Positions 1 to 64,000 of a stretch of 64,000 nt of DNA are shown here, piece by piece. Every line of letters starts with the position of its first letter. The first letter of the stretch is position 1. The stretch is taken from contig JAHDWK010000003.1 of assembly GCA_023382655.1 (NCBI GenBank), positions 372,001 through 436,000 on the forward strand. The letters are read 5' to 3'. Position numbers and translations under genes: made by a program. Source of the DNA: Anaerolineae bacterium (GTDB taxonomy: Bacteria > Chloroflexota > Anaerolineae > Promineifilales > Promineifilaceae). The notes below the pieces were generated by a model. The model did not search any database. It saw only the letters and a list, made by a program, of their open reading frames with translations, and was not told the origin of the DNA.

Positions 1-717
1 GCTTTCGGCCGTAATGTCAATGCGAAAAATCTCGCCCTGGCTGATGCGCGTGGGGGCACGCACATCTGTGACCCACGCTTCCACCAGGTCGCCCCCTGTT
101 TCGCGTGTTAAAGGCACAAAGCTGATTTCCACGCCGGCGTTGGCGGCCAGTTTGGCGGCCGCTTCGGTGTCGCCAATGGTGGCAATGCCATCACTGAGGA
201 TGACCAGGCGGCGACCGCTGCCTGCCGGAAAGAGGGCCAGTCCCAGGCGGATGGCCTCGGCCAGGTCGGTTTGCAGTGGTTGGGGGACGGAGGTGATGGG
301 GGCCAGTTCGGCCAGCCCGCTCATGGGGCGTTCCACGAGGGCGTTGCCACCAAAGAGGATGACGGCCGTCTGGTCATCTGGTTTCATGCTGGCCACGGCC
401 GTGCGTACAAACCCTTCCGCCTGTTCTGCCTGTTCCGGGCTGATGGAGTCAGAGGCATCCACCAGAAAGACGACGGCCAGGGTGTCATTGGCCTGTACAA
501 GCTGCGTTCCGGCTAATGCCAACACCAGCAGCAGCAGGATCAACAGCCGCAATCCCAGGCTGGCCCACTCTCGCCGCCGCCCCCGTACCCGGCTCTGCCC
601 GCCGCCACGCGGCCCGCCACGTGGCCCGCCACGCGGCCCGCCACGCGGCCAACCGACCCAGGCGATGAAGGGAATTGCCAGTAACAACAGGAGCGCGAGG
701 GGGGTGGTGAAGAACAT
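1..717 (-). CDS. VWA-domain membrane protein, BatA-like (C-terminus beyond window)
   Basis: Read on the minus strand from the ATG at 715-717 and open to the window edge, so 239 residues are seen and the C-terminus is missing. A first hydrophobic segment (about residues 4-18) is followed by a basic loop with four RGGP-type repeats, a second membrane segment (about 54-70) and then a von Willebrand factor A domain. The MIDAS-type motif DASDS and the later strand LVILSDG are visible. This arrangement of N-terminal membrane segments followed by a VWA domain resembles BatA/BatB or large VWA proteins of aerotolerance/MoxR-associated operons. Its partners would lie to the left, outside the window. 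Family placement is reasonably safe; function is inference. Confidence 0.82.
   Translation of the reverse strand, partial: MFFTTPLALLLLLAIPFIAWVGWPRGGPRGGPRGGPRGGGQSRVRGRRREWASLGLRLLILLLLVLALAGTQLVQANDTLAVVFLVDASDSISPEQAEQAEGFVRTAVASMKPDDQTAVILFGGNALVERPMSGLAELAPITSVPQPLQTDLAEAIRLGLALFPAGSGRRLVILSDGIATIGDTEAAAKLAANAGVEISFVPLTRETGGDLVEAWVTDVRAPTRISQGEIFRIDITAES
598..649. repeat. 12-bp GC-rich tandem repeat in coding sequence
   Basis: A roughly 12-bp unit (CGCCACGCGGCC with small variants) is repeated about four times. In the VWA gene it encodes the (RGGP)n basic loop between two membrane segments. Copy number may vary by slippage; nothing here shows that it does. Confidence 0.8.
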
Positions 718-720
718 AGT

Positions 721-797
721 AAGCAGTGAGCAGTGGGCAGTGTGCAGTAGGCAGTGGTATTAACTGCTCACTGCTTACCGCTTACTGCTCACTGATC
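721..797. repeat. Heptamer-built inverted repeat (CAGT family), copy 1
   Basis: The sequence parses without remainder into 7-bp words: five of the form NNGCAGT, one spacer word, then five of the complementary form ACYGMTY. The two halves can pair into a long imperfect hairpin. It lies between the VWA gene and the kinase gene, and the last words contain the kinase stop codon (TGA, complement of 789-791). A second copy is at 42698-42768. Confidence 0.85.
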
Positions 798-2975
798 TTC
801 ATAAACCAGCGGCAGGTAAATGGTAAAGGTACTGCCATTGCCGTATTTGCTTTCGGCGGTAATGTGGCCGCCGTGCGCTTTGATGATAAATTGGGCTAAC
901 GCCAGCCCCATGCCGGTGCGACGGCCGTTGCCGTTTATACCGGCCGGGTTGAAGCCATCCCATAGCGTTTGCAGCCGTTCGTCGGGGATGCCCACGCCGT
1001 TGTCCAGGATGCGCACGAAGGCGTTACTACCTTCGCTGCCACATTCCACCATCACCATGCCGCCAATTTTATTGAACTTGATGGCGTTGTGGAGCAGATG
1101 TTGGGTGGCTTCTAACAATTGGGGCGCATCACCCAGCGCGGTGGCGTAGCTGGCGTCGGCATGGAAATCAATTTTCACGCGGCGCGCTTCGGCCATGCTG
1201 TGCAGGTTGCGGATCGCTTCCTGGGTAATCTGATCCAGGTGAACCGGCTCAAACTTGAACTGGCTGCGCATCTGGATGCGGGCAGAAATGGTGATGAGGT
1301 TGTCAATGGGCGCGCGCAGGGCGGCAATTTGCTGGCTGATTTCGCTGACGATCTGCCCTTCTTTTTCACCTGCTTTACCCTGGTATTTTTGCATTTCGCG
1401 GTTGATGTCGGTAAACGGCCGTCGCAAATCCGGTGAGATCATCTCGATAAAGTCGGCGTACAGGTTCACCAGTTCTTGCAAGTGCTGCTTTTCGCGGGCC
1501 AGCGTCTGGTTTTGGCGAAAGACAAAATCGTTAATCTGGCGCAGACTGGCCAGATTGTACGCCTGGGCCAACAGCGGGCTGATCTGGGCCGCCCAGCCGT
1601 GCAGCAGTGCCAACTCTTCCTGGCTGTAGCCTTCGCCGGTGTATTTGGGACCCAACGCCAGTACGCCGATCAGCGTATCCCCGGCGTGCAGCGGCTGGTA
1701 AAGTACCCGCTGCCACCGGTTGAGCAGTTCGCGTTCCGCTTCGGGAATGTGGGCATACTGCTCGACGGTATCCAGGTCGGCATGGATGAGGGGAGTGTTA
1801 GTCTGGCGCAGGTGATGGCTGAAGGGGCTGTCTGGGTTGAAGTCGGCGGGCACGTAGGGGAGTTGTTCCAGGCTGGCTAACGGCCGTAATACCAGCCGAC
1901 CCCCTGGCCCATCATCCGCCTTAAACAACCAGACGTCATCTGTCGTCAGGTTCAACTGCACCAACCGCAGAAAAATCTGCCCTAGCTGCGCTGGTTCGGG
2001 CATGTTGCCGGCGATGTTGCTGAACTCGGCCAACACCACATCTCGTTTTTGCCGGCCGTGCAAGAAGATGCGGCGCGTAAACTCGTTCACCCAGCGGTAG
2101 ACCAGGGTGAAAAAGGCGGCAAAGAGGGCAGCGGCAATGGTAATAATGAGGGTTTGGGTGGAAACGGCCGTCGCCGCCGGTAAATTCGACACCGTTTGCA
2201 CAATGACCGACAGCGCCAGCCAGGTAAGGCCAAAGATGATGAGCGCCCCGGCCAGACGGCTGAGCGCCTGCCGCGAAGCCAGTTGCAGTTCCGGCAGATG
2301 GGGGCGGGTGAGGGTGAGCGTACCCACCAGAGCTGCCAGGATGATGACCAGAATGCCAAACTGCTGCCAGCCAGATTGCCCTACCTGTTGCACGGAGGCG
2401 AAGCCAAAACCGACCATGAATAGGGTAATGACCAGTAGCCAGTAGTTAACCTGGTTGCGGTAAATGGAGTGGGGCAGGTTTGTTTTCACCTGTTGCGTCA
2501 AAATCCAGGCGGCGAGGATGGGGATGAGCCAGGCGGTAATCCACACGGCCGTCCACAAGCCCCCCTGGGAAATCCGCTGCCCCCCGGCCACAAACAACGG
2601 CAGGTAAAAGCCCCAGATGGTGGGGTCCAGGGCGATGGCGGCGGCGATGAGCAGCAAACTGAGGAAGAGGGCGACACGGCCGTGCCCTTTGGGCAGGTTG
2701 AAGTAAACAACGGTAGTCAGGAGGAGGGTGACGGCCGTGAAATTCAGCGCATATGTACCCACCACCCCCCAGTTAAAAACCAGAATGTCTGGGAACGACA
2801 GGCCGCCAAAAAAACGCAGTACGCTGCTGGCCCACACCGCCGCCAGCAGCAGTGTCAGCGTCCAGCGCACATACAAACGCCGCCGCTTTAGCCGTACCCG
2901 CCACAAATAAATGATCATGGCGATAAAGCTGAGTGGCAGCAAAGCTATCAATAAAAACTGCAAGGTGAGCGTCAT
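789..2975 (-). CDS. Membrane sensor histidine-kinase-like protein lacking the H-box histidine
   Basis: 728 residues from the ATG at 2973-2975; an in-frame TTG 12 bases upstream is less likely. The N-terminal ~300 residues are a multi-pass membrane domain (about 9-10 hydrophobic segments). A GAF-like domain (about 310-470), a coiled-coil dimerisation region and a HATPase_c domain follow, with the N box LLHNAIKFN, the G1 box DNGVGIP and the G2 box GMGLALAQF. Where HisKA families have S-H-E-L-R-x-P, this protein has S-P-D-L-R-R-P, with proline at about residue 515 in place of the phospho-acceptor histidine. The ATPase boxes look intact. It may therefore be a pseudokinase or a regulator of another kinase. 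No response regulator is adjacent. The stop codon lies in a heptamer repeat. Confidence 0.85.
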   Translation of the reverse strand: MTLTLQFLLIALLPLSFIAMIIYLWRVRLKRRRLYVRWTLTLLLAAVWASSVLRFFGGLSFPDILVFNWGVVGTYALNFTAVTLLLTTVVYFNLPKGHGRVALFLSLLLIAAAIALDPTIWGFYLPLFVAGGQRISQGGLWTAVWITAWLIPILAAWILTQQVKTNLPHSIYRNQVNYWLLVITLFMVGFGFASVQQVGQSGWQQFGILVIILAALVGTLTLTRPHLPELQLASRQALSRLAGALIIFGLTWLALSVIVQTVSNLPAATAVSTQTLIITIAAALFAAFFTLVYRWVNEFTRRIFLHGRQKRDVVLAEFSNIAGNMPEPAQLGQIFLRLVQLNLTTDDVWLFKADDGPGGRLVLRPLASLEQLPYVPADFNPDSPFSHHLRQTNTPLIHADLDTVEQYAHIPEAERELLNRWQRVLYQPLHAGDTLIGVLALGPKYTGEGYSQEELALLHGWAAQISPLLAQAYNLASLRQINDFVFRQNQTLAREKQHLQELVNLYADFIEMISPDLRRPFTDINREMQKYQGKAGEKEGQIVSEISQQIAALRAPIDNLITISARIQMRSQFKFEPVHLDQITQEAIRNLHSMAEARRVKIDFHADASYATALGDAPQLLEATQHLLHNAIKFNKIGGMVMVECGSEGSNAFVRILDNGVGIPDERLQTLWDGFNPAGINGNGRRTGMGLALAQFIIKAHGGHITAESKYGNGSTFTIYLPLVYEDQ

Positions 2976-2985
2976 GATTGCTACC

Positions 2986-3021
2986 AAGAGCCTAAGGGTT
3001 TCAGAAAACCCTTAGGCTCTT
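2986..3021. repeat. Perfect 16-bp inverted repeat upstream of the kinase gene
   Basis: Arms at 2986-3001 and 3006-3021 are exact complements with a 4-base loop, followed on the plus strand by a T-rich tract. It sits just upstream of the kinase start, so it is either the kinase leader hairpin or an insulating terminator. No gene ends into it from the left on the plus strand. Confidence 0.75.
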
Positions 3022-3050
3022 ATTTTATTTGAGTTGCGCGGATTATATCA

Positions 3051-3170
3051 GGATTGGGAAATTGAGCGGGAGGGATTTGGGAAAAGACGGCCGTTTATCC
3101 CAAATTTATCCCAAATTTGATTTGGGAAATCAGGGAAATAATTTGGGAAAGGGTTGGGAAATCCCATTTG
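3051..3170. repeat. TTTGGGAAA/TTTATCCCAAA word repeats in a 340-base intergenic gap
   Basis: Between the kinase start and the VCBS protein, the words TTTGGGAAA or TTGGGAAA and their complement TTTATCCCAAA recur at least nine times on both orientations, with one ACGGCCGT embedded. A 96-codon open frame crosses the block, but its product looks like translated repeat and is not called. Nothing else is seen in 3022-3315. Confidence 0.65.
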
Positions 3171-3315
3171 TCTATTACAATGACGCGGTGACTGCGCGCT
3201 GTCGGCAGATGCGAGGCCATAAATATTGCTATGAGGTATTGACGAGATTTTTGGATAACGGCCGTCGCCTTACTCCCTCATCTCGAATGATGGCGGCCGA
3301 AATTGGAGCAATCGA

Positions 3316-5442
3316 ATGACCCGGATCAAAAATATAATGGCTCTTTTTACCCCCATCATCTTCATCATCATGCTCTTACTCTGGCAAAATGATACCACTG
3401 CCTCTCAGGGCACTCTGTTTGTGGATAGCGGCCAAATCTTCAGTGCGCAGGCCAGTTTTGATGTGGCTCTGGCCGATCTGGATGGAGATACTGATCTCGA
3501 TATATTTGTCCTCCACAATGCCCCCAATGCCGTGTGGATTAATCAAGGTGGCACACAAGGGGGTACGGCCGGCGTTTTCCAGGATAGCGGTCAAAACATC
3601 GGTTCATTCAGCTATGTCGCCCTGGCGCTGGGCGACCTGGACGGCGACAACGATTTGGACGCCTTCCTCACGCGCAGCACCACCCAAAACGACAATAATC
3701 AGGTCTGGATCAATCAGGGTGGAGCACAAGCTGGCATACCGGGCATTTTTCAGTGGAGCGGCCAGATTATGGGGGATGGGCTGGCGATGGGGGTGGCATT
3801 GGGTGATGTGGACGGTGATGGTGACTTAGACGCTTATCTTGCCCGCAGCAATGTACCGGATCAGGTGTGGTTGAATGATGGCAGCGGCCAGTTTAGCAAT
3901 AGCGGCCAAAACCTGGACGGCGCTCAGGGGTGGGATGTGGTTTTGGGCGATGTGGATGGAGACGATGACCTGGATGCCTTTGTGGTTAATGTGTCTGCGG
4001 GGAACACCGTCTGGCTGAATCAAGGTGGCGCACAAGGGGGCATAGAAGGTGAATTTCAAGATAGCGGCCAGAGTTTGGGCAGCGCGGTCAGCTTTGGCGT
4101 GGCGCTGGTGGACGTGGATGATGACATGGATTTAGATGCTTTTGTGGTCAATGTGGGGGCGAATGCGCTCTGGCTCAATCAAGGGGGTCTGCAAGGCGGG
4201 ACGCCTGGCATATTCGCTGATAGTGGGCAGACTTTGGGGACGAGTAATACATACGAGGTGGCAGCGGCCGATTTTGATGGTGATGGTGATGTGGATATGT
4301 TTACGGCCGAACAGGATGGCGCCAATCACGTCTGGATCAATCAGGGTGGCAACCAGGGCGGGGCCGCTGGTGCATTTCAGGATAGTGGGCTGCTTTTGGG
4401 CAGTAGCAGCAGTTACGCGGTGGCAGTTGGTGACGTGGATGGAGATAATGATAGCGATGCTTTTGTTGCCAACTTTGACGGCGCTGACAGGCTCTATCTG
4501 AATCAGAATAGTCCCATAGGCGCAGATTTATTGCTAACGGTTAACGGGCCAGAAGCCGTGTTGGGCACAGGAGCCGCCATTGTTATGCATGTGCAAAATT
4601 TGGGGCCGGAGACGGCCGTCAATACCCTGATGCAGCGGTCGGTAATGGGGGCTTTTTTCTCAAACTGGACTCCTTCTCAGGGTTCTTGCTCCCCAGACAG
4701 TAACCCTTGTACCTTAGGGAATATTGTCAGCGGGAATGGGGTAACGGTTACGGTAGGGGTGGCCGTCCAGGCAGATGATACACAGGTTTATCAAGGCTCG
4801 GTGACAATTTCCGGTGCGGTCGCTTCATCCGAAGTTGACCCCGATGTAACGAATAATGACGCCGTTTTGACCACCCATTTCTACGAATGTAAGGCGGTGG
4901 ATGGTTGCCTGCTGGATGATATTGTCTGCCTGCTCTACGAACTGAACCCGCCTGCGCCTTCAGGGAGTCTGGCGGGTCATTTGCTGCACAACGATAACAA
5001 GACATTTGTAGATACATTGGGCACATATATTCCTGAATTGGCTCTTTATTATCACCTGAGAGATGACATCTTCACCACGCCTGTGGGTCAGCACTACCGG
5101 CAAGTTTATTACACCCACAGCGATGAAGTAAGTGACCTGGTGCTGGCAGACACGGCCGTTTGGGACCTGGCGTTGGCGGGGCTGTTCCAGTGGGAGTCTC
5201 ATTTTGCAGCTTTGGTGGCCGGGGAGGGGGACACGGCCGTGATCACCGCCGCCCAAATTCAAGCCGTTGAAGATTTCCTCAACGCCCTCTCTAACGCTGG
5301 TAGCCCGGCGTTGCAACAAGCCATCGCCGAAGAACGGGCCAACCTGCCCCCCTTTGACACGTTCATCGGTATGACTATGGAACAGGCGCGTGGTGAGGTG
5401 ATTGGTTACGCTGCCTATATGCCTGTGGTGCTGAAACAATGA
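3316..5442 (+). CDS. Secreted VCBS/FG-GAP repeat protein
   Basis: 708 residues. The signal-peptide-like N-terminus (hydrophobic about residues 8-22) is followed by roughly seven repeats of about 59 residues. Each has a DxDGDxDxD calcium-binding loop and a conserved W(I/L)NQGG block, as in FG-GAP/VCBS beta-propeller blades (about 35-395). A DUF11-like beta domain follows (about 400-510, with the typical VQNLGPETA). The C-terminal ~190 residues are unassigned and end in AAYMPVVLKQ, a variant of the Y-L-P-V motif seen in other secreted proteins of this window. The gene is probably monocistronic, since the next gene starts about 200 bases later. It is likely an extracellular or surface adhesion-type protein; its ligand is unknown. 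Confidence 0.85.
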   Translation: MTRIKNIMALFTPIIFIIMLLLWQNDTTASQGTLFVDSGQIFSAQASFDVALADLDGDTDLDIFVLHNAPNAVWINQGGTQGGTAGVFQDSGQNIGSFSYVALALGDLDGDNDLDAFLTRSTTQNDNNQVWINQGGAQAGIPGIFQWSGQIMGDGLAMGVALGDVDGDGDLDAYLARSNVPDQVWLNDGSGQFSNSGQNLDGAQGWDVVLGDVDGDDDLDAFVVNVSAGNTVWLNQGGAQGGIEGEFQDSGQSLGSAVSFGVALVDVDDDMDLDAFVVNVGANALWLNQGGLQGGTPGIFADSGQTLGTSNTYEVAAADFDGDGDVDMFTAEQDGANHVWINQGGNQGGAAGAFQDSGLLLGSSSSYAVAVGDVDGDNDSDAFVANFDGADRLYLNQNSPIGADLLLTVNGPEAVLGTGAAIVMHVQNLGPETAVNTLMQRSVMGAFFSNWTPSQGSCSPDSNPCTLGNIVSGNGVTVTVGVAVQADDTQVYQGSVTISGAVASSEVDPDVTNNDAVLTTHFYECKAVDGCLLDDIVCLLYELNPPAPSGSLAGHLLHNDNKTFVDTLGTYIPELALYYHLRDDIFTTPVGQHYRQVYYTHSDEVSDLVLADTAVWDLALAGLFQWESHFAALVAGEGDTAVITAAQIQAVEDFLNALSNAGSPALQQAIAEERANLPPFDTFIGMTMEQARGEVIGYAAYMPVVLKQ

Positions 5443-5638
5443 CATGTATGGCAGGCGGCATACCTGGGAATATCAGGCGCCCAATGTTTGGCCTGAAAAG
5501 AAATTTTCCCCCGGGTGAAACCTGATAGAATTCCTGCTCGTATTATCCGGTTAAGTGGGGTGGTGGGCCAGCCCTTCGCCAAATTGTTGACAGCCTGTGA
5601 TTTGTGCGTGCGCCATACCACCCCAAAAGGGGAAAATC

Positions 5639-6691
5639 ATGCGCGTTACCTATTTGTTCTCTATTGTGAGCGGCGTATTCATCACCGCCATCTTGCTCCT
5701 GGGCATATTCCACCTGGGCAGTCAGGCGGCGCCGCTGGCCGTGTTCACCGTCAACAGCACGGCCGACGCCACCGATGCTGTGCCGGGCGATGGCGTCTGC
5801 GAAACAGCGCCGGGCAATGGCATTTGTACGCTGCGTGCTGCTGTCCGGGAAAGCAATGCTCTGGCCGGGGCGGATGAGATTATCTTACCGGGCGGCACCT
5901 ACCTGCTGACAATTCCCGGCGCGAATGAAAACAATGCCGCCACCGGCGACCTGGACATTGCCGGCCTGCTAACCATCAGTGGCGCGGGCGCCGCCACCAC
6001 CATCATTGACGCCAATGGCCTGGACCGAGTCCTGGACATTCAGTTTCAGGGCAGCCTTTCACTACATGGCGTCACGGTGCGGGGTGGGTTTGTTAATGGT
6101 GGTAGCGGGGGTGGCATTAACATGTTGTTTAATGGTAACCTGACGATCACGGACAGCATCATTACTGAAAACAGTAGCAATGCCGGTGGGGGCGTTGCCC
6201 AACTGGGTTCCTCGCCACAAATAATCATTAGCAACAGTACCATTAGCGGTAATAGCAGTGTGAACGGTCCCGGCGGTGGCCTCTTCATCAATGCCGCTAA
6301 TTTACAGATTACAGATTCTGTTATTAGTGGGAATTCGGCTAATGATGGTGGCGGCTTGACGTTTTATTTCGGCTCTTTGACGATGACGGATAGTGTGGTG
6401 GAAGATAACACGGCCGTGACCATTGGCGGTGGCATCTTCAACGGCGGCAATGGTCTGGTGATCAGCAGCACCATTCAAAATAACATGGCCAATAGCAACA
6501 ATCCGACGCTGCCCGGCGGCGGCGGCATTGCCAATGCGGGCACACTTACCATCAGAAATAGCCAGGTCATCAGCAACCATGCCCCTAACTATGGCGGTGG
6601 TGGCCTGCTGAACGCGGATACACTTATTCTGGAAAATACAGAGGTGGCGTATAACAATGCTGTTTACGGCGGTGGGTCTCTACAACTTTGA
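5639..6691 (+). CDS. Secreted right-handed beta-helix protein, 5' part (frameshifted)
   Basis: 350 residues from the ATG at 5639, chosen over an in-frame upstream start because a purine-rich GGGGAAAA precedes it and a clean signal peptide (about 1-27) follows. The sequence then runs in short beta-helix rungs of the type [14 protein letters not shown], as in polymorphic-outer-membrane/pectate-lyase-like choice-of-anchor proteins. The frame ends in GGGSLQL, directly inside a rung repeated later as YGGGLYN. Removing one base near 6674-6678 joins it perfectly to the frame at 6657-8204. The two are almost certainly one gene of about 850 residues with a +1 frameshift, either real or a sequence error. 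Confidence 0.8.
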
Positions 6692-8204
6692 TGCCGCAGC
6701 CTCTATTGTGGGCACCGACCTGTCGTTGTCCCAAAACAACGCCTGGGCCGGAGGTGGCATTTTTGGCAGTGCCGGTACTTTCACCCTCACCAATAGCCTG
6801 GTAGATGGGAATACGGCCGTGGGACTGGGTGGTGGTGGTTTAGTCATCACCGGTACGGTAGGGGTCATCATCAGCAGTACGGTGCAAAACAATACTGCCA
6901 ACGGCAGTACCCCTGGCTGGTCAGGCGGTGGTGGCTTTTTCAATTTGGGTTCGCTTACCATAGCCGATAGCCAGGTCGTCAGCAACCATGCGCCAAACCA
7001 AAGCGGTGGTGGCCTGTTTAACAGGCAAATACTTCGGATGGAAAATACCCGGCTGGCTCACAATAATGCCGACTATGGTGGCGGATTATATAACTATGAA
7101 GTGGCTGCCTCTATAGTTGGGACAGACCTCACGTTCGACCAAAATATCGCTTTGAGGGGCGGCGCTATTGAAAGCCTTACAGGTACATTGACATTGAACG
7201 ACAGCACCATCAGCCGCAATACGGCTACGTATGATGCCGGTGGTGTGTTTGTCGCCAGAGGCGCCGGTTCATTCACCAATGTCACCATCAGCGGTAATCA
7301 GGCGGGAGGGAACGGTGTTGGCATTTACGTTTATGAGCAGGATTTTGCCATCTTGAACAGCACGATTGTCAGCAATACGGCTCAGGGTGGCGCTGTTTAT
7401 ATCTTTGATCCCCAATCTGTAGTGACATTGACCAATAGCATTATTGCCAATAACCTGTGGGGTAACTGTGCTGGTTATCCCCCGCTTTCTGGCGGGCACA
7501 ATCTGGATAGTGGCATCACGTGTGGCCTGAATGCGCCCGGTGACTTAAGTAACACAGACCCCGTTTTAGGCCCGCTGCAAGACAATGGCGGCCCCACCGA
7601 AACGCATATCTTTACCGGCCCATCTCCGGCCGTTGATGGTGGGGATAATGCCAGTTGCCCGCCTATAGATCAACGTGGTTACTGCCGCCCCTACAATCTG
7701 GTCTGTGACATTGGCTCGGTAGAGTTAAACGTCCCTGACCTGCCACCGATACCCACACCGGGGCCAACACCTTCAACGACACCTCCCACACCGACGCCAA
7801 CGCCATATTCATATTGCGAACCACCGACACCTACGCCGACAGCGACAAATATGCCAACGTTTACACCTACATCAACAGACACACCGACGCCCACCTGGAC
7901 GCCGACCAACACGGTGACGCCTACTATCACCGTTACACCTTCATTTACACCCACACCGACGGATACACCCACGCCCACGTTCACACCAACACCGGGCACA
8001 CCTACATCAACGCCGGATACGCCGACACCTACGTACACATCCACACCAACACCGGAAACACCTACACCCACACCGGAAACGCCCACGCCCACGCCGGAAA
8101 CGCCCACGCCGACACCGGAAATACCGACGCCGACGCCGGAGATACCCACACCTACCGTTGAACCACCGACATTCACCATATACCTGCCGGTAATCAGCAA
8201 CTAA
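6657..8204 (+). CDS. Secreted right-handed beta-helix protein, 3' part with Thr-Pro linker (frameshifted)
   Basis: The frame is open for 515 residues and continues the beta-helix protein that begins at 5639. The apparent ATG at 6657 lies inside the preceding frame and is not a real start. Rungs with GGG turns continue to about residue 330. A Cys-containing cap, where [12 protein letters not shown] resembles the conserved end of choice-of-anchor Q-type proteins, is followed by about 135 residues of T-P-T-P-rich linker and the final motif TIYLPVISN. The linker DNA is a degenerate ACACCGACGCC-type repeat whose other frames give meaningless His- and Val-rich products. An extracellular location is expected. 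Function is unknown. Confidence 0.78.
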
Positions 8205-8212
8205 TATCAAAC

Positions 8213-8238
8213 CCGCCGGGCTGCCCGCAGCCCGGCAG
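8213..8238 (+). terminator. GC-rich hairpin after the beta-helix gene
   Basis: GCCGGGCTGC pairs with GCAGCCCGGC around a 2-base loop, ten bases after the stop codon. It is followed by a moderately T-rich stretch (CTCTTTT at 8252-8258). Probable transcription terminator. Confidence 0.65.
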
Positions 8239-8256
8239 GTTGGCACTCTCACTCTT

Positions 8257-8284
8257 TTGAAAATCAAATCCTCTGCCCTATAAT
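8257..8284 (+). promoter_or_regulatory. Sigma70-type promoter candidate
   Basis: TTGAAA (8257-8262), 16 bases, then TATAAT (8279-8284), placed 34 bases before the start at 8318, which has a good ribosome-binding site (AAGGAG). It follows the terminator of the beta-helix gene. Confidence 0.6.
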
Positions 8285-8317
8285 CGTGCCAATTTTCACG
8301 GAAGGAGAAATAGATAA

Positions 8318-9129
8318 ATGGAATCTGTGTTGGCACAATTATTAGCTGCCCAGGCAGAGTTAGAATCGCAGTTCAGGGTATTAAAGGGAGTCATGGGGGC
8401 TTTGAACACGGCCGTGAAACTGGCGGGTGAAAACAAAGCCGACGCCCTCCCCATGCACAAGGCGCTGCTCAAACTGGAAGCCGCCGCCGAGGTGGGAAAT
8501 GAGACGTTGGCTACGGCCGTGAGCCGCTCACCAACCCCATCCTCCTCTCTCTCACTGGCATCCTCAAGGTATATGACCAACAGGTCAAACGTATAGTCAA
8601 CCCCCAGTTAGAAAACAACTTTTTTGCCCGATCTGCAAAAGGCATGGCAGGATTGCCTGGATAAACGCAAGCAACGGCCGTCGGGCGAACGCATCAATAT
8701 CGTCGAAGCCTATGCCCAGTAACCGACGAGAGCATTCACAAAATTGTGGGGCAGTTAACATTTGCCCGTTATCTGCAAACAGGGCGATTGGGGGAGTGGA
8801 AACCAGATGAGAAGTTACAGGAGTTGCTAGACAAGCACGAGATTTACAGCAACATTGGCGCGGATGGGGGGCGATCACGGCCGTAGACGCCCACACCGAC
8901 CGCAGCTACCCGCCGGGCACAGTCGTTCTGTTTGGCGGCCCGCTGTCCGCGCCAGGCGCAGTGGTGGATGATCTGCTGCGTTTTGGCACGTTCTATGTTC
9001 GCCAGCCATTTACTCAGCTGCCGCCGCTGGATGCAGCAAGGCGGCAAAAAGTGGCCCGTGAGATGGCAACCACTTGAGCCAACCGGCTGGAAATGGGGCG
9101 TTTTCACCGACTTCTGCCGGCGGATATAG
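8318..9129 (+). pseudogene. Decayed gene of unknown function with about five frameshifts
   Basis: A promoter, AAGGAG and ATG precede an N-terminal frame of about 67 residues that starts MESVLAQLLAAQAELES and looks like a genuine helical protein. Protein-like reading then jumps frame near 8520 (one G short), 8623 (T6 run one T too long), 8719 (one base short), 8867 (G6 run one G short) and about 9073. It ends in EPTGWKWGVFTDFCRRI and a stop at 9127-9129. Restoring the five indels gives about 270 residues with no family I recognise. Several lesions lie in homopolymers, so either pseudogene decay or local sequencing error would explain them. An alternative call would be a 92-residue ORF at 8318-8596. 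Confidence 0.6.
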
Positions 9130-9184
9130 CCACCACCGCCACCATCCCGCAGCCTAATTTGTCACAGTTCAAGTTTGATTTAGC

Positions 9185-9454
9185 CTAACGGCGGGCGAAC
9201 AGACCAAGAACGGCCGTGAAAAGAGCTGAGCCTATAATTGCCCACACCACGGGGAACATTTCGCCCTCGATATTGATGGCCAGCATCTCTGGCAAACCAA
9301 GCTGGCTGCTCAGCCACATGCCCAAGTAAGCGCCAATAAACCCAACTATGATAGACATCAGACAGCCGCCGCGTGAATAACCGGCCAATGCCTGACCAAT
9401 GCTGCCGCAAATAGCGGCAATAAGCAGTAATACCAACAAACCTATAATTGACAT
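9185..9454 (-). CDS. GlsB/YeaQ/YmgE-family small membrane protein
   Basis: 89 residues from the ATG at 9452-9454, preceded by a near-perfect GGAGGTA (complement of 9461-9467). The longer frame upstream is not used. Three hydrophobic glycine-rich segments (about 5-20, 30-47 and 62-84) match the transglycosylase-associated/GlsB family, which is linked to the general stress response in other bacteria. The neighbour upstream is a CsbD stress protein, and these two families often occur together. A hairpin separates the two genes, so they are probably transcribed separately. Family identification is strong; the molecular role is unknown. Confidence 0.85.
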   Translation of the reverse strand: MSIIGLLVLLLIAAICGSIGQALAGYSRGGCLMSIIVGFIGAYLGMWLSSQLGLPEMLAINIEGEMFPVVWAIIGSALFTAVLGLFARR

Positions 9455-9537
9455 TTTTGTTACCTCCGTAAAAGTTAAGGCATTATCTGGGGAAGTGATG
9501 TGAGGCAAATTCAGACTGGAGATAGAGCCTGTACAAT

Positions 9538-9571
9538 CAACCACCCCGGCCATTTGTGGTCGGGGTGGTTG
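9538..9571 (-). terminator. Hairpin terminator downstream of the CsbD gene
   Basis: CAACCACCCC (9538-9547) pairs with GGGGTGGTTG (9562-9571). Read on the minus strand it lies 30 bases past the csbD-like stop and ends in ATTGT. It lies between two stress-type genes. Confidence 0.7.
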
Positions 9572-9600
9572 GGTAAAAAGGTTGTTAAGGGTGGGTGAGC

Positions 9601-9813
9601 TTATGACAGCCTGTCTATGAAGTCGCTCACCTCTTGTTCCGCTTCGGCGCGAGAACGGCCGTATCTTTCCTGCACCAGGCCAACCAGCTCATCATAGCGG
9701 CCCTCGATCCGATCCAGATCATCGTCTGTCAGATCACCCCACTGCTGCTTAACCTGACCCTTCAGTTGTTTCCATTTACCTTCCAGAATATCCATATTCA
9801 TGTTGATACTCAT
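9601..9813 (-). CDS. CsbD-family stress-response protein
   Basis: 70 residues. The ATG at 9811-9813 is preferred, with AAGGA eight to nine bases upstream; an in-frame TTG two codons earlier is unlikely. The family signature is clear: ILEGKWKQLKGQVKQQWG, then LTDDDLDRIEGRYDELVG and a final helix with RAEAEQEV. CsbD proteins are small, soluble, highly charged and induced by general stress in Bacillus; their biochemical role is unknown. Pairing with the GlsB-type gene suggests a small envelope or osmotic stress module. Confidence 0.9.
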   Translation of the reverse strand: MSINMNMDILEGKWKQLKGQVKQQWGDLTDDDLDRIEGRYDELVGLVQERYGRSRAEAEQEVSDFIDRLS

Positions 9814-10238
9814 CTTCAAAATCCTTTTCTTCAGCTAAAGTAACCCTTTAACTAAAGTAATAAAGTTAGTCAGTAAACTCACTATTCACTTTGGCCTGAG
9901 CGCGTATCTGCGTATCTGATGGTCTCATCATGCCGGAAAAGAAGCGGTCGTTGAATGGGGAATTACCCTACTTCCCGGCCAAAAAAGACCCTATATTTAC
10001 AGAAAGAATTGTCACTTTGGTGTAGGTATCCCATTGATGTAAATGTGTCGTTTTCCAGAGAAGGCAAGAGGCCGGACGGTGGTGGCCTGAACATGAGCAT
10101 ATACACCTGTTTGAGGTGCCAATAGGGTGCGACCAGCCTGACTAAAATCACTTGACACTGCACACAGAATCATAGACACTCCTGTCAGTGGGCGGCCACG
10201 CCCACAAATCCCACTTTGAAAACGGAGTACAAGTTAAG
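9814..10238. other. 425-base intergenic region without a gene
   Basis: Divergent region between the CsbD gene and the glutamate dehydrogenase gene. An AT-rich stretch (9825-9890) probably holds the csbD promoter. The only recognisable element is a weak TTGACA at 10152-10157 upstream of the dehydrogenase. A 66-codon frame on the minus strand shows no protein-like composition and is not called. Confidence 0.6.
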
Positions 10239-11486
10239 ATGAAAGAGAACCTGAACCCATTTGCAATCGCGCAGGCTCAGTTAGATGAAGCTGCGGCAGT
10301 TTTACAACTCGACCCCGACATGCACGCCTTTTTACGGGAACCGATGCGGGAATTCCATTTCACCATTCCGGTGCGCATGGATGACGGCCGTACCCAAACC
10401 TTCCAGGGTTTCCGCGTACAGTACAATGACGCTCGCGGCCCCGCCAAAGGCGGCATCCGCTTCCACCCCGACGAGACCATAGACACCGTGCGGGCGTTGG
10501 CGGCGTGGATGACCTGGAAAACGGCCGTGTCTGACATTCCTCTCGGCGGTGGCAAAGGCGGCGTCATTTGCAACCCCCGCGAACTTTCTCAGGGCGAACT
10601 GGAGCGGCTCAGTCGCGGTTACATGCGCAATATCGCCCGGCATATCGGCATTACCAAAGATGTGCCTGCCCCCGACGTAAATACCAATCCGCAAATCATG
10701 GCCTGGATGCTAGATGAATATGAAGTGCTCACCGGCCGGCATGAACCGGGTGTGATTACCGGCAAACCGCTGCCATTGGGCGGTTCACAGGGGCGCACCC
10801 CGGCTACGGCTCTAGGCGGCCTCTTCACCATCCGTGAAGCGGCCAAAGTGCAGGGGATGACGTTCAATGAGACGACCTGCGCCATTCAGGGCTATGGCAA
10901 TGTGGGCGGCAATGCGCACCAACTGGCGGCCCAATTTGGCCTGAAAGTGGTAGCCGTCAGTGACGAATTTGGTGCGATTTACAACCCGCACGGTCTGGAT
11001 GCCAAAGTGGTTGCAGAACACGTGCGCCGCACCGGCAAGGTCATTGACTGCCCGGAGACAGAGCAGATGAGTAACACGGAATTGTTGGAACTGCCGGTGG
11101 AAATCCTCATTCCGGCGGCCATTGAAAACCAACTGACCAGCCAGAACGCGGATCGCATCAAGGCCAAAATTGTGGCGGAACTGGCGAACGGCCCCACGAC
11201 GCCGGAAGCGGACAACATTCTCAATGACAAGGGTGTGTACATCATCCCGGACTTTTTGTGTAATGCGGGTGGTGTTATCGTCTCCTATTTTGAGATGGTG
11301 CAAAACGGCTATCAGTTCTATTGGGACGAGGCGATGGTGAATGAGCGACTGGATCGCAAGATTACGACGGCGTTCCAGGCGGTTCATGCGATGTCGCAGG
11401 CGAAGAAGGTGGATACCCGCGTGGCCGCTTACCTGGTGGCGGTTGACCGGGTGGCGGAAGCGGTACGGCTGCGTGGTTGGGTGTGA
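10239..11486 (+). CDS. gdhA: Glu/Leu/Phe/Val dehydrogenase, glutamate dehydrogenase type
   Basis: 415 residues from the ATG at 10239, preceded by GGAG at 10224; this is the usual length for the hexameric family. The substrate domain carries PLGGGKGGV, with the glutamate-binding lysine around residue 106. PAPDVNT contains the catalytic aspartate, and the Rossmann domain has the dinucleotide motif GYGNVGG. Reaction: oxidative deamination of glutamate to 2-oxoglutarate and ammonia with NAD(P)+, or the reverse. No amino-acid-degradation neighbour decides the direction or another substrate. The gene stands alone and ends in a strong bidirectional terminator. Confidence 0.93.
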   Translation: MKENLNPFAIAQAQLDEAAAVLQLDPDMHAFLREPMREFHFTIPVRMDDGRTQTFQGFRVQYNDARGPAKGGIRFHPDETIDTVRALAAWMTWKTAVSDIPLGGGKGGVICNPRELSQGELERLSRGYMRNIARHIGITKDVPAPDVNTNPQIMAWMLDEYEVLTGRHEPGVITGKPLPLGGSQGRTPATALGGLFTIREAAKVQGMTFNETTCAIQGYGNVGGNAHQLAAQFGLKVVAVSDEFGAIYNPHGLDAKVVAEHVRRTGKVIDCPETEQMSNTELLELPVEILIPAAIENQLTSQNADRIKAKIVAELANGPTTPEADNILNDKGVYIIPDFLCNAGGVIVSYFEMVQNGYQFYWDEAMVNERLDRKITTAFQAVHAMSQAKKVDTRVAAYLVAVDRVAEAVRLRGWV

Positions 11487-11487
11487 G

Positions 11488-11521
11488 TAAAAGAAAAGGG
11501 GGCCGGCCCCCTTTTCTTTTA
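11488..11521. terminator. Bidirectional terminator between gdhA and the S9 peptidase gene
   Basis: A perfect 17-bp inverted repeat: A-rich arm, GGGGGCC/GGCCCCC core, T-rich arm. It gives a U-tract on either strand. It overlaps the stop codon (complement of 11519-11521) of the convergent peptidase gene. Confidence 0.9.
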
Positions 11522-13531
11522 CTCACTCAGATATTTGTCAAACCAGCGTTTGATGTGGTGCAGGCGTTGGATGCGGCGGTCGGTACGGCCGTCACGACTT
11601 AACCCGTGTGACTCTTCCGGGAACAAGACCAGTTCCGTGTCCACGCCTAACCGTTTGAGGGCCACAAACACCTGCTCGCCCTGTTCCTGGTCACAACGTA
11701 AATCCGCTTCGCTGTGCATGATCAGGGTGGGGGTGCGAGCATTGCCAATGTGGCTGATGGGGGATTGCTGCCAGTAACCGGCCATATCTTCCCAGGGGGG
11801 GGTGGGCAGACCCACCAGAAATTGTGTCATCCAATTCATATCCGACGAGCCGTAGAAGCTGAACAGATTGCTGACCACGCGCAGGGCAACGGCCGCTTTA
11901 AAGCGGTGGGTCTTGCCGATGATGAGCGTGGTCATGTAGCCGCCGTAGCTGCCGCCGATGACGCCCATGCGCTGCGCGTCCACGTAGGGCAGGGCGGCCA
12001 CATAATCGGTCCAGGCCATCACATCGGCGTAGTCTACGGTGCCCCAGCGGTTGGCAATGGCACTGGCGTGGGCATCGCCATATCCCTGGCTACCGCGTGG
12101 ATTGCTAAAGGCGACCACGTAACCTTGTGCCGCCAGAAAGTGAAATTCGTGCATGAAGGCACGGCCGTACTGCATCATCGGCCCCCCGTGAATTTCAATG
12201 ATCGCCGGGTATTGTCTGGTCGGGTCAAAATCGGGCGGCGTCAAAATCCAGCCGTGTAATTCATTGCCGTCAGGGCCATCAAACCACACTTCTTCCAGTT
12301 GTCCCCAGGCGATTTCGGCAAAGAGTTCCTGGTTAAAGTGCGTCAGCGCGGTGGCGTCTGGTTCGTGCAGGCGGCGCCGCCAGACCTGCCCGGTGGCGGT
12401 GGTGTTGCCCCACAGGTAGGCCAATTGGTTTTGGGCGGCGTCCAGGCTAAAGTTGCCCACCAGACCGGGTTCGTCAATGAGGCGCTCGTAGTCGCCGTTG
12501 GTTACGTCGAAGGCCAGCAGCGGTTGGTTGCCCAGTTCGGTGGCCTGGATGTAGAGGCGACGGCCGTCCGCCGACCAGATCGGTGGCGGTTGGGGCGTAT
12601 TGCTGCCCACGTCGGTCAGCGTGGTCAGGCTCAGGTGTAAATCATGGGCAATGGAGAGATTCCGCGCCTGCCCACCAGCAGTGGGCACTACATACAGGCA
12701 GCTATTTTGCCCCCAATCGCCCAGGCGGGCGCGACCCAGGTAGGCAATGCTCTGGCCGTCGGGGGAGAAGGAGGGGGAGAATTTACGGCCGTGATGCCCC
12801 GTTTCCACCAGCACCACTTCCCCACCCGCCGCCGGAATCAGGTACAGTTCTGTCTCGTCCGGGTGCAGGTCGGGTTCCGGGTGATGGTTGGCGACGAAGA
12901 GAATGGTACGGCCGTCGGGCGACCAACACGGCTCGGTTTCCTGGGTGTCGCCGCTGGTAAGCTGTGTGCCTTCGCCGGTTTGGGCGTTAAACGTCCAGAT
13001 GTGCCACTTTTCCTGGGGCAGGTAGCCCGCGCCGTCGTATTTGTAATTCAGGCTGGTAATGTGCCGGGCGACCACGCCTAGCTTTTTCTTTTGTTCATCT
13101 TTTTCCCGCTCGCGGGCCTCTTCGTCTTTCTGGCGGAATTGGGCCACAAAGTGCGCCCCGTCCGGCGACCAGGCAAAGCTGCCCAAGCTGCCCTGGGCAT
13201 TGGTGATGGGCCGGGCTTCACCGCCGCCAAAGGGGATGGCGTAAATTTGCATCTGCTTTTCGTCTTTGCGGTTGGAGAGGAAGGCAATGGTTGAACCGTC
13301 CGGCGACCAGCGGGGGTACGTGTCGGTCTGGTCGCCATAGGTGAACTGGCGGGGCGGCGTACGGCCGTCCACCGCCACCAGCCACAGATTTATATACTTC
13401 TTCTCCGTCTTCTGGTCTACCCGGTTCAACCCGAAAACAATATACCGTCCGTCTGGCGAGATTTGTGGGTCGCTGACCAGTTGCAAGTTATAGAGGTCTT
13501 CGGCCGTCAACGGCCGTTTCGTTTCTGTCAT
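11519..13531 (-). CDS. S9-family prolyl oligopeptidase/acylaminoacyl-peptidase-like serine peptidase
   Basis: 670 residues, start ATG preceded by GAGGAG. Residues about 1-400 contain repeated SPDG-type blades (RWSPDG, AWSPDG, SFSPDGQS), a TolB/DPP-like seven-bladed propeller that gates the active site. The C-terminal alpha/beta-hydrolase domain has the nucleophile in GGSYGGYM, the acid in HSEADLRC and the histidine in EESHG. No signal peptide is seen, so it probably acts in the cytoplasm on short peptides. It stands alone, with its promoter next to the perfect GTAGTAGGCG palindrome at 13551-13605. Confidence 0.92.
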   Translation of the reverse strand: MTETKRPLTAEDLYNLQLVSDPQISPDGRYIVFGLNRVDQKTEKKYINLWLVAVDGRTPPRQFTYGDQTDTYPRWSPDGSTIAFLSNRKDEKQMQIYAIPFGGGEARPITNAQGSLGSFAWSPDGAHFVAQFRQKDEEAREREKDEQKKKLGVVARHITSLNYKYDGAGYLPQEKWHIWTFNAQTGEGTQLTSGDTQETEPCWSPDGRTILFVANHHPEPDLHPDETELYLIPAAGGEVVLVETGHHGRKFSPSFSPDGQSIAYLGRARLGDWGQNSCLYVVPTAGGQARNLSIAHDLHLSLTTLTDVGSNTPQPPPIWSADGRRLYIQATELGNQPLLAFDVTNGDYERLIDEPGLVGNFSLDAAQNQLAYLWGNTTATGQVWRRRLHEPDATALTHFNQELFAEIAWGQLEEVWFDGPDGNELHGWILTPPDFDPTRQYPAIIEIHGGPMMQYGRAFMHEFHFLAAQGYVVAFSNPRGSQGYGDAHASAIANRWGTVDYADVMAWTDYVAALPYVDAQRMGVIGGSYGGYMTTLIIGKTHRFKAAVALRVVSNLFSFYGSSDMNWMTQFLVGLPTPPWEDMAGYWQQSPISHIGNARTPTLIMHSEADLRCDQEQGEQVFVALKRLGVDTELVLFPEESHGLSRDGRTDRRIQRLHHIKRWFDKYLSE

Positions 13532-13550
13532 ATCACTCTCCTCGTTCGTC

Positions 13551-13605
13551 GTTTGTAGTAGGCGATTTATCGCCTCTTGAAGGCGATAAATCGCCTACTA
13601 CAAAC
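13551..13605. repeat. Perfect 25-bp palindromic repeat (GTAGTAGGCG family), copy 1
   Basis: Arms at 13551-13575 and 13581-13605 are exact complements around a 5-base loop. The arm runs GTTTGTAGTAGGCGATTT then ATCGCCT. The copies at 18094-18149 and 29846-29900 share the outer GTTTGTAGTAGGC and the inner CGATAAATCG. It lies between divergent genes. Confidence 0.9.
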
Positions 13606-13662
13606 AATGATAGCCTGTCCGTGAGAAAGGGTGTAATCTGGCATTTCGTCACCTTTTCACCC

Positions 13663-13691
13663 TGTCACCCCGTCATCTTGTCATCTATAAT
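13663..13691 (+). promoter_or_regulatory. Promoter candidate giving a nearly leaderless transcript
   Basis: TGTCAC (13663-13668), 17 bases, TATAAT (13686-13691). The ATG of the aminotransferase gene follows only seven bases after the -10 box, so transcription would start at or next to the start codon. No ribosome-binding site is visible. Confidence 0.5.
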
Positions 13692-13697
13692 TGGCGC

Positions 13698-14942
13698 ATG
13701 AAAACACAACCCCCCTTTGATCTACAGACAATTCGCCGCCGGTTTCCGGCTTTACAGTTAGAAGTGAATGGGCGCACGGCCGTGTACCTGGATGGCCCCG
13801 GCGGCACGCAAGTTCCGCAGCCGGTCATTGACGCCATTGCCCATTACCTGGCGCAGGGCGGCAGTAACCAGGGTGGCCCCTTTTTCACCAGCCAATACAC
13901 CGATACCGTCATCATGGCCGCCCGCCACGCCATCATGGACTTTTATCACGCCCGGCGGCCCGAAGAAATCGTCTTCGGCCAGAACATGACCAGTCTCACC
14001 TTTGCCTTCAGCCGCGCCCTGGCCCAAACCTGGCAGCCGGGCGATGAAATCATCGTTACCCGGCTCGACCACGACGCCAACATTACCCCCTGGGTCATGG
14101 CGGCCACAGATCGCAGCGTCACCGTGCGCTGGCTGGATTTTGACCCCACCGATTGCACCCTGCGCCTGGATTTGCTGCCCGGTTTGCTCAATGAAAAGAC
14201 GCGGTTGGTGGCCGTGACCTACGCTTCCAATGCCGTCGGCAGCATCACCGACGTGCCTCGTGTGGTGCAAATGGCGCATCAGGCAGGCGCGTTGGTCTAT
14301 GTGGATTCGGTACATTATGCCCCGCACGGCCCCCTTGATGTGCAGGCGTTGGATTGTGATTTCCTGGCGGCCTCCGTTTACAAATTTTTTGGCGGCCATG
14401 TGGGGGCGCTGTATGGCAAGTATGAACATTTGGACAGGTTGCCCGCCTATAAGGTACGGCCGTCTTCCCCCCAACCACCGGGCAAATGGGAAACGGGCAC
14501 GCAAAGTTTTGAAAGTCTGGCGGGGGTGACGGCGGCGGTGGATTACATCGCCTCGCTGAGCCAGACCTCCGGTAGTCGCCGCGAGCGACTGGTATGGGCG
14601 ATGACCCAGATCAAAGAGTATGAGATGAGCCTGAGCTACCACTTCCTGGAAGGCGCGGCCAAAATTCCCGGCCTGCGCGTCTATGGCATCACCGACGTAG
14701 AAAATCTGGTGCAGCGCACGCCCACCTTCGCCGTCAGTCTGACCGGGCACACGCCAGAAACAGTCGCCACGCGGCTAGGCGAGCAGGGTATTTTTGTCTG
14801 GCACGGGGACTATTACGCAGTTGCCGTCATGGAGCGGCTGGGTCTGGCCGACAAAGGGGGCCTGGTACGCATCGGCTTTGTGCATTACAACAGCCACAAC
14901 GAGGTAGACCAGGTATTGGCGGCGCTGGCGGCGCTGACCTGA
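13698..14942 (+). CDS. Class V aminotransferase, cysteine desulfurase-like (SufS-related)
   Basis: 414 residues. The PLP-enzyme fold shows DHDAN (the cofactor-ring region), a conserved aspartate in VYVDSVHYAPH and the Schiff-base lysine in ASVYKFFGGH. The sequence follows the subgroup of cysteine-desulfurase-like proteins with the N-terminal YLDGPGGTQVPQ and a late GIFVWHGDYYA. The mobile catalytic-cysteine loop of true SufS/IscS is not apparent, and no suf or isc genes are nearby. The substrate is therefore uncertain: a cysteine desulfurase-like or another beta-lyase/aminotransferase activity is possible. The promoter placement suggests leaderless translation. Confidence 0.87.
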   Translation: MKTQPPFDLQTIRRRFPALQLEVNGRTAVYLDGPGGTQVPQPVIDAIAHYLAQGGSNQGGPFFTSQYTDTVIMAARHAIMDFYHARRPEEIVFGQNMTSLTFAFSRALAQTWQPGDEIIVTRLDHDANITPWVMAATDRSVTVRWLDFDPTDCTLRLDLLPGLLNEKTRLVAVTYASNAVGSITDVPRVVQMAHQAGALVYVDSVHYAPHGPLDVQALDCDFLAASVYKFFGGHVGALYGKYEHLDRLPAYKVRPSSPQPPGKWETGTQSFESLAGVTAAVDYIASLSQTSGSRRERLVWAMTQIKEYEMSLSYHFLEGAAKIPGLRVYGITDVENLVQRTPTFAVSLTGHTPETVATRLGEQGIFVWHGDYYAVAVMERLGLADKGGLVRIGFVHYNSHNEVDQVLAALAALT

Positions 14943-14994
14943 AGGTAGCATGAGGGAATGGGCACGGCCGTGCCTTTCTGCTACTATTCCCTCT

Positions 14995-16221
14995 ATGCGA
15001 CGAATCCTGGCACTTGTGGGGAGCTTTGGGTTGTTGTGCTGGCTGGCTTTGTCTTTGCGAGAAGCTATTTTTGCTATGCCTGTTTCGGCGGAGGGGGATC
15101 GGTCAGCGGTCAGTGGTGAACAGACAATCGCCGCAGACGAACGATTCTCCTATTATTCACAAGTCATTACATCCAATTTACCCGTCACCATTTACTTGCC
15201 ACTCATTTTTACACCGCCACCGCCGTTACCGCCCCCATTGCCACCGCCCATTCCTTATTCCGCCACACCGCCCATTGATTTTACGGCTGTGCGCGCCGAC
15301 CTCCAGGAACAAGGGTTAGACCTGGCCTTCAACAAATTTGGCTTCCACACCGCCTTTTCGGATTATAGCGCCCATTTGGAGCAATGGATGATGGCGATGG
15401 ACGCGGCCGGTGTGCCCTTTGTCCTCAAGAGCGTGGACAATGCCCAACCGCTTGTTTACGCTCAGGGGCTGATGCAGCAGAGCGGCGTCCCCCACATTTT
15501 GATCTACCGGCGCAGCAGCCCGGACTATGATTTACCCAACTACAACCTGCCGCCGCAAGTGGCCGCGCAGGAGCATTGGGCGCGGCATATGGCCGTCTGG
15601 CCGCAAGAACTTGACCCCAGCCTGGTATGGATTGAAACGGTGAACGAGGTAGACAAAAACCGCACCCCCTGGCTGGCCGAATTTGCCCTGGAAACGGCGC
15701 AGTTAGCCCTGGCCGATGGTTATAAATGGGCCGCTTTTGGCTGGTCGAGCGGCGAGCCGGAGCCGTACCATTGGGCGCAGCCCACCATGCGCCAATTCTT
15801 GCAACTGGTGGGGGAACATCCCGACCGGTTAGCCATTGCCCTGCATGAATACAGCTACGAAGTGGACGATATTGGCCGTTGGTATCCCTATCTGGTGGGG
15901 CGCTTCCAGTTGTTGTTCCAGGTATGTGATGCCTACGGTATCGAGCGGCCAACGGTGCTGATTACGGAGTGGGGTTGGGAATATAACCATGTGCCACCGC
16001 CGGAAATTGCCATGCAGCATATTCAATGGGCCTCCTGGCTGTATGCGGCCTATCCGCAGGTGAAGGGAGCAGCTATCTGGTATCTGGGTGGCGGTTTTGG
16101 CGGCATTGCCCACGAGGCCGCCTTACTCATTGCACCGGTGGGGGATTACGGCCGTAGCCACTACTTCGCCTACACTCCCGGCATCGGAACCATTGACCCC
16201 GACCTGTTTACGCCGGATTAA
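14995..16221 (+). CDS. Secreted glycoside-hydrolase-like TIM-barrel protein (clan GH-A type)
   Basis: 408 residues from the ATG at 14995, which begins a basic-hydrophobic signal sequence; an in-frame ATG 15 codons earlier is less likely. After the signal come a short segment made from heptamer DNA words (15101-15128), the motif VTIYLPLIF and a Pro-rich linker. The ~310-residue catalytic-type domain has an acid/base-like glutamate in IETVNEVDKN and a nucleophile-like glutamate in LITEWGWEY, as in clan GH-A (GH5/GH39-like). It is probably exported or cell-wall associated. The substrate cannot be told. A downstream minus-strand gene converges on it. Confidence 0.7.
   Translation: MRRILALVGSFGLLCWLALSLREAIFAMPVSAEGDRSAVSGEQTIAADERFSYYSQVITSNLPVTIYLPLIFTPPPPLPPPLPPPIPYSATPPIDFTAVRADLQEQGLDLAFNKFGFHTAFSDYSAHLEQWMMAMDAAGVPFVLKSVDNAQPLVYAQGLMQQSGVPHILIYRRSSPDYDLPNYNLPPQVAAQEHWARHMAVWPQELDPSLVWIETVNEVDKNRTPWLAEFALETAQLALADGYKWAAFGWSSGEPEPYHWAQPTMRQFLQLVGEHPDRLAIALHEYSYEVDDIGRWYPYLVGRFQLLFQVCDAYGIERPTVLITEWGWEYNHVPPPEIAMQHIQWASWLYAAYPQVKGAAIWYLGGGFGGIAHEAALLIAPVGDYGRSHYFAYTPGIGTIDPDLFTPD
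15101..15128 (+). repeat. Short run of heptamer words inside a coding sequence
   Basis: The words GGTCAGC, GGTCAGT, GGTGAAC, AGACAAT follow one another in 7-bp register and encode RSAVSGEQT, just after the signal peptide of the glycosidase-like protein. They resemble half of a CAGT-type heptamer element, here tolerated in frame. Confidence 0.5.
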
Positions 16222-16230
16222 GAAGCGCAA

Positions 16231-16767
16231 TTATGACCATCGTTGGTGAATCTTCCGCACCGTGGTGATGTTGCGCACGGTGGCCGGACTGCCCAGCGTC
16301 TTTTCCAACAGCGCCCCGGAGAAAGTGGATTGCATTTGTTGTTTGCGCCCCAGCCAATACAGTTCACGGCCGTCTATGTGAAACGCATCCACTTCATTCG
16401 CAAACGCCAACACCTTGTCCCGAACTTCTGCCGCCGGTTCGGCCTTTAGAAAAGCAATATACAACGACGCGCCCGCTTCAAATTCGGCCGGGGGAAATGG
16501 TTGGTTAGCGATAATGGCCGCCAACTCTGGCAACGTGCGCAGAAATGTGGCAACCGCATACCCCAAGATGCTCTCCAGGTGGGCTTCAATCTGCTGTTCC
16601 AAAGCATCCCTGTCGCCACCTCCAGATTCAAAAATGACATTACCACTCTGGATATACGTTTCCACATCGCCAAAACCAGCATCCATAAAGTGTTGGCGCA
16701 GGTCAATCATCTTCACAATATGACCGCCCACGTTAATGGCCCGCAGAAAGGCTACATATTTTGTCAT
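16231..16767 (-). CDS. DUF1697 family protein
   Basis: 178 residues, ATG with AGGAG ten bases upstream. The N-terminal signature KYVAFLRAINVGGH and the following ETYIQSGNVIF are diagnostic of DUF1697, a family of small cytoplasmic alpha/beta proteins with no established activity. It is the last gene of a minus-strand run of small single-domain genes (DinB, VOC, SRPBCC) extending back to about 22.0 kb. Those families commonly sit near one another in Chloroflexota and Firmicutes genomes. There is a 14-base gap to the preceding DinB gene, so co-transcription is likely. Confidence 0.9.
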   Translation of the reverse strand: MTKYVAFLRAINVGGHIVKMIDLRQHFMDAGFGDVETYIQSGNVIFESGGGDRDALEQQIEAHLESILGYAVATFLRTLPELAAIIANQPFPPAEFEAGASLYIAFLKAEPAAEVRDKVLAFANEVDAFHIDGRELYWLGRKQQMQSTFSGALLEKTLGSPATVRNITTVRKIHQRWS

Positions 16768-16781
16768 GCGGTGTCTCCTGC

Positions 16782-17354
16782 CTAGGCCGCATCGGCCAGC
16801 GGCGGCAGCGTGATATGACCAAACAAGTCACCCAATTCAAACGCTTCGATTCCCTGCATCCCCAACATAAGCGATAGCTGCCCACCATGATGCACATCAT
16901 GTGTCATAATGCGCCAGATCGTCCATTGGCGGGAAATGGCATAGGTTTGCCCATTCCAGGTATGCCGGTAAGTTTGCGCCAGATCGTCAACTGTCCAGGC
17001 GCGGAGTGTGGCTGCGATCATCTGCCAACTGATGTCCAGCCAGTGAACCAGTTCGGCCGCCTGTTCGGCGATGGGGATACTGCTTTCCACAATGTGGCGG
17101 TTGCCGTCGCCGTCTTGCTGCCAATCGTTGATTTGGGCGACCAAATCGGCGCTGCCGGGTGCATCCATCCGGGCAAACCATTCAATCCGCCCCAGGCTAA
17201 TGTGTCGCGCCAATTCCCCCACCGAATGCAGGTTGGCCGCCGGCCGCCAGCGCAGTTGTTCTGGCGTCAGCGGAGCGACGGCATGTACCAGACTGGTCTG
17301 TTGCCCATCCCAGCCATCAAAGATTTCGTGAAGTGACTGCATATTTCTGGTCAT
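16782..17354 (-). CDS. DinB-family protein (1 of 3)
   Basis: 190 residues, using the second ATG (17352-17354), which lies nine bases after TAAGGA. An ATG two codons earlier would sit too close to that site. The four-helix DinB bundle is recognisable by an N-terminal histidine in ELARHISLGRIEWF and the C-terminal metal-ligand pair in MTHDVHHGGQLSLMLG. Members bind a metal and often act as thiol-dependent transferases, or have no known role. The SD site overlaps the stop codon of the upstream ABM-VOC gene, so the two are translationally coupled. Confidence 0.87.
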   Translation of the reverse strand: MTRNMQSLHEIFDGWDGQQTSLVHAVAPLTPEQLRWRPAANLHSVGELARHISLGRIEWFARMDAPGSADLVAQINDWQQDGDGNRHIVESSIPIAEQAAELVHWLDISWQMIAATLRAWTVDDLAQTYRHTWNGQTYAISRQWTIWRIMTHDVHHGGQLSLMLGMQGIEAFELGDLFGHITLPPLADAA

Positions 17355-17366
17355 TAACATGATTCC

Positions 17367-18074
17367 TTAGTCAATCAATCGGCCACCCCAGGTTGCCGGG
17401 TCAATATCGGTAATGGTTTGGGAAAATGTCCAGCGACGGCCGTGCAAATCTACGGCCGTGTACTGTCTTTCTCCATACGGATAATCGGTGGGCGGCTGGC
17501 CGATTTGCGCGCCTTGCTGCCGGGCGTGTTCGTAGTGGCTGTCCACATCGGCCACCCGTACCATGACTGCATGGTGGAATTCGGTGGCGGTCCCGGTGGA
17601 TTGGGCGGTTACAATGATGGCCCCATCGCCATAAATAAGTTGAGCGCGATGGTTGCCAATTTGCAGCCGCTCCGAAAAACCAAAAACGTGGCATAACCAG
17701 GCCACCGCTTCACGCACATCGGGATAGGCAAGTTCGGGGATGACAACGGCCGTGGGCATCGAGCGATTATGCGGCTGTGTAGTGGACAATCCATGACCGC
17801 CCACAGGTTCCGTCACCGTGTGGTCGTCAAAGCCGGCGATCAGCGGTCTGGCCTGGGCGATGGCCTGCTGCACCTGAGGCAGCGACAGCGAAGCGCGGTG
17901 GTTTTCTTCGCTGTCCCACACTTCCGTGATCCAGATGACGTTTTCGTCAGCCGGGTCTCTGGCAACCACGTAGCTCAAACAGCCGGACATTTCCGTGATG
18001 CCTTCCAGCAAAATAGCAATCAAGGTGTCTCGTTGGTTGGGTACGGCCGTCATTTTTCCCATCAATCCGTACAT
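17367..18074 (-). CDS. Fusion of antibiotic-biosynthesis monooxygenase (ABM) and glyoxalase/VOC domains
   Basis: 235 residues, ATG preceded by GAGGAG. Residues about 1-90 form an ABM/quinol-monooxygenase-like ferredoxin-fold domain (CLSYVVARDPAD, ITEVWDSEENHRASL). Residues about 105-228 form a VOC domain with paired betaalphabetabetabeta modules (HHAVMVRVADVDSHYEHA, GERQYTAVDLHGRRW). Each family is often a stand-alone small-molecule enzyme, so the fusion suggests consecutive or co-regulated steps on a quinone-like or reactive carbonyl compound, which is inference. The stop codon overlaps the SD of the next gene. A copy of the GTAGTAGGCG palindrome lies just upstream. Confidence 0.82.
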   Translation of the reverse strand: MYGLMGKMTAVPNQRDTLIAILLEGITEMSGCLSYVVARDPADENVIWITEVWDSEENHRASLSLPQVQQAIAQARPLIAGFDDHTVTEPVGGHGLSTTQPHNRSMPTAVVIPELAYPDVREAVAWLCHVFGFSERLQIGNHRAQLIYGDGAIIVTAQSTGTATEFHHAVMVRVADVDSHYEHARQQGAQIGQPPTDYPYGERQYTAVDLHGRRWTFSQTITDIDPATWGGRLID

Positions 18075-18093
18075 ATTCTTTGCTCCTCAAACC

Positions 18094-18149
18094 GTTTGTA
18101 GTAGGCACTTTAGTGCCGGTCAGAAGGCGATAAATCGCCTATTACGAAC
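18094..18149. repeat. GTAGTAGGCG palindromic repeat, copy 2 (mosaic)
   Basis: The outer arms GTTTGTAGTAGGC and GCCTATTACGAAC pair. The left inner part has become GGCACTTTAGTGCC, while the right keeps GGCGATAAATCGCC. The block overlaps the 3' end of the DinB gene that starts at 18661 and supplies its last residues and stop codon. Confidence 0.8.
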
Positions 18150-18661
18150 GATTGCTCTGGTTGGTAGGGTGCTCTGTCGTCAATGTTGCCCACGAATTGG
18201 GGCAGACGGCCGTGACCCAACAGTTGCCGCACTGCCAGATTCTCGCCCGTATGATACCAGTAGTGATAAATCGTCCGTTGCAGCATCGAACCGAAAGTGC
18301 GCTGCCCAGGCTGCCCATCTTTTCTGGTAAAAGGCTGCGACAATGTGGCGCTTGTCAACGTATCCAGCCAGGGATCGGCCGCTTTGGTAATCGCGTTCCA
18401 CGCCGCCATCATCTCTTTGAGAGAGGGGGTAGATGCCGGTGCGCCATAGGAAAACAACCGGTCAATCTCCGGCAGCAGCATGTGCCCCTGCCCATAATGC
18501 AGAAAATATCGCTGCTCTTGCCAGGCCAGATGCCCCACATTCCAACTGATGCAGTTCATGGGCAGCAAGCGTTGGCTGGCATCTTCCTCCGTTAAACCTT
18601 TGAGGCCACGTTTGAATTCACTGCGCGTAAAACGCAACTGAGTAACTAATGGATGTGTCAT
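18110..18661 (-). CDS. DinB-family protein (2 of 3)
   Basis: 183 residues from the ATG at 18659-18661; the in-frame GTG four codons upstream is less likely, and no strong SD is seen for either. The DinB_2-type bundle has conserved histidine regions SWNVGHLAWQE and IYHYWYHTGEN. The last dozen residues (FVIGDLSPSDRH) are encoded by the palindromic repeat at 18094-18149, so the original C-terminus has been replaced or extended by the repeat. Position within the run of small detoxification-type genes gives no specific substrate. Confidence 0.85.
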   Translation of the reverse strand: MTHPLVTQLRFTRSEFKRGLKGLTEEDASQRLLPMNCISWNVGHLAWQEQRYFLHYGQGHMLLPEIDRLFSYGAPASTPSLKEMMAAWNAITKAADPWLDTLTSATLSQPFTRKDGQPGQRTFGSMLQRTIYHYWYHTGENLAVRQLLGHGRLPQFVGNIDDRAPYQPEQSFVIGDLSPSDRH

Positions 18662-18696
18662 GGTTATAAACACTCGCTTTGGGGGTTCTGGATGGT

Positions 18697-18738
18697 GTGA
18701 TGCGTGAGGTCTCTCCGGTCACGCATCACGCATCACGG
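18697..18738. repeat. Heptamer-built inverted repeat (GTGATGC family), copy 1
   Basis: The 7-bp words GTGATGC, GTGAGGT, CTCTCCG, GTCACGC, ATCACGC, ATCACGG form a hairpin between two minus-strand genes. Copies are at 35772-35823 and 46148-46200. Confidence 0.8.
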
Positions 18739-18759
18739 CTTGTCGCCCTCCTAAATTCT

Positions 18760-19206
18760 TTAAGAGCCATTCAATGGTTCCACAATAACGAGGGGGATGT
18801 CCCGGCGGGCTTTGGCCTGATAGGTGTTGTATTGAGGGAAGATAGAGGCCATCAGCGGCCATAACCGGGATTTTTCTTCCGGGTCGGCCGGGCGCGCCCG
18901 TGCCGTAAACTGCTCTGCACCTACTTGCAGTTCCACTTCCTCATTTTCGGCCAGATTCAAATACCACGCCGGGTGGTGCGCTGCGCCGCCGTTGGAGGCC
19001 ACCAGCAAGTAGTTGGCTCCGTCACGGCCGTAAATCAAGGCCGTGCGCCGGAGTTTGCCACTTTTACGGCCGCGGGTGGTCAGCAGCAGCGTTGGCAATC
19101 CACGCCATTTGTGTCCTTTACGGCCGTCACTCTCCACATACTCCTCAATATGACTGCGCACCCAGCCTGTGGGGCTGTCAAAAATTTCCTCGTTGGTTGT
19201 CATCAT
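18760..19206 (-). CDS. Nitroreductase-family deazaflavin-dependent oxidoreductase (Ddn/DUF385-like)
   Basis: 148 residues; two adjacent ATG codons follow GAGAGG, and either may be used. The split-barrel F420-binding family is shown by LLLTTRGRKSGKLRRTAL, the phosphate-binding region, and by LVASNGGAAHHPAWYLNL. Relatives such as mycobacterial Ddn use reduced F420 to reduce quinones or nitro compounds, protecting against redox stress. A second flavin/F420-type protein occurs at 45683. The gene fits a small-molecule detoxification theme, but no substrate is implied. Confidence 0.9.
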   Translation of the reverse strand: MMTTNEEIFDSPTGWVRSHIEEYVESDGRKGHKWRGLPTLLLTTRGRKSGKLRRTALIYGRDGANYLLVASNGGAAHHPAWYLNLAENEEVELQVGAEQFTARARPADPEEKSRLWPLMASIFPQYNTYQAKARRDIPLVIVEPLNGS

Positions 19207-19259
19207 TTCCTCTCAGTTTGTAACCAGGCGAAACGGCACGGCCCAGCCGCAGCCAGAAA

Positions 19260-19703
19260 TCACTTTTCTGCCAGTTCCTTTATCTTTGGCACGGCCGTTT
19301 GCGCAAATTCAACCGAGGCATCGTAATAATCCTGACCATCCGGCAGCCGGCCGAAATCCCCAACCGTCACCGTTAAAATTGTCTGCCCCTCGCTTTCGGG
19401 ACCCTCGCTTTCTGCCAGGTTAAAAGTATAGGCAATATCGTCCGGGATCGGTGGTTGCCAACTGGCAGCCACCAGCACCAGGCTCAGGTGTTGGTACGGC
19501 TCAAACGTAACAACCGTAAGTCTGGCGTGGCCCGGCCATTCTAGAACAGTGCCCATCCGCAGCCGGTCGTCGGCGAATCCTTCAGGCACATCATCCCACT
19601 CCTTGATATATCGCGGGGTTACCAGGACCTCCCACACCTTTGTTATGGGTGCGCTAATTTCAATGGTCTCTTTCACGATAAGATTCTGAACATTTTGTTC
19701 CAT
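19260..19703 (-). CDS. SRPBCC (START/AHSA1-like) domain protein
   Basis: 147 residues from the ATG at 19701-19703, preceded by GGAG seven bases upstream; the longer frame would overlap the neighbouring VOC gene's end. The hydrophobic-ligand-binding helix-grip fold is shown by ETIEISAPITKVWEVLVTPRYI at the N-terminus, WPGHARLTVVTFEPYQHLSLV in the sheet and the long C-terminal helix ending KELAEK. It is likely a soluble lipid/aromatic binding or cyclase-like protein. The gap to the upstream VOC gene is 24 bases, so they are one transcript. Confidence 0.87.
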   Translation of the reverse strand: MEQNVQNLIVKETIEISAPITKVWEVLVTPRYIKEWDDVPEGFADDRLRMGTVLEWPGHARLTVVTFEPYQHLSLVLVAASWQPPIPDDIAYTFNLAESEGPESEGQTILTVTVGDFGRLPDGQDYYDASVEFAQTAVPKIKELAEK

Positions 19704-19727
19704 GAGCAATCTCCATACTGGTGCCAC

Positions 19728-20114
19728 CTATTCCACTTTCGTGGCGATCCACCAGGTTATGCCGCCGGCATCCTTCACGCCGCCACGTTTATCTTCATCT
19801 TCCTTTTTTACCGGCTCTTGCACCGATGTTGCGCCAGCTTCCAGAGCACGTTTGTAGATGGCCGCCACGTCAGGTACGTAGATGTGTACATGCGCCGGTA
19901 CCGAAGGCCAACCCTCAACGCCATCCGACAGCATCAACACGGTGTCGTCAAGCCGTACTTCGGCGTGCATGATCTGGCCATCCGCACCAGCGAACCGGCG
20001 TAATTCCGTCGCCCCGAAAACATATTTAAGGAATTCAATAGTCTTACCTGCGCCATCCACAATCAGATAAGGGGAGACACTATTATAGTTGTCTGGTTTA
20101 TAGGGGGTGTTCAT
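19728..20114 (-). CDS. VOC-family glyoxalase/PhnB-like protein
   Basis: 128 residues, ATG with GGAG seven bases upstream. The PhnB/YdcB-type glyoxalase fold is seen in SVSPYLIVDGAGKTIEFLKYVFGA, HAEVRLDDTVLMLSD and HVHIYVPDVAAIYKRALEAGA, ending GITWWIATKVE. These enzymes or resistance proteins dimerise to form a metal site; the first ligand here would be the histidine in MHAEVR. Stand-alone function is unpredictable: isomerase, dioxygenase or binding protein. It lies in the same minus-strand run as SRPBCC and DinB genes. Confidence 0.88.
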   Translation of the reverse strand: MNTPYKPDNYNSVSPYLIVDGAGKTIEFLKYVFGATELRRFAGADGQIMHAEVRLDDTVLMLSDGVEGWPSVPAHVHIYVPDVAAIYKRALEAGATSVQEPVKKEDEDKRGGVKDAGGITWWIATKVE

Positions 20115-20169
20115 ATTTTCTCCAACGGCAGAATCGGGTAAGTACGTTCATTCGTCATGAAATACAGCC

Positions 20170-20415
20170 CTACCTCTTTTTGACTGGTTCGGCAAAGGCC
20201 AGGCCCGCTTCCTGTAACGTCTGTCTGAGAGTGGGTAATGACTTTGACCCAACGCCGTGAAGCGCCAAAATCTCTCGCTCGCTGTGTTGCGACAGTTCAG
20301 TAACTGTGGTGATGCCCGCGTGTTCCAGAGCGTTGCGGGCAGGGGCGCTGAGGAGGGAGAGAAAGCGACTCTCCGGTTTATTTCCCGCAACTTTTTCACT
20401 GTCTTTTGTGGTCAT
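20170..20415 (-). CDS. Small helix-hairpin-helix protein resembling the RNA polymerase alpha C-terminal domain
   Basis: 81 residues, ATG with AGAGG upstream. The core LSAPARNALEHAGITTVTEL, followed by LALHGVGSKSLPTLRQTL, matches the alpha-CTD-like HhH fold (two HhH units with the G-V/I-G hairpin). Stand-alone proteins of this type are common in Bacillus and Chloroflexota and are annotated as DNA-binding; no role has been shown. It could bind DNA or RNA polymerase near this cluster, but it may be unrelated. A hairpin lies just upstream at 20438-20470. Confidence 0.85.
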   Translation of the reverse strand: MTTKDSEKVAGNKPESRFLSLLSAPARNALEHAGITTVTELSQHSEREILALHGVGSKSLPTLRQTLQEAGLAFAEPVKKR

Positions 20416-20437
20416 GCCGTGCCTCTACTGTGTAGGT

Positions 20438-20470
20438 AGACATCCAATTTCTTCAAGAAATCGGATGTCT
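20438..20470 (-). terminator. Imperfect hairpin between the HhH gene and DinB-3
   Basis: AGACATCC-AATTTCTT pairs with AAGAAAT-CGGATGTCT around one or two bases, directly downstream of the DinB gene at 20478-20996. It is a possible terminator or processing site; no clear U-tract follows. Confidence 0.5.
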
Positions 20471-20477
20471 GGGGTGT

Positions 20478-20996
20478 CTATTCATATTCGTAAGTAAACC
20501 GCTCAGGGAAAGCAAACAGGTAACTCCAGCCATCCACACCGGGGGGCGTGTGCTGCCCGGCGCTCAGAATGGTGGTGATGTTCGTGCGATGCTCGACGCC
20601 ATGATTGATAATCTGAATGAAGATGACCACTGCCTGATAGTGGAACTTCTGGCCCTCCTCTTCTTCGTAGACCAGGTCGGTGGGGCGGATGCGCTGAATG
20701 GCCTCTACCAGCGCCTCCCCAACTTGCACGCCATATTCCCGCATTTCAGCCAGAGTTGGCTTTGCGTCCCATTGGAAAGGGGGCAACGGCCGTTGCCCGG
20801 TCAGTATGTTCACATAGAACGCTTCGCTCCGGATCATGTGTGCCAGCGTTTCCCGAATCGTGCCATAGGCCCCCGGCATGGCAGCCGCCAACTGCGCCTC
20901 ATCTAATTGCTCACACGCTGCCAACACCTGTTGGTTAGCCCAATTGTTGTACCGAATGAGTTCGGCTAATGTTGTTTCTGGTAACGTCTCCATCAT
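20478..20996 (-). CDS. DinB-family protein (3 of 3)
   Basis: 172 residues, ATG preceded by GGAGG. A typical DinB bundle: LAELIRYNNWANQQVLAAC at the N-terminus, ETLAHMIRSEAFY with a metal-ligand histidine, and INHGVEHRTNITTIL with the C-terminal HxxxH pair. The 5' coding sequence of this gene (start to ETTLAELIR) has a close copy at 22012-22050, upstream of the next gene, which implies a local duplication or recombination involving a dinB paralogue. Function as in the other DinB genes of this run is unknown. Confidence 0.9.
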   Translation of the reverse strand: MMETLPETTLAELIRYNNWANQQVLAACEQLDEAQLAAAMPGAYGTIRETLAHMIRSEAFYVNILTGQRPLPPFQWDAKPTLAEMREYGVQVGEALVEAIQRIRPTDLVYEEEEGQKFHYQAVVIFIQIINHGVEHRTNITTILSAGQHTPPGVDGWSYLFAFPERFTYEYE

Positions 20997-21012
20997 ATAT
21001 CAAACCTCCGGG

Positions 21013-21993
21013 TTACTCTCCATACCAGTCTAACACTCGTAAGGCGCGCAGGGTGGTCCACCGGCTCGGCCGGCCCTCCTCCTCGTCCAACTCGACCGCC
21101 CTCGTGCCGGGATACTCGGTCTCAAGCGACCAACGGCCGTCGCTGTCGCGCTTCGATTCCACCAGTTCAATCGCCTCGGCCACCCGCTCATCCGGCGTGA
21201 CGCCGGCGCGGCGCAGGTACTCCAGCCCCCGCAGCACGTCATAGTGCCACCAGGTCGGGAAGGAGAAGCGCGTCCAGGCAGGGTCAATCACTTCACCCGT
21301 CGTCAGCCGCCGCAAGAGACGGCGCTCCAGAAGGTATTCCTGCCCGCGCAGCCGGGCCTCGGTCACCGCGGCACTGCTCCCGCCCGCCAGCTCATATTCG
21401 AGCAGGGCTTCCAGTACGCAGATTGTGGTGTGGAACGACGACCGTGTTGAGCCGTTTTCGGCCTCGCAGTTCCAGCCGCCGTCGGGTAACTGCTCGCCGA
21501 GCAGAAGGTCAAGTATCCGCTGGATGTCCTGGCCGAAGTAGGCGCCGCTCGCCCCCACCTGCCCGTTGATGCACGGCTCGACCTCACCCGCGAAGAAGGG
21601 ATTGCCCACAAATTCCCAGCCCCGCCACGTCCCGTCCCAGTCCCATCCCTGCCACCGCACCTGGTCGCGCACCAGCCCCACCGCCCGTTGTGCCGCGTCG
21701 CTTGCGGGATCGAGACCCATTTCTCGCAGCAGCGACAGGACGTGCATGGTAGAATCCCATCCCTGGTTAAATGCTGTACCACCCCATGACCCGTCGGCTC
21801 CCTGAAGAGCCAGCAGCCGCGTCCCCCAGCCCTCGGTGGCCACCCGCGCTCGTTCGGCCGCGACTTCCGCCGCCGATGCACCGAGCAGGTCTTGCATCAC
21901 CTGCCAGCGGATCGCCGGATCAGAATCGAGCAACCACTGTATGACCGATTCCTGTGGTTTTGGAAATTGCTGTTTGGATGGGTTTGTCGCCAT
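21013..21993 (-). CDS. Prenyltransferase/squalene-cyclase-like repeat protein
   Basis: 326 residues from the ATG at 21991-21993, ten bases after AAGGAG; a frame 19 codons longer begins with a borrowed dinB start and is not preferred. The alpha/alpha-barrel repeats of squalene-hopene cyclase or prenyltransferase beta-subunits appear as WLLDSDPAIRWQV, LLALQGADGSWGG, EQLPDGGWNCEAENG and KRDSDGRWS (QW-like motifs). The DXDD protonation motif of squalene cyclases is absent, so it is probably not a cyclase but a repeat-only family member of unknown role. GC content appears higher than in the neighbours, which hints at a different origin. Confidence 0.75.
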   Translation of the reverse strand: MATNPSKQQFPKPQESVIQWLLDSDPAIRWQVMQDLLGASAAEVAAERARVATEGWGTRLLALQGADGSWGGTAFNQGWDSTMHVLSLLREMGLDPASDAAQRAVGLVRDQVRWQGWDWDGTWRGWEFVGNPFFAGEVEPCINGQVGASGAYFGQDIQRILDLLLGEQLPDGGWNCEAENGSTRSSFHTTICVLEALLEYELAGGSSAAVTEARLRGQEYLLERRLLRRLTTGEVIDPAWTRFSFPTWWHYDVLRGLEYLRRAGVTPDERVAEAIELVESKRDSDGRWSLETEYPGTRAVELDEEEGRPSRWTTLRALRVLDWYGE

Positions 21994-22050
21994 CTGCTGA
22001 TCACTCCTTATCAATTCGGCGAATGTTGTTTCTGGTGATGTCTTTTCCAT
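21994..22050 (-). pseudogene. Remnant of a dinB gene 5' end
   Basis: The codons here read MEKTSPETTFAELIRSD, matching METLPETTLAELIRYN at the start of the DinB gene at 20478-20996, also at nucleotide level (CCAGAAACAACATT, GCCGAA). The match stops where the SD of the repeat-protein gene begins. It looks like the scar of an event that replaced the body of a dinB paralogue with the squalene-cyclase-like gene. Confidence 0.6.
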
Positions 22051-22172
22051 AGCAAACCACTGGGGTTGTTAAGTTTTTAGTAGTGGTTGAGCAGTAAATG
22101 ATATGACAATCCCGCTGTCACCGGTAATGAGATCGGGCCACCTCTCAGTCCAGAAGGGCCATTCTCCAGTAA

Positions 22173-22790
22173 TCATGAATTAAATACCGATGTTTGCCAC
22201 GAAAGTGCGAGTTCTTTTGAAAAACGCGATTTTCGATCATTAAGTAATTTGATTTTCTTTTGACTAACACCCAGATCATTTTCGACTAAGTCCAACTCTG
22301 CTTCGATCTTGTTTGTTATTTCAAGTAATTGGGAATATGCAGCAATATGTTCGCTAAGTGTTTTAAGTTGAGAATCAATCTGTTTTGCTAAGTTGCAATA
22401 TTTATGAACTACCTGGCAAAGGAAAGCAAAGTAGAGATATTGGATATTAAACAAAAAATTCTCCCATACTTGATCATTAACTAAGGAAGTTGCTTCCTCT
22501 TGAAGCCTTGTTATCCAATTATCAGCTAATTCGCTAACGTCCCGTTCAATATACCAAATCCGTTTTCCAAATTGCTGTATTGAATCTCTTACGTTTCTAT
22601 CCTCCATAGCTAAATCTGTAACAATGCCTGCTACTTCATCTACTGATGGGGTATTAGCTGTTGGACGACCTGTCCCAACCAATAGAGAACGTTCACCTAA
22701 TTCATACCATAATGCACATACACAATGGCAAAGAAAACTAGCCACATAATATTGAAAATACAAATTCTGCAATTGACCTTTCCTTACCAA
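22173..22790 (-). CDS. AT-rich orphan coiled-coil protein, unknown
   Basis: 205 residues from a TTG (22788-22790); an in-frame TAG stands just upstream and no SD is visible, so the start is uncertain and the gene may be 5'-truncated. The N-terminal half has hydrophobic Cys/Tyr/Trp-rich segments. The C-terminal ~80 residues are predicted helical coiled coil (QLKTLSEHIAAYSQLLEI onward). Base composition is clearly AT-rich compared with both neighbours and there is no ACGGCCGT, which suggests recent acquisition. I recognise no family. It could be part of a defence or toxin-type island, but nothing nearby supports that. Confidence 0.6.
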   Translation of the reverse strand: MVRKGQLQNLYFQYYVASFLCHCVCALWYELGERSLLVGTGRPTANTPSVDEVAGIVTDLAMEDRNVRDSIQQFGKRIWYIERDVSELADNWITRLQEEATSLVNDQVWENFLFNIQYLYFAFLCQVVHKYCNLAKQIDSQLKTLSEHIAAYSQLLEITNKIEAELDLVENDLGVSQKKIKLLNDRKSRFSKELALSWQTSVFNS

Positions 22791-22812
22791 ACATATTGAC
22801 TACGTTGCCGGA

Positions 22813-25800
22813 TTACACGGCCGTACCCACCCCCAACACTTCTCTTAAAAATCGCCCTGTATAACTCGCTTCCACCTGCGTCACCTCTTCCGGTGTGCCC
22901 TGGGCGATGATTTGCCCGCCACCATCGCCGCCTTCCGGCCCCAGGTCAATCAGCCAGTCGGCCGTCTTCACCACGTCCAGGTTGTGTTCAATGACGATGA
23001 CCGTATTGCCCGCATCCACCAGCCGGTGCAGCACGTCCAGCAGCTTTTGTACGTCGGCAAAGTGCAGGCCGGTGGTTGGTTCATCCAGAATGTAAACGGT
23101 GCGTCCGGTAGCGACGCGGCTCAACTCCTTCCCCAGCTTGATGCGCTGCGCTTCGCCGCCGCTAAGGGTAAGGGCGCTCTGCCCCAACTTGATGTAATCC
23201 AGCCCCACGTCATGCAGCGTTTGTAGCTGGCGGTGAATCTTGGGGTGGTTCTCGAAAAATTCCAGCGCCTCCTGCACATCCATGTCCAGCACGTCGGCGA
23301 TGTGCTGCCCTTTGTAGGTGATTTGCAGCGTTTCGTGATTGAAGCGACGGCCGTTGCACTCCCGGCACAGCACCCACACATCGGCCAAAAAGTGCATCTC
23401 CACCTTGCGCAGGCCGTACCCTTCACACGCTTCGCAGCGGCCCCCCTTCACATTAAAGCTAAAACGGCCCGATTTGTAACCCCGCGCTTTGGCGGCGGGC
23501 GTTTGGGCGAAGACGTTACGAATCTCGTCAAATAGTTTGATGTAGGTCGCCGGGTTGGAGCGGGGGGTGCGGCCAATAGGGTCCTGGGTGATGTTGATCA
23601 CCTTGTCCAGGTGTTCCAGGCCGTGCAAACTGCTGTACGGGCCGGGGGTAGTCTGGGCGTTGTTCAGTGCCCGCGCCAGTGCCGGTTCCAGCGTTTCGGA
23701 GACCAGGCTGCTCTTGCCGCTGCCGCTGACGCCGGTGACGCAAATCATGGTGCCCAGCGGGAAACGGGCGGAGACGCTGCGTAAATTGTGCAGCCGCGCC
23801 CCGTTGATGGTCACGGCCGTGTCGGAGTGGCGACGGCCGTAGCCATTCGGCGCCGTAATCATCAAATCCCCGCGCAAATACCGGCCCGTCAACGAATCGG
23901 GATTATTGGCCACCTCTTGGGGCGTCCCGGCGGCGATGATGCGCCCGCCCTTCACGCCCGCGCCCGGTCCCAGGTCTACCAGCCAGTCCGATTCGCGCAT
24001 CGTCTCTTCGTCGTGTTCCACCACCAGCACCGTGTTGCCCATGTCCCGTAGCTGGTGCAGGGTGTCCAGCAGGGCGCGGTTATCACGGGCGTGCAGGCCA
24101 ATGGAAGGCTCGTCCAGGATGTACAACACCCCCACCAGCCCGCAGCCAATCTGGCTGGCTAGCCGGATGCGCTGCCCTTCGCCGCCGCTCAATGACGGGG
24201 CCGACCGATCCAGCGTCAGATAATGCAGCCCCACGTTCAACATGAATTGCAGCCGATCCCGTATCTCCTTCAGCACTTCGGCGGCGATTTCGAGTTGTTC
24301 TTCGGAGAGAGAATTGGTAATTGGTAATCCGTAATCGGTAATCGGTGGTTTGCCATTCCCATTACCGTTTACCGATGACTGATGACCGTTTACCGATAAC
24401 CGATTACCGTTCACCGATAACCGCTCACTGCCAACTGCTAACTGCTTACTTCCCAACGCCAACACCCACGCCTGCGCTTCGTCAATCGCCATCCGGCCTA
24501 CTTCCGTTATCGTTTTGCCGCCGACCTGGACGGCGCGGGCTTCGGGGCGCAGGCGGGAACCGGCACAGGTAGGGCACGGCCGTTGGCTCATAAAGCTGGC
24601 GTACCACTTGCGCGTCATCTCCGAATGGGTCTGGTGAAAGAGGCGGTTGATGTTGTTGACGATGCCGTTGAGCGGCCGTTTGGCTTCGCCCGACCACTGC
24701 GCCTCGTCATTTTCGCCGCCATACTTAAAGGTCAATATCTCGCCATCGGAACCGTAAAACAGGATGTGCCGCACCTTTTCGGGTAACTCGCGCCAGGGCG
24801 TGTCCAGGTCAAACTGGTAATGCTCGGCAATGGTTTGCAGGGTGGACATCGTCCACTTGTTTTTCTTCTTGCGTACATTGCCATACCAGCGCAGCCCGCC
24901 CTCCATGATGGAGCGCGTTTCATCCTCGATAATCAGGTCAGGGTCCACCTGCATTTGTGTGCCAATGCCGTGGCAGTCCGGGCACATGCCCAGCGGCGAG
25001 TTAAAGCTGAACAACTGCGGCGACAGGTCAGGGAAGCTAAACCCGCAGGTGGGGCAGGCATTGTGTTCGCTGAGCGTCAACTGCTCCAACCCATCGCCCA
25101 GATCGGCAACGAGCAGGCCGTCACCCATCTTCAACGTCGTCTCCACCGAATCGGCCAGCCGGGAGGTGAAACCTTCATCCAATATATCCGGCACAATCAG
25201 CCGGTCTACAATCAATTCGATATTGTGTTTGCGTTTTTTGTCCAGTTCGGGCAGGTCGCCGGTTAAATCTACCAGTTGGCCGTTGACGCGGGCACGGGCG
25301 AAGCCATCCTGCCGCGCCTGGGCCAGGGCGTCCACATGCGTCCCTTTGCGGTTGCGGGCGATGGGGGCCAGCAGTTGAAAGCGGGTGCCGACGGGCAAAT
25401 GGGCCAACTGATTGGTGATGGATTGGGCGGATTGGGGGGTCACGGCCGTGCCACAGTCCGGGCAGTGCGGTGTGCCCACGCGGGCGAAGAGGACACGCAG
25501 ATAATCCATCACCTCCGTCACCGTGCCCACCGTCGAGCGCGGGTTTTTGCTCACCGCTTTCTGCTCAATGGCAATGGCCGGGCTGAGGCCGATAATGGCG
25601 TCAACCTTTGGCTTCTCCATCTGCCCCAAAAACTGCCGGGCATAGGCCGACAGGCTTTCCACATAACGCCGCTGCCCTTCGGCATAAATCGTGTCGAAGG
25701 CCAGGGAGGATTTACCGCTGCCGCTGACGCCGGTGAGAACGACCAGCTTGTTGCGGGGGATGGTCACGTCAATGTGTTTCAAATTGTGTTGCTGTGCGCC

Positions 25801-25827
25801 GCGCACAATAATGTGTTGGGGTTCCAT
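22813..25827 (-). CDS. uvrA: Excinuclease ABC subunit A with an in-frame repeat insertion
   Basis: 1004 residues, longer than the usual ~940-960. Both ABC modules are complete: Walker A GVSGSGKSS at about 33-41 and again in the second half, signature LSGGEGQRIRLA and LSGGEAQRIKLG, and Walker B LYILDEPSIGLH and VYILDEPTTGLH. The zinc-finger CxxC pairs are present. Between RMAIDEAQAWVLAL and EEQLEIAAEVLKEI lies an extra segment, residues ~458-504, encoded by heptamer DNA words (24316-24455). It replaces a short linker and should be tolerated. UvrA recognises bulky DNA lesions with UvrB. A LexA-type box lies 17 bases upstream of the start codon. Start ATG at 25825-25827 with AAGG upstream. Confidence 0.96.
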   Translation of the reverse strand: MEPQHIIVRGAQQHNLKHIDVTIPRNKLVVLTGVSGSGKSSLAFDTIYAEGQRRYVESLSAYARQFLGQMEKPKVDAIIGLSPAIAIEQKAVSKNPRSTVGTVTEVMDYLRVLFARVGTPHCPDCGTAVTPQSAQSITNQLAHLPVGTRFQLLAPIARNRKGTHVDALAQARQDGFARARVNGQLVDLTGDLPELDKKRKHNIELIVDRLIVPDILDEGFTSRLADSVETTLKMGDGLLVADLGDGLEQLTLSEHNACPTCGFSFPDLSPQLFSFNSPLGMCPDCHGIGTQMQVDPDLIIEDETRSIMEGGLRWYGNVRKKKNKWTMSTLQTIAEHYQFDLDTPWRELPEKVRHILFYGSDGEILTFKYGGENDEAQWSGEAKRPLNGIVNNINRLFHQTHSEMTRKWYASFMSQRPCPTCAGSRLRPEARAVQVGGKTITEVGRMAIDEAQAWVLALGSKQLAVGSERLSVNGNRLSVNGHQSSVNGNGNGKPPITDYGLPITNSLSEEQLEIAAEVLKEIRDRLQFMLNVGLHYLTLDRSAPSLSGGEGQRIRLASQIGCGLVGVLYILDEPSIGLHARDNRALLDTLHQLRDMGNTVLVVEHDEETMRESDWLVDLGPGAGVKGGRIIAAGTPQEVANNPDSLTGRYLRGDLMITAPNGYGRRHSDTAVTINGARLHNLRSVSARFPLGTMICVTGVSGSGKSSLVSETLEPALARALNNAQTTPGPYSSLHGLEHLDKVINITQDPIGRTPRSNPATYIKLFDEIRNVFAQTPAAKARGYKSGRFSFNVKGGRCEACEGYGLRKVEMHFLADVWVLCRECNGRRFNHETLQITYKGQHIADVLDMDVQEALEFFENHPKIHRQLQTLHDVGLDYIKLGQSALTLSGGEAQRIKLGKELSRVATGRTVYILDEPTTGLHFADVQKLLDVLHRLVDAGNTVIVIEHNLDVVKTADWLIDLGPEGGDGGGQIIAQGTPEEVTQVEASYTGRFLREVLGVGTAV
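24316..24455. repeat. Twenty-unit heptamer repeat inserted in frame in uvrA
   Basis: The 140 bases parse exactly into twenty 7-bp words (GGTAATT, GGTAATC, CGTAATC ... CCGTTTA, CCGATAA, CCGATTA ... CTGCTAA, CTGCTTA, CTTCCCA). One end belongs to the GTAATC family, the other grades into the CAGT family. In the protein three heptamers equal seven residues, giving a heptad-like peptide with repeated RLSVNGN. Confidence 0.9.
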
Positions 25828-25843
25828 ATGCTGTACCTTATGT

Positions 25844-25855
25844 GAACATATGTTC
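25844..25855. promoter_or_regulatory. LexA/DinR-type SOS box upstream of uvrA
   Basis: GAACATATGTTC is a perfect palindrome and fits the Gram-positive LexA consensus GAACRNRYGTTC exactly. It lies 17 bases before the uvrA start codon, where a bound repressor would block transcription. UvrA is an SOS gene in most bacteria. Confidence 0.75.
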
Positions 25856-25963
25856 TGATTGGTAGACGGGATTGTATCACGGCCATGCCGCAGCCGCTAC
25901 TTTTCGACCTTAAAACATTGGGTAAACATGGGTGAGTTTAGGGAAGATTTATGACATCTTTTG

Positions 25964-26653
25964 TCAGGTTTCCCCATGGCGGTGGAAATCATAAAGCCAG
26001 CTTTTGTCATCTTTGCCCACGGCCGTCAGCACATCACAGTGGCGCAACGTGTAGGTGAGCCGTTGGGCCAGGTGGGGGCGAATGGTGAGGGCTTGCGCCA
26101 GTTGTTTGTTGGTGAAGGGATGGGGCAAAGCCGCCGGTAACAGCGCCAGAAAATCAGCTGGTTGGCTGAAAATCAGTTCTTCGGTAACAGTTAAAAGGCG
26201 GCGCTCGGCAATGCTCCACCGTTTGCGTCGCCAACTGCCACGGCCGTCGTCACGCCAGATTTCCTCTTGTTGGGTCATCAACACGCCGATGCTCAGGTTA
26301 GCGTGGGATAGCAGGTGGGGGATGCGTACCAATTCGTCGAACACATCTATCACCTGCCCGCGTTTGGGGGATTTGCGGCGGCTGAGGGGATGGCCAACGG
26401 CCGTTTCGCGCACAATCCACTTCTCCTGCGCCACCGGGTAGAGCAGGTGAACCGGATGATTTTCCAGCAACCGGGTTAATTTGGGTTTGATAGCGGTGAA
26501 GTTGCCGGTCTGAATTTCAATCAATTGCCCACCGCGCACGATGTCCACCACGTAACCGTCTACCGGCAGTTCGAACTGGTCATGGGCACGGCCGTACCAC
26601 ACCTTCAAACCGGCATGAAGCGACCCCTCCTTCAATATACCAATGTTACTCAT
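25964..26653 (-). CDS. Unrecognised protein with a possible PD-(D/E)xK-like core and C-terminal helical domain
   Basis: 229 residues from the ATG at 26651-26653, which overlaps the stop of the upstream secreted-protein gene; the much longer frame is an artefact of that gene. The N-terminal part has VDGYVVDIVRGGQLIEIQTG, a spacing of D...ExQ that recalls the core of restriction-endonuclease-fold proteins. A basic segment follows (RRKSPKRGQVIDVFDEL). The C-terminus (about 120-229) looks like a winged-helix region (NKQLAQALTIRPHLAQRLTY). I do not recognise a named family. The nuclease idea rests only on this motif. Overlap suggests translational coupling to the secreted gene. Confidence 0.6.
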   Translation of the reverse strand: MSNIGILKEGSLHAGLKVWYGRAHDQFELPVDGYVVDIVRGGQLIEIQTGNFTAIKPKLTRLLENHPVHLLYPVAQEKWIVRETAVGHPLSRRKSPKRGQVIDVFDELVRIPHLLSHANLSIGVLMTQQEEIWRDDGRGSWRRKRWSIAERRLLTVTEELIFSQPADFLALLPAALPHPFTNKQLAQALTIRPHLAQRLTYTLRHCDVLTAVGKDDKSWLYDFHRHGET

Positions 26654-27521
26654 CAATCCCCGCCGCCGGCCTTCCCACAGGGAAAGTATATGGTGTGACC
26701 GGTGGCACATAGTTTGCGGCAAACAAAGCCGGCTCGCCCCACTCCGTGTAGACGCCGGGCGGCAGCGGCAGGTCGTCTTGCTGCCACAGCCACCAATCAT
26801 CCATAAACCAGCCGTTGTTGAGAATGGCGTACCGACCACGCATGGCGGCGCTGATGGGTATGGTCTGTGTTTGGGTGATGATAAAGACGTAGTAAAAGGT
26901 ATTCTTCTGGCCGAAAGTCGGTAGTACCCAGTCGGTGGCATTACTTCCGGCGGCAAATTTCACTTCGCCGGACAGGGGGTCGGGCGCCCAAATTTTGCTG
27001 CCGTCCGGATTATAACCCACGATCAGATCAGGGAAGACGCTCATCTCAAACACGTACTTGCCTGGCTCTAGGGTGACATCTGTAGTCATCTGAAAACTGA
27101 TGGCGCCGTTACCTTTGAAACTTTTGACCGTCTGATTGCCATCCCAAATAAAGAGGGGATGTTCGTGTGGCGGTAGTTGTTCCGAAGGCAACACGCGCAC
27201 TTCGGGGCGTACCCATATATCCCAGGGTTCATTACCGAAGCCGGTTGGCCCGGTTTGCCAGGTGAACACCCAGCCTTCGGGGATTTGCAGTTCGGGGATG
27301 CCGCCGGGATGGTACCAGCCATCCTCAAAAGAGGCGTTGGGCAGGCGATTGATGCTATGCACGAATGGGCCAGGGGAAGTAATAATGGGCAGGTAGATAA
27401 TCTGGTTACCCTGGGCCGTCGCCGCTTGATGGGCAAAATGGGCAGCAAAGGTGAGCAACACGGCCGTGCCCAACAAAGCCAGGACTCGTCGTAAAGCGAA
27501 ATTTAATTGATTAGGGGACAT
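26646..27521 (-). CDS. Secreted protein with a beta-sandwich-like domain and a YLPII motif
   Basis: 291 residues from the ATG at 27519-27521, eight bases after AGGAG; a second ATG two codons earlier is too close to that site. The signal peptide (about 1-35) is followed by NQIIYLPIIT, the motif shared with other exported proteins here. A domain beginning LPNASFEDGW resembles carbohydrate-binding-type beta-sandwiches (the N-x-S/G-F-E start is typical). No catalytic residues are evident. It is probably exported and could bind glycans, which is inference. The next gene on the same strand overlaps its stop codon. Confidence 0.68.
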   Translation of the reverse strand: MSPNQLNFALRRVLALLGTAVLLTFAAHFAHQAATAQGNQIIYLPIITSPGPFVHSINRLPNASFEDGWYHPGGIPELQIPEGWVFTWQTGPTGFGNEPWDIWVRPEVRVLPSEQLPPHEHPLFIWDGNQTVKSFKGNGAISFQMTTDVTLEPGKYVFEMSVFPDLIVGYNPDGSKIWAPDPLSGEVKFAAGSNATDWVLPTFGQKNTFYYVFIITQTQTIPISAAMRGRYAILNNGWFMDDWWLWQQDDLPLPPGVYTEWGEPALFAANYVPPVTPYTFPVGRPAAGIDE

Positions 27522-27832
27522 TTCCATTTCTCCTCTCAGGTTGGTCACCATTTAGGTGACTCAACATGCTCCCGTCAAGACCAACTGGATTGTAACAAAG
27601 TTTGGGGGGCGGGGTACGGCCGTGCGTCCATAATTGACCTGACTTTCACAAAAAGCGCAAAAACACAAAAAGCACGGCTCATGCCGGTTGCCTAAAAAAA
27701 CGATCACCTGTAAACTGTTGTCATGAGGGAAAGAATGGAGTAAAAATAGGGACGTTTACGGGGCATCCTGGTGAAACTACCCTAATAAAAACATCATCTA
27801 GCACATACATTGAACAACTTAATCATAAAACT
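27522..27832. other. 311-base divergent intergenic region
   Basis: Lies between the secreted-protein gene and the ABC transporter and must hold both promoters. Visible are a short inverted repeat GGTCACC-ATTTA-GGTGACT at 27543-27561, close to the minus-strand start and possibly an operator, and an A-rich stretch with repeated CAAAAAGC words at 27648-27676. No gene is seen. Confidence 0.55.
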
Positions 27833-28840
27833 ATGGCACCACTTTTAGACGTTCGTAACCTGGTAACACGGTTCTATACCGAAGACGGCGTGGTTTATGC
27901 CGTGAATGGTATTAGCTATACCCTGGATGAAGGCGAATCTATGGCCATTGTCGGTGAAAGCGGTTCCGGCAAATCCGTAGGCGTCATGTCCATTATGGGG
28001 TTGATTCCCTCCCCACCTGGCAGAGTAGAAGGCGGCGAAGTGTGGTACGCTGGCCGCGATCTGGTTAAACTCACTCAGGAAGAGCTGCGGCAGTTGCGCG
28101 GCAATGAGATCGCCATGATCTTCCAGGACCCCATGACCTCCCTCAACCCGGTACTCACCGTTGGTCTGCAACTAACCGAATCCCTTGAACTCCACTTGAA
28201 TATGAGTAATGCCCAGGCCAAAGAGCGGGCCGTGGAAATGTTAGAGTTGGTAGGCATTCCCAACGCCGCTGACCGTCTGGAAGACTACCCTCACCAATTC
28301 TCTGGCGGTCAGCGACAGCGCCTGATGATCGCCATGGCCCTCAGTTGCAATCCTTCCATCCTGATTGCAGATGAACCCACCACAGCCCTCGATGTAACCA
28401 TTCAAGCCCAGATCATTGAGTTGGTGCAAAAGTTACAAAAAGAGTTAGGCATGGCCATCATCTGGATTACCCATGACCTGGGGGTCGTGGCCGGTATGGT
28501 GCAAAAATTGGCCGTCATGTATGCTGGTTTCATCGTCGAGTACGGCGACGTTAATGAACTGTACAAACATACCAGCCACCCCTATACCCTGGGATTACTC
28601 AATTCAATTCCAAAGGTAGACGCCAAAGAACGTACTCGCCTGGCTTCCATCGAAGGCTTACCCCCCGATTTATTGATTGAACCAAAGTATTGCCCTTTTG
28701 CACCACGCTGCGCCTTTGCCGTGGAGCAGTGCTGGGCTGAAAATCCTCCTTTAATATCTGTGGCGCCTGCCCACTCAGCGGCCTGTTGGCGCTGGGAAGC
28801 AGTCCGTTCACAATCTGCAAAAGTTGGAGTCGCTGCATGA
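27833..28840 (+). CDS. ABC importer ATPase 1, peptide/nickel (DppD/OppD) family
   Basis: 335 residues. Walker A GESGSGKS, signature [15 protein letters not shown], Walker [13 protein letters not shown] and the H-loop ITHDLG are intact. The C-terminal oligopeptide/dipeptide extension carries the cysteine set ([14 protein letters not shown]) that binds an iron-sulfur cluster in OppD/DppD relatives. It works with the second ATPase, which starts on overlapping ATGA at 28837, with the two permeases at 32437 and 33520, and with the binding protein at 30013. The substrate could be peptides or, from the chitin genes that converge on the operon, chito-oligosaccharides. Confidence 0.95.
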
Positions 28841-29844
28841 GTCAAAAGAATGGCAAAGAAGTCCTGGTCAGTGTAAATGACCTCAAATTACACTTTCCCA
28901 TCATGCGGGGCGTTATTCGGCGGCAAGTGGGCGCCGTTAGGGCAGTGGATGGGGTATCATTTGATATTTATAAAGGTGAAACCCTGGGGCTGGTGGGCGA
29001 AAGTGGCTGCGGTAAATCCACAGCCGGGCGCGCCATCTTACAACTACTCAAGCCTACAGCCGGTGAAGTTTTCTTTGAAGACCGCGATTTGACAAAACTG
29101 AGTAAAGGGGATTTGCGCCGCGCCCGTCGCCATATGCAGATGATCTTCCAAGACCCACAAGCTTCACTCAATCCCCGCCTGACGGTAGGCAGCATCATCA
29201 GCGAACCGCTGGAAATTCACAATGTGGGCGACAGTGCCAGCCGTAAAGAACGGGTGCAAGAACTGCTCCGTGTGGTTGGCCTGAATCCATACTTCATCAG
29301 CCGCTACCCGCACGAATTTTCCGGTGGACAGCGGCAGCGCATCGGCATTGCCCGTGCCCTGGCTACAAACCCCAGCTTTATTGTGGCTGATGAGCCGATT
29401 TCGGCTCTGGATGTTTCCATTCAAGCGCAGGTCGTGAATTTATTGGATGACCTGAAAGCGGAGTTGGGGCTTACGTATTTGTTTATTGCGCATGATCTTT
29501 CGATGGTACGTTACATTAGTGATCGGGTGGCGGTGATGTACCTGGGCAAGCTGGTGGAATTGGGCAGCCGGGATGATGTGTATGATCGTCCACTGCATCC
29601 ATACACTCAGGCATTGCTTTCGGCTATTCCCATTCCCGATCCTGATAAAGAAGTTCGGCGGGAACGTATAATCTTAAAAGGGGAAGTGCCGAACCCGGCA
29701 AACCCGCCAACTGGCTGTCGTTTTCATACCCGCTGCCAATATGCGACGGAGATTTGCAGCCAGCAAGACCCGGAGTTTCGTAATTTAGGCACGGCCGTAC
29801 AACCCCATATGGTTGCCTGCCACCATGCCGAAAAGTTCTTGTGA
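28837..29844 (+). CDS. ABC importer ATPase 2, peptide/nickel (DppF/OppF) family
   Basis: 335 residues from the ATG that overlaps the stop of the first ATPase (ATGA). Walker [10 protein letters not shown], signature [15 protein letters not shown], Walker [13 protein letters not shown] and the C-terminal [14 protein letters not shown] cluster-type motif are present. The two ATPases would form the heterodimeric motor of the importer, a normal arrangement in Opp/Dpp systems. The gene stops two bases before a copy of the GTAGTAGGCG palindrome, which could attenuate or stabilise the transcript before the binding-protein gene. Confidence 0.95.
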
Positions 29845-29845
29845 C

Positions 29846-29900
29846 GTTTGTAGTAGGCGATTTATCGCCTGCATACAGCGATAAATCGCTTACTACAAAC
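29846..29900. repeat. GTAGTAGGCG palindromic repeat, copy 3
   Basis: The left arm GTTTGTAGTAGGCGATTT then ATCGCCT pairs almost perfectly with the right arm at 29877-29900. It lies between the second ATPase gene and the binding-protein gene of one apparent operon. It could act as an mRNA-stability or attenuation hairpin. Confidence 0.88.
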
Positions 29901-29910
29901 TATCATATTT

Positions 29911-29990
29911 AAGGAGGTGATGCACACAGAAGAATCATGAACAGTTTCCTCAATAGAGCGAGGAGTACACCTTATTCAGAACCCCAATAA
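29911..29990 (+). promoter_or_regulatory. Leader with a perfect Shine-Dalgarno and a possible 17-residue ORF
   Basis: AAGGAGGTGAT (29911-29921) is an extended anti-16S match. It is followed by two tiny frames, the longer (29937-29990) encoding 17 residues and ending 22 bases before the binding-protein start. The site lies too far from that start to serve it. It may be a leader peptide or a standby ribosome site. Confidence 0.35.
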
Positions 29991-30012
29991 TCTCAAATGT
30001 GGAGGAGATTCA

Positions 30013-32103
30013 ATGTTTACGCAAAAGAAGTCACTCTTATGGTTAGCTGCCTTAGCCATTATTGCTTTGGTTATTGCCGCTTGCCAACCGCAAGTAGAGA
30101 CGGTTGAAGTTACCCGCGTCGTCGAAAACACCGTCGTCGAGACCGTCACCGTAGAAGGTCAGGTCATCGAAGTTACGCGCGTCGTCGAAAGCACCGTTGT
30201 CGAAACCGTTACCGTGGAAGTGGAAGTCCCTGCCGAATCGGCCGAAGAAGGCCCGGTAGAGTTTATGTCTGATGACCCCACCATCTACGTCAACCAGACC
30301 TTCGGTGACATTGACACCATGGACCCGAACCTGATTTACGACACCGCCAGCGGCACTCTGGCCCTGAACGTGCTGGAACCGCTCATCCGCTACAACCGGG
30401 AAGACGCCAACGCCTTCGTACCTGTCCTGGCCCTGGAAGTCCCCAGCCTGGAAAATGGCCTCATCTCTGAAGATGGCCTGACCTACACCTTCAACATCCG
30501 TGAAGGCGTTACCTTCCATGAAGGTGGCACGTTGGAACCCCATGACGTCGCCTACACCTTCCAGCGCGGTTTGCTGCAATCTGACCCCAACAGCGCCCAA
30601 TGGTTGCTGCTGGAACCAATCCTCGGTTACAACCAGTGCTACGACATCACCGAAGGTATTGATCCCGAATGTAGCCTGGCCGGTGATCCGGCTGGGTTGG
30701 TCGCCACCGCCACGCCCGAACAACTGGTGGGCGCTTGTGAACTCGTCAAAGCAGCCGTTGTGGCCGATGACGAAGCCGGCACCGTCACATTCAACTTGGC
30801 TGTTCCCTGGGGGCCGTTCCTGGCTACCCTGCCGCCCGCCTGGGGTTCCATTCTGGACATGGAATGGGCCATTGAGCAAGGCGCATGGGATGGCAGTTGC
30901 GACACCTGGCAGAATCATTATGCTCCCGGTTCCGAAAACTCTGAACTGACGGAAGTCATGAATGGCACCGGCCCCTATAAACTGGAAAGCTGGACGCCTG
31001 GTCAGGGTTATGTGTTGGTCGCCAACGAAAATTATTGGCGTGGCGATGACGAACCTGTTTGGGAAGGCGGCCCGGCCGGCCAGCCCGCCATTCAAACCAT
31101 CGTCGTTCAGTTAGTGGATGAATGGGGCACCCGCTTCGCCTCTCTGCAAGCCGGTGACGCCGACAACGTGGCTGTCAACCTGGCCGACCGTCCGCAGGCA
31201 GACTCACTCGTTGGCGAAATCTGTGACGCCGATGGTAACTGCGCTCCCAACCCGGACAATCCCAATGGTCAGCTGCGGAAATGGGCCAACCTGCCCTCCG
31301 TCTCCCGCACCGATGTGTTCATGACCTTCGATGTGGGCGCGGATTCACCCTACATTGGTAGTGGCCAGCTAGACGGCAATGGCGTCCCGCCCAACTTCTT
31401 CAGCGACATCCATGTGCGCAAAGCTATGAACTACTGCTTTGACTTTGATACCTACATTGCCGAAGCCCTCAATGGCGAAGGTGTGCGCAACAACGGTCCC
31501 ATCATCAAAGACATGCTGGGCTACAACGAAGATGGCCCCTACTACCAATATGATCCCGAAGCTTGTGCGGCCGAGCTGGCCCAGGCCTGGGATGGCGTCT
31601 TGCCAGAGACCGGCTTCCGCTTCCAGATCGCCTACAACACCGGCAATACCGCCCGCCAGACGGTAGGCGAAATTTTGCAAGCCGAGCTGAGTGCCATCAA
31701 TGAACTGTACCAGGTCGAAGTTGTTGGTCTGCCGTGGCCCACTTTCCTGCGTACCTTCCGTGCGTCGCAAATCCCCATGATCGCCAGCGGTTGGGTGGAA
31801 GACATCCATGACCCGCACAACTGGGTGCAGCCGTTCACCATCGGCACCTATGCCGGCCGCCAGGTCCTGCCTGAGGACATCATTGCCCAGTTTAACGAGT
31901 TGGTCAACGCCGGTGTTGCCACCGCCGACCCGGCCGAACGCGAACAGATCTACTTTGAACTGCAACAACTGCACCATGACCTGGCCATTCAGATCACATT
32001 GGCCCAAGCCATTGGCGCCCGTTATGAGCAGCGTTGGGTAGAGGGCTGGTATTACAATCCTATCGAATCTGGCACCTACTTCTACGCTTTAAGCATGAAG
32101 TAA
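30013..32103 (+). CDS. ABC importer substrate-binding lipoprotein, family 5 (DppA/OppA-like)
   Basis: 696 residues, ATG with GGAGGAG. The signal ends in the lipobox VIAAC, so the mature protein is anchored by Cys at about residue 23. A ~45-residue linker follows with two copies of a Val/Thr/Glu unit (VEVTRVVENTVVETVTVE). The family-5 solute-binding domain starts around residue 90 (DDPTIYVNQTFGDIDTMDPN) and runs to the end (EQRWVEGWYYNP). Ligands in this family are oligopeptides, nickel, heme or oligosaccharides. The gene contains no ACGGCCGT, unlike most of the window, perhaps because it is under strong codon selection. Confidence 0.93.
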   Translation: MFTQKKSLLWLAALAIIALVIAACQPQVETVEVTRVVENTVVETVTVEGQVIEVTRVVESTVVETVTVEVEVPAESAEEGPVEFMSDDPTIYVNQTFGDIDTMDPNLIYDTASGTLALNVLEPLIRYNREDANAFVPVLALEVPSLENGLISEDGLTYTFNIREGVTFHEGGTLEPHDVAYTFQRGLLQSDPNSAQWLLLEPILGYNQCYDITEGIDPECSLAGDPAGLVATATPEQLVGACELVKAAVVADDEAGTVTFNLAVPWGPFLATLPPAWGSILDMEWAIEQGAWDGSCDTWQNHYAPGSENSELTEVMNGTGPYKLESWTPGQGYVLVANENYWRGDDEPVWEGGPAGQPAIQTIVVQLVDEWGTRFASLQAGDADNVAVNLADRPQADSLVGEICDADGNCAPNPDNPNGQLRKWANLPSVSRTDVFMTFDVGADSPYIGSGQLDGNGVPPNFFSDIHVRKAMNYCFDFDTYIAEALNGEGVRNNGPIIKDMLGYNEDGPYYQYDPEACAAELAQAWDGVLPETGFRFQIAYNTGNTARQTVGEILQAELSAINELYQVEVVGLPWPTFLRTFRASQIPMIASGWVEDIHDPHNWVQPFTIGTYAGRQVLPEDIIAQFNELVNAGVATADPAEREQIYFELQQLHHDLAIQITLAQAIGARYEQRWVEGWYYNPIESGTYFYALSMK

Positions 32104-32141
32104 TCAGGTTCGTTGCTGCGATTGTAGTCGTTTGATTCCAT

Positions 32142-32181
32142 AAGAAGGTCGGCATTCTTCCAGGAAGAATGCCGCCTTCTT
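32142..32181 (+). terminator. Terminator-like hairpin after the binding-protein gene
   Basis: AAGAAGG(T)CGGCATTCTTCC pairs with GGAAGAATGCCGCCTTCTT around one base, followed by TCTTCTT. It would cap the abundant binding-protein mRNA while the permease genes use their own promoter or read-through. Confidence 0.7.
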
Positions 32182-32289
32182 TCTTCTTGATTTCAAGCAA
32201 GCCCATTGTAGATTGTGCTTTTGCTCGCAGAGTAGATAATGGATTTTCTTGAAGTATGACGTAGGATTGTAAGCGTCGAGATTTTCAAG

Positions 32290-32342
32290 AGACCTGACAG
32301 GTGAAGTTTCCAATTTGAACTGGTAAAAAACCTGTCAGGTCT
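32290..32342. repeat. AGACCTGACAGGT inverted repeat, copy 1
   Basis: Arms AGACCTGACAGGT (32290-32302) and ACCTGTCAGGTCT (32330-32342) are exact complements around 27 bases. The same arm occurs at 54241-54274 and, degenerate, at 55460-55492. Confidence 0.8.
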
Positions 32343-32380
32343 GAATGGGTACAAGATCATAAGACAACTGGACGCCTGCG

Positions 32381-32410
32381 TATAATGTTGTAAACCCCAA
32401 TACAATTGGG
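32381..32410 (+). promoter_or_regulatory. Candidate -10 box and small operator-like palindrome before the permease genes
   Basis: TATAAT at 32381-32386 with no convincing -35 box. CCCAAT-ACA-ATTGGG at 32396-32410 lies at the expected transcript start. The 333-base gap 32104-32436 otherwise holds only the hairpins listed. Confidence 0.4.
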
Positions 32411-32436
32411 CAACTCACCTGATAAAGGAGACCAGG

Positions 32437-33501
32437 ATGACCACATTTATCATTCGCCGATTACTCATTATGCCCATCACGTTGTTGGGTGTCACTTTTC
32501 TCATATTTGCCATGCTGCAAATTTTGGGGCCGGTGGAGCGGTCCGCGTTGTATGTGCGTGATGTGCCCAAAACCGAACACCAGATCAACGCCATTATTCA
32601 ACGGTACGGGTTAGCCGATCCGATTCATCTGCAATACTGGTACTGGATGGTGGGGCGCACTGACCCACAGACGGGTGAAACCATCGGCGGCATTTTGCGG
32701 GGTGACCTGGGCTTTTCCCGCACCGGGCGTGAACCGGTGACGGAGATGCTCAAACGCCGCTTTCCGGCTACGCTAGAACTGGCGCTGTGGGCGATGATTC
32801 CGATTGTAGGCGGCGGTATCTGGATGGGCATGAAGGCAGCCTTGAACCACAACAAACCCATCGATCAGGCGGCGCGTGTCTTTGCCACTTTAGGCTGGTC
32901 TATTCCTACTTTTGTTTTGGCTTTGATGCTGCTGCTCATTTTTTATGCCCGCCTGGATTGGTTGCAGCCTGGGCGTCTGTCTACCCAGTTTATGCTGGAA
33001 GTGGGTCGTCCCGGCTTTACCCAGTACACCAATATGATGACGGTGGATGCGCTCCTGAATTTGCGGTTTGATATTTTCTGGGACGCCTTGAAACATTTGA
33101 TCATGCCGGTTATTACACTGGCTGTCATTCAGTGGGCGCTGCTGCTGCGCGTGACGCGCTCTTCCATGCTGGAAGCCATGCGCCAGGACTACGTGCGCAC
33201 CGCGCGCTCTAAGGGCTTAAAAGAGCGGATGGTGATCAACCGGCACATCCGGCGTAATGCGCTGATTCCGGTGGTGACGATTGCTGGGGCCACATTGGCC
33301 GGGTTGATGAATGGAGCGGTAGTAACAGAGACGATTTATAATTATCCAGGATTGGGGAAAATGGCGGCTGATGCGGCCGTGGCACTAGATGTGTTAACCC
33401 TGCTCGGTTTTGCCTTGTTCAACGGAATCCTGTTTATCGGTGCGTATTTGATCGTGGACATACTTTACGTGGTGATTGACCCGCGCATACGGTTGTCATA
33501 A
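32437..33501 (+). CDS. ABC importer permease 1 (DppB/OppB family)
   Basis: 354 residues, ATG with AAAGGAG. Six membrane segments are visible, beginning with the conserved IIRRLLIMPITLLGVTFLIF. The cytoplasmic EAA-type loop is seen in MLEAMRQDYVRTARSKGLKE, which contacts the ATPase. The N-terminal region includes the family's KTEHQINAIIQRYGLADP periplasmic loop. It pairs with the second permease 18 bases downstream. The preceding gap with its own promoter candidate suggests separate control from the binding-protein gene. Confidence 0.94.
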   Translation: MTTFIIRRLLIMPITLLGVTFLIFAMLQILGPVERSALYVRDVPKTEHQINAIIQRYGLADPIHLQYWYWMVGRTDPQTGETIGGILRGDLGFSRTGREPVTEMLKRRFPATLELALWAMIPIVGGGIWMGMKAALNHNKPIDQAARVFATLGWSIPTFVLALMLLLIFYARLDWLQPGRLSTQFMLEVGRPGFTQYTNMMTVDALLNLRFDIFWDALKHLIMPVITLAVIQWALLLRVTRSSMLEAMRQDYVRTARSKGLKERMVINRHIRRNALIPVVTIAGATLAGLMNGAVVTETIYNYPGLGKMAADAAVALDVLTLLGFALFNGILFIGAYLIVDILYVVIDPRIRLS

Positions 33502-33519
33502 AGGTATAGAGGTGACGGA

Positions 33520-34584
33520 ATGACATCAGCAACAAATGAGAATTTGCCACCAGTTGGCAAGCCAGCCAGTATTTCGGCCGCAGAAAACGTTTTACGCCCA
33601 CCTTCCCGTCTGGAAAAAACGGTTGGGCCGGAATGGGCACGATTGATCCAGGGGCTGGTGACGAACCCTTTGTCGGTAGTGGGCATGATTATTGTGGCGG
33701 GTTTTCTTCTTATAGGCTTGCTGGCGCCGGTGCTGGCGCCACCACCCAGCCCGACCTGGAAAACAACCAGTATTCCCCGTGATGGTTTCCGTCCTGAACC
33801 TCTACCACCAGGAACGCCCTGGGAGAAGAATGCGCCTCATTACATACCAGCATGGTATAAGTTGACCGGTAATGAAGAGTGGGTGCATCTGTTAGGCACC
33901 ACCGGCGGGCAATATGACATCTGGTATGGGTTGATATGGGGGACACGCACGGCTTTACTGGCGGGCACGGCCGTTGTCTTTGTTTCCGCTATCATTGGCA
34001 TTTTAGTTGGCTCTATAGCCGGTTATTTTGGCGGCGTCGTTGATGAAGTGCTGATGCGTTTCGTCGAAATTTTTGTTGTCTTTCCCGGTCTGGTAGCGGT
34101 GCTGGTGTTGTCATCTATTTTGATACCCATCTTTGGCCGCAGCCTGTGGCCGGCGATGATTGCGCTGACTGTGTTTGGTTGGATGGGGTACGCCCGCTTG
34201 CTGCGCGGTGACATTTTGTCCAACAAGGAGCGGGATTATGTGATGGCCGCCAGAGCCAGCGGCGCCAAAGATACTCACATTATCTTGAAACATGTGCTGC
34301 CCAATGCCATTTTCCCCACATTGGTGCTTTTGTCGCTGGATATGGGGTCTATTGTCCTGAGCTTTGCCGCCCTCAGCTTTCTGGGTGTGGGCGTGGAAGC
34401 GGGTTATGCTGACTGGGGGCAGATTGTCAGCTTTGCCCGCAACTACATTGTGTCATTGGATACTTACTGGTATGTCATTCTCTTCCCGGCGCTGGCGCTG
34501 TTGTTTTATGGCCTGGGCTGGAACCTGTTGGGTGACGCGATGCGGGATATACTGGATCCGAAACTGCGCGGGAAAATAGTGTAA
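33520..34584 (+). CDS. ABC importer permease 2 (DppC/OppC family)
   Basis: 354 residues, ATG with GAGGTGA. A cytoplasmic N-terminus of about 45 residues precedes the first membrane segment (VVGMIIVAGFLLIGLLAPVL). A large extracytoplasmic loop ends in LLGTTGGQYDIWYGLIWGTR, and the EAA loop reads ERDYVMAARASGAKDTHI. It completes the five-gene importer whose order is ATPase-ATPase-binding protein-permease-permease. A strong terminator follows at 34621. Confidence 0.94.
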   Translation: MTSATNENLPPVGKPASISAAENVLRPPSRLEKTVGPEWARLIQGLVTNPLSVVGMIIVAGFLLIGLLAPVLAPPPSPTWKTTSIPRDGFRPEPLPPGTPWEKNAPHYIPAWYKLTGNEEWVHLLGTTGGQYDIWYGLIWGTRTALLAGTAVVFVSAIIGILVGSIAGYFGGVVDEVLMRFVEIFVVFPGLVAVLVLSSILIPIFGRSLWPAMIALTVFGWMGYARLLRGDILSNKERDYVMAARASGAKDTHIILKHVLPNAIFPTLVLLSLDMGSIVLSFAALSFLGVGVEAGYADWGQIVSFARNYIVSLDTYWYVILFPALALLFYGLGWNLLGDAMRDILDPKLRGKIV

Positions 34585-34620
34585 AGCGATACGATAATCA
34601 GTGGACAGTAAACGGTACAG

Positions 34621-34647
34621 AGCGGGCTACTTGTAGCCCGCTTTTTG
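34621..34647 (+). terminator. Rho-independent terminator of the importer operon
   Basis: AGCGGGCTAC-TT-GTAGCCCGCT followed by TTTTTG, 37 bases after the permease stop codon. Confidence 0.88.
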
Positions 34648-34689
34648 TTCTGATTGCCTTTAATGCTGTGAAATTTGAAAGGCGCTAAA

Positions 34690-34716
34690 GAAGGTTGCAA
34701 GTTACTTGCAACCTTC
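34690..34716 (-). terminator. Terminator of the convergent GlcNAc operon
   Basis: GAAGGTTGCAAGT and ACTTGCAACCTTC pair around a single base. Read on the minus strand the hairpin ends in TTT-AGC, eight bases past the SIS-gene stop codon. Confidence 0.75.
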
Positions 34717-34723
34717 AACCCCC

Positions 34724-35761
34724 TCACGTCGTTTTGGTGACTTTGTTCAACCCTCGCGGCGCTTCCGTGTTGTAGCCTTTCACGGCCGTCAACCAATAAC
34801 TAAACAACTGCCCTGGTACAATGCTCACCAATGGCGTCAGCCATTCGGGAACATTGGCCGGTAGCGGAATGGGGCTGGTCGCCAGTTCTAACGCCTCCGG
34901 CTGATCGGAGATGATTAGCAGTTCCGCCCGTCGCTCCTGGGCCAGTTTTTGCAACAGCGCCAGCATATCGGCATACACCGCGCCGCCGGGAGCCACCGCC
35001 AGCACCGGAAAACCATCGGCCACCACTGCAATTGGCCCATGCCGGAAATCGGCCGACGAGTATGGCTCGGCTACCACATATGTCAGTTCCTTCAACTTCA
35101 ACGACCACTCAAACGCGGTAGCATAGTTGTAGCCGCGCCCCAAGACCACGCACTGCTGCATATAGCGGTAACGGGGCGCTAACCGGGCAATGTGTTCATC
35201 CTGGCGCAGCACCTCGCGCACCCATTCCGGCAGTTGCGCCAATTGCGCCAGCCGGGCCTCGTCATTCGCCCATGCCGCCGAGAGCATGGCCATGGCCAGC
35301 AGTTGCGTGGTGTACGTTTTGGTGGCAGCCACCGCTTTTTCTGCCCCGGCGTGAATGTCAATGACGTAATCGGCGGCCTGTGCCAGCGGTGAGTCAGGGG
35401 CGTTCGTAATAGCTAATGTGGGGCGCCCCTGCCGTCTCCCCTCGGCCACCACATTCACAATATCCGGCGACTGGCCGGATTGGGACACGCCAATAACCAG
35501 CGCGCCATCCAGCCGGGGTGGGCTGTCATACAGACTGAAAAGCGAGGGGGCGGCCAATGCCACCGGCAGATGATTAAACGCGCCCCACAGGTAATTGGCA
35601 TAACGGGCAGCATTGTCAGAAGTGCCCCGCGCGGCGATAAAGGCATAATGAATCTGGCGCTGTCGCAAATCCTGGGCAATGGCTTGCACGGCCGTCAAAT
35701 TCCGTTCATAACTCCGCTGCAAAATTTCTGGTTGAGAGTGGATTTCCTCGTAAAGAGACAT
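34724..35761 (-). CDS. SIS-domain sugar-phosphate isomerase/deaminase (GlmS-C/AgaS/NagB-II type)
   Basis: 345 residues. Two SIS domains like the isomerase half of GlmS: ARGTSDNAARYANYLWG and IGVSQSGQSPDIVNVV in the first, VVLGRGYNYATAFEWSLKLKEL and the C-terminal TEAPRGLNKVTKTT tail in the second. The amidotransferase half is absent. Such proteins act as glucosamine-6-phosphate deaminases (NagB-II/GlmD) or related keto-amino-sugar isomerases, giving fructose-6-phosphate and ammonia. It follows nagA on the same strand, which strongly favours the GlcN6P deaminase role. The gap to nagA contains a GTGATGC heptamer hairpin. Confidence 0.87.
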   Translation of the reverse strand: MSLYEEIHSQPEILQRSYERNLTAVQAIAQDLRQRQIHYAFIAARGTSDNAARYANYLWGAFNHLPVALAAPSLFSLYDSPPRLDGALVIGVSQSGQSPDIVNVVAEGRRQGRPTLAITNAPDSPLAQAADYVIDIHAGAEKAVAATKTYTTQLLAMAMLSAAWANDEARLAQLAQLPEWVREVLRQDEHIARLAPRYRYMQQCVVLGRGYNYATAFEWSLKLKELTYVVAEPYSSADFRHGPIAVVADGFPVLAVAPGGAVYADMLALLQKLAQERRAELLIISDQPEALELATSPIPLPANVPEWLTPLVSIVPGQLFSYWLTAVKGYNTEAPRGLNKVTKTT

Positions 35762-35771
35762 GGGGTTTCTC

Positions 35772-35823
35772 GTGATGCGTGACCCGTAATGCGTGATTGG
35801 TTAGTCACGGGTCACGCATCACG
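35772..35823. repeat. Heptamer-built inverted repeat (GTGATGC family), copy 2
   Basis: The words GTGATGC, GTGACCC, GTAATGC, GTGATTG, GTTAGTC, ACGGGTC, ACGCATC form a hairpin between nagA and the SIS gene. The right half provides the last codons and the stop of nagA. Confidence 0.85.
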
Positions 35824-36968
35824 TTATAGACCACGTCGCCATGCACAATCGTCATGGCAATGTGTAAATCAGGCGTCAATAATACCAGGTCGGCATCATA
35901 ACCGGGAGCGATGCGACCTTTGTGCCGTCCCAGACCTAACAGGTCGGCGGGAATGGTGGTGACGGTAGCAATGGCTTCAGCCAGCGTGCAGCTGGTATAG
36001 GTGATGAAGTTGCGCACGGCCGTGTCCATGCCCAAGATGCTGCCCGCCAATGTGCCATCCGGCAACCGGCAGGTTGTTTCGTCCACCGTCACCCGGAAAT
36101 CGCTCAGGTCATAATCACCCGGCGGCATCCCCAGGGCGGCCATGGCGTCTGTAACCACATTCAGGCGCGGCCCGGCTATCTGCCAGACCAGCTTCAACAG
36201 CGCCGGATGCACATGGATGCCATCAGGAATAATGCCCATCGTCGCCTGTTCATCGTCCAACAGCGCGCCAATCAGCCCCGGTTCGCGATGATGCAAACCT
36301 GGCATGGCGTTAAACAGATGCGTCCCATAACACACGCCGGCGGCAAAGCCCGCTTTGGCCTCGGCAAATGTCGCCATACTGTGTCCGGCGCTGACGATGA
36401 CACCTCGTTCGGCCAGCGCCGTGATAACGGGCAGAGCGCCGGGCAGTTCCGGGGCCAGCGTCACCAGCCGCACGTGTGTTTTTGGCGACCAATCAGCTAT
36501 CGCTTCCAGACTGGGCAGTTGCATGTATTGGGGATTGTGCGCCCCCTTTTTTTGCGGATTGAGAAATGGCCCTTCCAGATGCAACCCCACTGGTTCCGCG
36601 CCAGAAAAGGCCTTTTGCAAAGGGGACGGCCGTACCCCCAACGTCTGTTGGGCCATAACCTCTTGCGCTTTTGCCACCGTCACCAGTGGGGACGTAATTA
36701 CCGTCGGCAAAAAGCTGGTGACGCCGAACTGGGGCAGCCGGGCGGCCACTTCCCAAATTGTCTCCGGCTGCCGGGTAAAATCCAGAGCAAATGCACCGTT
36801 CAACTGCAAATCTATAAAACCGGGCACGAGCAAGTGGTCTGGTGCGTGAATTGTGGCCGGGCTGGCAGTGGCAGGGGCGACGGCCGTGATACGGCCGTCT
36901 GTCACCTTGACGACCCCATCTTGAATCACCCCGTCAGGAGTGAGGATGTTTGCCTGAATGGTGAACAT
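35805..36968 (-). CDS. nagA: N-acetylglucosamine-6-phosphate deacetylase
   Basis: 387 residues from the ATG at 36966-36968; the longer frame runs into the upstream GH3 gene and is rejected. The amidohydrolase barrel shows HLEGPFLNP (metal-site Glu), [12 protein letters not shown] and [17 protein letters not shown] (histidine ligands) and [10 protein letters not shown] with the catalytic aspartate. It removes acetate from GlcNAc-6-P. It lies four bases after the GH3 gene, so the two are cotranscribed. The final residues VMRDP and the stop codon come from the heptamer repeat at 35772-35823, so the native C-terminal tail was apparently replaced. Confidence 0.95.
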
Positions 36969-36972
36969 AACT

Positions 36973-38619
36973 CTAATCTGGGATGCGTACCGGCAGTTTA
37001 CCCTGAAACGGAATTTCGCCCCACAACGCCGCCGCCAGGGCGCGCATGGCCGGTTCCTGGATGCTGTAGGTGCAAATGTGGGTGCGGGCGCGGGGATAGG
37101 CGGCCAGGTCATAGGGGGTGCGCAGGGCGACGGTGATCAAGGGGACGACGGTGTCTAGCAGCACATTCACCAATGCTGCCTGTTCTGTTTGACGGGACGC
37201 GGCAATCGTGCCCACAATGACCAGATCATATTGCCCTGCCCGCTCGCGGAAGGTGCTGATGGTGGATTCATCCGGCTGCTGAGGGATCACATATTCATCC
37301 ACGCAGGGGTGATAACGACGCAGCGCCGTCCCCAAAGTCATCTTTTCTGAGGCGGAGGTGTCGGCCGGGGTGAGGTTTTGGAAGGTGGGTAGGATGAGGG
37401 CGATACGGCCGTCGGCGGGAATACGCAGCGGCAGCAATCCGGCCGCGTCACGCACCAATGTCACCGACCGGTTGGCTACTTCCTGCGCCAGCCGACGGTG
37501 TTCCTCGCAGCCAATCACCGTCAATTCCGGTTGGGTTTGCGCGGCCAGCCATTGCTTCAAGGCCAGGATGCGCTGGATGGAATCATTCACCTCAGCACGG
37601 TTGATCGCGCCGGTTTCTAACCCGTTGATCAGAGCATGGTAAGCAGTATCTTGGGCTGTGGGATCATCGGTCATCAACAGCATGTCCACACCAGCCTGCA
37701 CGGCGCGTAGGACATCGTCGGCCAATCCCGCCCCCTGATGGATGGCGGCCATATCCATGGCGTCACTGACAATGACACCCTGGAAAGCCAGCTTCTGGCG
37801 CAGCAGCCCTTGTATGATGGTAGGAGAAAGGGTGGCGGGTAGGACACGGCCGTTATGCAGCGCCGGCAATCCCACATGCGAAGTCATCACAATTTTGGCC
37901 CCGGCGGCAATGGCAGCGCGGAACGGCCGTAGCTCCACATCCCACAACCGCTTTTCGTCATGCACCACCACCGGGATGCCATGATGCGAATCGGAAACGG
38001 TATCCCCATGCCCCGGAAAATGTTTGGCCGCGCTGATGACCCCTGCCGCTTGAATCCCTTGCGCCATCGCCGCCGCCAGTTCGCCGACCAGTTGCGGCTT
38101 TTCGCCAAAGGAGCGCACGCCAATCACCGGGTTTTGCGGATTGCTGTTCACGTCACAGCTAGGCGCATAATTGACATTCACGCCCAGCGCCGCACATTCG
38201 CGCCCCAATGCCAGCCCCACCCGAAAAGCCAGGTCTGGGTCGGCAACGGCGCCCAGCGCCATATTGCCCGGAAATGCCGTCAAAGCCGGGCCAAGCGCAT
38301 TGAGCTGCCCACCTTCCTGGTCAGCACCAATGAGCAATGGTGGATACCCGGCCGCCTGTGCCGCTTGCTGTAAAGTTGTCGTCAACTGCCGCACCTGGCA
38401 GGGATTTTCCACATTCCGGTAACGAAAGAGGGTAAAGCCGCCCAACGGCCGTGAAGCCAACCAGCGCAAAATGGGCGGTGGTGGTTCCGTGCCCACAAAT
38501 CCCAACAGCAATTTATGGCCCACATTTACAGTTGTGTTGGTTACGATAATTTTTCTGTCCTCAATCATATTCGTTACAAAATTGTCCGTTGTGGCTGCTT
38601 TATCCCAGATTGCAATCAT
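36973..38619 (-). CDS. Family-3 glycoside hydrolase, beta-N-acetylhexosaminidase (NagZ-like)
   Basis: 548 residues, ATG with GGGAG ten bases upstream and no signal peptide, hence cytoplasmic. The (beta/alpha)8 domain has the bacterial NagZ signature [18 protein letters not shown], containing the Asp-His acid/base pair, and the nucleophile aspartate in [13 protein letters not shown] second alpha/beta domain of ~200 residues follows, as in two-domain Bacillus NagZ. It would cleave GlcNAc from imported chito-oligosaccharides or from muropeptides. It directly precedes nagA in the same transcript. Confidence 0.92.
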
Positions 38620-38670
38620 ATCATTCTTTCTCCCGCTACAAATAAACCATGATTCCTAAAAGGGATGGCC

Positions 38671-38705
38671 GCACCCCTGCCTTAGACAGTCTGGGGCAGG
38701 GGTGC
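38671..38705 (-). terminator. Strong hairpin between the chitinase and GH3 genes
   Basis: GCACCCCTGCC (38671-38681) pairs with GGCAGGGGTGC (38695-38705). It lies 42 bases past the chitinase stop on the minus strand and may terminate or attenuate, letting the secreted chitinase be expressed more strongly than the intracellular genes. Confidence 0.65.
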
Positions 38706-38746
38706 GGGTTGGGTTAGATACTTCTACCGTTACGAAGGTTTATTTA

Positions 38747-40564
38747 TCAATTGCCCAGTCCGTCGTTTACGGCCGTCATCAATGTGCTAGTGGTATCATC
38801 ACCGTCCAACGACCAGACCATTGCCCCGCGCAGTCCATGGCTGTTGACGTAATTCATCTTATTGGCAATGGAAACAGGATCATCATAGCTCCAGAAAACA
38901 GAACCGTTGAAAATCCAGAAAGCGCCGGTAATGGGGTCCCGGTACTGGGGATAGCTCAAGTTTTTCAAGACTTTATAATCATCAACTCCGGCCTCATATG
39001 TGCCCGGCGCGGGGCTGCTGGCCGGTTGATATAGGCCGTTATTGGCATTATTCACACCCTGCCAGCCACGGCCGTAAAACGGTACGCCGACCACGATCTT
39101 ATTAGCCGGTATGCCCGCTGCCAGGTACGCCTGCACGGCCGTGTTCAGCGAATAGGTGTTAGCCGGATAAGCGGAGGGATCATTCGGTGACGGGTACACC
39201 GGGGCATGAAAATTAGTCACACTCTCCCAACCACCGTGCATGTCATAGGTCATAATATTGATCCAATCCAGGTGTTGATGAATTTCATCCAATTCAATCT
39301 TTTCATACTTATCCACGCCAGCCGGAGCAGCGATGGTCAGCAGCAAATTTGGATCAATGGCATCTAGCTGTGCGCGAAACTCTTGCAACAGCAGCGTGAA
39401 ATTCTGTGTATCTTCGGGGCGGTAAGGGGTACCGGGATCACCGGGCGCGGCCGGGTATTCCCAATCAATATCAATGCCATCAAACACACCGGCGGCGGCC
39501 CCTGGACCACCAGCGTTATCCTGCACCGGCAAATTGCCGTGAATGTAAATGTCAAGGCAAGATTCCACCACCTGCTGCCGTGACTGTGGCGTCAGCGCCG
39601 CATCTGAAAAGCCTTTTGACCAGGTCCAACCGCCAATGGAAATGAGCACCTTGATGTGCGGATACATCTGTTTCAGTTTTCTTAGCTGGTTAAAATTGCC
39701 GCGCAGTGCTTGATCCCAGGTATCAGCGATGCCGTCCACACTGTCGGCGGCGCTGTAGCTCTTTTGGTAATCGGCATAAGCGTCCATCACACCAGGGGCC
39801 GTGGTCATAATACATTCACCGTTAACGATATTGGCGAAGGCATAGTTGATGACGGTAATGTCCTCGGCGGAGCCACTGGTGACGATATTCTTGACATGGT
39901 AGTTACGGCCGTAAATGCCCCACTGTGTAAAATAAGCTATCAGCTCTTTGTCACCGCCACAATTTGGGCAAGGCGTGGGTGATGGGCCAGGTGTATTGGT
40001 CGGTAGGGGAGTGCTCGTTGGCCCCGGCGTGTTCGTAGGCACAATGGTGCAAGGGCCTAAATCTGTCCACACGCCCCACTCTCCGGTAGTGCCCGGCTCT
40101 TCACCTTGTGTCCACCATTTAGCCTGCCATTGACGGCCGTTGTGTGAAACCTGGTTCCCATTCGTATAAATGGCCGACGGCTGCCAGGCCGGGGCCGTAC
40201 AGCCGCCACCTGGGGTAGGTGTGAGGGGCACGGCCGTTGGGGTGACGGTGTTCCCTGGCGATGTGGCCGTGGGTGGCATGGAAGTGACTGTTGCCGTCGG
40301 TGGGGGCGAGGTAACGGTAGGATTGCCAGCTACTGGCTGCCATAAAGCCGGTACATTTGGCGGTTCCCAACCAGGCAATGTCGTATGCCCTTGCAGACAA
40401 CGGTAAGTTATGCCCTGGTAACTCACCAGGCTGTTCGTCGCATAAGCTGTGTATGGTTGCCACTGAGGCGCGCTTTGGGCCTGCACCCGGCTCATATTGA
40501 GCAGTAAAAAGAGTGCCCCAAACATAAAAATCATCATGACAGTAGCGGAGAACTTGCTTTTCAT
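38747..40564 (-). CDS. Secreted GH18 chitinase with two CBM5/12-type chitin-binding domains
   Basis: 605 residues. The signal peptide (about 1-30, ending VQA) is followed by a CBM5/12-like domain (about 33-80: WQPYTAYATNSLVSYQGITY), a Thr-Pro linker, a second CBM5/12 domain (about 125-172: WQAKWWTQGEEPGTTGEWG) and another linker. The GH18 barrel spans about 207-605. Its catalytic motif DGIDIDWEY lies around residues 362-370, and the final-strand tryptophan is in GAMVWSLDGDD. It would hydrolyse chitin outside the cell by substrate-assisted catalysis. It heads the minus-strand GlcNAc block and is probably controlled by the ROK repressor upstream, which is inference. Confidence 0.95.
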   Translation of the reverse strand: MKSKFSATVMMIFMFGALFLLLNMSRVQAQSAPQWQPYTAYATNSLVSYQGITYRCLQGHTTLPGWEPPNVPALWQPVAGNPTVTSPPPTATVTSMPPTATSPGNTVTPTAVPLTPTPGGGCTAPAWQPSAIYTNGNQVSHNGRQWQAKWWTQGEEPGTTGEWGVWTDLGPCTIVPTNTPGPTSTPLPTNTPGPSPTPCPNCGGDKELIAYFTQWGIYGRNYHVKNIVTSGSAEDITVINYAFANIVNGECIMTTAPGVMDAYADYQKSYSAADSVDGIADTWDQALRGNFNQLRKLKQMYPHIKVLISIGGWTWSKGFSDAALTPQSRQQVVESCLDIYIHGNLPVQDNAGGPGAAAGVFDGIDIDWEYPAAPGDPGTPYRPEDTQNFTLLLQEFRAQLDAIDPNLLLTIAAPAGVDKYEKIELDEIHQHLDWINIMTYDMHGGWESVTNFHAPVYPSPNDPSAYPANTYSLNTAVQAYLAAGIPANKIVVGVPFYGRGWQGVNNANNGLYQPASSPAPGTYEAGVDDYKVLKNLSYPQYRDPITGAFWIFNGSVFWSYDDPVSIANKMNYVNSHGLRGAMVWSLDGDDTTSTLMTAVNDGLGN

Positions 40565-40717
40565 GTGAACCTCCTCTACGGGTGATGCTTACTTCAACCC
40601 GCGGCTATGCTGCTCCGTACACGAACAAAATTTGCCATCTATCAATTGTCAATGTGTTGGATTGCTTTCAGTTCATTTCCATTGGCGGCTCCTTTGGCGC
40701 AACATAACGACACCGCG

Positions 40718-41863
40718 CTAAATGACGCCCAACTGCTGCTTCAATACCAGGGCTGACGCGCCCATCAACACGACATCATCCCCCAATGTGGTATAACTGA
40801 TTTGGGTACCGGCGGCCATAGCGGGCAACACACGTTGGTTCACGGCCGTGTGTAACCCCGCCATAAAGGGAGCACCCGCTCTGGACATTTGCCCGGCAAT
40901 CACAATTTGCCGCGTGTTGAGGATGCCAATGAGATGGGCAACGGCCGTGCCCATGTGCGCCCCCGCCTGATGCAAAACCGCCTGGGCCACACTGTCACCC
41001 TGTTGGGCTGCCGTCAGCACCTCTTCCCAGGTGGGGGCAGGTTGGCCTGTCTGGGTTGCCATTTGTTGCAAAATGCCACGAATACTGGCCACTGTTTCCA
41101 GGCAGCCCCGATTTCCACAACTGCACAATTCGCCATTTTCCACCACCGTCACATGCCCAATCTCACCCGCGCCAAAACCGTCCCCCACAAAAAGCTGACC
41201 GTTCAGTACAATGCCCGCACCAATACCCCGCCCGGCCTTGATCAACACCAGATTGTCCGTGTCGTGGGGATCAAAGGAGTAGGAAGCCAGCGCGGCCACG
41301 TGGCTGTCATTGCCCACGTACACCGGCAGGCCATACTGCTCTTCTAGCAACGAGCGTAGCGGTAAGTCGTGCCAGCCCAGGTTCACCGCATCCAGCACAA
41401 TGCCACAGGCCCCGTCCACCAGACCGGGGGTGCCGATGCCAATGCCTAAAATGGGGGTGGTAGTTTGGGCCAGCAGTTGGCTAATCAGGTCATGGACTAA
41501 AGCGAGGGCGGCGGCGGCGGTACGGCCGTCTACGGCCACATCCACCCGCTGCGACATCTCCCCCCGCAAATTAATCAGCGCCCCTCGGAAATAACTGGCA
41601 CTCAAATCCAGACAGAGCAACTGTCGCGCATCCTCTGCCAGCCGCAGCAGGCGCGGCGGTTTGCCGCCAATCGAGGGGCCAAGCCCTGTTTCCAGCACCA
41701 ACCCTTCGTTCATGAGATCGGCCACAATGCTGGAAACGGTGGTGCGCGTCAGGTTCGTCTCACGGGCAATATCCGCCCGGCTGATATCCTGCTGCTCATA
41801 GATCATCCTCAAAATCAGGCGGGAGTTATGTTGTTTAGTGAGTTGGTGGGTGGCTTTTTGCAT
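40718..41863 (-). CDS. ROK-family transcriptional repressor (NagC/XylR-like)
   Basis: 381 residues from the ATG at 41861-41863; an ATG five codons upstream is possible. The N-terminal winged helix (about 10-65) has ISRADIARETNLTRTTVSSI as recognition region. The ROK domain has LDLSASYFRGALI, GIGIGTPGLVD and the zinc-type CSCGNRGCLE. Members bind phosphorylated or free sugars; next to chitinase and nagA this suggests a GlcNAc- or GlcNAc-6-P-responsive repressor. Its own promoter has a palindrome at the expected transcription start, fitting autorepression. Confidence 0.92.
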   Translation of the reverse strand: MQKATHQLTKQHNSRLILRMIYEQQDISRADIARETNLTRTTVSSIVADLMNEGLVLETGLGPSIGGKPPRLLRLAEDARQLLCLDLSASYFRGALINLRGEMSQRVDVAVDGRTAAAALALVHDLISQLLAQTTTPILGIGIGTPGLVDGACGIVLDAVNLGWHDLPLRSLLEEQYGLPVYVGNDSHVAALASYSFDPHDTDNLVLIKAGRGIGAGIVLNGQLFVGDGFGAGEIGHVTVVENGELCSCGNRGCLETVASIRGILQQMATQTGQPAPTWEEVLTAAQQGDSVAQAVLHQAGAHMGTAVAHLIGILNTRQIVIAGQMSRAGAPFMAGLHTAVNQRVLPAMAAGTQISYTTLGDDVVLMGASALVLKQQLGVI

Positions 41864-41886
41864 GATTGCCCATGTCATCCATCTTT

Positions 41887-41905
41887 GTAAGTCAAATAAA
41901 CTTAC
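41887..41905. promoter_or_regulatory. Putative ROK-repressor operator
   Basis: GTAAGT-CAAATAA-ACTTAC, a perfect 6-bp inverted repeat with AT-rich 7-bp centre, lies just downstream of the promoter's -10 box and 23 bases before the repressor start codon. NagC/Mlc-type operators have a similar AT-rich dyad. No second exact copy was found in the window. Confidence 0.5.
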
Positions 41906-41910
41906 TAAGA

Positions 41911-41939
41911 AGTGTAACAGGCAGCATAACGCGTGTCAA
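41911..41939 (-). promoter_or_regulatory. Promoter of the ROK repressor gene
   Basis: On the minus strand TTGACA (41934-41939), 17 bases, TACACT (41911-41916). It sits in the short gap after the ROK kinase gene and directly upstream of the palindrome at 41887-41905. Confidence 0.72.
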
Positions 41940-41943
41940 TTGC

Positions 41944-42684
41944 TCATTCCGCCACGGCCGTAACCGCCGCCCCCACGATCCCTGCCTCATTGCGCAGTTC
42001 AGCCGGTACCAGTTTGGCCCGCGTCTGGATATAGGGAAAGAACTTGTCGTGTTTTTTGCTCACGCCGCCACCAATAATGATCAATTCCGGCGAAAAGAGA
42101 AACTCAATGTGCTGAAAATAGATGTTGAGCCGTTCACCCCACGCTTGCCATTTCAATTTTTTCTCCGTGCGGATACGGTCAGAAGCGTACCCCTCGGCGT
42201 CCACCTTCATGCTGCGCAGGTAGAGATGCCCCAGTTCCATGTTGGGTACCAGACGGCCGTCTACAAACATTGCCGATCCTATGCCTGTGCCCAATGTAAA
42301 CATCATCACCACGCCCGACTGGTTGTGTCCTGCGCCAAAATGGTGTTCGGCTACGGCCGCTACGTCGGCGTCGTTGTGGACGACGGCCGTACAACCCATC
42401 TCCCGTGCAATGGCTGCCTGCGCGTCAAAACCAATCCACCCCTTGTCTATATTGGCCGCGCTGTACAACACACCGTGAATGGCAATACCCGGAATCCCCA
42501 CGCCCATCGGTCCCCGGTAGTTCAGCGCCTCCGTAATCTGGCGAATGACCTGAATACATGCCTCCGGTGTAGATGGGTTGGGCGTATCCATACGGAGGCG
42601 TTCGCTGACCAGTTCGCCCGTCTCTGTGTCCACCAGCGCCCCCTTAATGCCTGACCCGCCAATGTCTATGCCCAGTGCAATCAT
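41944..42684 (-). CDS. ppgK: ROK-family sugar kinase, polyphosphate glucokinase type
   Basis: 246 residues, shorter than ATP-dependent ROK kinases and without the CxCGxxGCxE zinc motif. The N-terminus [20 protein letters not shown], then [20 protein letters not shown] and the C-terminal [32 protein letters not shown] agree with polyphosphate/ATP-glucokinases of Actinobacteria and Chloroflexi. Reaction: glucose plus polyphosphate to glucose-6-phosphate. Next to a GlcNAc pathway that otherwise lacks a kinase, activity on GlcNAc is conceivable but not shown. The repressor gene follows after its own promoter. Confidence 0.85.
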
Positions 42685-42697
42685 AGTGCCCTCTTGT

Positions 42698-42768
42698 TAG
42701 TGAGCAGTGAACAGTGAGCAGTACAGTAATAGCAGCCTGCTCATTGCTTACTGCTCACTGCTTACTGA
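42698..42768. repeat. Heptamer-built inverted repeat (CAGT family), copy 2
   Basis: Words such as TAGTGAG, CAGTGAA, CAGTGAG, CAGTACA, then ATTGCTT, ACTGCTC, ACTGCTT form an imperfect hairpin between the patatin and kinase genes. It provides the patatin stop codon (GTCAGTAAGCAGTGA). Confidence 0.82.
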
Positions 42769-43588
42769 CAACTTCCTCCAACAAATGCTCCACCTGCCAC
42801 ACGGCCGTGCGCCCTGCCGAGACCCCTTCTTGCCAGCGATGAAAATCAAACAGCCCAATGGTGCCAATCTCTGGCCGCAGCAGTAAATCGGGTGGCTCTT
42901 TAGCCAGGTGCATCTCCATCGTTTGCGCCGTGATCACATCCAGCGTAGCCGCCAGCACCCACCATAGTTCATTGCGCTGCACCAGTTCAGCCGCTTTGGT
43001 CAGTGGCCCGGTACGGCCGTAGCGCCGCTGCATCGGTTCATACGGGGCTGTGTTGGTCAGGTCTACCGCCAGCACATAATCCGCCCCCAACTGCCGGGCC
43101 ACATTAAACGGGGTGTTATTTTTCACGCCGCCATCCACCAGGATCATGTCATCCAATTCCACCGGTGGTAGAGCGACGGGGATGGCAATGGTGGCGAGTA
43201 CGGCCGTGACCACATCCCCGGTCTGCAAAATCACCTCCTGGCGGGATACCAGATCGGTAGCCACTACCGCCAGCGGCAGTTTGAGGTCAGCAAAGGTCGG
43301 CCGGCCGATGGTTTTTTCCAGCCTTTTTTCCACGCGCCGGTTGCTCACCAGCGCCGGAATACGCAGGTCGGCCGGGCGGTACAGTTGTTCCAGATTAAAT
43401 TGTTGGAAAAAGTCCATCATATCTTCGGCCGCCAGCCCGGCTGCCAGCAGCGCCCCCAGCAAACCGCCAATGCTGGTGCCCACCACCAGGTCAGGCTGTA
43501 CGCCCAGGCGCGCCAATTCCAGCAACACACCAATATGCGCCGCACCTCTGGCCCCACCCCCGCCGAGTACCAAACCAAGTTTCGTCAT
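42755..43588 (-). CDS. Patatin-like phospholipase (RssA/YchK-like)
   Basis: 277 residues. Oxyanion loop GLVLGGGGARGAAH, serine nucleophile in VVGTSIGGLLG and catalytic aspartate in LVDGGVKNNTPF form the Ser-Asp dyad of patatin acyl hydrolases. There is no signal peptide. It would hydrolyse phospholipid or other acyl esters at the membrane. The C-terminal SKQ and stop codon come from the CAGT heptamer element; the region upstream of the start codon is the GTAATC heptamer element at 43590-43673, which leaves no visible SD. Its link to GlcNAc metabolism is only positional. Confidence 0.93.
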   Translation of the reverse strand: MTKLGLVLGGGGARGAAHIGVLLELARLGVQPDLVVGTSIGGLLGALLAAGLAAEDMMDFFQQFNLEQLYRPADLRIPALVSNRRVEKRLEKTIGRPTFADLKLPLAVVATDLVSRQEVILQTGDVVTAVLATIAIPVALPPVELDDMILVDGGVKNNTPFNVARQLGADYVLAVDLTNTAPYEPMQRRYGRTGPLTKAAELVQRNELWWVLAATLDVITAQTMEMHLAKEPPDLLLRPEIGTIGLFDFHRWQEGVSAGRTAVWQVEHLLEEVVSKQ

Positions 43589-43589
43589 T

Positions 43590-43673
43590 CGTAATCTGAA
43601 GTTCGTAATCCGAAGTTCTTAATCCGTAATCCGACTTCGGACATCGGCTTACGGGTCACGGCTTACGGGTTAC
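43590..43673. repeat. Heptamer-built inverted repeat (GTAATC family), copy 1
   Basis: Twelve 7-bp words (CGTAATC, TGAAGTT, CGTAATC, CGAAGTT, CTTAATC, CGTAATC, CGACTTC, GGACATC, GGCTTAC, GGGTCAC, GGCTTAC, GGGTTAC) in continuous register between the thymidine phosphorylase and patatin genes. Confidence 0.88.
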
Positions 43674-43682
43674 AGGCTATGC

Positions 43683-44987
43683 TCAAGAAATAGTCCCGTA
43701 GAAATGGGGCAACGGCCGTACCGTTTCCCCCGTCCACTGAATCGCTGTCAATAATTCTTGCCGTGCCTGGGCCAGTTTGGTGGCGTCATTGGCATGGATT
43801 TCGCCCATCGTTTCACCGGCGGCGAAGTGGTCGCCCACTTTGGCGCGCAGGATGAAGCCAACCGCGTGGTCAATCTGGTCGCTTTTCACCAACCGGCCAC
43901 CGCCCAGATGTACCGCCGCCCAACCGACCGCCGCCGTATCAATGGTGGCAATTGTGCCTGTTTGGGGCGCATGAATCGGTTCAACCAGTTGTGCCTGGGG
44001 CAATAAATCGGGGTTGTCTACCTGACGGCCGTCGCCCCCCTGCGCCGTCACCATATCGCGGAACTTTTGTAGGGCACGGCCGTCATTTCTCACCTCTGTC
44101 ACCATTGTTTTGGCTGCATCCAGGTCAGATGCTTTCCCCGCCAGCAGCAGCATGTGGGCGGCCACTTCCCGGCAGTGCGCCCAAAAGTCGGCCGGGCCAC
44201 CCCCTTGCAGCGTAGCAATCGCCTCTTTCACCTCCAGGGCATTGCCAATGGCGTGGCCGAGCGGCTGGTTCATGTCGGAAATGAGGGCCACCGTTTTGCG
44301 CCCGGCGTCCGCGCCAATATCCACCATGATCCGTGCCAGTTCACGGGCGCTTTCCACAGTGGGCATAAACGCGCCGCTGCCCGTTTTCACATCCAGCAAA
44401 ATGGCGTCTGCGCCGGCCGCCAGCTTTTTAGACATGATGGAAGCGGCGATGAGCGGTGTACTGGCGACCGTGCCGGTGACATCACGCAGGGCATAGAGTT
44501 TACCATCGGCGGGGGCGAGTACGGCCGTTTGCCCGGCCAACACCAGCCCAATCTCCGCCAACTGCCGTTTGAACTGCGCCAACGGCATAGCTGAGGACCA
44601 GCCGGTGAAAGACTCCATCTTGTCCAGCGTGCCACCGCTAGAACCCAGGCCGCGCCCGCTCATCTTGCCCACGGGCACGCCACAAGCGGCCACCAACGGC
44701 TGCACCACCAGCGTGGTCTTGTCGCCCACGCCGCCGGAGGAATGTTTGTCTACCACAAAGGGGGCCACATCGTGCAGGTCTAGCTGGTCGCCAGAGCGGG
44801 CTATCGCCAGCGTCAGGTCAACCGTTTCGCGGCGGCTCATGCCGCGCAGGAAAATGGCCATGAGCAGCGCCGCCGTCTGGTAATCGGGGATGCGCTCGGC
44901 CGTCAGCTCGTGGATAAACCAGGTGATCTCGTCGGTGGTCAGGTCACGGCCGTCGCGTTTCTTTTCGATAATGTCTACCATGCGCAT
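43683..44987 (-). CDS. deoA: Pyrimidine-nucleoside/thymidine phosphorylase
   Basis: 434 residues from the ATG at 44985-44987, eight bases after GAGGA; the longer frame is not used. The phosphate- and nucleoside-binding signature KHSSGGVGDKTTLVVQPL is followed by GKMSGRGLGSSGGTLDKMES. The C-terminal domain has the biotinyl-like hammerhead (DHAVGFILRAKVGDHF). It converts thymidine or uridine plus phosphate to base and (deoxy)ribose-1-phosphate in salvage. No other nucleoside genes are adjacent apart from the amidohydrolase 1.2 kb to the right, on the other strand. Confidence 0.95.
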   Translation of the reverse strand: MRMVDIIEKKRDGRDLTTDEITWFIHELTAERIPDYQTAALLMAIFLRGMSRRETVDLTLAIARSGDQLDLHDVAPFVVDKHSSGGVGDKTTLVVQPLVAACGVPVGKMSGRGLGSSGGTLDKMESFTGWSSAMPLAQFKRQLAEIGLVLAGQTAVLAPADGKLYALRDVTGTVASTPLIAASIMSKKLAAGADAILLDVKTGSGAFMPTVESARELARIMVDIGADAGRKTVALISDMNQPLGHAIGNALEVKEAIATLQGGGPADFWAHCREVAAHMLLLAGKASDLDAAKTMVTEVRNDGRALQKFRDMVTAQGGDGRQVDNPDLLPQAQLVEPIHAPQTGTIATIDTAAVGWAAVHLGGGRLVKSDQIDHAVGFILRAKVGDHFAAGETMGEIHANDATKLAQARQELLTAIQWTGETVRPLPHFYGTIS

Positions 44988-45134
44988 AGTGGGAATCCTC
45001 TTGCCCGTAGTGCCAGGCACACCGTAAACTGTCTGGGGCAGCCAAAGCCTTCAACGGTGTTCCTGGCGCTACTCAACCCAGGTTTCCCGATTATAACAGG
45101 ATTCCGCTATAATCCAGACGAAAGGAGATGCCCC

Positions 45135-45671
45135 ATGTCAGCGCAAATTGAAATTAAACTGAGTAGCATAGAAGAGATGTTTGTCGAACCCGCCGCCGAT
45201 CCCTTTGATCCGGACAGTCGTTATCTTTCTGGTATTGATGAGGTTGTCGGGCAATTGCGCCTGAAACGGCGGGAGTTGAATGAGAAGACACGATTAGTCA
45301 TTCGGCTGCCGCAAACGGCCGTGACCCCCAACACCGCCGCTACCCTCAAAGCCGCCCTCGACCGGTATGGCGCTGCCCAGATTGACCTAAACCAGCAAGC
45401 CATTGAAGAACTGCGCGTCGGCAGCCGTCGTCAAGCCATTAGTGCGTTAGTGATTGCGGTCGTTTTGATTCTACTGACCATCTTTCTCTTGGCTGCCATT
45501 CCAGCCTTGCAGGATTTTAGTGGGGCATTGGCCGGATTTGTGGGTATTGCCGTGTGGGTCATCTTTTGGGACCCCATTTACAACTATGTCTACGCCTGGC
45601 GGCCCAACCGCCTGGACATTAAAGTGTTCGAGAACCTCCGCCAGGCCGATCTGATAGTGGAAGGTATGTAG
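45135..45671 (+). CDS. Unrecognised protein with two C-terminal membrane segments
   Basis: 178 residues, ATG preceded by AAAGGAG. A charged soluble N-terminal part (about 1-95; IEIKLSSIEEMFVEPAADPF) is followed by two hydrophobic segments (about 103-121 and 127-147) and a short cytoplasmic tail. I do not recognise a named family; proteins of this layout are conserved hypotheticals in Chloroflexota, from general memory only. The stop codon overlaps the SD (tAGGAG) of the next gene, so the pair is translationally coupled to a flavin/F420 oxidoreductase. Confidence 0.7.
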   Translation: MSAQIEIKLSSIEEMFVEPAADPFDPDSRYLSGIDEVVGQLRLKRRELNEKTRLVIRLPQTAVTPNTAATLKAALDRYGAAQIDLNQQAIEELRVGSRRQAISALVIAVVLILLTIFLLAAIPALQDFSGALAGFVGIAVWVIFWDPIYNYVYAWRPNRLDIKVFENLRQADLIVEGM

Positions 45672-45682
45672 GAGCGACCCTT

Positions 45683-46135
45683 GTGGTGGCCCAACATCGG
45701 GAATATTCGATGCAAAAAATGACAACCGATGAGGCGCGTACTTTTTTGTCACATGGTACGCGCACGGGGAAATTGGCGACGGTGCAGGCCGACGGCCGTC
45801 CCCACGTTGTCCCTGTCTGGTTTTTGCTGGAGGGCGACGAGCTGGTTTTCACCACCTGGCACCAATCGGCCAAAGCAGCCCATTTGCAGCGCGACGGCCG
45901 TATCGCCCTCTGTGTAGATAATGAAAATCCGCCCTATGACTTTGTGCTGGTGGAAGGCACAGCGACCATCAGTGAAGATTTAGATGATCTGCTGCTCTGG
46001 GCTACCAAAATTGCCGCGCGTTATATGGGCGAGGCACAGGCGGAGACATACGGCCGTCGCAATGGCGTACCCGGTGAATGGCTGGTTCGCGCCAAAATCA
46101 CCCATATCGTCGGCCAGAAAGAGGTGGCACTTTGA
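45683..46135 (+). CDS. PPOX-class (split-barrel) F420/FMN-dependent oxidoreductase
   Basis: 150 residues from a GTG at 45683, chosen because AGGAG lies exactly eight bases upstream; an ATG at 45710 has no SD. The pyridoxamine-phosphate-oxidase-like split barrel is shown by GTRTGKLATVQADGRPHVVPVWF, RIALCVDNENPPYDFVLVEG and the late GVPGEWLVRAKITHIV. Members reduce or oxidise small molecules with F420 or FMN. Coupled to the membrane protein upstream. A GTGATGC heptamer hairpin separates it from the next gene. Confidence 0.88.
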   Translation: MVAQHREYSMQKMTTDEARTFLSHGTRTGKLATVQADGRPHVVPVWFLLEGDELVFTTWHQSAKAAHLQRDGRIALCVDNENPPYDFVLVEGTATISEDLDDLLLWATKIAARYMGEAQAETYGRRNGVPGEWLVRAKITHIVGQKEVAL

Positions 46136-46147
46136 GGTTTAGAAGTC

Positions 46148-46200
46148 GTGATGCGTGATGCGTGAAACCTCTCTGGTCACGCATCACGCATCACGCATCA
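46148..46200. repeat. Heptamer-built inverted repeat (GTGATGC family), copy 3
   Basis: The words GTGATGC, GTGATGC, GTGAAAC, CTCTCTG, GTCACGC, ATCACGC, ATCACGC form a near-perfect hairpin between two plus-strand genes and end 13 bases before the next start codon. Confidence 0.88.
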
Positions 46201-46213
46201 ATTGGAGAAAACT

Positions 46214-48199
46214 ATGACTGAAAAAGTTGATGTGTTACTCGTGGGCGGCACGGCCGTGACCATGAACCCCGCTTATGACATTTACCCCAATGCCGGCATT
46301 GCCATTCGTGGCGATTCGATTGTAGCTGTTGGCCCGGCGGACGAGATTCGGCAGGTGTACACGGCTGCGGAAACAGTGGACTGCACCGGGCTGGCCATCA
46401 TCCCCGGTCTGGTGAACGCCCACACCCACATCCCCATGACCCTGCTGCGCGGCCTGAATGATGACCTGCGTCTGGATGTGTGGTTGGGCTACCTGATGCC
46501 CCTGGAGCGGGAATTTGTGACGCCCGAATTTGTAAAATTGGGCGCGCAAATCGCTTGCGCGGAGATGATACGCTCCGGCGTGACCAGCTTTGCCGATATG
46601 TACTATTTTGAAGATGCGATTGCCGAGGAAACGGCCGTGATCGGGATGCGCGCCCTGCTCGGCCAGACCGTCCTCGTTTTCCCCGCCCCCGATGCGGCCA
46701 CCTATGAAGACGCCCTGGTGTTGTGCCGCCGCTTCATCGAACGGTGGAACGGCCATCCGCTTATCCAACCCGCCGTCGCCCCCCATGCCTGGTATACCGG
46801 CACGCCGGAGATGGACCGCGCCTGCGCCGATCTGGCCCGCGCCTATGGCGTGCCCATCCACACCCACGTGGCCGAAACCGCTCTGGAAGCCGAAAACAGC
46901 CGTGAACAAAACCAGATGTCGGTGGTGGAATGGATTGCCAGCCAGGGCTTGTTAGAGACCAAGCTGTTAGCCGCGCACTGCGTCCATCTGGATCAGAGCG
47001 AAATGGTGGCCTTGAAAAAGGCCAATGCCGGCGTGGCTCACTGCCCCACCAGCAATTTGAAACTGGCCTCTGGCATTGCCCAGGTGGGCGAGATGCTGGA
47101 AATGGGGCTAAATGTGGGCGTGGGCACCGATGGCCCCGCCAGCAACAATGACCTGGATATGTTTGAGGAAATGCGGCTGGCGGCGCTGCTGGCGAAGACT
47201 AAAAGCAATGACCCCACCGTGTTACCGGCGCGGCAGGCGCTGATGTTGGCGACCATTGGCGGGGCGCGGGCGCTGCATATGGGGCACATCACCGGCAGCC
47301 TGGAAGTGGGCAAACGGGCCGATCTGGCGATTGTAAACATGGACGGGGTACATAACCGGCCCCATTTTGCCAATAACCCGGATGCGATTTATTCGCGGCT
47401 GATTTATGCAGCTAAGGCGGGGGATGTGCAGCATGTACTGTGCAACGGCCGTTGGCTGCTGCGTGATCAACAATTATTGACGGTGGACGAAGCGGCGGCG
47501 CTGGCGGCGGCGGCGGCCGTAGCCAAAAAGATTGACACTTTTGTCCTGGAAAGGGAAGCCAGCCCGTACAACAAGCTGGTTTTGCTCTCTGGCGTGAAGC
47601 GGCAGGAAAGTTTTGAGGTGCAGGTGAAGGTGCCGGATGTGGATAAGACGGCCGTACTCGCTTTCCTGCACAGTGAGCATTGCAAAATCACCCGCAACGC
47701 CCATTACAAGCAGTATGACCATTACTTCATCTTTGGCGGCGATGACCCAGACGCGGCCCGCCTGCGCCACCGCGAAGACGAATTTATTGGCGAAGACGAC
47801 CTGGTTTACCAGACCCGCTCCCGACTCACCCTGACCAGTCAGGCAGAACGGCAGGAATTCCCCAATGCCGTTATGCTCTCCCGCTCCCGCTACCTGGCCG
47901 AAGCCGACCGCAGCCTGCGTTTTTACCGCGAATACTTTGCCCCTGCCCAAGAGTTGGAAGTGTGCAAAGACCGGCTGCGCTGGCACATCCTGTACCAGGA
48001 TACCGATTTTGCCGTGAATCTGGATAAACTGCTCAAACCCGACTTACCGGGGCACTTTTTAGAAATCAAATCCCGCACCTGGTCACGTACTGACGCAGAA
48101 CGCAAGGCGGGCCTCATTGCCGCTATGCTGTCGCAAATGGGGCTGTCGCCGGACACGGCCGAACGGCAGGAATACGCCGAAATTGCCATGAATGCATAA
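46214..48199 (+). CDS. Amidohydrolase (MtaD/ATZ-TRZ-like deaminase) fused to a C-terminal CYTH-like domain
   Basis: 661 residues from the ATG at 46214 with GGAG seven bases upstream. Residues ~1-435 are a complete metal-dependent deaminase: GLVNAHTHIPMTLLRG (HxH), HTHVAETALEAE (His and catalytic Glu), LLAAHCVHLDQSE and GVGTDGPASNNDLD (final Asp). This fits the S-adenosylhomocysteine/methylthioadenosine deaminase or chlorohydrolase group. Residues ~455-661 resemble a CYTH triphosphate-tunnel domain: SFEVQVKVPDVDK (E-x-Q-x-K instead of ExExK), LRHRED, VYQTRSRLTL and FLEIKSRTWS, with a final helix. A deaminase joined to a triphosphate-binding fold is unusual. Confidence 0.82.
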   Translation: MTEKVDVLLVGGTAVTMNPAYDIYPNAGIAIRGDSIVAVGPADEIRQVYTAAETVDCTGLAIIPGLVNAHTHIPMTLLRGLNDDLRLDVWLGYLMPLEREFVTPEFVKLGAQIACAEMIRSGVTSFADMYYFEDAIAEETAVIGMRALLGQTVLVFPAPDAATYEDALVLCRRFIERWNGHPLIQPAVAPHAWYTGTPEMDRACADLARAYGVPIHTHVAETALEAENSREQNQMSVVEWIASQGLLETKLLAAHCVHLDQSEMVALKKANAGVAHCPTSNLKLASGIAQVGEMLEMGLNVGVGTDGPASNNDLDMFEEMRLAALLAKTKSNDPTVLPARQALMLATIGGARALHMGHITGSLEVGKRADLAIVNMDGVHNRPHFANNPDAIYSRLIYAAKAGDVQHVLCNGRWLLRDQQLLTVDEAAALAAAAAVAKKIDTFVLEREASPYNKLVLLSGVKRQESFEVQVKVPDVDKTAVLAFLHSEHCKITRNAHYKQYDHYFIFGGDDPDAARLRHREDEFIGEDDLVYQTRSRLTLTSQAERQEFPNAVMLSRSRYLAEADRSLRFYREYFAPAQELEVCKDRLRWHILYQDTDFAVNLDKLLKPDLPGHFLEIKSRTWSRTDAERKAGLIAAMLSQMGLSPDTAERQEYAEIAMNA

Positions 48200-48228
48200 A
48201 AAAAGCCCGCTTGAGAGCGGGCTTTTTT
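48198..48228. terminator. Bidirectional terminator
   Basis: A7-GCCCGCT-TGAG-AGCGGGC-T6, overlapping the stop of the fusion gene and immediately before the end of the convergent SCP2 gene. It serves both strands. Confidence 0.9.
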
Positions 48229-48229
48229 C

Positions 48230-48547
48230 TTATCCCATTATGGATTGCAGTTTCATCACCGTGTTCAGGTCACCTTCGACCTTGATTTTACCGGACATGA
48301 AGGCCATCATCGGGTTCAGGCTGCCACTGGTCATGGCGACGTAATCGGTGTCGGACATTTTAATGGTTGCCGCCGCGCCGGGATCGGCGCCATCAGATAC
48401 GTTGGCCGCACCATCAACGATTTTCAGCGTCCATTGCCCACCATTGTCGCCGGAAAGGTCAAAAACGACGGTGGCGTTCATGCCCGCAATTTTGGCGGGG
48501 TCTACAGTCGAAGGAAGTTTGTTCAAAATATCAGCAGGTGTTGTCAT
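48230..48547 (-). CDS. SCP2 sterol-binding-domain protein
   Basis: 105 residues from the ATG at 48545-48547, six bases after GAGGAG; the frame extends upstream but without a better site. The SCP2 fold is recognised by VVFDLSGDNGGQWTLKIVDG, then ADPGAAATIKMSDTDYVAM and the closing GSLNPMMAFMSGKIKVEGDL. Such small proteins bind acyl chains, steroids or hopanoids. It stands alone between a terminator and the DUF418 gene, read in the same direction. Confidence 0.93.
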   Translation of the reverse strand: MTTPADILNKLPSTVDPAKIAGMNATVVFDLSGDNGGQWTLKIVDGAANVSDGADPGAAATIKMSDTDYVAMTSGSLNPMMAFMSGKIKVEGDLNTVMKLQSIMG

Positions 48548-48669
48548 TTGCATCTCCTCATTTTGTTCTTGTGCCAGAAGGCCGGGAATTGGATTGACGG
48601 AGGGAGTATAACAACGGCCGTGCCCCAACGCAATTCACTCAAGTATCAAAAGATTAAGGAGTCAACAGT

Positions 48670-49947
48670 CTAATCCTGAAGAGCTTGTACATGGTGCAGC
48701 GGCTGCCACTGCCAATAGGTGAGCGAGCGCCAGAGCCATTCAAAGGGGCCAAAGCGGAAATGATTGAGCCAGATAGGCGAGAATATCAACTGAAAGGCCC
48801 ATACACCCAGAACAACCAAAACTTGCCCGGCGCGTTCCACCTGACCGAACCAGCCCAGTCCGTGCCCATAAAAAATAGTCGTACAGATGAGCGTTTGCAG
48901 GAAGTAGTTGGTCAAAGCCATGCGCCCGACGGCCGCAAAACGATTGACGACCGACGGAATTCGTTCCGATTTGACAATAAGCATGACCATGCCAATGTAG
49001 CCAAAGCTGACGAGGAGGCTGCCCCAGTAATTAAATTGACTACCGGTGAACATGGAGTAGGAGAATGCCCAATTGTGGGCAAAGTTTTGTACGACGCCCA
49101 TAATCACAAGTGGGAAGCCCAGCAAGAAGCCGAACAGCATCATGCGCGTGTAAAATTGCCGGGAACGCTGCGCCGTTAAGACACCCCCTTTGAACAGCGC
49201 CATGCCTATGAGCATCATCCCGCAAATGCGCCAGCCCATATAGACCAGGAATATAAAGGTGTGCATTTCCAGAGAAGTTGCCACGCGATATTCCATTTGC
49301 GCCAGCCAGCCGCTCTGGAATGCGGTTACTTCGTCGGCGACCATTTCCGGGGTGGGCTGCCAGGAGAGGGTCATCTCATGGAGTTGGTCGGCGGGCATGT
49401 TCGGTAGTGACGCCTGCGCCATAAATTGAATGAGTGACGGAATGGCAAACAGGAAGATGCCCATGACGACCAGCCATTTAGGAGACCATTTGCGGAAGAT
49501 ATAGACAATAAATCCACAAACCGCGTAAGCGGCCAAAATGTCACCCGACCAGAAAAGGTAGGCGTGGATGAGGCCAAAAATGAGCAGCCAGAAATTGCGC
49601 CGGTAATGCAGCCTGGCCGGGCTGACCCCTTTCTTTTCGGCGCTGTCGGTGATGAGGATGATGCCCGCGCCAAACATCATGGCGAACATGGCCATGAACT
49701 TGAGGTCAAAAAAGGTGTGGCTGAATATCCAGACCCATTTATTCAGTCCGGCAAGGTCGCCGTAGGCGCCGGGGTTTTGGTAAGCGGCATAGATCATCGA
49801 GAAACTTTGGACGTTCATGACGAGGATGCCGAGGATGGCAAAACCGCGCAAAGCATCCAGGGCGGTGATGCGCTGACTGGGTTTGGTGGGCACGGCCGTA
49901 GCGATAACCTCTTGTTGTTGTGGCAAATTGGACAGGGTGTGACTCAT
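48670..49947 (-). CDS. DUF418/YeiB-family membrane protein
   Basis: 425 residues. After a cytoplasmic N-terminus the motif RITALDALRGFAILGILVMN opens the heparan-acetyltransferase-like/YeiB fold. About ten membrane segments follow, and the C-terminal DUF418 ends in FGPFEWLWRSLTYWQWQPL. The family may acylate or transport envelope components; no member is well characterised. Start ATG with an AGGAGG upstream. Confidence 0.93.
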   Translation of the reverse strand: MSHTLSNLPQQQEVIATAVPTKPSQRITALDALRGFAILGILVMNVQSFSMIYAAYQNPGAYGDLAGLNKWVWIFSHTFFDLKFMAMFAMMFGAGIILITDSAEKKGVSPARLHYRRNFWLLIFGLIHAYLFWSGDILAAYAVCGFIVYIFRKWSPKWLVVMGIFLFAIPSLIQFMAQASLPNMPADQLHEMTLSWQPTPEMVADEVTAFQSGWLAQMEYRVATSLEMHTFIFLVYMGWRICGMMLIGMALFKGGVLTAQRSRQFYTRMMLFGFLLGFPLVIMGVVQNFAHNWAFSYSMFTGSQFNYWGSLLVSFGYIGMVMLIVKSERIPSVVNRFAAVGRMALTNYFLQTLICTTIFYGHGLGWFGQVERAGQVLVVLGVWAFQLIFSPIWLNHFRFGPFEWLWRSLTYWQWQPLHHVQALQD

Positions 49948-50065
49948 AGATTAGGATACCTCCTTTAAGGGTACGTGTAAGCTGCCTTTACCATACCCAA
50001 CAATAGTGGGCCATAAAAGTGCCGGAGGTCATGCCAGGGTCATGTTCTGATTTGTGACCATTCCC

Positions 50066-53008
50066 TCAATCTCTCAATGTTATCCGTAACACCTCTGCCG
50101 GGTGGAGTACCGTGCGCCCACTGCCCTGCCAGATTTGCTGGCGGCAGCTCACGCCGGTAGCTACAATCAACGCATCGGGGGCGGCGGCGCGGACGGCGGG
50201 CAGCAAACGGCGTTCGGCCATTTGCCCGGAGATAGCCACGTGTTCAGCTTCATAACCAAATGAACCGGCCATGCCGCAGCAGCTTGTGTCCAGTTCGGTG
50301 ACGGCGTAGTGTGGGGGCAGACTGAGGGCGCGTCGGGTGACGGCCGTGCCCGTGAGTGCTTTTTGATGGCAATGCCCGTGCAAAATGACCTGGCGTGGTT
50401 CGGTGGTAAACGCCAGATTCAGTTCACCGGCATCGGCCAGTTCTACGATGAATTGTTCAAAGCTACGGCACTGGGCGGCGACGGTGGGTAATCGTTTATC
50501 ACCCGGCAGCAGGGCGGCATAATCATCCAGCAACATAGACAGGTCGCTTGGTTCCAGGAAGAGGATGGGCAGCCCTTGTGCAGCAAAAGGAGCCAGGGCA
50601 TTGAGAACGGTAACGGCCGTGCGTCGCGCCAGATCAACCATCCCTTTGCTAAACGCCGGGCGGCCACTGTCCATGACGCCGGGCAGGATGACGCGGCAGC
50701 CCGCTGCCGCCAGCAGTTCCGTGGCGGCAATGGGGATGTGTGGGTAGTTGTAGCCGGAGAGGGTGTCTACAAATAGGACAATGGCACGGCCGTCGGTTGG
50801 CGCATTTTTTTTGAACCAGGTGGCAAAGGGGTGGCGGTTGAAGGCGGGCAACGGCCGTGACGCCGCTATGCCCAACCAGCGTTCCATCCCCCGGCGAACC
50901 GGCCCGCTGCGCAAGAACCAGTTCACCAGCGGGGCGCGCCAACTGCTGCTGAGGCGGCTGATGGGGTGAATGTGGGCAAAGAGCAGGTCGCGGTGGGGGC
51001 GGCGATGGACGCGGTAATAGTGCGCCAGAAATTCTGTCTTGATCTTCGCCATATCTACCGAAGAGGGACATTCCGACCGGCATGTTTTGCAGGCCACGCA
51101 TAGCTCCATCACCTCATACATGCGCGGACTGGTAAATTCTGCGGGCGGCAGCACGCCGGAGAGGGCCGCGCGCAGAGCGTTGGCGCGGCCACGTGTGCTG
51201 TCTTCCTCGTCCCGCGTCGCCATGAAACTAGGGCACATCGCGCCGGTCGTCCGTTTGCGGCAGGCCGCCGCCCCGTTGCACATTTCTACCGCCCGGTGAA
51301 AACCACCATCCGACCGAAAATCAAGATGGGTGGCCAGGGGGATCACTTCATAGGTTGGCCCTAATCGCAAATTAGCGGTCATTGGCCCGGCGGCGATGAT
51401 GTTGCCCGGATTGAACAGGTTATGGGGATCAAATATCTGTTTGACCTGCCGGTAGAGGCCGTACAATTCCGGGCCGAAGAAGGTTTCGTTGAGCCAGGAG
51501 CGGCTACGGCCGTCGCCATGTTCACTGCTCCATGCCCCACCGTACCCGCGCAACAGTTCCACAGCAAATTGGGCAATTTGCGGCATTTTGGCAACTTCTG
51601 CCGCTTTTTTGGTATTGATGAGGGGGCGAATGTGCAGGCAGCCGGCGCTGGCGTGGGCGTAGGCGGAAAGTTCAGTGCCCAGGTCGGTGCAGAAGGTGGT
51701 GAGTTTATCCACATACTCCGCCAGATGTGCCACGGGTACGGCCGAATCCTCGATGAAAGGGATGGGTTTGCGGTCGCCACGCAAGCTCATCAGCAGCCCC
51801 AGGCCGCCCTTGCGCACAGCCCAGACGTTGGCCTGTTGCCCCGGATGGAGGATGGGAGTAACGGCCGTTGCCGCCACTCCCTGCCGCCGCACATGGGCCA
51901 CCACTCCGTCCAATTGGGCCATTAGTTCTGCTTCACTCTCGCCGTAAAACTCCATAATCAGCAGGCAAAATGGGTTGCCTTCAATGAAGCTGGCAAGCTG
52001 GCGGCTGAAGCCGGGGTGCTGGCGGCACAGTTGTAGTTGTCGGTTGTCCAATAGTTCAATGGCGGCAGGGTTGGTTTCCAGCAGGGTGGGCACGGCCGTA
52101 AGTGCTTCTCGCAACGTGGCAAAACTGAGGACGGCGACGGCCGTGTGGCTGGACCGGGGCACCAGATTCAGCTTGAGTTCGGTGATGACGCCCAATGTGC
52201 CTTCCGCGCCGCAAACCAGTGCCGCCAGGTTAAAACCGGGCGCGGGTGGCAGGCGGTAAGTGGCTGCGCCGGGCAGCAGCCGATCCACATTGTAGCCGCC
52301 ACAGCGCCGCCAGTGGCGCGGCGTGTGGGTGCGCACAATTTCCTGATTGGCCGGGTCTTGGGTCAGTTGGTAGAGGGCGCGGGTAATGGCGGCCAGACGG
52401 CCGTTAGCCAGATGGCCGTTGCCCGCCATCACCTGCTGCAACTCCTCTTCATTCCAGGCGGCGAGGTGGGCAGACGAACCGTCGTTCAGCAGCACGTTCG
52501 CTTCCAGCAGGTGATCGGCCGTCATGCCGTAGAGGATGGAATGCGCCCCGGTGGAATTGTTGGAGACGATGCCACCCAGACAGGCGCGGTTGCTGCTGGC
52601 GGGGTCGGGGCCAAATTGCAGGCCATGTGGTTGGAGCTGGAGGTTGAGTTCGTCCAGCACGACGCCCGGCTGTACCCTTACCCACTTTTCTTCAGTATTC
52701 ACTTCCAGGATGGCGTCCAGGTGACGGCTGAAGTCCAGCACCAGGGCGCTGTTGACCCCCTGCCCGGCCAGGCTGCTGCCGCCAGCGCGGGGCAGCAGGG
52801 GGATACCGTGTTGGGCAGCCAGGGTGACGGCCGTTTGCACCCCTTCTACTGTCTTTGGAATCAGCACGGCCAGGGGCATGACCTGGTAGACGGAGGCATC
52901 GGTGCTGTAGAGAGTACGGCTGACAATATCCGTCCGCAGGTCGCCATTTACCTGCTGTTTTAAGGCATTTAGGAAATCAGTTAGTTGGTTGGGGTCGTAA
53001 TTAAACAT
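50066..53008 (-). CDS. FAD-binding oxidase fused to Fe-S/CCG domains, D-lactate/2-hydroxyacid dehydrogenase type
   Basis: 980 residues. The N-terminal half is a VAO-type FAD domain (PLLPRAGGSSLAGQGVNS, then GGIVSNNSTGAHSILYG) with the GlcD-like C-terminal part (HASAGCLHIRP, EHGDGRSRS). The second half resembles GlcF: cluster cysteines in EMCNGAAACRKRTTGAMCPS and CVACKTCRSECPSSVDM, then two CCG-type modules (HGHCHQKALTG, DTSCCGMAGSFGYEAEH). This matches single-chain D-lactate dehydrogenases that pass electrons to the quinone pool. No lactate permease is adjacent. 2-Hydroxyglutarate or glycolate are alternative substrates. Confidence 0.92.
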   Translation of the reverse strand: MFNYDPNQLTDFLNALKQQVNGDLRTDIVSRTLYSTDASVYQVMPLAVLIPKTVEGVQTAVTLAAQHGIPLLPRAGGSSLAGQGVNSALVLDFSRHLDAILEVNTEEKWVRVQPGVVLDELNLQLQPHGLQFGPDPASSNRACLGGIVSNNSTGAHSILYGMTADHLLEANVLLNDGSSAHLAAWNEEELQQVMAGNGHLANGRLAAITRALYQLTQDPANQEIVRTHTPRHWRRCGGYNVDRLLPGAATYRLPPAPGFNLAALVCGAEGTLGVITELKLNLVPRSSHTAVAVLSFATLREALTAVPTLLETNPAAIELLDNRQLQLCRQHPGFSRQLASFIEGNPFCLLIMEFYGESEAELMAQLDGVVAHVRRQGVAATAVTPILHPGQQANVWAVRKGGLGLLMSLRGDRKPIPFIEDSAVPVAHLAEYVDKLTTFCTDLGTELSAYAHASAGCLHIRPLINTKKAAEVAKMPQIAQFAVELLRGYGGAWSSEHGDGRSRSWLNETFFGPELYGLYRQVKQIFDPHNLFNPGNIIAAGPMTANLRLGPTYEVIPLATHLDFRSDGGFHRAVEMCNGAAACRKRTTGAMCPSFMATRDEEDSTRGRANALRAALSGVLPPAEFTSPRMYEVMELCVACKTCRSECPSSVDMAKIKTEFLAHYYRVHRRPHRDLLFAHIHPISRLSSSWRAPLVNWFLRSGPVRRGMERWLGIAASRPLPAFNRHPFATWFKKNAPTDGRAIVLFVDTLSGYNYPHIPIAATELLAAAGCRVILPGVMDSGRPAFSKGMVDLARRTAVTVLNALAPFAAQGLPILFLEPSDLSMLLDDYAALLPGDKRLPTVAAQCRSFEQFIVELADAGELNLAFTTEPRQVILHGHCHQKALTGTAVTRRALSLPPHYAVTELDTSCCGMAGSFGYEAEHVAISGQMAERRLLPAVRAAAPDALIVATGVSCRQQIWQGSGRTVLHPAEVLRITLRD

Positions 53009-53013
53009 AATAC

Positions 53014-53041
53014 TTGACGCAACTTTATGTTATGGTAAGAT
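53014..53041 (+). promoter_or_regulatory. Sigma70-type promoter candidate
   Basis: TTGACG (53014-53019), 16 bases, TAAGAT (53036-53041), 75 bases upstream of the start codon at 53116, in the divergent gap with the FAD/Fe-S gene. Confidence 0.55.
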
Positions 53042-53115
53042 ACTCGCAGCAGAGGGGATGTACATAATGTTATATGTTGCATCCCAACAGGGGGCAATAA
53101 TAAGGTAGGTGCCGC

Positions 53116-54180
53116 ATGGATTTTATAAGAAAGAATCTTTTCGTGATTGTGGCGTTTGTGGTGGGTTGGGCCGTTGGGCTGTTCATTTTTGGCTGGTGGC
53201 TGACGCCGGTTGAATATGTATGGGAAGCCAATGCCTCACCCAATGATTTAGCGCCGCAATACAAAGACCAATATGTAAACGCGGTCGCCATTTCGTTTGG
53301 GCAAACAAACAACCCGCAGGTTGTTACCCAGGCTTTCAGCGTTTTTAGTGACCCCTACGCGGTCATTTGCGCGGCGATCCCTTCAGCGCCTGATCAGGCA
53401 ACCCTCAATACATACCATGAAATGGCGCGGGTTGTCAGTGGCGGGCAGGATTGTACTGGAGCGGCCGTAGCCACGCCGCTTCCAGGTGATACGGGGCAGA
53501 TAACCCCGCCAGCAGCTGAAGAAGGCGGCGGCAATGGACTGATCATCTTGCTGATCATCGTTTTGATTGTCCTGGCTGTTGGTATCATTTTGGTGCTGCG
53601 GATGCGGAGTTCGGTGTCGGATGATGAAGGCCCCAGCACGTATTATGACATGCCCGAAGCCGGACCGATTAGCACGGAAGAGGTAAATGCCATTCCGTTG
53701 GCGCGTTTCCCCAGCAACTACACTTACGGCCGTGACAACTTCGACGATTCGCACAGCATTGAAAACACCAACGGTGATTTCCTGGGTGAATGTGGTGTCG
53801 GTATTGCCGAGTCCATTGGCGCAGATTCACCTAAAAATGTGACGGCGTTTGAAGTGTGGCTCTTTGACAAGAATGACATCCGCACCGTGACCAAAGTGAT
53901 TATGAGCGACCACGCCTTTTATGATGACGCTATCAAAGCCAAACTGGCCCCCAAAGGGGAACCGGTATTGGCGGCGGAAAATGAGGTTATCGTGCTGGAA
54001 ACGGCGGCGCTCATCATCAACGCCGAAATTAAAGAACTGCGCTACGGCGAAGGGGGTAACCTGCCGCCGCAGAGCTACTTTGAGACCTTTACCATTGAAC
54101 TTTCGGCCTGGGCCAAGAGCAGTGATGCCGGGGCTACGGTGAATGTTCAAGCGGAGGGTGACGATTTGCTGGCATATTAA
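53116..54180 (+). CDS. Unrecognised two-pass membrane protein
   Basis: 354 residues. The N-terminal membrane anchor (about 8-28) is followed by an extracytoplasmic domain of ~100 residues (WEANASPNDLAPQYKDQYV), a Pro/Gly-rich spacer, a second membrane segment (about 138-160) and a ~190-residue cytoplasmic domain with the region ECGVGIAESIGADSPKNVTA. No family is recognised; proteins with this layout seem typical of Chloroflexota, from memory and unverified. It is a single gene with its own promoter and terminator. Confidence 0.75.
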   Translation: MDFIRKNLFVIVAFVVGWAVGLFIFGWWLTPVEYVWEANASPNDLAPQYKDQYVNAVAISFGQTNNPQVVTQAFSVFSDPYAVICAAIPSAPDQATLNTYHEMARVVSGGQDCTGAAVATPLPGDTGQITPPAAEEGGGNGLIILLIIVLIVLAVGIILVLRMRSSVSDDEGPSTYYDMPEAGPISTEEVNAIPLARFPSNYTYGRDNFDDSHSIENTNGDFLGECGVGIAESIGADSPKNVTAFEVWLFDKNDIRTVTKVIMSDHAFYDDAIKAKLAPKGEPVLAAENEVIVLETAALIINAEIKELRYGEGGNLPPQSYFETFTIELSAWAKSSDAGATVNVQAEGDDLLAY

Positions 54181-54204
54181 CCGGCAGCGTCCTGTTAAGG
54201 AGGG

Positions 54205-54237
54205 AAAGGCCGCAGTCATAGACTGCGGCCTTTTTTT
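54205..54237 (+). terminator. Rho-independent terminator
   Basis: AAAGGCCGCAGTC-ATA-GACTGCGGCCTTT followed by TTTT, 24 bases after the stop codon at 54180. Confidence 0.92.
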
Positions 54238-54240
54238 GTC

Positions 54241-54274
54241 AGACCTGACAGGTTTCTAAAAACCTGTCAGGTCT
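54241..54274. repeat. AGACCTGACAGGT inverted repeat, copy 2
   Basis: Arms AGACCTGACAGGTTT and AAACCTGTCAGGTCT are exact complements around four bases. It lies between convergent genes, right after a terminator. Confidence 0.85.
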
Positions 54275-54288
54275 TTAGGCGTGTGTGT

Positions 54289-55446
54289 TCAGGCACGGCC
54301 GTAGGGATCAAACAATTTCTGCCACTCATCCAGCGCGTAACGGTCGGTCATCCCGGCTATATAGTCGGCGACTGTCCGGTGTAAATCGGCCTGCTCTAGC
54401 TTTTTTTGTGTGTCGGTGGGCAGCATCTTTGGCTCTTTGATGTACGCTTCAAATAGTTGGGTGATAAAACGCTCCGCCTTGCTTTGCATCCGCACCAGCC
54501 GGTAATGGCGATACATATTGTCCAGCAAAAATTGTTTGAGATGACGCACCTTTTGCCCAAAATCGGGCGCGTAGGTGACCAGATTGGCGGCATGTAGCTG
54601 TACTTTGTCAGGGGAATCAATTTGATGGTGGCGCAGGTTCACGGCCGTTTGTTCCAAAACATTGGTTACCGACATGCCAATCAATTCACGGACAATCTCA
54701 TGCCGTATCAAGGTGGCAAACGGTTCCCATGTTTGCCAGCCTACGACCGCTTTTAGCTCCTGCCATAATTCCAGTTCATCTAATGCCACCAGATCAAACA
54801 TGCCCGCCCGCAATCCATCATCCAGGTCATGGGCGTTGTAAGCGATCTCGTCCGCCAGGTTGGCAATTTGCGCTTCTAGTGAGCCGCGTCGGTCAGGTTC
54901 ATAGTCGCTGGCGTCGCTTTTATCATAGTCTGTTTCATGTTTGATCATCCCCTCGCGGGTTTCATAGGTCAGATTCAGACCATCAAAGTTGGGATAGCGC
55001 CGTTCCAGGCTGGTGACAATGCGGTAGCTTTGGGTGTTGTGGTTAAAACCGCCGTGCCCTTGCATGAGGGCATTCAACGCATGTTCCCCGGCATGGCCGA
55101 AGGGAGGATGGCCTAAATCATGCGCCAGACAAATGGCTTCGGTTAAATCCTGGTTCACGCCCAGGCCCCGCGCCAGGGAACGGCCCAATTGTGACACTTC
55201 CAGGGTGTGGGTGAGGCGGGTGCGATAATGATCGCCTTCGTAATAGACAAAGACCTGGGTTTTGTATTCCAGGCGGCGAAAGGCGGTGGTGTGGATGATG
55301 CGGTCACGGTCACGGCCGTAAGCGGTGCGCGTGTCTGATTCTGCTTCGGGATATACTCGCCCTTTAGAGCGGGCGCTCTTTTGCGCATAAGGCGCTAAGG
55401 TCAGCGATTCTACTTCTTCCAACTGTGTGCGTTTGTAAATCATCAT
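54289..55446 (-). CDS. dgt: Deoxyguanosinetriphosphate triphosphohydrolase-like HD protein
   Basis: 385 residues. The N-terminal GRDRDRIIHTTAFRRLEYKTQVF and the HD-domain metal motif (RLTHTLEVSQL, then AICLAHDLGHPPFGHAGE) define the dGTPase family, with a later DEIAYNAHDLDDGLRAG. It hydrolyses dNTPs to nucleosides and triphosphate, balancing dNTP pools. The start is ATG-ATG at 55446; no strong SD is visible. A degenerate AGACCTGACAGG-type repeat lies just upstream at 55460-55492. Confidence 0.94.
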   Translation of the reverse strand: MMIYKRTQLEEVESLTLAPYAQKSARSKGRVYPEAESDTRTAYGRDRDRIIHTTAFRRLEYKTQVFVYYEGDHYRTRLTHTLEVSQLGRSLARGLGVNQDLTEAICLAHDLGHPPFGHAGEHALNALMQGHGGFNHNTQSYRIVTSLERRYPNFDGLNLTYETREGMIKHETDYDKSDASDYEPDRRGSLEAQIANLADEIAYNAHDLDDGLRAGMFDLVALDELELWQELKAVVGWQTWEPFATLIRHEIVRELIGMSVTNVLEQTAVNLRHHQIDSPDKVQLHAANLVTYAPDFGQKVRHLKQFLLDNMYRHYRLVRMQSKAERFITQLFEAYIKEPKMLPTDTQKKLEQADLHRTVADYIAGMTDRYALDEWQKLFDPYGRA

Positions 55447-55459
55447 GATCCTCTATCAT

Positions 55460-55492
55460 AGACTTGACCGGTCTCTGAAGACCTGTCAGTCT
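55460..55492. repeat. AGACCTGACAGGT inverted repeat, copy 3 (degenerate)
   Basis: AGACTTGACCGGTCT and AGACCTGTCAGTCT pair imperfectly. It is the third member of the family seen at 32290 and 54241, here upstream of dgt. Confidence 0.6.
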
Positions 55493-55625
55493 GACTATTG
55501 ACGCTTGCGATTAGCTTATGACAAGTGTACCATAAGGTGAAAGTGGTATAACCGTCTTCTTATCGTTCTGGCCACCTCGGTTTGAAAAAACCGCGGCGGT
55601 CTCCAGAGAACAGGGTAGGAAAAAC

Positions 55626-56288
55626 GTGAGGCAGCGTCCGGATTTTGCTATCGTGATGTTTATGATTATTATCGCCATTGTCCTGGCGATGGGTGTATTC
55701 TTGTTAGGCATTGTTATTCAGGGTCGCCCTGACGCTTCGGCCGAGGTCGCACAGCCAGAAAGCCAACCGGCCAACACGGTGTTCGTGGCAAATGAGCAGA
55801 TTACCCTACAAGTAGACCCAAACCAACGCCCGATGATTGTGCCGCCAACGGCCGTACCCCTACCCCAGGTAGTGGAACAGCCCACCGCCACCCCTGATCC
55901 GGTGGTGGTGGCGCCGGAAGCGGCGGCAGCCGAAGCCAGCACGTTTGGTGGCGGCGGTCAGCCAACGACAAACCGTATCATCTTCATCAGCTACCAGGTG
56001 CAGCCGGGCGACACGTTGTTCCGCATCCAGACAAACCATGTGACATCCATTGCACTAATGGCCCGCTTTGGCATTTCCGCCAGCAATATCGGGGTAGGGA
56101 ATGTGTTAAATTTGCCGGTAGGCGACCCCAACGCTTGCACGCCCTGGCGGCCTTACGTGGTGCTGCAAGGGGATACGGCGTTTGGCCTCAGCCGGGCTTC
56201 CGGTATTTCCCTGCAAGAGCTACAAGCGCGAAACGGACTGGACGCCAACTACTCGCTGTATGAAACAGAGGTGATTTGTTTGCCGTAA
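55626..56288 (+). CDS. Membrane-anchored protein with two LysM domains
   Basis: 220 residues from a GTG at 55626 (AGGA five bases upstream). A single N-terminal membrane segment (about 9-32) is followed by a Pro/Ala-rich stalk, a first LysM (ISYQVQPGDTLFRIQTNHVT, about 119-163) and a second (YVVLQGDTAFGLSRASGISL, about 175-220). LysM modules bind GlcNAc-containing glycans such as peptidoglycan or chitin. The protein is probably a cell-wall-contact protein; with the chitinase block 15 kb away, chitin binding is possible but speculative. Confidence 0.88.
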   Translation: MRQRPDFAIVMFMIIIAIVLAMGVFLLGIVIQGRPDASAEVAQPESQPANTVFVANEQITLQVDPNQRPMIVPPTAVPLPQVVEQPTATPDPVVVAPEAAAAEASTFGGGGQPTTNRIIFISYQVQPGDTLFRIQTNHVTSIALMARFGISASNIGVGNVLNLPVGDPNACTPWRPYVVLQGDTAFGLSRASGISLQELQARNGLDANYSLYETEVICLP

Positions 56289-56314
56289 ACGAAGCCGGCA
56301 CGGGCTACCGGCCC

Positions 56315-57148
56315 CTATGATTTCAAGTGGGAAAGGATGAGGGTGGCTACTGGTAACGGCCGTTCCATCATCAACATGTGCCCCACCTCCGCCACTTCGA
56401 CAAAAGTGGCTTCGGGCTGAATCTGCTGCCACCGTGCCCATGCTTCCGGGTGCAGCGTATCAGTCTCCGCCGCCCGCACCGCCAGCGTTGGCTGCGTTAC
56501 CTGCGGCAGATACTCCCATACCAAACCACCATGCCCCATCATTTGCCCATACAAATGCTCCTCCCATTCACGGGGGAAACGCAGGGTGAACAGGCCATCT
56601 CCGTTAAGGGCAAAGCTTTCGTTGACATAATCCCACAGAACTTCGTCAGAAAAGCGGGCAAAAACTGGCTTCTGCCGATAATGGAGAAACGCTGTCTGTA
56701 AATCCGGCCACTGATACCGCCGGTTGCGCGCCGCTGCCAACAGCGGAAACTCCTTCACGCCACCGGGTATTTGGGCAATTGCCGCCAGCATAGGGGGCAT
56801 CATGAACACGGGATCAATCAGTACCAATTGGCGAAACAAATCGGGGCGCTTCGCTGCCGCCACAGTGGTCACGACCGCTCCCAACGAGTGGCCCAGGCCG
56901 ATCACCTGGCGCAAACCCTGCTGGTCAAAGAAGTAAATCAAATCATCGGCCAGCGCCTGCCAATCTGGTAAGGATTCCGGTTGAGCCTGGGGCCACAACG
57001 GCCGTTGCTCCATCGCCAACACCCTGTACCTCTCCGTAAACGGAGCCAAAAACTGCCGAAAACAGGCAGGTGTGTAGGCGTTCGGATGAGCAAAATGCAG
57101 TACCTCGCCATGTCCGCCCAGTTCGATGTAAGGGATGCTGTCGGTCAA
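56315..57148 (-). CDS. Alpha/beta-fold hydrolase
   Basis: 277 residues from a TTG (57146-57148) chosen because AGGAG lies six bases upstream; a TTG nine codons earlier lacks a site. The fold is shown by the beta-strand HFAHPNAYTPACFRQFL, nucleophile elbow GLGHSLGAVVT, the aspartate in AETDTLHPE and histidine in GHMLMMERP. It is a soluble esterase- or haloperoxidase-like enzyme of unknown substrate. It is the gene downstream of PBP2 on the same strand, with a 54-base gap, and may be the tail of the mre transcript. Confidence 0.88.
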   Translation of the reverse strand: MTDSIPYIELGGHGEVLHFAHPNAYTPACFRQFLAPFTERYRVLAMEQRPLWPQAQPESLPDWQALADDLIYFFDQQGLRQVIGLGHSLGAVVTTVAAAKRPDLFRQLVLIDPVFMMPPMLAAIAQIPGGVKEFPLLAAARNRRYQWPDLQTAFLHYRQKPVFARFSDEVLWDYVNESFALNGDGLFTLRFPREWEEHLYGQMMGHGGLVWEYLPQVTQPTLAVRAAETDTLHPEAWARWQQIQPEATFVEVAEVGHMLMMERPLPVATLILSHLKS

Positions 57149-57202
57149 ATGATTCTCCTGATGTGTAGTCCACAATTCGTGGGCCGATAGTCCGCGGTGG
57201 CC

Positions 57203-59677
57203 CTATGGCGCCAGTTGGTCAAAGATAGATTGTTCATTTTGCGGCAGTATCGTACCCTCTGTTTTTGCGCGCTCCAGAAAGCCCGGCGGGATATCGGGGT
57301 TAAAGGTGAGGGAGGGGCAGGTTCTCACCACCGGTGGCGCCGTCTCGCCCTCCGCTAACTCCGGCGTTGGGGCATATTGACCGACTTTAAGGTATGCCGC
57401 CATGATGTTACAGGCAGCCGGCGCCGCCCATTGCGACCCCTCACCGCCATGATACAAAAAGACTGCGACCACAATCTCTGGATCGTCAGCCGGCGCATAC
57501 CCCACATACCAGGAATGGGTAGGTAATACACGCCGCTGGATAATGTCATCATAGCTGCACCAACCCTTCTCAATGGCAATGTTATCGCAGAATTCGGCTG
57601 TACCTGTCTTGCCCGCCGTGGGTATGCCCAGGTTGTCCAGCCACTCGGTATAGGTAGAGCCAGTGTAGAACTCCTCCGGGCTGACATAAGTGTTCACCAA
57701 TTGCATAGCGTCGGCAATAATCTGAATATAATCGCGATCTACATCCAGAGCGTTTAAGACCACGGGCTGGTAGATGGGTTGCCCGTTTTCATCAAACCGA
57801 ATGTTGATAGAAGGATCGTCCAATGGATTTCCGTCTGCGTCTGTAAGAATCGTCTCTCCGTTTGGCCCCGGATGCGCGCGGGCCACGATCTGGCTATTGG
57901 CGTCTGTGATCACCACATTGCCATTCTCATCCGTCATGTGGTGAATAATAGTAGGTTTGTATAGGAAACCGCCGTTAGCGATAACCGCCGCCATTTGGGC
58001 TACTTGCATGGGTGATGCCGTCATAAAACCCTGCCCAATGCCCAGGTTGTAATCGTCACCGGTTGACCAGGGTTCGCCGTAGAAACGGGCTTTCCAGCCC
58101 CGGTCTGGTGGCAGATTCCCGTCTGCTTCTAATGGCAGTTCCAACCCCTGCACCCGGCCAAAACCAAACTGTGCCCCATATTTGGCCACGCCTTCCACCC
58201 CCAGACCTTCCACAAATTCACCGTCCTGGTTAAAGCCGCCGGTGATTTTGTAGAAGTAAATGTCACAAGAGTTGGCCATACCGGTGGTGACGTTCATGTA
58301 GCCATGTTCAGCGGTGGGGGTGTTTAGTACCCAGCAGACAAATGTTTGGGCACGACCAGGGTCATTGGGTGCATACCGGTTGGGGATGGTGATCTGGCCT
58401 GGCGCTCGTAACAGACGGCTGGGGGAAATCAGCCCTTCTTGTAAGGCGCCGGCCGCGGGCACAATCTTAAACGTGGAGCCAGGGGGGTATTCACTGCTGA
58501 TGGCGTGGTTGACCAGAGGGGTGTATTCGTTACGAGCCAACCCCAGGTAATACTCCACAGGTACTTCTGTTTGAAACCGGTTGTTGTCAAAGGTGGGGAA
58601 GCTAACCAATGCCAGAATTTCGCCTGTTTTGGGGTTCATGGCTACGGCCGCTGCCTGCCGCACTTCTACAAACGACTCCTCACCGGTAATCGGATCGCGC
58701 GAAAGCACAGCTTCACGCTCTTCCATGACCTGCCGGATAATCTCGGTCGCCATAATTTGCAGATCCAGGTCTAGTGTCAGGTGCATATTTAACCCGGCTT
58801 GTGACTCCTGCGCTAACCCAATCTGGCGCACTTCACGTCCGGTCCAGTCCACCTCAATGGTACGCACCCCTTTTTGCCCGGACAATTCCAATTCCATTGA
58901 CGATTCCAACCCGGCCCAACCGACCCGGTCGTCTCGTTGATAACCCAACACTTGAATCCAGTTTTCGTTAGGTATTGGCCCCATATATCCTAAAATATGG
59001 GCCGTATATTCACCGGAGGGGTAGTAACGCAAAGGTTCAGGGATAACACGGACACCGGGCAGAAAGATGCTTTCCTGCTCAACTCTGTAAGCCAGTGTAA
59101 TGGGTACGTTGGCGGTGATAACGGCAGGAATGTATTGGGCAAAACTATTTTCGATCACAATGCCTTGAATGCTGTTGGGTAGTTGTTTAACGACGCCGGC
59201 ATTGTCCAATGTTTCCTGGGCAGATGTGCCAAAGACACCGGCAAGACGGGTGTAGGTCTGCACCAAGGCGGGATCGGCTTCGGCGACAAGTTCCTGCTGT
59301 TGGATAGTATTGGTAACAGGTACGCCCGTGAGTAGTGAGAGACGTTCATAGACGGCCTGGCGCTCTGCTGCCGTATCTGGCAAAAAAGCTGGCGTAATGG
59401 TGACATTAAAACTGGGCAGGTTTTCGGCCAGAGCCTGACCATTACGGTCAAAAACCACGCCACGAGGGGCTTTGGTGCGTAAGGTGGCAAATTGGTTTTC
59501 CTGGGCTAAGGTGGTGAGTTCACCGCCCCGTGTTTGCTGAATGTGATAGACGCGGTAGAGCAGTAGGCCAAAGATGATGACGATGAGGATGCGAAAGAAA
59601 TATAAACGGCCGCGTAAGCCAATATCTTCTGTAGATGATTCCCGGTCTTCGGGACGATCCCAACCAATGCGTGACAT
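57203..59677 (-). CDS. mrdA: Penicillin-binding protein 2 (elongasome transpeptidase)
   Basis: 824 residues, longer than the usual ~620-700 because of insertions in the transpeptidase domain. The N-terminal membrane anchor (about 26-45) is followed by the PBP dimer domain and the transpeptidase with STFK (catalytic serine, in PPGSTFKIV), SCD (in ANSCDIYFY) and KTGT (in GKTGTAEF). It cross-links peptidoglycan during side-wall growth together with MreBCD, encoded just upstream. The ~2.5-kb gene lacks ACGGCCGT altogether. ATG with GGAG seven bases upstream. Confidence 0.95.
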   Translation of the reverse strand: MSRIGWDRPEDRESSTEDIGLRGRLYFFRILIVIIFGLLLYRVYHIQQTRGGELTTLAQENQFATLRTKAPRGVVFDRNGQALAENLPSFNVTITPAFLPDTAAERQAVYERLSLLTGVPVTNTIQQQELVAEADPALVQTYTRLAGVFGTSAQETLDNAGVVKQLPNSIQGIVIENSFAQYIPAVITANVPITLAYRVEQESIFLPGVRVIPEPLRYYPSGEYTAHILGYMGPIPNENWIQVLGYQRDDRVGWAGLESSMELELSGQKGVRTIEVDWTGREVRQIGLAQESQAGLNMHLTLDLDLQIMATEIIRQVMEEREAVLSRDPITGEESFVEVRQAAAVAMNPKTGEILALVSFPTFDNNRFQTEVPVEYYLGLARNEYTPLVNHAISSEYPPGSTFKIVPAAGALQEGLISPSRLLRAPGQITIPNRYAPNDPGRAQTFVCWVLNTPTAEHGYMNVTTGMANSCDIYFYKITGGFNQDGEFVEGLGVEGVAKYGAQFGFGRVQGLELPLEADGNLPPDRGWKARFYGEPWSTGDDYNLGIGQGFMTASPMQVAQMAAVIANGGFLYKPTIIHHMTDENGNVVITDANSQIVARAHPGPNGETILTDADGNPLDDPSINIRFDENGQPIYQPVVLNALDVDRDYIQIIADAMQLVNTYVSPEEFYTGSTYTEWLDNLGIPTAGKTGTAEFCDNIAIEKGWCSYDDIIQRRVLPTHSWYVGYAPADDPEIVVAVFLYHGGEGSQWAAPAACNIMAAYLKVGQYAPTPELAEGETAPPVVRTCPSLTFNPDIPPGFLERAKTEGTILPQNEQSIFDQLAP

Positions 59678-59688
59678 AGTAACTCCGT

Positions 59689-60189
59689 TCAGAACTCAAG
59701 GTTGCGGGGATGGAAAAGGCGGTCAATGCCATAGAGCAACCAATAAATGGGCAACATGGCCGCGGCATTGAGCAAGATGAGCGGCCATAAGCTGGTAACT
59801 ACTTGAAAAGTGGAAATGAAGCCCAATAATCGTAAAAATAAGAGATTGACAATCAGGTAAATGCTGGTTGCCAGGGCAGCCAGCAACATGGGCATGATGA
59901 TGTGGCCTGGGGGAAAGGCTTGTTGTAGCCAAACCACGGCCGTAACCGCCGCCATGTATGCCAAAGCTGTTAATCCGATAGGCGTAATGGAGAACAAATC
60001 CATGCACATACCGCCAATAAACGCCCAAATCATGCCTTCATCCAACCCGCGCTGCAATCCCCAGGCCAACGCTACCAGTAGCGGCAATTGAGGTGACAGG
60101 CGGAAAAAGGAGAAATGGGGTAACACGGCCGTTTGCAGCAAACTCAGCGCCAGCATGACCGGAATTGCCACATAAATAGATACTTTCAT
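59689..60189 (-). CDS. mreD: Rod-shape-determining protein MreD
   Basis: 166 residues with five hydrophobic segments, including the conserved FFRLSPQLPLLVALAWGLQR and GMIWAFIGGMCMDLFS, the latter typical of MreD. Membrane scaffold of the elongasome. Start codon two bases after the mreC stop, so translation is coupled; PBP2 starts 11 bases later. Confidence 0.93.
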   Translation of the reverse strand: MKVSIYVAIPVMLALSLLQTAVLPHFSFFRLSPQLPLLVALAWGLQRGLDEGMIWAFIGGMCMDLFSITPIGLTALAYMAAVTAVVWLQQAFPPGHIIMPMLLAALATSIYLIVNLLFLRLLGFISTFQVVTSLWPLILLNAAAMLPIYWLLYGIDRLFHPRNLEF

Positions 60190-60191
60190 TC

Positions 60192-61037
60192 TTATGGAGT
60201 GTCAAAGATAGCCGTATTGACCGGTTGAAAATTCGTGATCACAAAAACCATCTCCAGATTCTCAAAATCCGTGGCTGGCTGCACTACCGCCTGTTGGAAC
60301 AGGTCTGCTTCGCTACGATTAACCTCAATCACCCGTCCGACCACAATATCCTGAGGAAAGCTACCGTCCAGACCGGAAGTTAAAACCACTTCCCCGATTT
60401 CCAGTTCGTACTTTAAATCTACCCAGTCCATTGTCAGTGGCCCACCCAATCCACCGCCACTGAGAATGCCGGTGGCGCGCGAGTTACCCAACCGGGCGGG
60501 AATGGCGCTGGCGTTATCGGTAATGAGCGCCACCTGTGCTGATTGCGGCGCCGCCCGAAAGATAATGCCCACCAGCCCGCGTGAACTCTCTACGGGCATG
60601 CCCACGCGAATGCCATCTTCCGTGCCTTTGTCTATGATAATGCTGCGCACAGATGGGCTGGTATCATGCCCTATGACGTTAGCAATCTGCCGCGCAAATT
60701 CTGGCGATTGGCGCGCGCGGTTAAACAGGTCTTGCAAGATGCGCAACTCCCCTTCAATTTCTCGTAGCTCCTCATTTTCCCGTTCCAGTTCGTCTATGCG
60801 ACTCTGTAATTCGGTAATTTCGGCGCGGGCCGTCTGTAGATCGCGGGGGCCGACCAACAGATCAGCAGTAGATTCAGAGCGAGAGGAAGTGAAAGAGAGG
60901 ACGGCCGTTAATGGATCCCGCACCACAGACATGGCCCCTCCTAAATTCCCCGAACTGTCCAGATATGTCAGCAGCAGCGCCACACCCACCAAAACGGCCA
61001 ATGTCAGCCAACGAACCCGTTTCTGTGCCTCACTCAT
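60192..61037 (-). CDS. mreC: Rod-shape-determining protein MreC
   Basis: 281 residues. A short cytoplasmic tail and membrane segment (about 10-27) precede a coiled coil (ELQSRIDELERENEELREI, about 75-110). The extracytoplasmic double beta-barrel carries VIGHDTSPSVRSIIIDKG and GMPVESSRGLVGII, as usual for MreC. It links MreB filaments to PBP2. The upstream gap is filled by an AATTATG-word heptamer hairpin, and no SD remains before the ATG. Confidence 0.95.
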   Translation of the reverse strand: MSEAQKRVRWLTLAVLVGVALLLTYLDSSGNLGGAMSVVRDPLTAVLSFTSSRSESTADLLVGPRDLQTARAEITELQSRIDELERENEELREIEGELRILQDLFNRARQSPEFARQIANVIGHDTSPSVRSIIIDKGTEDGIRVGMPVESSRGLVGIIFRAAPQSAQVALITDNASAIPARLGNSRATGILSGGGLGGPLTMDWVDLKYELEIGEVVLTSGLDGSFPQDIVVGRVIEVNRSEADLFQQAVVQPATDFENLEMVFVITNFQPVNTAIFDTP

Positions 61038-61041
61038 AGCT

Positions 61042-61104
61042 AATTATGAATTATGAATCATGAAGCACCCTTCATGATTCATAATTCCTAATTTCTAATG
61101 ATGG
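61042..61104. repeat. Heptamer-built inverted repeat (AATTATG family) between mreB and mreC
   Basis: The nine words AATTATG, AATTATG, AATCATG, AAGCACC, CTTCATG, ATTCATA, ATTCCTA, ATTTCTA, ATGATGG are in continuous register and form a hairpin. The right end contains the mreB stop codon (complement of 61095-61097); the left end abuts the mreC start. Confidence 0.85.
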
Positions 61105-62156
61105 GTGCTGCCGCGATGTAGCCCGGTTAGCGAGCGCTCCCATAGTTCGATGTTTTCTAGCACACGCCCCGCGCCCCGCGCTACACAGGTCATCGGGTCT
61201 TCCGCGACCCACACCCGCATCTTCACCACATCTTCCAGCCGTTCCGCCAGACCACGAATTTGGGCGCCACCCCCGGCCAGGCAGATGCCTACTTCCATCA
61301 GGTCGGCCACCAGCTCCGGCGGCGTTTCATCTAACGCATCGCGCACGGTATCCACAATGATGTTGATCGAAGGGGACATGGCCTCGCGCAGTTCAATACT
61401 GCTGATCTCCACCGATTGGGGTAGGCCGTTAATCAGGTTCCGGCCACGCAACGTCATGGTGCGCTCTTCGGGCAAGGGGAAGGCGGAGCCAATACCAATT
61501 TTGGCTCGTTCGGCCATACGCTCGCCAATCAACAGGTTGTACTTGTTGCGGGCGTATTGCACGATGTCTTCGTCCATCTCATCGCCGGCCACCCGAATGG
61601 AGCGGCTGACGACAATGCCGCCCATCGCAAAGATAGCCACTTCCGTGGTGCCACCGCCAATGTCCACGATCATACTTCCGCGTGTTTCATTCACCGGCAG
61701 TCCGGCGCCAATGGCCGCCGCCGTCGGTTCTTCAATGAGGTGCGCTTCTCTGGCGCCGGCCGAAATGGCAGCGTCATACACGGCCCGCTTTTCCACTTCA
61801 GTCACGCCACTGGGGATGCCCACCACTACACGCGGACGAGGAAAGGGCACGATCATTTGCTCGTGCGATTTGGTGATGAAGTATTTGAGCATGGCTTCCG
61901 TGATCTCGAATTCGGAGATAACGCCATCACGCAACGGCCGTATGGCTATAATATCGGCCGGCGTACGCCCCACCATTTCCCGCGCTTCAGCGCCAATAGC
62001 CAGGGGTACTCGTGTACGTCGGTTAATGGCTACCCACGATGGTTCATTGATGACAATGCCTTTGTCCCGAATATAAACCAACGTATTAGCCGTACCAAGG
62101 TCAATACCGACATCCAGTGAAAACAGGCCCAAAAACCAATCTAATGGTCTAAACAA
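61095..62156 (-). CDS. mreB: Rod-shape-determining protein MreB
   Basis: 353 residues from a TTG start (62154-62156) with AAGG upstream. The actin-like fold shows phosphate-1 VGIDLGTANTLVYI, phosphate-2 MIVDIGGGTTEVAIF and the adenosine loop CLAGGGAQIRGLAERL. The N-terminal FRPLDWFLGLFS can serve as membrane-binding helix. MreB filaments direct lateral wall synthesis, so the organism is expected to be rod-shaped or filamentous. First gene of the mreB-mreC-mreD-PBP2 unit. Confidence 0.97.
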   Translation of the reverse strand: MFRPLDWFLGLFSLDVGIDLGTANTLVYIRDKGIVINEPSWVAINRRTRVPLAIGAEAREMVGRTPADIIAIRPLRDGVISEFEITEAMLKYFITKSHEQMIVPFPRPRVVVGIPSGVTEVEKRAVYDAAISAGAREAHLIEEPTAAAIGAGLPVNETRGSMIVDIGGGTTEVAIFAMGGIVVSRSIRVAGDEMDEDIVQYARNKYNLLIGERMAERAKIGIGSAFPLPEERTMTLRGRNLINGLPQSVEISSIELREAMSPSINIIVDTVRDALDETPPELVADLMEVGICLAGGGAQIRGLAERLEDVVKMRVWVAEDPMTCVARGAGRVLENIELWERSLTGLHRGSTHH

Positions 62157-62201
62157 TTTGTGTTACCTTAACCTTCTCTTCCCAGATAATACCAGCGGGG
62201 G

Positions 62202-62230
62202 ATTATAACCAACCGTGAGAACCTCTCCAA
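62202..62230 (-). promoter_or_regulatory. Promoter candidate for the mre operon
   Basis: On the minus strand TTGGAG (62225-62230), 17 bases, TATAAT (62202-62207), about 45 bases upstream of the mreB start. Confidence 0.58.
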
Positions 62231-62365
62231 TTTTGCCCATAAAATACCCGGTTTTGCCACCCAATCAGGTATACTTTCTGAGAACGGGATAAGTTGGTAA
62301 GCAATCTGGGGGGCGCAAACGTATTTTCACCAGTTTATCCATCAGCAACAGGCGGAAGAAAAATT

Positions 62366-62776
62366 ATGGTCATACGAGCATTATTTGAAGGATTAGTATA
62401 TGACGAAAATGGGCGATTGGTAGACACGGCCGTCGTCGGCAGTGAAGCCAACTACATCATTGACGACGCCGGTTTTATGCGCCATATCAGTGCCGAAGAA
62501 GTAGACCGGCAGGTGTTAGGCTTTTTTCTGCAACAACTCCAAGAAAATCAGGACTTGGCCGTGGATCAGGCGATGAAGTTCATGGGCAAAGACGATCTGA
62601 TGACTAAAGCAGCTATAGACGCTTCTTTGCGCAACATCAACATGGATGACATCATCGCCCAGGGCATACCGCAGCAGGCGCGGGAAATGTTAGGCATGAT
62701 GGGCTTTCGGGTCACCATCAACTTTCACGGCGAAGTGATTAGCATTGATCAGCCTCAAGGCTTTGAAGAGGAGTAG
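62366..62776 (+). CDS. Unrecognised conserved protein
   Basis: 136 residues from the ATG at 62366 (GGAAG upstream); the frame extends 24 codons further but without a site. It begins MVIRALFEGLVYDENGRLVD with an acidic, mixed alpha/beta composition and no membrane segment. A helix QQLQENQDLAVDQAMKF and a final strand-turn (FRVTINFHGEVISIDQ) follow. I recognise no family. It diverges from the mre operon, so it may share the promoter region. Short heptamer words (GCAGGTG, GCAGATT, GCAGGTT) follow its stop codon. Confidence 0.75.
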   Translation: MVIRALFEGLVYDENGRLVDTAVVGSEANYIIDDAGFMRHISAEEVDRQVLGFFLQQLQENQDLAVDQAMKFMGKDDLMTKAAIDASLRNINMDDIIAQGIPQQAREMLGMMGFRVTINFHGEVISIDQPQGFEEE

Positions 62777-62841
62777 CAGGTGGCAGATTGCAGGTTGCGC
62801 ACCCCTTGCACCTAAATGGATTTTCTACGAGGAGTAAACTC

Positions 62842-63375
62842 ATGCGGTTAAGTGGCAAAAAAATTGCCATCCTCCTGGCGGAGGGTGTGGAAGATTTGGA
62901 GTTTTATGTGCCGCTGATGCGGCTGGAAGAGGAAGGAGCAGAGGTCATTGCCGCCGGGCTGGACATGAAGTCGGTGCGCGGCAAAAATGGCCTGGAAATG
63001 ACACCTACCACGACGATTGAATCACTGGAGAGCCAGGAGTTGTTTGCCGTGGTGATACCCGGTGGGTGGGCGCCGGATAAGTTACGCCGGTACACGGCCG
63101 TTACCCAACTCATCCACGATATGAACGCTGCCGGTAAAATCATCGGCGTCATTTGTCATGGTGGTCTGGTGGCGATTTCGGCGGGGATTGTGGACGGCCG
63201 TCCCGCCACCGGTTCCCTGGGCATTAAGGACGATCTGGTCAATGCCGGGGCCACCTGGGTAGATGCGGCTGCTTTCCGCGACGGCAACCTGGTCTGGGGG
63301 CGCGTCGTGGCGGACATCCCCGCCTTTTGCCGCGAACTGGTCGCAGCTTTGGTAGAAGTCGCCCGTAATCCGTAA
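62842..63375 (+). CDS. DJ-1/PfpI-family protein (type-1 glutamine amidotransferase-like)
   Basis: 177 residues from the ATG at 62842 preceded by GAGGAG. The fold shows KKIAILLAEGVEDLEFYVPL, with the conserved early glutamate, and the nucleophile-elbow cysteine in GVICHGGLVAIS, matching PfpI/YhbO-type proteins involved in protein or glyoxal repair and stress. The last residues ARNP and stop codon fall in a GTAATC heptamer element, so the native C-terminus was shortened or altered. Confidence 0.92.
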   Translation: MRLSGKKIAILLAEGVEDLEFYVPLMRLEEEGAEVIAAGLDMKSVRGKNGLEMTPTTTIESLESQELFAVVIPGGWAPDKLRRYTAVTQLIHDMNAAGKIIGVICHGGLVAISAGIVDGRPATGSLGIKDDLVNAGATWVDAAAFRDGNLVWGRVVADIPAFCRELVAALVEVARNP

Positions 63376-63419
63376 TCGGTAATCCGAAGTCGGATTACGG
63401 GCTTCGGATCACGGACTAC
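63364..63419. repeat. Heptamer-built inverted repeat (GTAATC family), copy 2
   Basis: Eight words: CGTAATC, CGTAATC, GGTAATC, CGAAGTC, GGATTAC, GGGCTTC, GGATCAC, GGACTAC. They form a hairpin between convergent genes, supply the stop of the PfpI gene and end four bases before the end of the sugar transferase gene. Confidence 0.88.
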
Positions 63420-63422
63420 GTC

Positions 63423-64000
63423 TCAATACGCGCCTTTGCCAAACAGAGCATGGGGAATGGTTTGCAGCAAAATGCGGAAGTCCAACCCCAATGACCAGTT
63501 TTCAATGTAATAAATATCTAGCAGGCACAATTCATCAAACGTCAGGTCGGAACGACCGCTCACCTGCCACAGCCCTGTAATCCCCCCAATCACCGATAGT
63601 CGTTGGCGGTGCCACGTTTTATAGTCATCCACTTCTTCCGGCAGCGGGGGACGTGGCCCCACCAGACTCATCTGCCCACGCAGCACATTGTAAAGCTGCG
63701 GCAGTTCATCCAGGCTGGTACGACGGATAAATTTGCCCACCCGCGTCAGCCGGGGATCGTCCTTTATTTTGAACAGCGGACCATCGGCCTGATTAAAGGC
63801 CAACAATGCCTCTTTTTGTTCTTCTGCGCCTACCACCATCGAGCGAAATTTGAACATTTGAAACGGCCGTCCATCTTTGCCAATACGCATCCCGGCATAC
63901 AGCACCGGGCCGGGTGAATCGAATTTGATAGCCAGGGCAATCGCGGCCGTCACCAGCAACGTGGGCATAGATAGCAGCAAAATAATGCTCAGGTCCATCA
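63423..64000 (-). CDS. Polyprenyl-phosphate sugar-phosphate transferase, WbaP/EpsL family (N-terminus outside window)
   Basis: At least 191 residues are visible and the frame stays open at the window edge, so the N-terminus is missing. The bacterial sugar transferase domain is complete enough to recognise: GPVLYAGMRIGKDGRPFQMFKFRSM, DDPRLTRVGKFIRRTSLDELPQL, and GPRPPLPEEVDDY with SVIGGITGLWQVSGRS. It attaches the first sugar-1-phosphate to undecaprenyl phosphate for exopolysaccharide or glycan synthesis. Further polysaccharide genes probably lie to the right. Confidence 0.93.
   Translation of the reverse strand, partial: MDLSIILLLSMPTLLVTAAIALAIKFDSPGPVLYAGMRIGKDGRPFQMFKFRSMVVGAEEQKEALLAFNQADGPLFKIKDDPRLTRVGKFIRRTSLDELPQLYNVLRGQMSLVGPRPPLPEEVDDYKTWHRQRLSVIGGITGLWQVSGRSDLTFDELCLLDIYYIENWSLGLDFRILLQTIPHALFGKGAY

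What the first reader, a model, noticed from the sequence alone, without database searches (positions are those of the whole stretch)
1..64000. ACGGCCGT is a highly iterated palindrome, about one per 500 bp
By eye I count about 125 copies of the octamer palindrome ACGGCCGT in 64 kb; an unbiased sequence would hold about one. It is in genes and gaps, on both coding strands and in all frames (giving Thr-Ala-Val, Gly-Arg or Arg-Pro). The near neighbours ACGGCCGC and TCGGCCGT are much rarer. The density resembles HIP1 (GCGATCGC) of cyanobacteria. It could mark a methylation, repair, recombination or segregation site, or strand-exchange bias; the core CGGCCG is also a common restriction target.
Basis: partly seen in the sequence, partly recalled or inferred. 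Interest (0 to 1): 0.8.

Follow-up and report, generated by a model that had tools for sequence, protein, structure and literature searches.

The report
Genome-wide palindrome with flank dialects
An eight-letter DNA palindrome, ACGGCCGT, recurs about every 500 letters through the genomes of many members of one family of Chloroflexota bacteria; nearly all of the copies compared stay unchanged between sister species while the DNA around them drifts, and some related genera use versions with other end letters; it is probably the docking site of a still unidentified DNA-reading protein.

Summary
In detail: 125 copies of ACGGCCGT in 64 kb (about 1.4 expected), 14,867 in the 7.70-Mb genome against 185 of the reversed control. 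The genome is an unnamed Anaerolineae (Chloroflexota) assembly. The array is HIP-type, like cyanobacterial HIP1 but with another sequence in another phylum: 23 of 34 other family genomes carry over 2,900 copies; none of 397 sampled phylum genomes outside the family exceeds 471. New: (1) copies are conserved as intact 8-bp units, 137 of 150 comparisons at 82-84% DNA identity against about 28% for ordinary octamers, with synonymous codons inside them nearly frozen; (2) flank dialects: a constant CGGCCG core flanked A..T, T..A or G..C in different genera, other genera being core-only or without it; (3) some predicted viral contigs carry the A..T form at host density or above. The best candidate writer found, a solitary DUF1156-like methyltransferase, is associated with the array inside the order but is neither always present nor sufficient; several methylase families were not searched. 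Likely mechanism (inferred): a two-fold-symmetric protein reads the whole octamer, and repair or selection coupled to that reading maintains each site.

The parts
362..63870. Array of 125 copies of ACGGCCGT; first copy 362-369, last 63863-63870; full coordinates
362..402 (.). Example of two neighbouring copies (362-369, 395-402)
36880..36898 (.). Closest pair of copies (36880-36887 and 36891-36898)
   Evidence: gap 11
36000..46000 (.). Stretch used to find syntenic DNA in five congeneric species; the conservation counts come from the whole window wherever it aligned (about 16-22 kb per species)
29799..33966 (.). Longest copy-free stretch (gap 4,176), over a solute-binding-protein gene and permease genes: ordinary chromosomal genes
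57006..59935 (.). Second longest copy-free stretch, over a penicillin-binding-protein gene and the end of an MreD-like gene

Best explanation
ACGGCCGT forms a HIP-type array, about one copy per 518 bases through this Anaerolineae genome, whose copies are conserved as whole 8-bp palindromes; it likely works as the recognition site of a two-fold-symmetric (dimeric) DNA-reading protein, probably a solitary DNA methyltransferase whose reading would be coupled to DNA repair that restores or favours intact sites. Shown: genome-wide excess; both flanks needed together; an 8-bp conservation footprint with synonymous positions nearly frozen; flank dialects on a constant CGGCCG core in related genera; host-like density of the A..T form in some predicted viral contigs. 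Inferred: a dimeric reader (from the dyad symmetry and coupled flanks); that its flank specificity diverged between genera; that maintenance is by recognition-coupled repair or by weak selection at each site, not by mutation bias alone. Untested: that the sites are methylated, and that the DUF1156-like enzyme at G000:C10:161120-163093 is the writer.
For: Counts and controls: (915 in 464 kb, 11 expected from a masked second-order model). Coupled flanks: A..T 1,830 against 28-84 for every other flank pair; the same for T..A in G012 and G..C in G019, and no dominant pair in the core-only sets tabulated. Conservation: 137 of 150 comparisons intact in four congeners, 29 of 45 in a fifth; footprint of 8 bp; codons inside sites identical in 266 of 271 comparisons, 173 expected from the same codons elsewhere. 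In the own genome the cores GCGGCCGC and CCGGCCGG are at about 0.7 of expectation and one-sided matches at only 1.2-4.1 times, and non-array CGGCCG is only weakly conserved (0.32-0.50 in four congeners, 0.14 in the fifth, 20-22 sites each), so the full octamer is what is kept. Methyltransferase: in the order, found in 29 of 35 genomes whose CGGCCG count exceeds that of GCCGGC and in 1 of 4 others; no restriction gene among six neighbours scanned; the own genome has no PF00145 hit and its one D12 protein is Dam family. Precedent: Elhai 2015, PMC4390886 (abstract, sections 7, 12, 19, part 1 of 2 of section 18, and passages).
Against: G010 (94% complete) has CGGCCG at 7 times first-order and 3.9 times second-order expectation and no hit for this enzyme, PF00145, PF01555 or PF02086; G022 and G030 also lack this enzyme. 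Homologues at 45-57% identity elsewhere show no CGGCCG excess: 21 of 79 loci, each with at least 5 expected copies, have O/E 0.6-1.4. The own genome holds a second, larger DUF1156-like methylase, and other methylase families were not searched, so the choice of enzyme is open. Its specificity is unknown, and its DPPY motif is more usual in adenine methylases (recalled). The 29/35 against 1/4 contrast ignores shared ancestry. No repair partner was identified or searched for.
Confidence: 0.4

Rival explanations
1. The octamer is a palindromic DNA-uptake or recombination self-signal: DNA carrying the host dialect is preferentially taken up or recombined, and this drive keeps sites intact.
For: Dialects with a constant core parallel the Neisseriaceae uptake-sequence dialects (PMC3630211, abstract and passages). 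Some predicted viral contigs carry the A..T form at up to 3.7/kb. Site permanence and lack of regular spacing. Weak dyad arms beyond the octamer.
Against: Known uptake sequences are not palindromes (PMC1939737, passages). Competence genes were not searched.
Confidence: 0.22
2. Docking sites of a nucleoid-organising, segregation or Chi-like recombination protein, each copy weakly beneficial.
For: Fairly even density along 400 kb (25-58 copies per 20 kb), both coding and intergenic; extended dyad GGnnACGGCCGTnnCC. Chi motifs also differ between lineages (recalled; PMC8022716 seen only in a search listing).
Against: Chi is asymmetric and read in one orientation (recalled), while this is a perfect palindrome; gaps between copies are not regular (CV 1.11); no candidate protein identified.
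Confidence: 0.25
3. A mutational or biased-repair by-product with no function for individual sites.
For: Some predicted mobile DNA carries it too; within the phylum sample it is confined to one family.
Against: A creation bias alone predicts turnover, but synonymous changes inside sites are about 20-fold fewer than the same codons outside predict (5 against 98 in 271), with an 8-bp edge; only a bias that also restores broken sites would fit.
Confidence: 0.1
4. Codon, amino-acid or composition artefact.
For: Phase bias 54/40/16 and gaps that are multiples of three in 341 of 789: amino-acid context limits where copies can lie.
Against: Intergenic copies at 1.59/kb; octamers of the same dinucleotide make-up are rare (29 and 21 copies in 464 kb for the two that could be tabulated, from 58 and 42 both-strand counts); relatives of similar GC lack it.
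Confidence: 0.01

Closest known systems
HIP1 (GCGATCGC) and alternate HIPs of cyanobacteria (Elhai 2015, PMC4390886)
   Same: GC-rich perfect octamer palindrome, hexamer core plus flanks, about 0.5-2.5 per kb, single-base variants concentrated at the first and last positions, some genomes with an alternate palindrome instead, occasional longer extensions
   Different: Other sequence and phylum; most alternates here keep the core and swap a self-complementary flank pair; core-only lineages exist; no constant cognate methyltransferase was found; in the parts of that paper read, no site-by-site conservation between species is reported
DNA uptake sequence dialects of Neisseriaceae (PMC3630211, abstract and passages)
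   Same: One constant core, lineage-specific dialects, thousands of copies per genome
   Different: Those are not palindromes and have a known receptor and a tested uptake function; none is known here
Chi sites
   Same: Over-represented short motif that varies between lineages (recalled)
   Different: Chi is asymmetric and oriented (recalled); this is an orientation-free palindrome and denser
GGCC methylation by M.Ssp6803II in Synechocystis (PMC6560206, passages)
   Same: Frequent GC-rich palindromic site of a methyltransferase linked to replication and repair
   Different: In the passages seen the site is called frequent, not over-represented. An Anabaena GGCC enzyme is placed in Pfam D12, but the own genome's only D12 protein is Dam family

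Membership tests
HIP-type array (HIP1 and alternates) | Palindromic GC-rich octamer far above expectation, of the order of 1 per kb | tested here: met
HIP-type array (HIP1 and alternates) | Genome-wide, in genes and gaps | tested here: met
HIP-type array (HIP1 and alternates) | Single-base deviations biased to the first and last positions | tested here: met
   212 of 325 one-mismatch copies lie at the two ends (about 39% expected from the model)
HIP-type array (HIP1 and alternates) | Some relatives replace it by an alternate palindrome | tested here: met
   TCGGCCGA in G012, GCGGCCGC in G019, TGCCGGCA in G016
HIP-type array (HIP1 and alternates) | A methyltransferase able to methylate the sequence is present | tested here: inconclusive
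   specificity unknown, not all methylase families searched
HIP1 proper | Sequence GCGATCGC in cyanobacteria | tested here: not met
   0 copies of GCGATCGC in the window; relatives are Anaerolineae
DNA uptake sequence | Non-palindromic 9-12-mer | tested here: not met
   perfect palindrome
DNA uptake sequence | Constant core with lineage dialects | tested here: met
DNA uptake sequence | Preferential uptake or binding by a receptor | not testable with these tools
   needs transformation or binding assays; competence genes were not searched
Chi | Asymmetric, strand-oriented motif | tested here: not met
   perfect palindrome, so it has no orientation
Restriction-modification target | Avoidance of the site in the host genome | tested here: not met
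   strong excess

The most novel reading that the evidence does not exclude
ACGGCCGT and its dialects TCGGCCGA and GCGGCCGC are an orientation-free genomic address code: one homodimeric reader family with a fixed CGGCCG core and evolving flank specificity decides which DNA is treated as self in repair, recombination or uptake, freezes about 15,000 sites per genome, and has been copied by mobile elements that carry the host's dialect.
Probability: 0.25. Interest if true: 0.9.

Novelty: new variant of a known kind. Interest (0 to 1): 0.68.

Why it matters
The function of HIP1 in cyanobacteria is, to my knowledge, still open. The near-complete freezing of synonymous positions in the copies compared suggests that selection or site-restoring repair acts on single copies among the roughly 15,000 of the genome, which argues against the view that such palindromes are mere by-products of a one-way mutation bias.

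Tried and rejected
m5C methyltransferase as writer: no PF00145 hit in the own genome; hits in 6 of 17 genomes tested. Of 11 loci from G030, G022 and G017 put into the script, 8 proteins were recovered, and no orthologue common to the three genomes showed among those 8, so a shared one among the other 3 is not excluded.

D12 methyltransferase as a GGCC-type writer: Elhai 2015 notes a GGCC enzyme in that Pfam family, but the three proteins tested, own one included, are Dam family, and the family also occurs in G014, G016, G026 and G032, which lack the array.

Foreign-island explanation of copy-free stretches: in the window they cover transport and cell-wall genes; of 10 proteins scanned in ten copy-free stretches of contig C1, 6 have ordinary domains, 3 have none, and 1 is a GmrSD-type restriction protein.

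Following sites in place across genera: the methyltransferase gene in 22 sequences and rpoB in 12 genomes share only a few positions and do not decide whether flanks switch in place. The rpoB tree is poorly resolved; the A..T group needs one change with support 68/86. In the methyltransferase tree the classes are clustered (7 changes against 17.1 shuffled), but A..T needs 3 changes.

Regular spacing: CV 1.11; no clear 9.5-11.5-bp periodicity in successive gaps under 400.

T..A-dense viral contigs: none at host-like density over more than 5 kb among 80 loci held.

Correction made on checking: the core excess of G028 is only 1.4 times under a second-order model, so it is the weakest of the core-only genomes.

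Literature (held open-licence PMC library only): ACGGCCGT as a word, one unrelated paper; highly iterated palindrome with Chloroflexi, none; CGGCCG with methylation motif, none; Anaerolineae with over-represented palindromes, none; Promineofilum with palindrome, one Rubisco review. One metaepigenome paper reports motifs GANTC, TTAA and GCWGC for three Chloroflexi bins (PMC6329791, passages). A 2018 study on selection and periodicity of HIP1 is recalled and was not seen.
Full report
Observation. The window holds 125 copies of ACGGCCGT, exactly as counted by eye; dinucleotide shuffles give 1.38 on average and never more than 5. It is the commonest 8-mer of the window, and the next palindromic octamer has 5 copies. 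The whole genome (G000, 7,696,474 bases, 64 contigs) has 14,867 copies, one per 518 bases, against 185 of the reversed, equally palindromic control TGCCGGCA. Over 464 kb of this genome (the window plus the first 400 kb of contig C1) there are 915 copies where a second-order model built with the motif masked expects 11. Density is similar in coding and intergenic DNA (2.01 and 1.59 per kb; 910 of 915 copies could be assigned) and along 400 kb (25-58 per 20 kb). Gaps are roughly random (CV 1.11).

Whose genome. The assembly is unnamed. Other loci with the A..T array or an enriched core bear labels such as Chloroflexi, Anaerolineae, Ardenticatenales or Promineifilum. So it is class Anaerolineae, phylum Chloroflexota; a Promineifilum-like family is my inference.

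Distribution. In 59 genomes (own and 58 relatives), 23 of the 34 other family members have 2,982 or more copies; the other 11 have 14 to 1,727. Outside the family the largest of 24 is 287. In a phylum-wide draw of 400 genomes (3 of them from the family, own included) the largest of the 397 outside is 471.

Dialects. Samples of 6 to 64 kb per genome (G038 gave no readable bases and ended the script; G031, G034 and G037 have 6 kb and G009 8 kb) and flank tables show one constant core, CGGCCG, and different flanks. Most genera of the family sampled use A..T. G012 uses T..A (64 copies in 52 kb, 2.7 expected), as does locus L162, an Anaerolineae MAG (30 in 22 kb). G019 uses G..C (63 in 56 kb, 2.1 expected). 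G008, G010, G022, G025, G028, G030, G035, G036 and G037 have an excess of the core with little flank preference: 2.1, 3.9, 6.8, 2.7, 1.4, 7.1, 3.4, 2.0 and 3.0 times second-order expectation; G028 is thus weak, G037 rests on 6 kb, and G030 leans to A..T (23 copies in 51 kb, 0.7 expected). G014, G016, G026 and G032 have none (0.8, 0.2, 0.7, 0.7); G016 instead has TGCCGGCA (50 in 49 kb, 2.2 expected; 3,665 in its genome). By whole-genome counts CGGCCG exceeds GCCGGC in 35 of 39 genomes of the order and in 1 of 20 outside it; GCCGGC may itself be avoided or enriched in some, so this ratio is a rough yardstick.

Whole-octamer reading. In the own genome the pair A..T has 1,830 counts (both strands) while every other flank pair has 28-84; one-sided matches are at 1.2-4.1 times model expectation and the pairs G..C and C..G at about 0.7. 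G012 and G019 show the same coupling for their own pair (128 and 126, all others 8 or fewer); in the core-only sets tabulated no pair dominates, the most uneven being C..G with 78 in G035 and G036 together. One-mismatch copies concentrate at the two ends (212 of 325). Weaker dyad arms extend the site: GGnnACGGCCGTnnCC in the own genome, also in intergenic copies (G at -4 0.58, at -3 0.46, against about 0.28 by base composition), AAACGGCCGTTT in nine other A..T genomes, TTCGGCCGAA in G012, CGCGGCCGCG in G019. The two arms are not coupled to each other.

Conservation. Syntenic DNA of five congeners was aligned to the window (hits under 300 bases or overlapping better ones were dropped, and copies in gapped columns were not counted, so 36-45 of 125 copies enter per species). 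At 82-84% identity, 36 of 40, 33 of 36, 33 of 36 and 35 of 38 copies are intact, against 26-31% for other octamers; at 76% identity 29 of 45 against 13%. Only 2 octamers (1 in the fifth species) of the same dinucleotide make-up aligned, too few to serve as a control, so the codon test is the main one. The footprint is the octamer itself: 0.93-0.99 identity per position in four congeners, 0.78-0.88 outside with background 0.83. Codons lying wholly inside copies with the amino acid conserved are identical in 66/67, 66/67, 65/67 and 69/70 cases, where the same codons elsewhere predict 42-45, and in 70/79 where 39.6 is predicted. The species share the same window copies, so these comparisons are not independent. 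The G and C of the weak arms are slightly better kept than other letters there in the four congeners, not in the fifth.

Candidate writer. The own genome has no PF00145 hit. PF01555 finds one weak match, a 658-aa protein with motif I, zinc-ribbon-like cysteines and a late DPPY motif; its nearest named models are DUF1156-type and other type II methylases, well below the NCBIfam cut-off; the label COG1743 is recalled. It lies between LysM-protein and dus genes. The one D12 protein is Dam family. A second, 946-aa DUF1156-like methylase lies beside Snf2- and DUF499-like reading frames (those names are my reading of the sequences) and remains an alternative. Other methylase families were not searched. 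In the order the 658-aa orthologue is found, whole or as contig-end fragments, in 29 of 35 genomes with CGGCCG above GCCGGC and in 1 of 4 others, there a contig-end fragment. Not found among the 35: G007 and G038 (78-79% complete), G010, G017, G022 and G030; G010 also gives no PF00145, PF01555 or PF02086 hit. Homologues elsewhere come without CGGCCG excess (21 of 79 loci). The enzyme is a candidate, neither necessary nor sufficient on this evidence.

Mobile DNA. The longest dense ones have 49 copies in 13.2 kb, 47 in 13.2 kb and 44 in 14.7 kb, with almost no T..A or G..C. The contig of L283 and L329 encodes ParA-like, anti-repressor, lysis-like and integrase matches; L315 and L269 have few or weak phage matches, so some may be plasmids or host DNA.

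Interpretation. Dyad symmetry, coupled flanks and an 8-bp edge point to a protein that contacts the whole palindrome as a dimer (inference). The near-freezing of synonymous positions speaks against a one-way creation bias and leaves weak selection on each site or repair that restores sites. The HIP1 model of methylation-directed repair (PMC4390886) is the nearest worked-out mechanism, and I keep it as the leading but unproven version; uptake or recombination signalling and nucleoid docking stay open. Methylation, competence genes and repair genes were not tested.

Noticed in passing
window 42699-42759 and about 43604-43674: Intergenic repeat of about 70 bp (the first copy is a hairpin with 23-nt arms, 87% complementary) with many dispersed matches in the own genome and its congeners.
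   Followed up: partly
G016 (same family): Alternate palindrome TGCCGGCA, 3,665 copies in a 62%-complete genome, in place of the CGGCCG array.
   Followed up: partly
G019 and G022: GCCGGC is almost absent (51 and 132 copies) while CGGCCG has 13,814 and 21,019: possible restriction avoidance.
   Followed up: no
L406:820-14027: A 946-aa DUF1156-like methylase beside Snf2-like and DUF499-like reading frames, resembling a known anti-phage island; names read from the sequence.
   Followed up: no
L283, L329, L315, L269: Predicted viral loci with 2.8-3.7 copies of ACGGCCGT per kb, denser than the own genome; L283 and L329 are one contig.
   Followed up: partly
G047 (same class, another family): The only genome of 20 outside the order with more CGGCCG than GCCGGC (3,142 against 1,678); in a 20-kb sample CGGCCG is at 0.9 of second-order expectation, so GCCGGC is low rather than CGGCCG high.
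   Followed up: yes
L126 (MAG labelled Acidobacteria J050): Close homologue of the candidate methyltransferase (57%) with TGGCCA, not CGGCCG, over-represented in the 12.8 kb held (15 copies, O/E 4.0).
   Followed up: no
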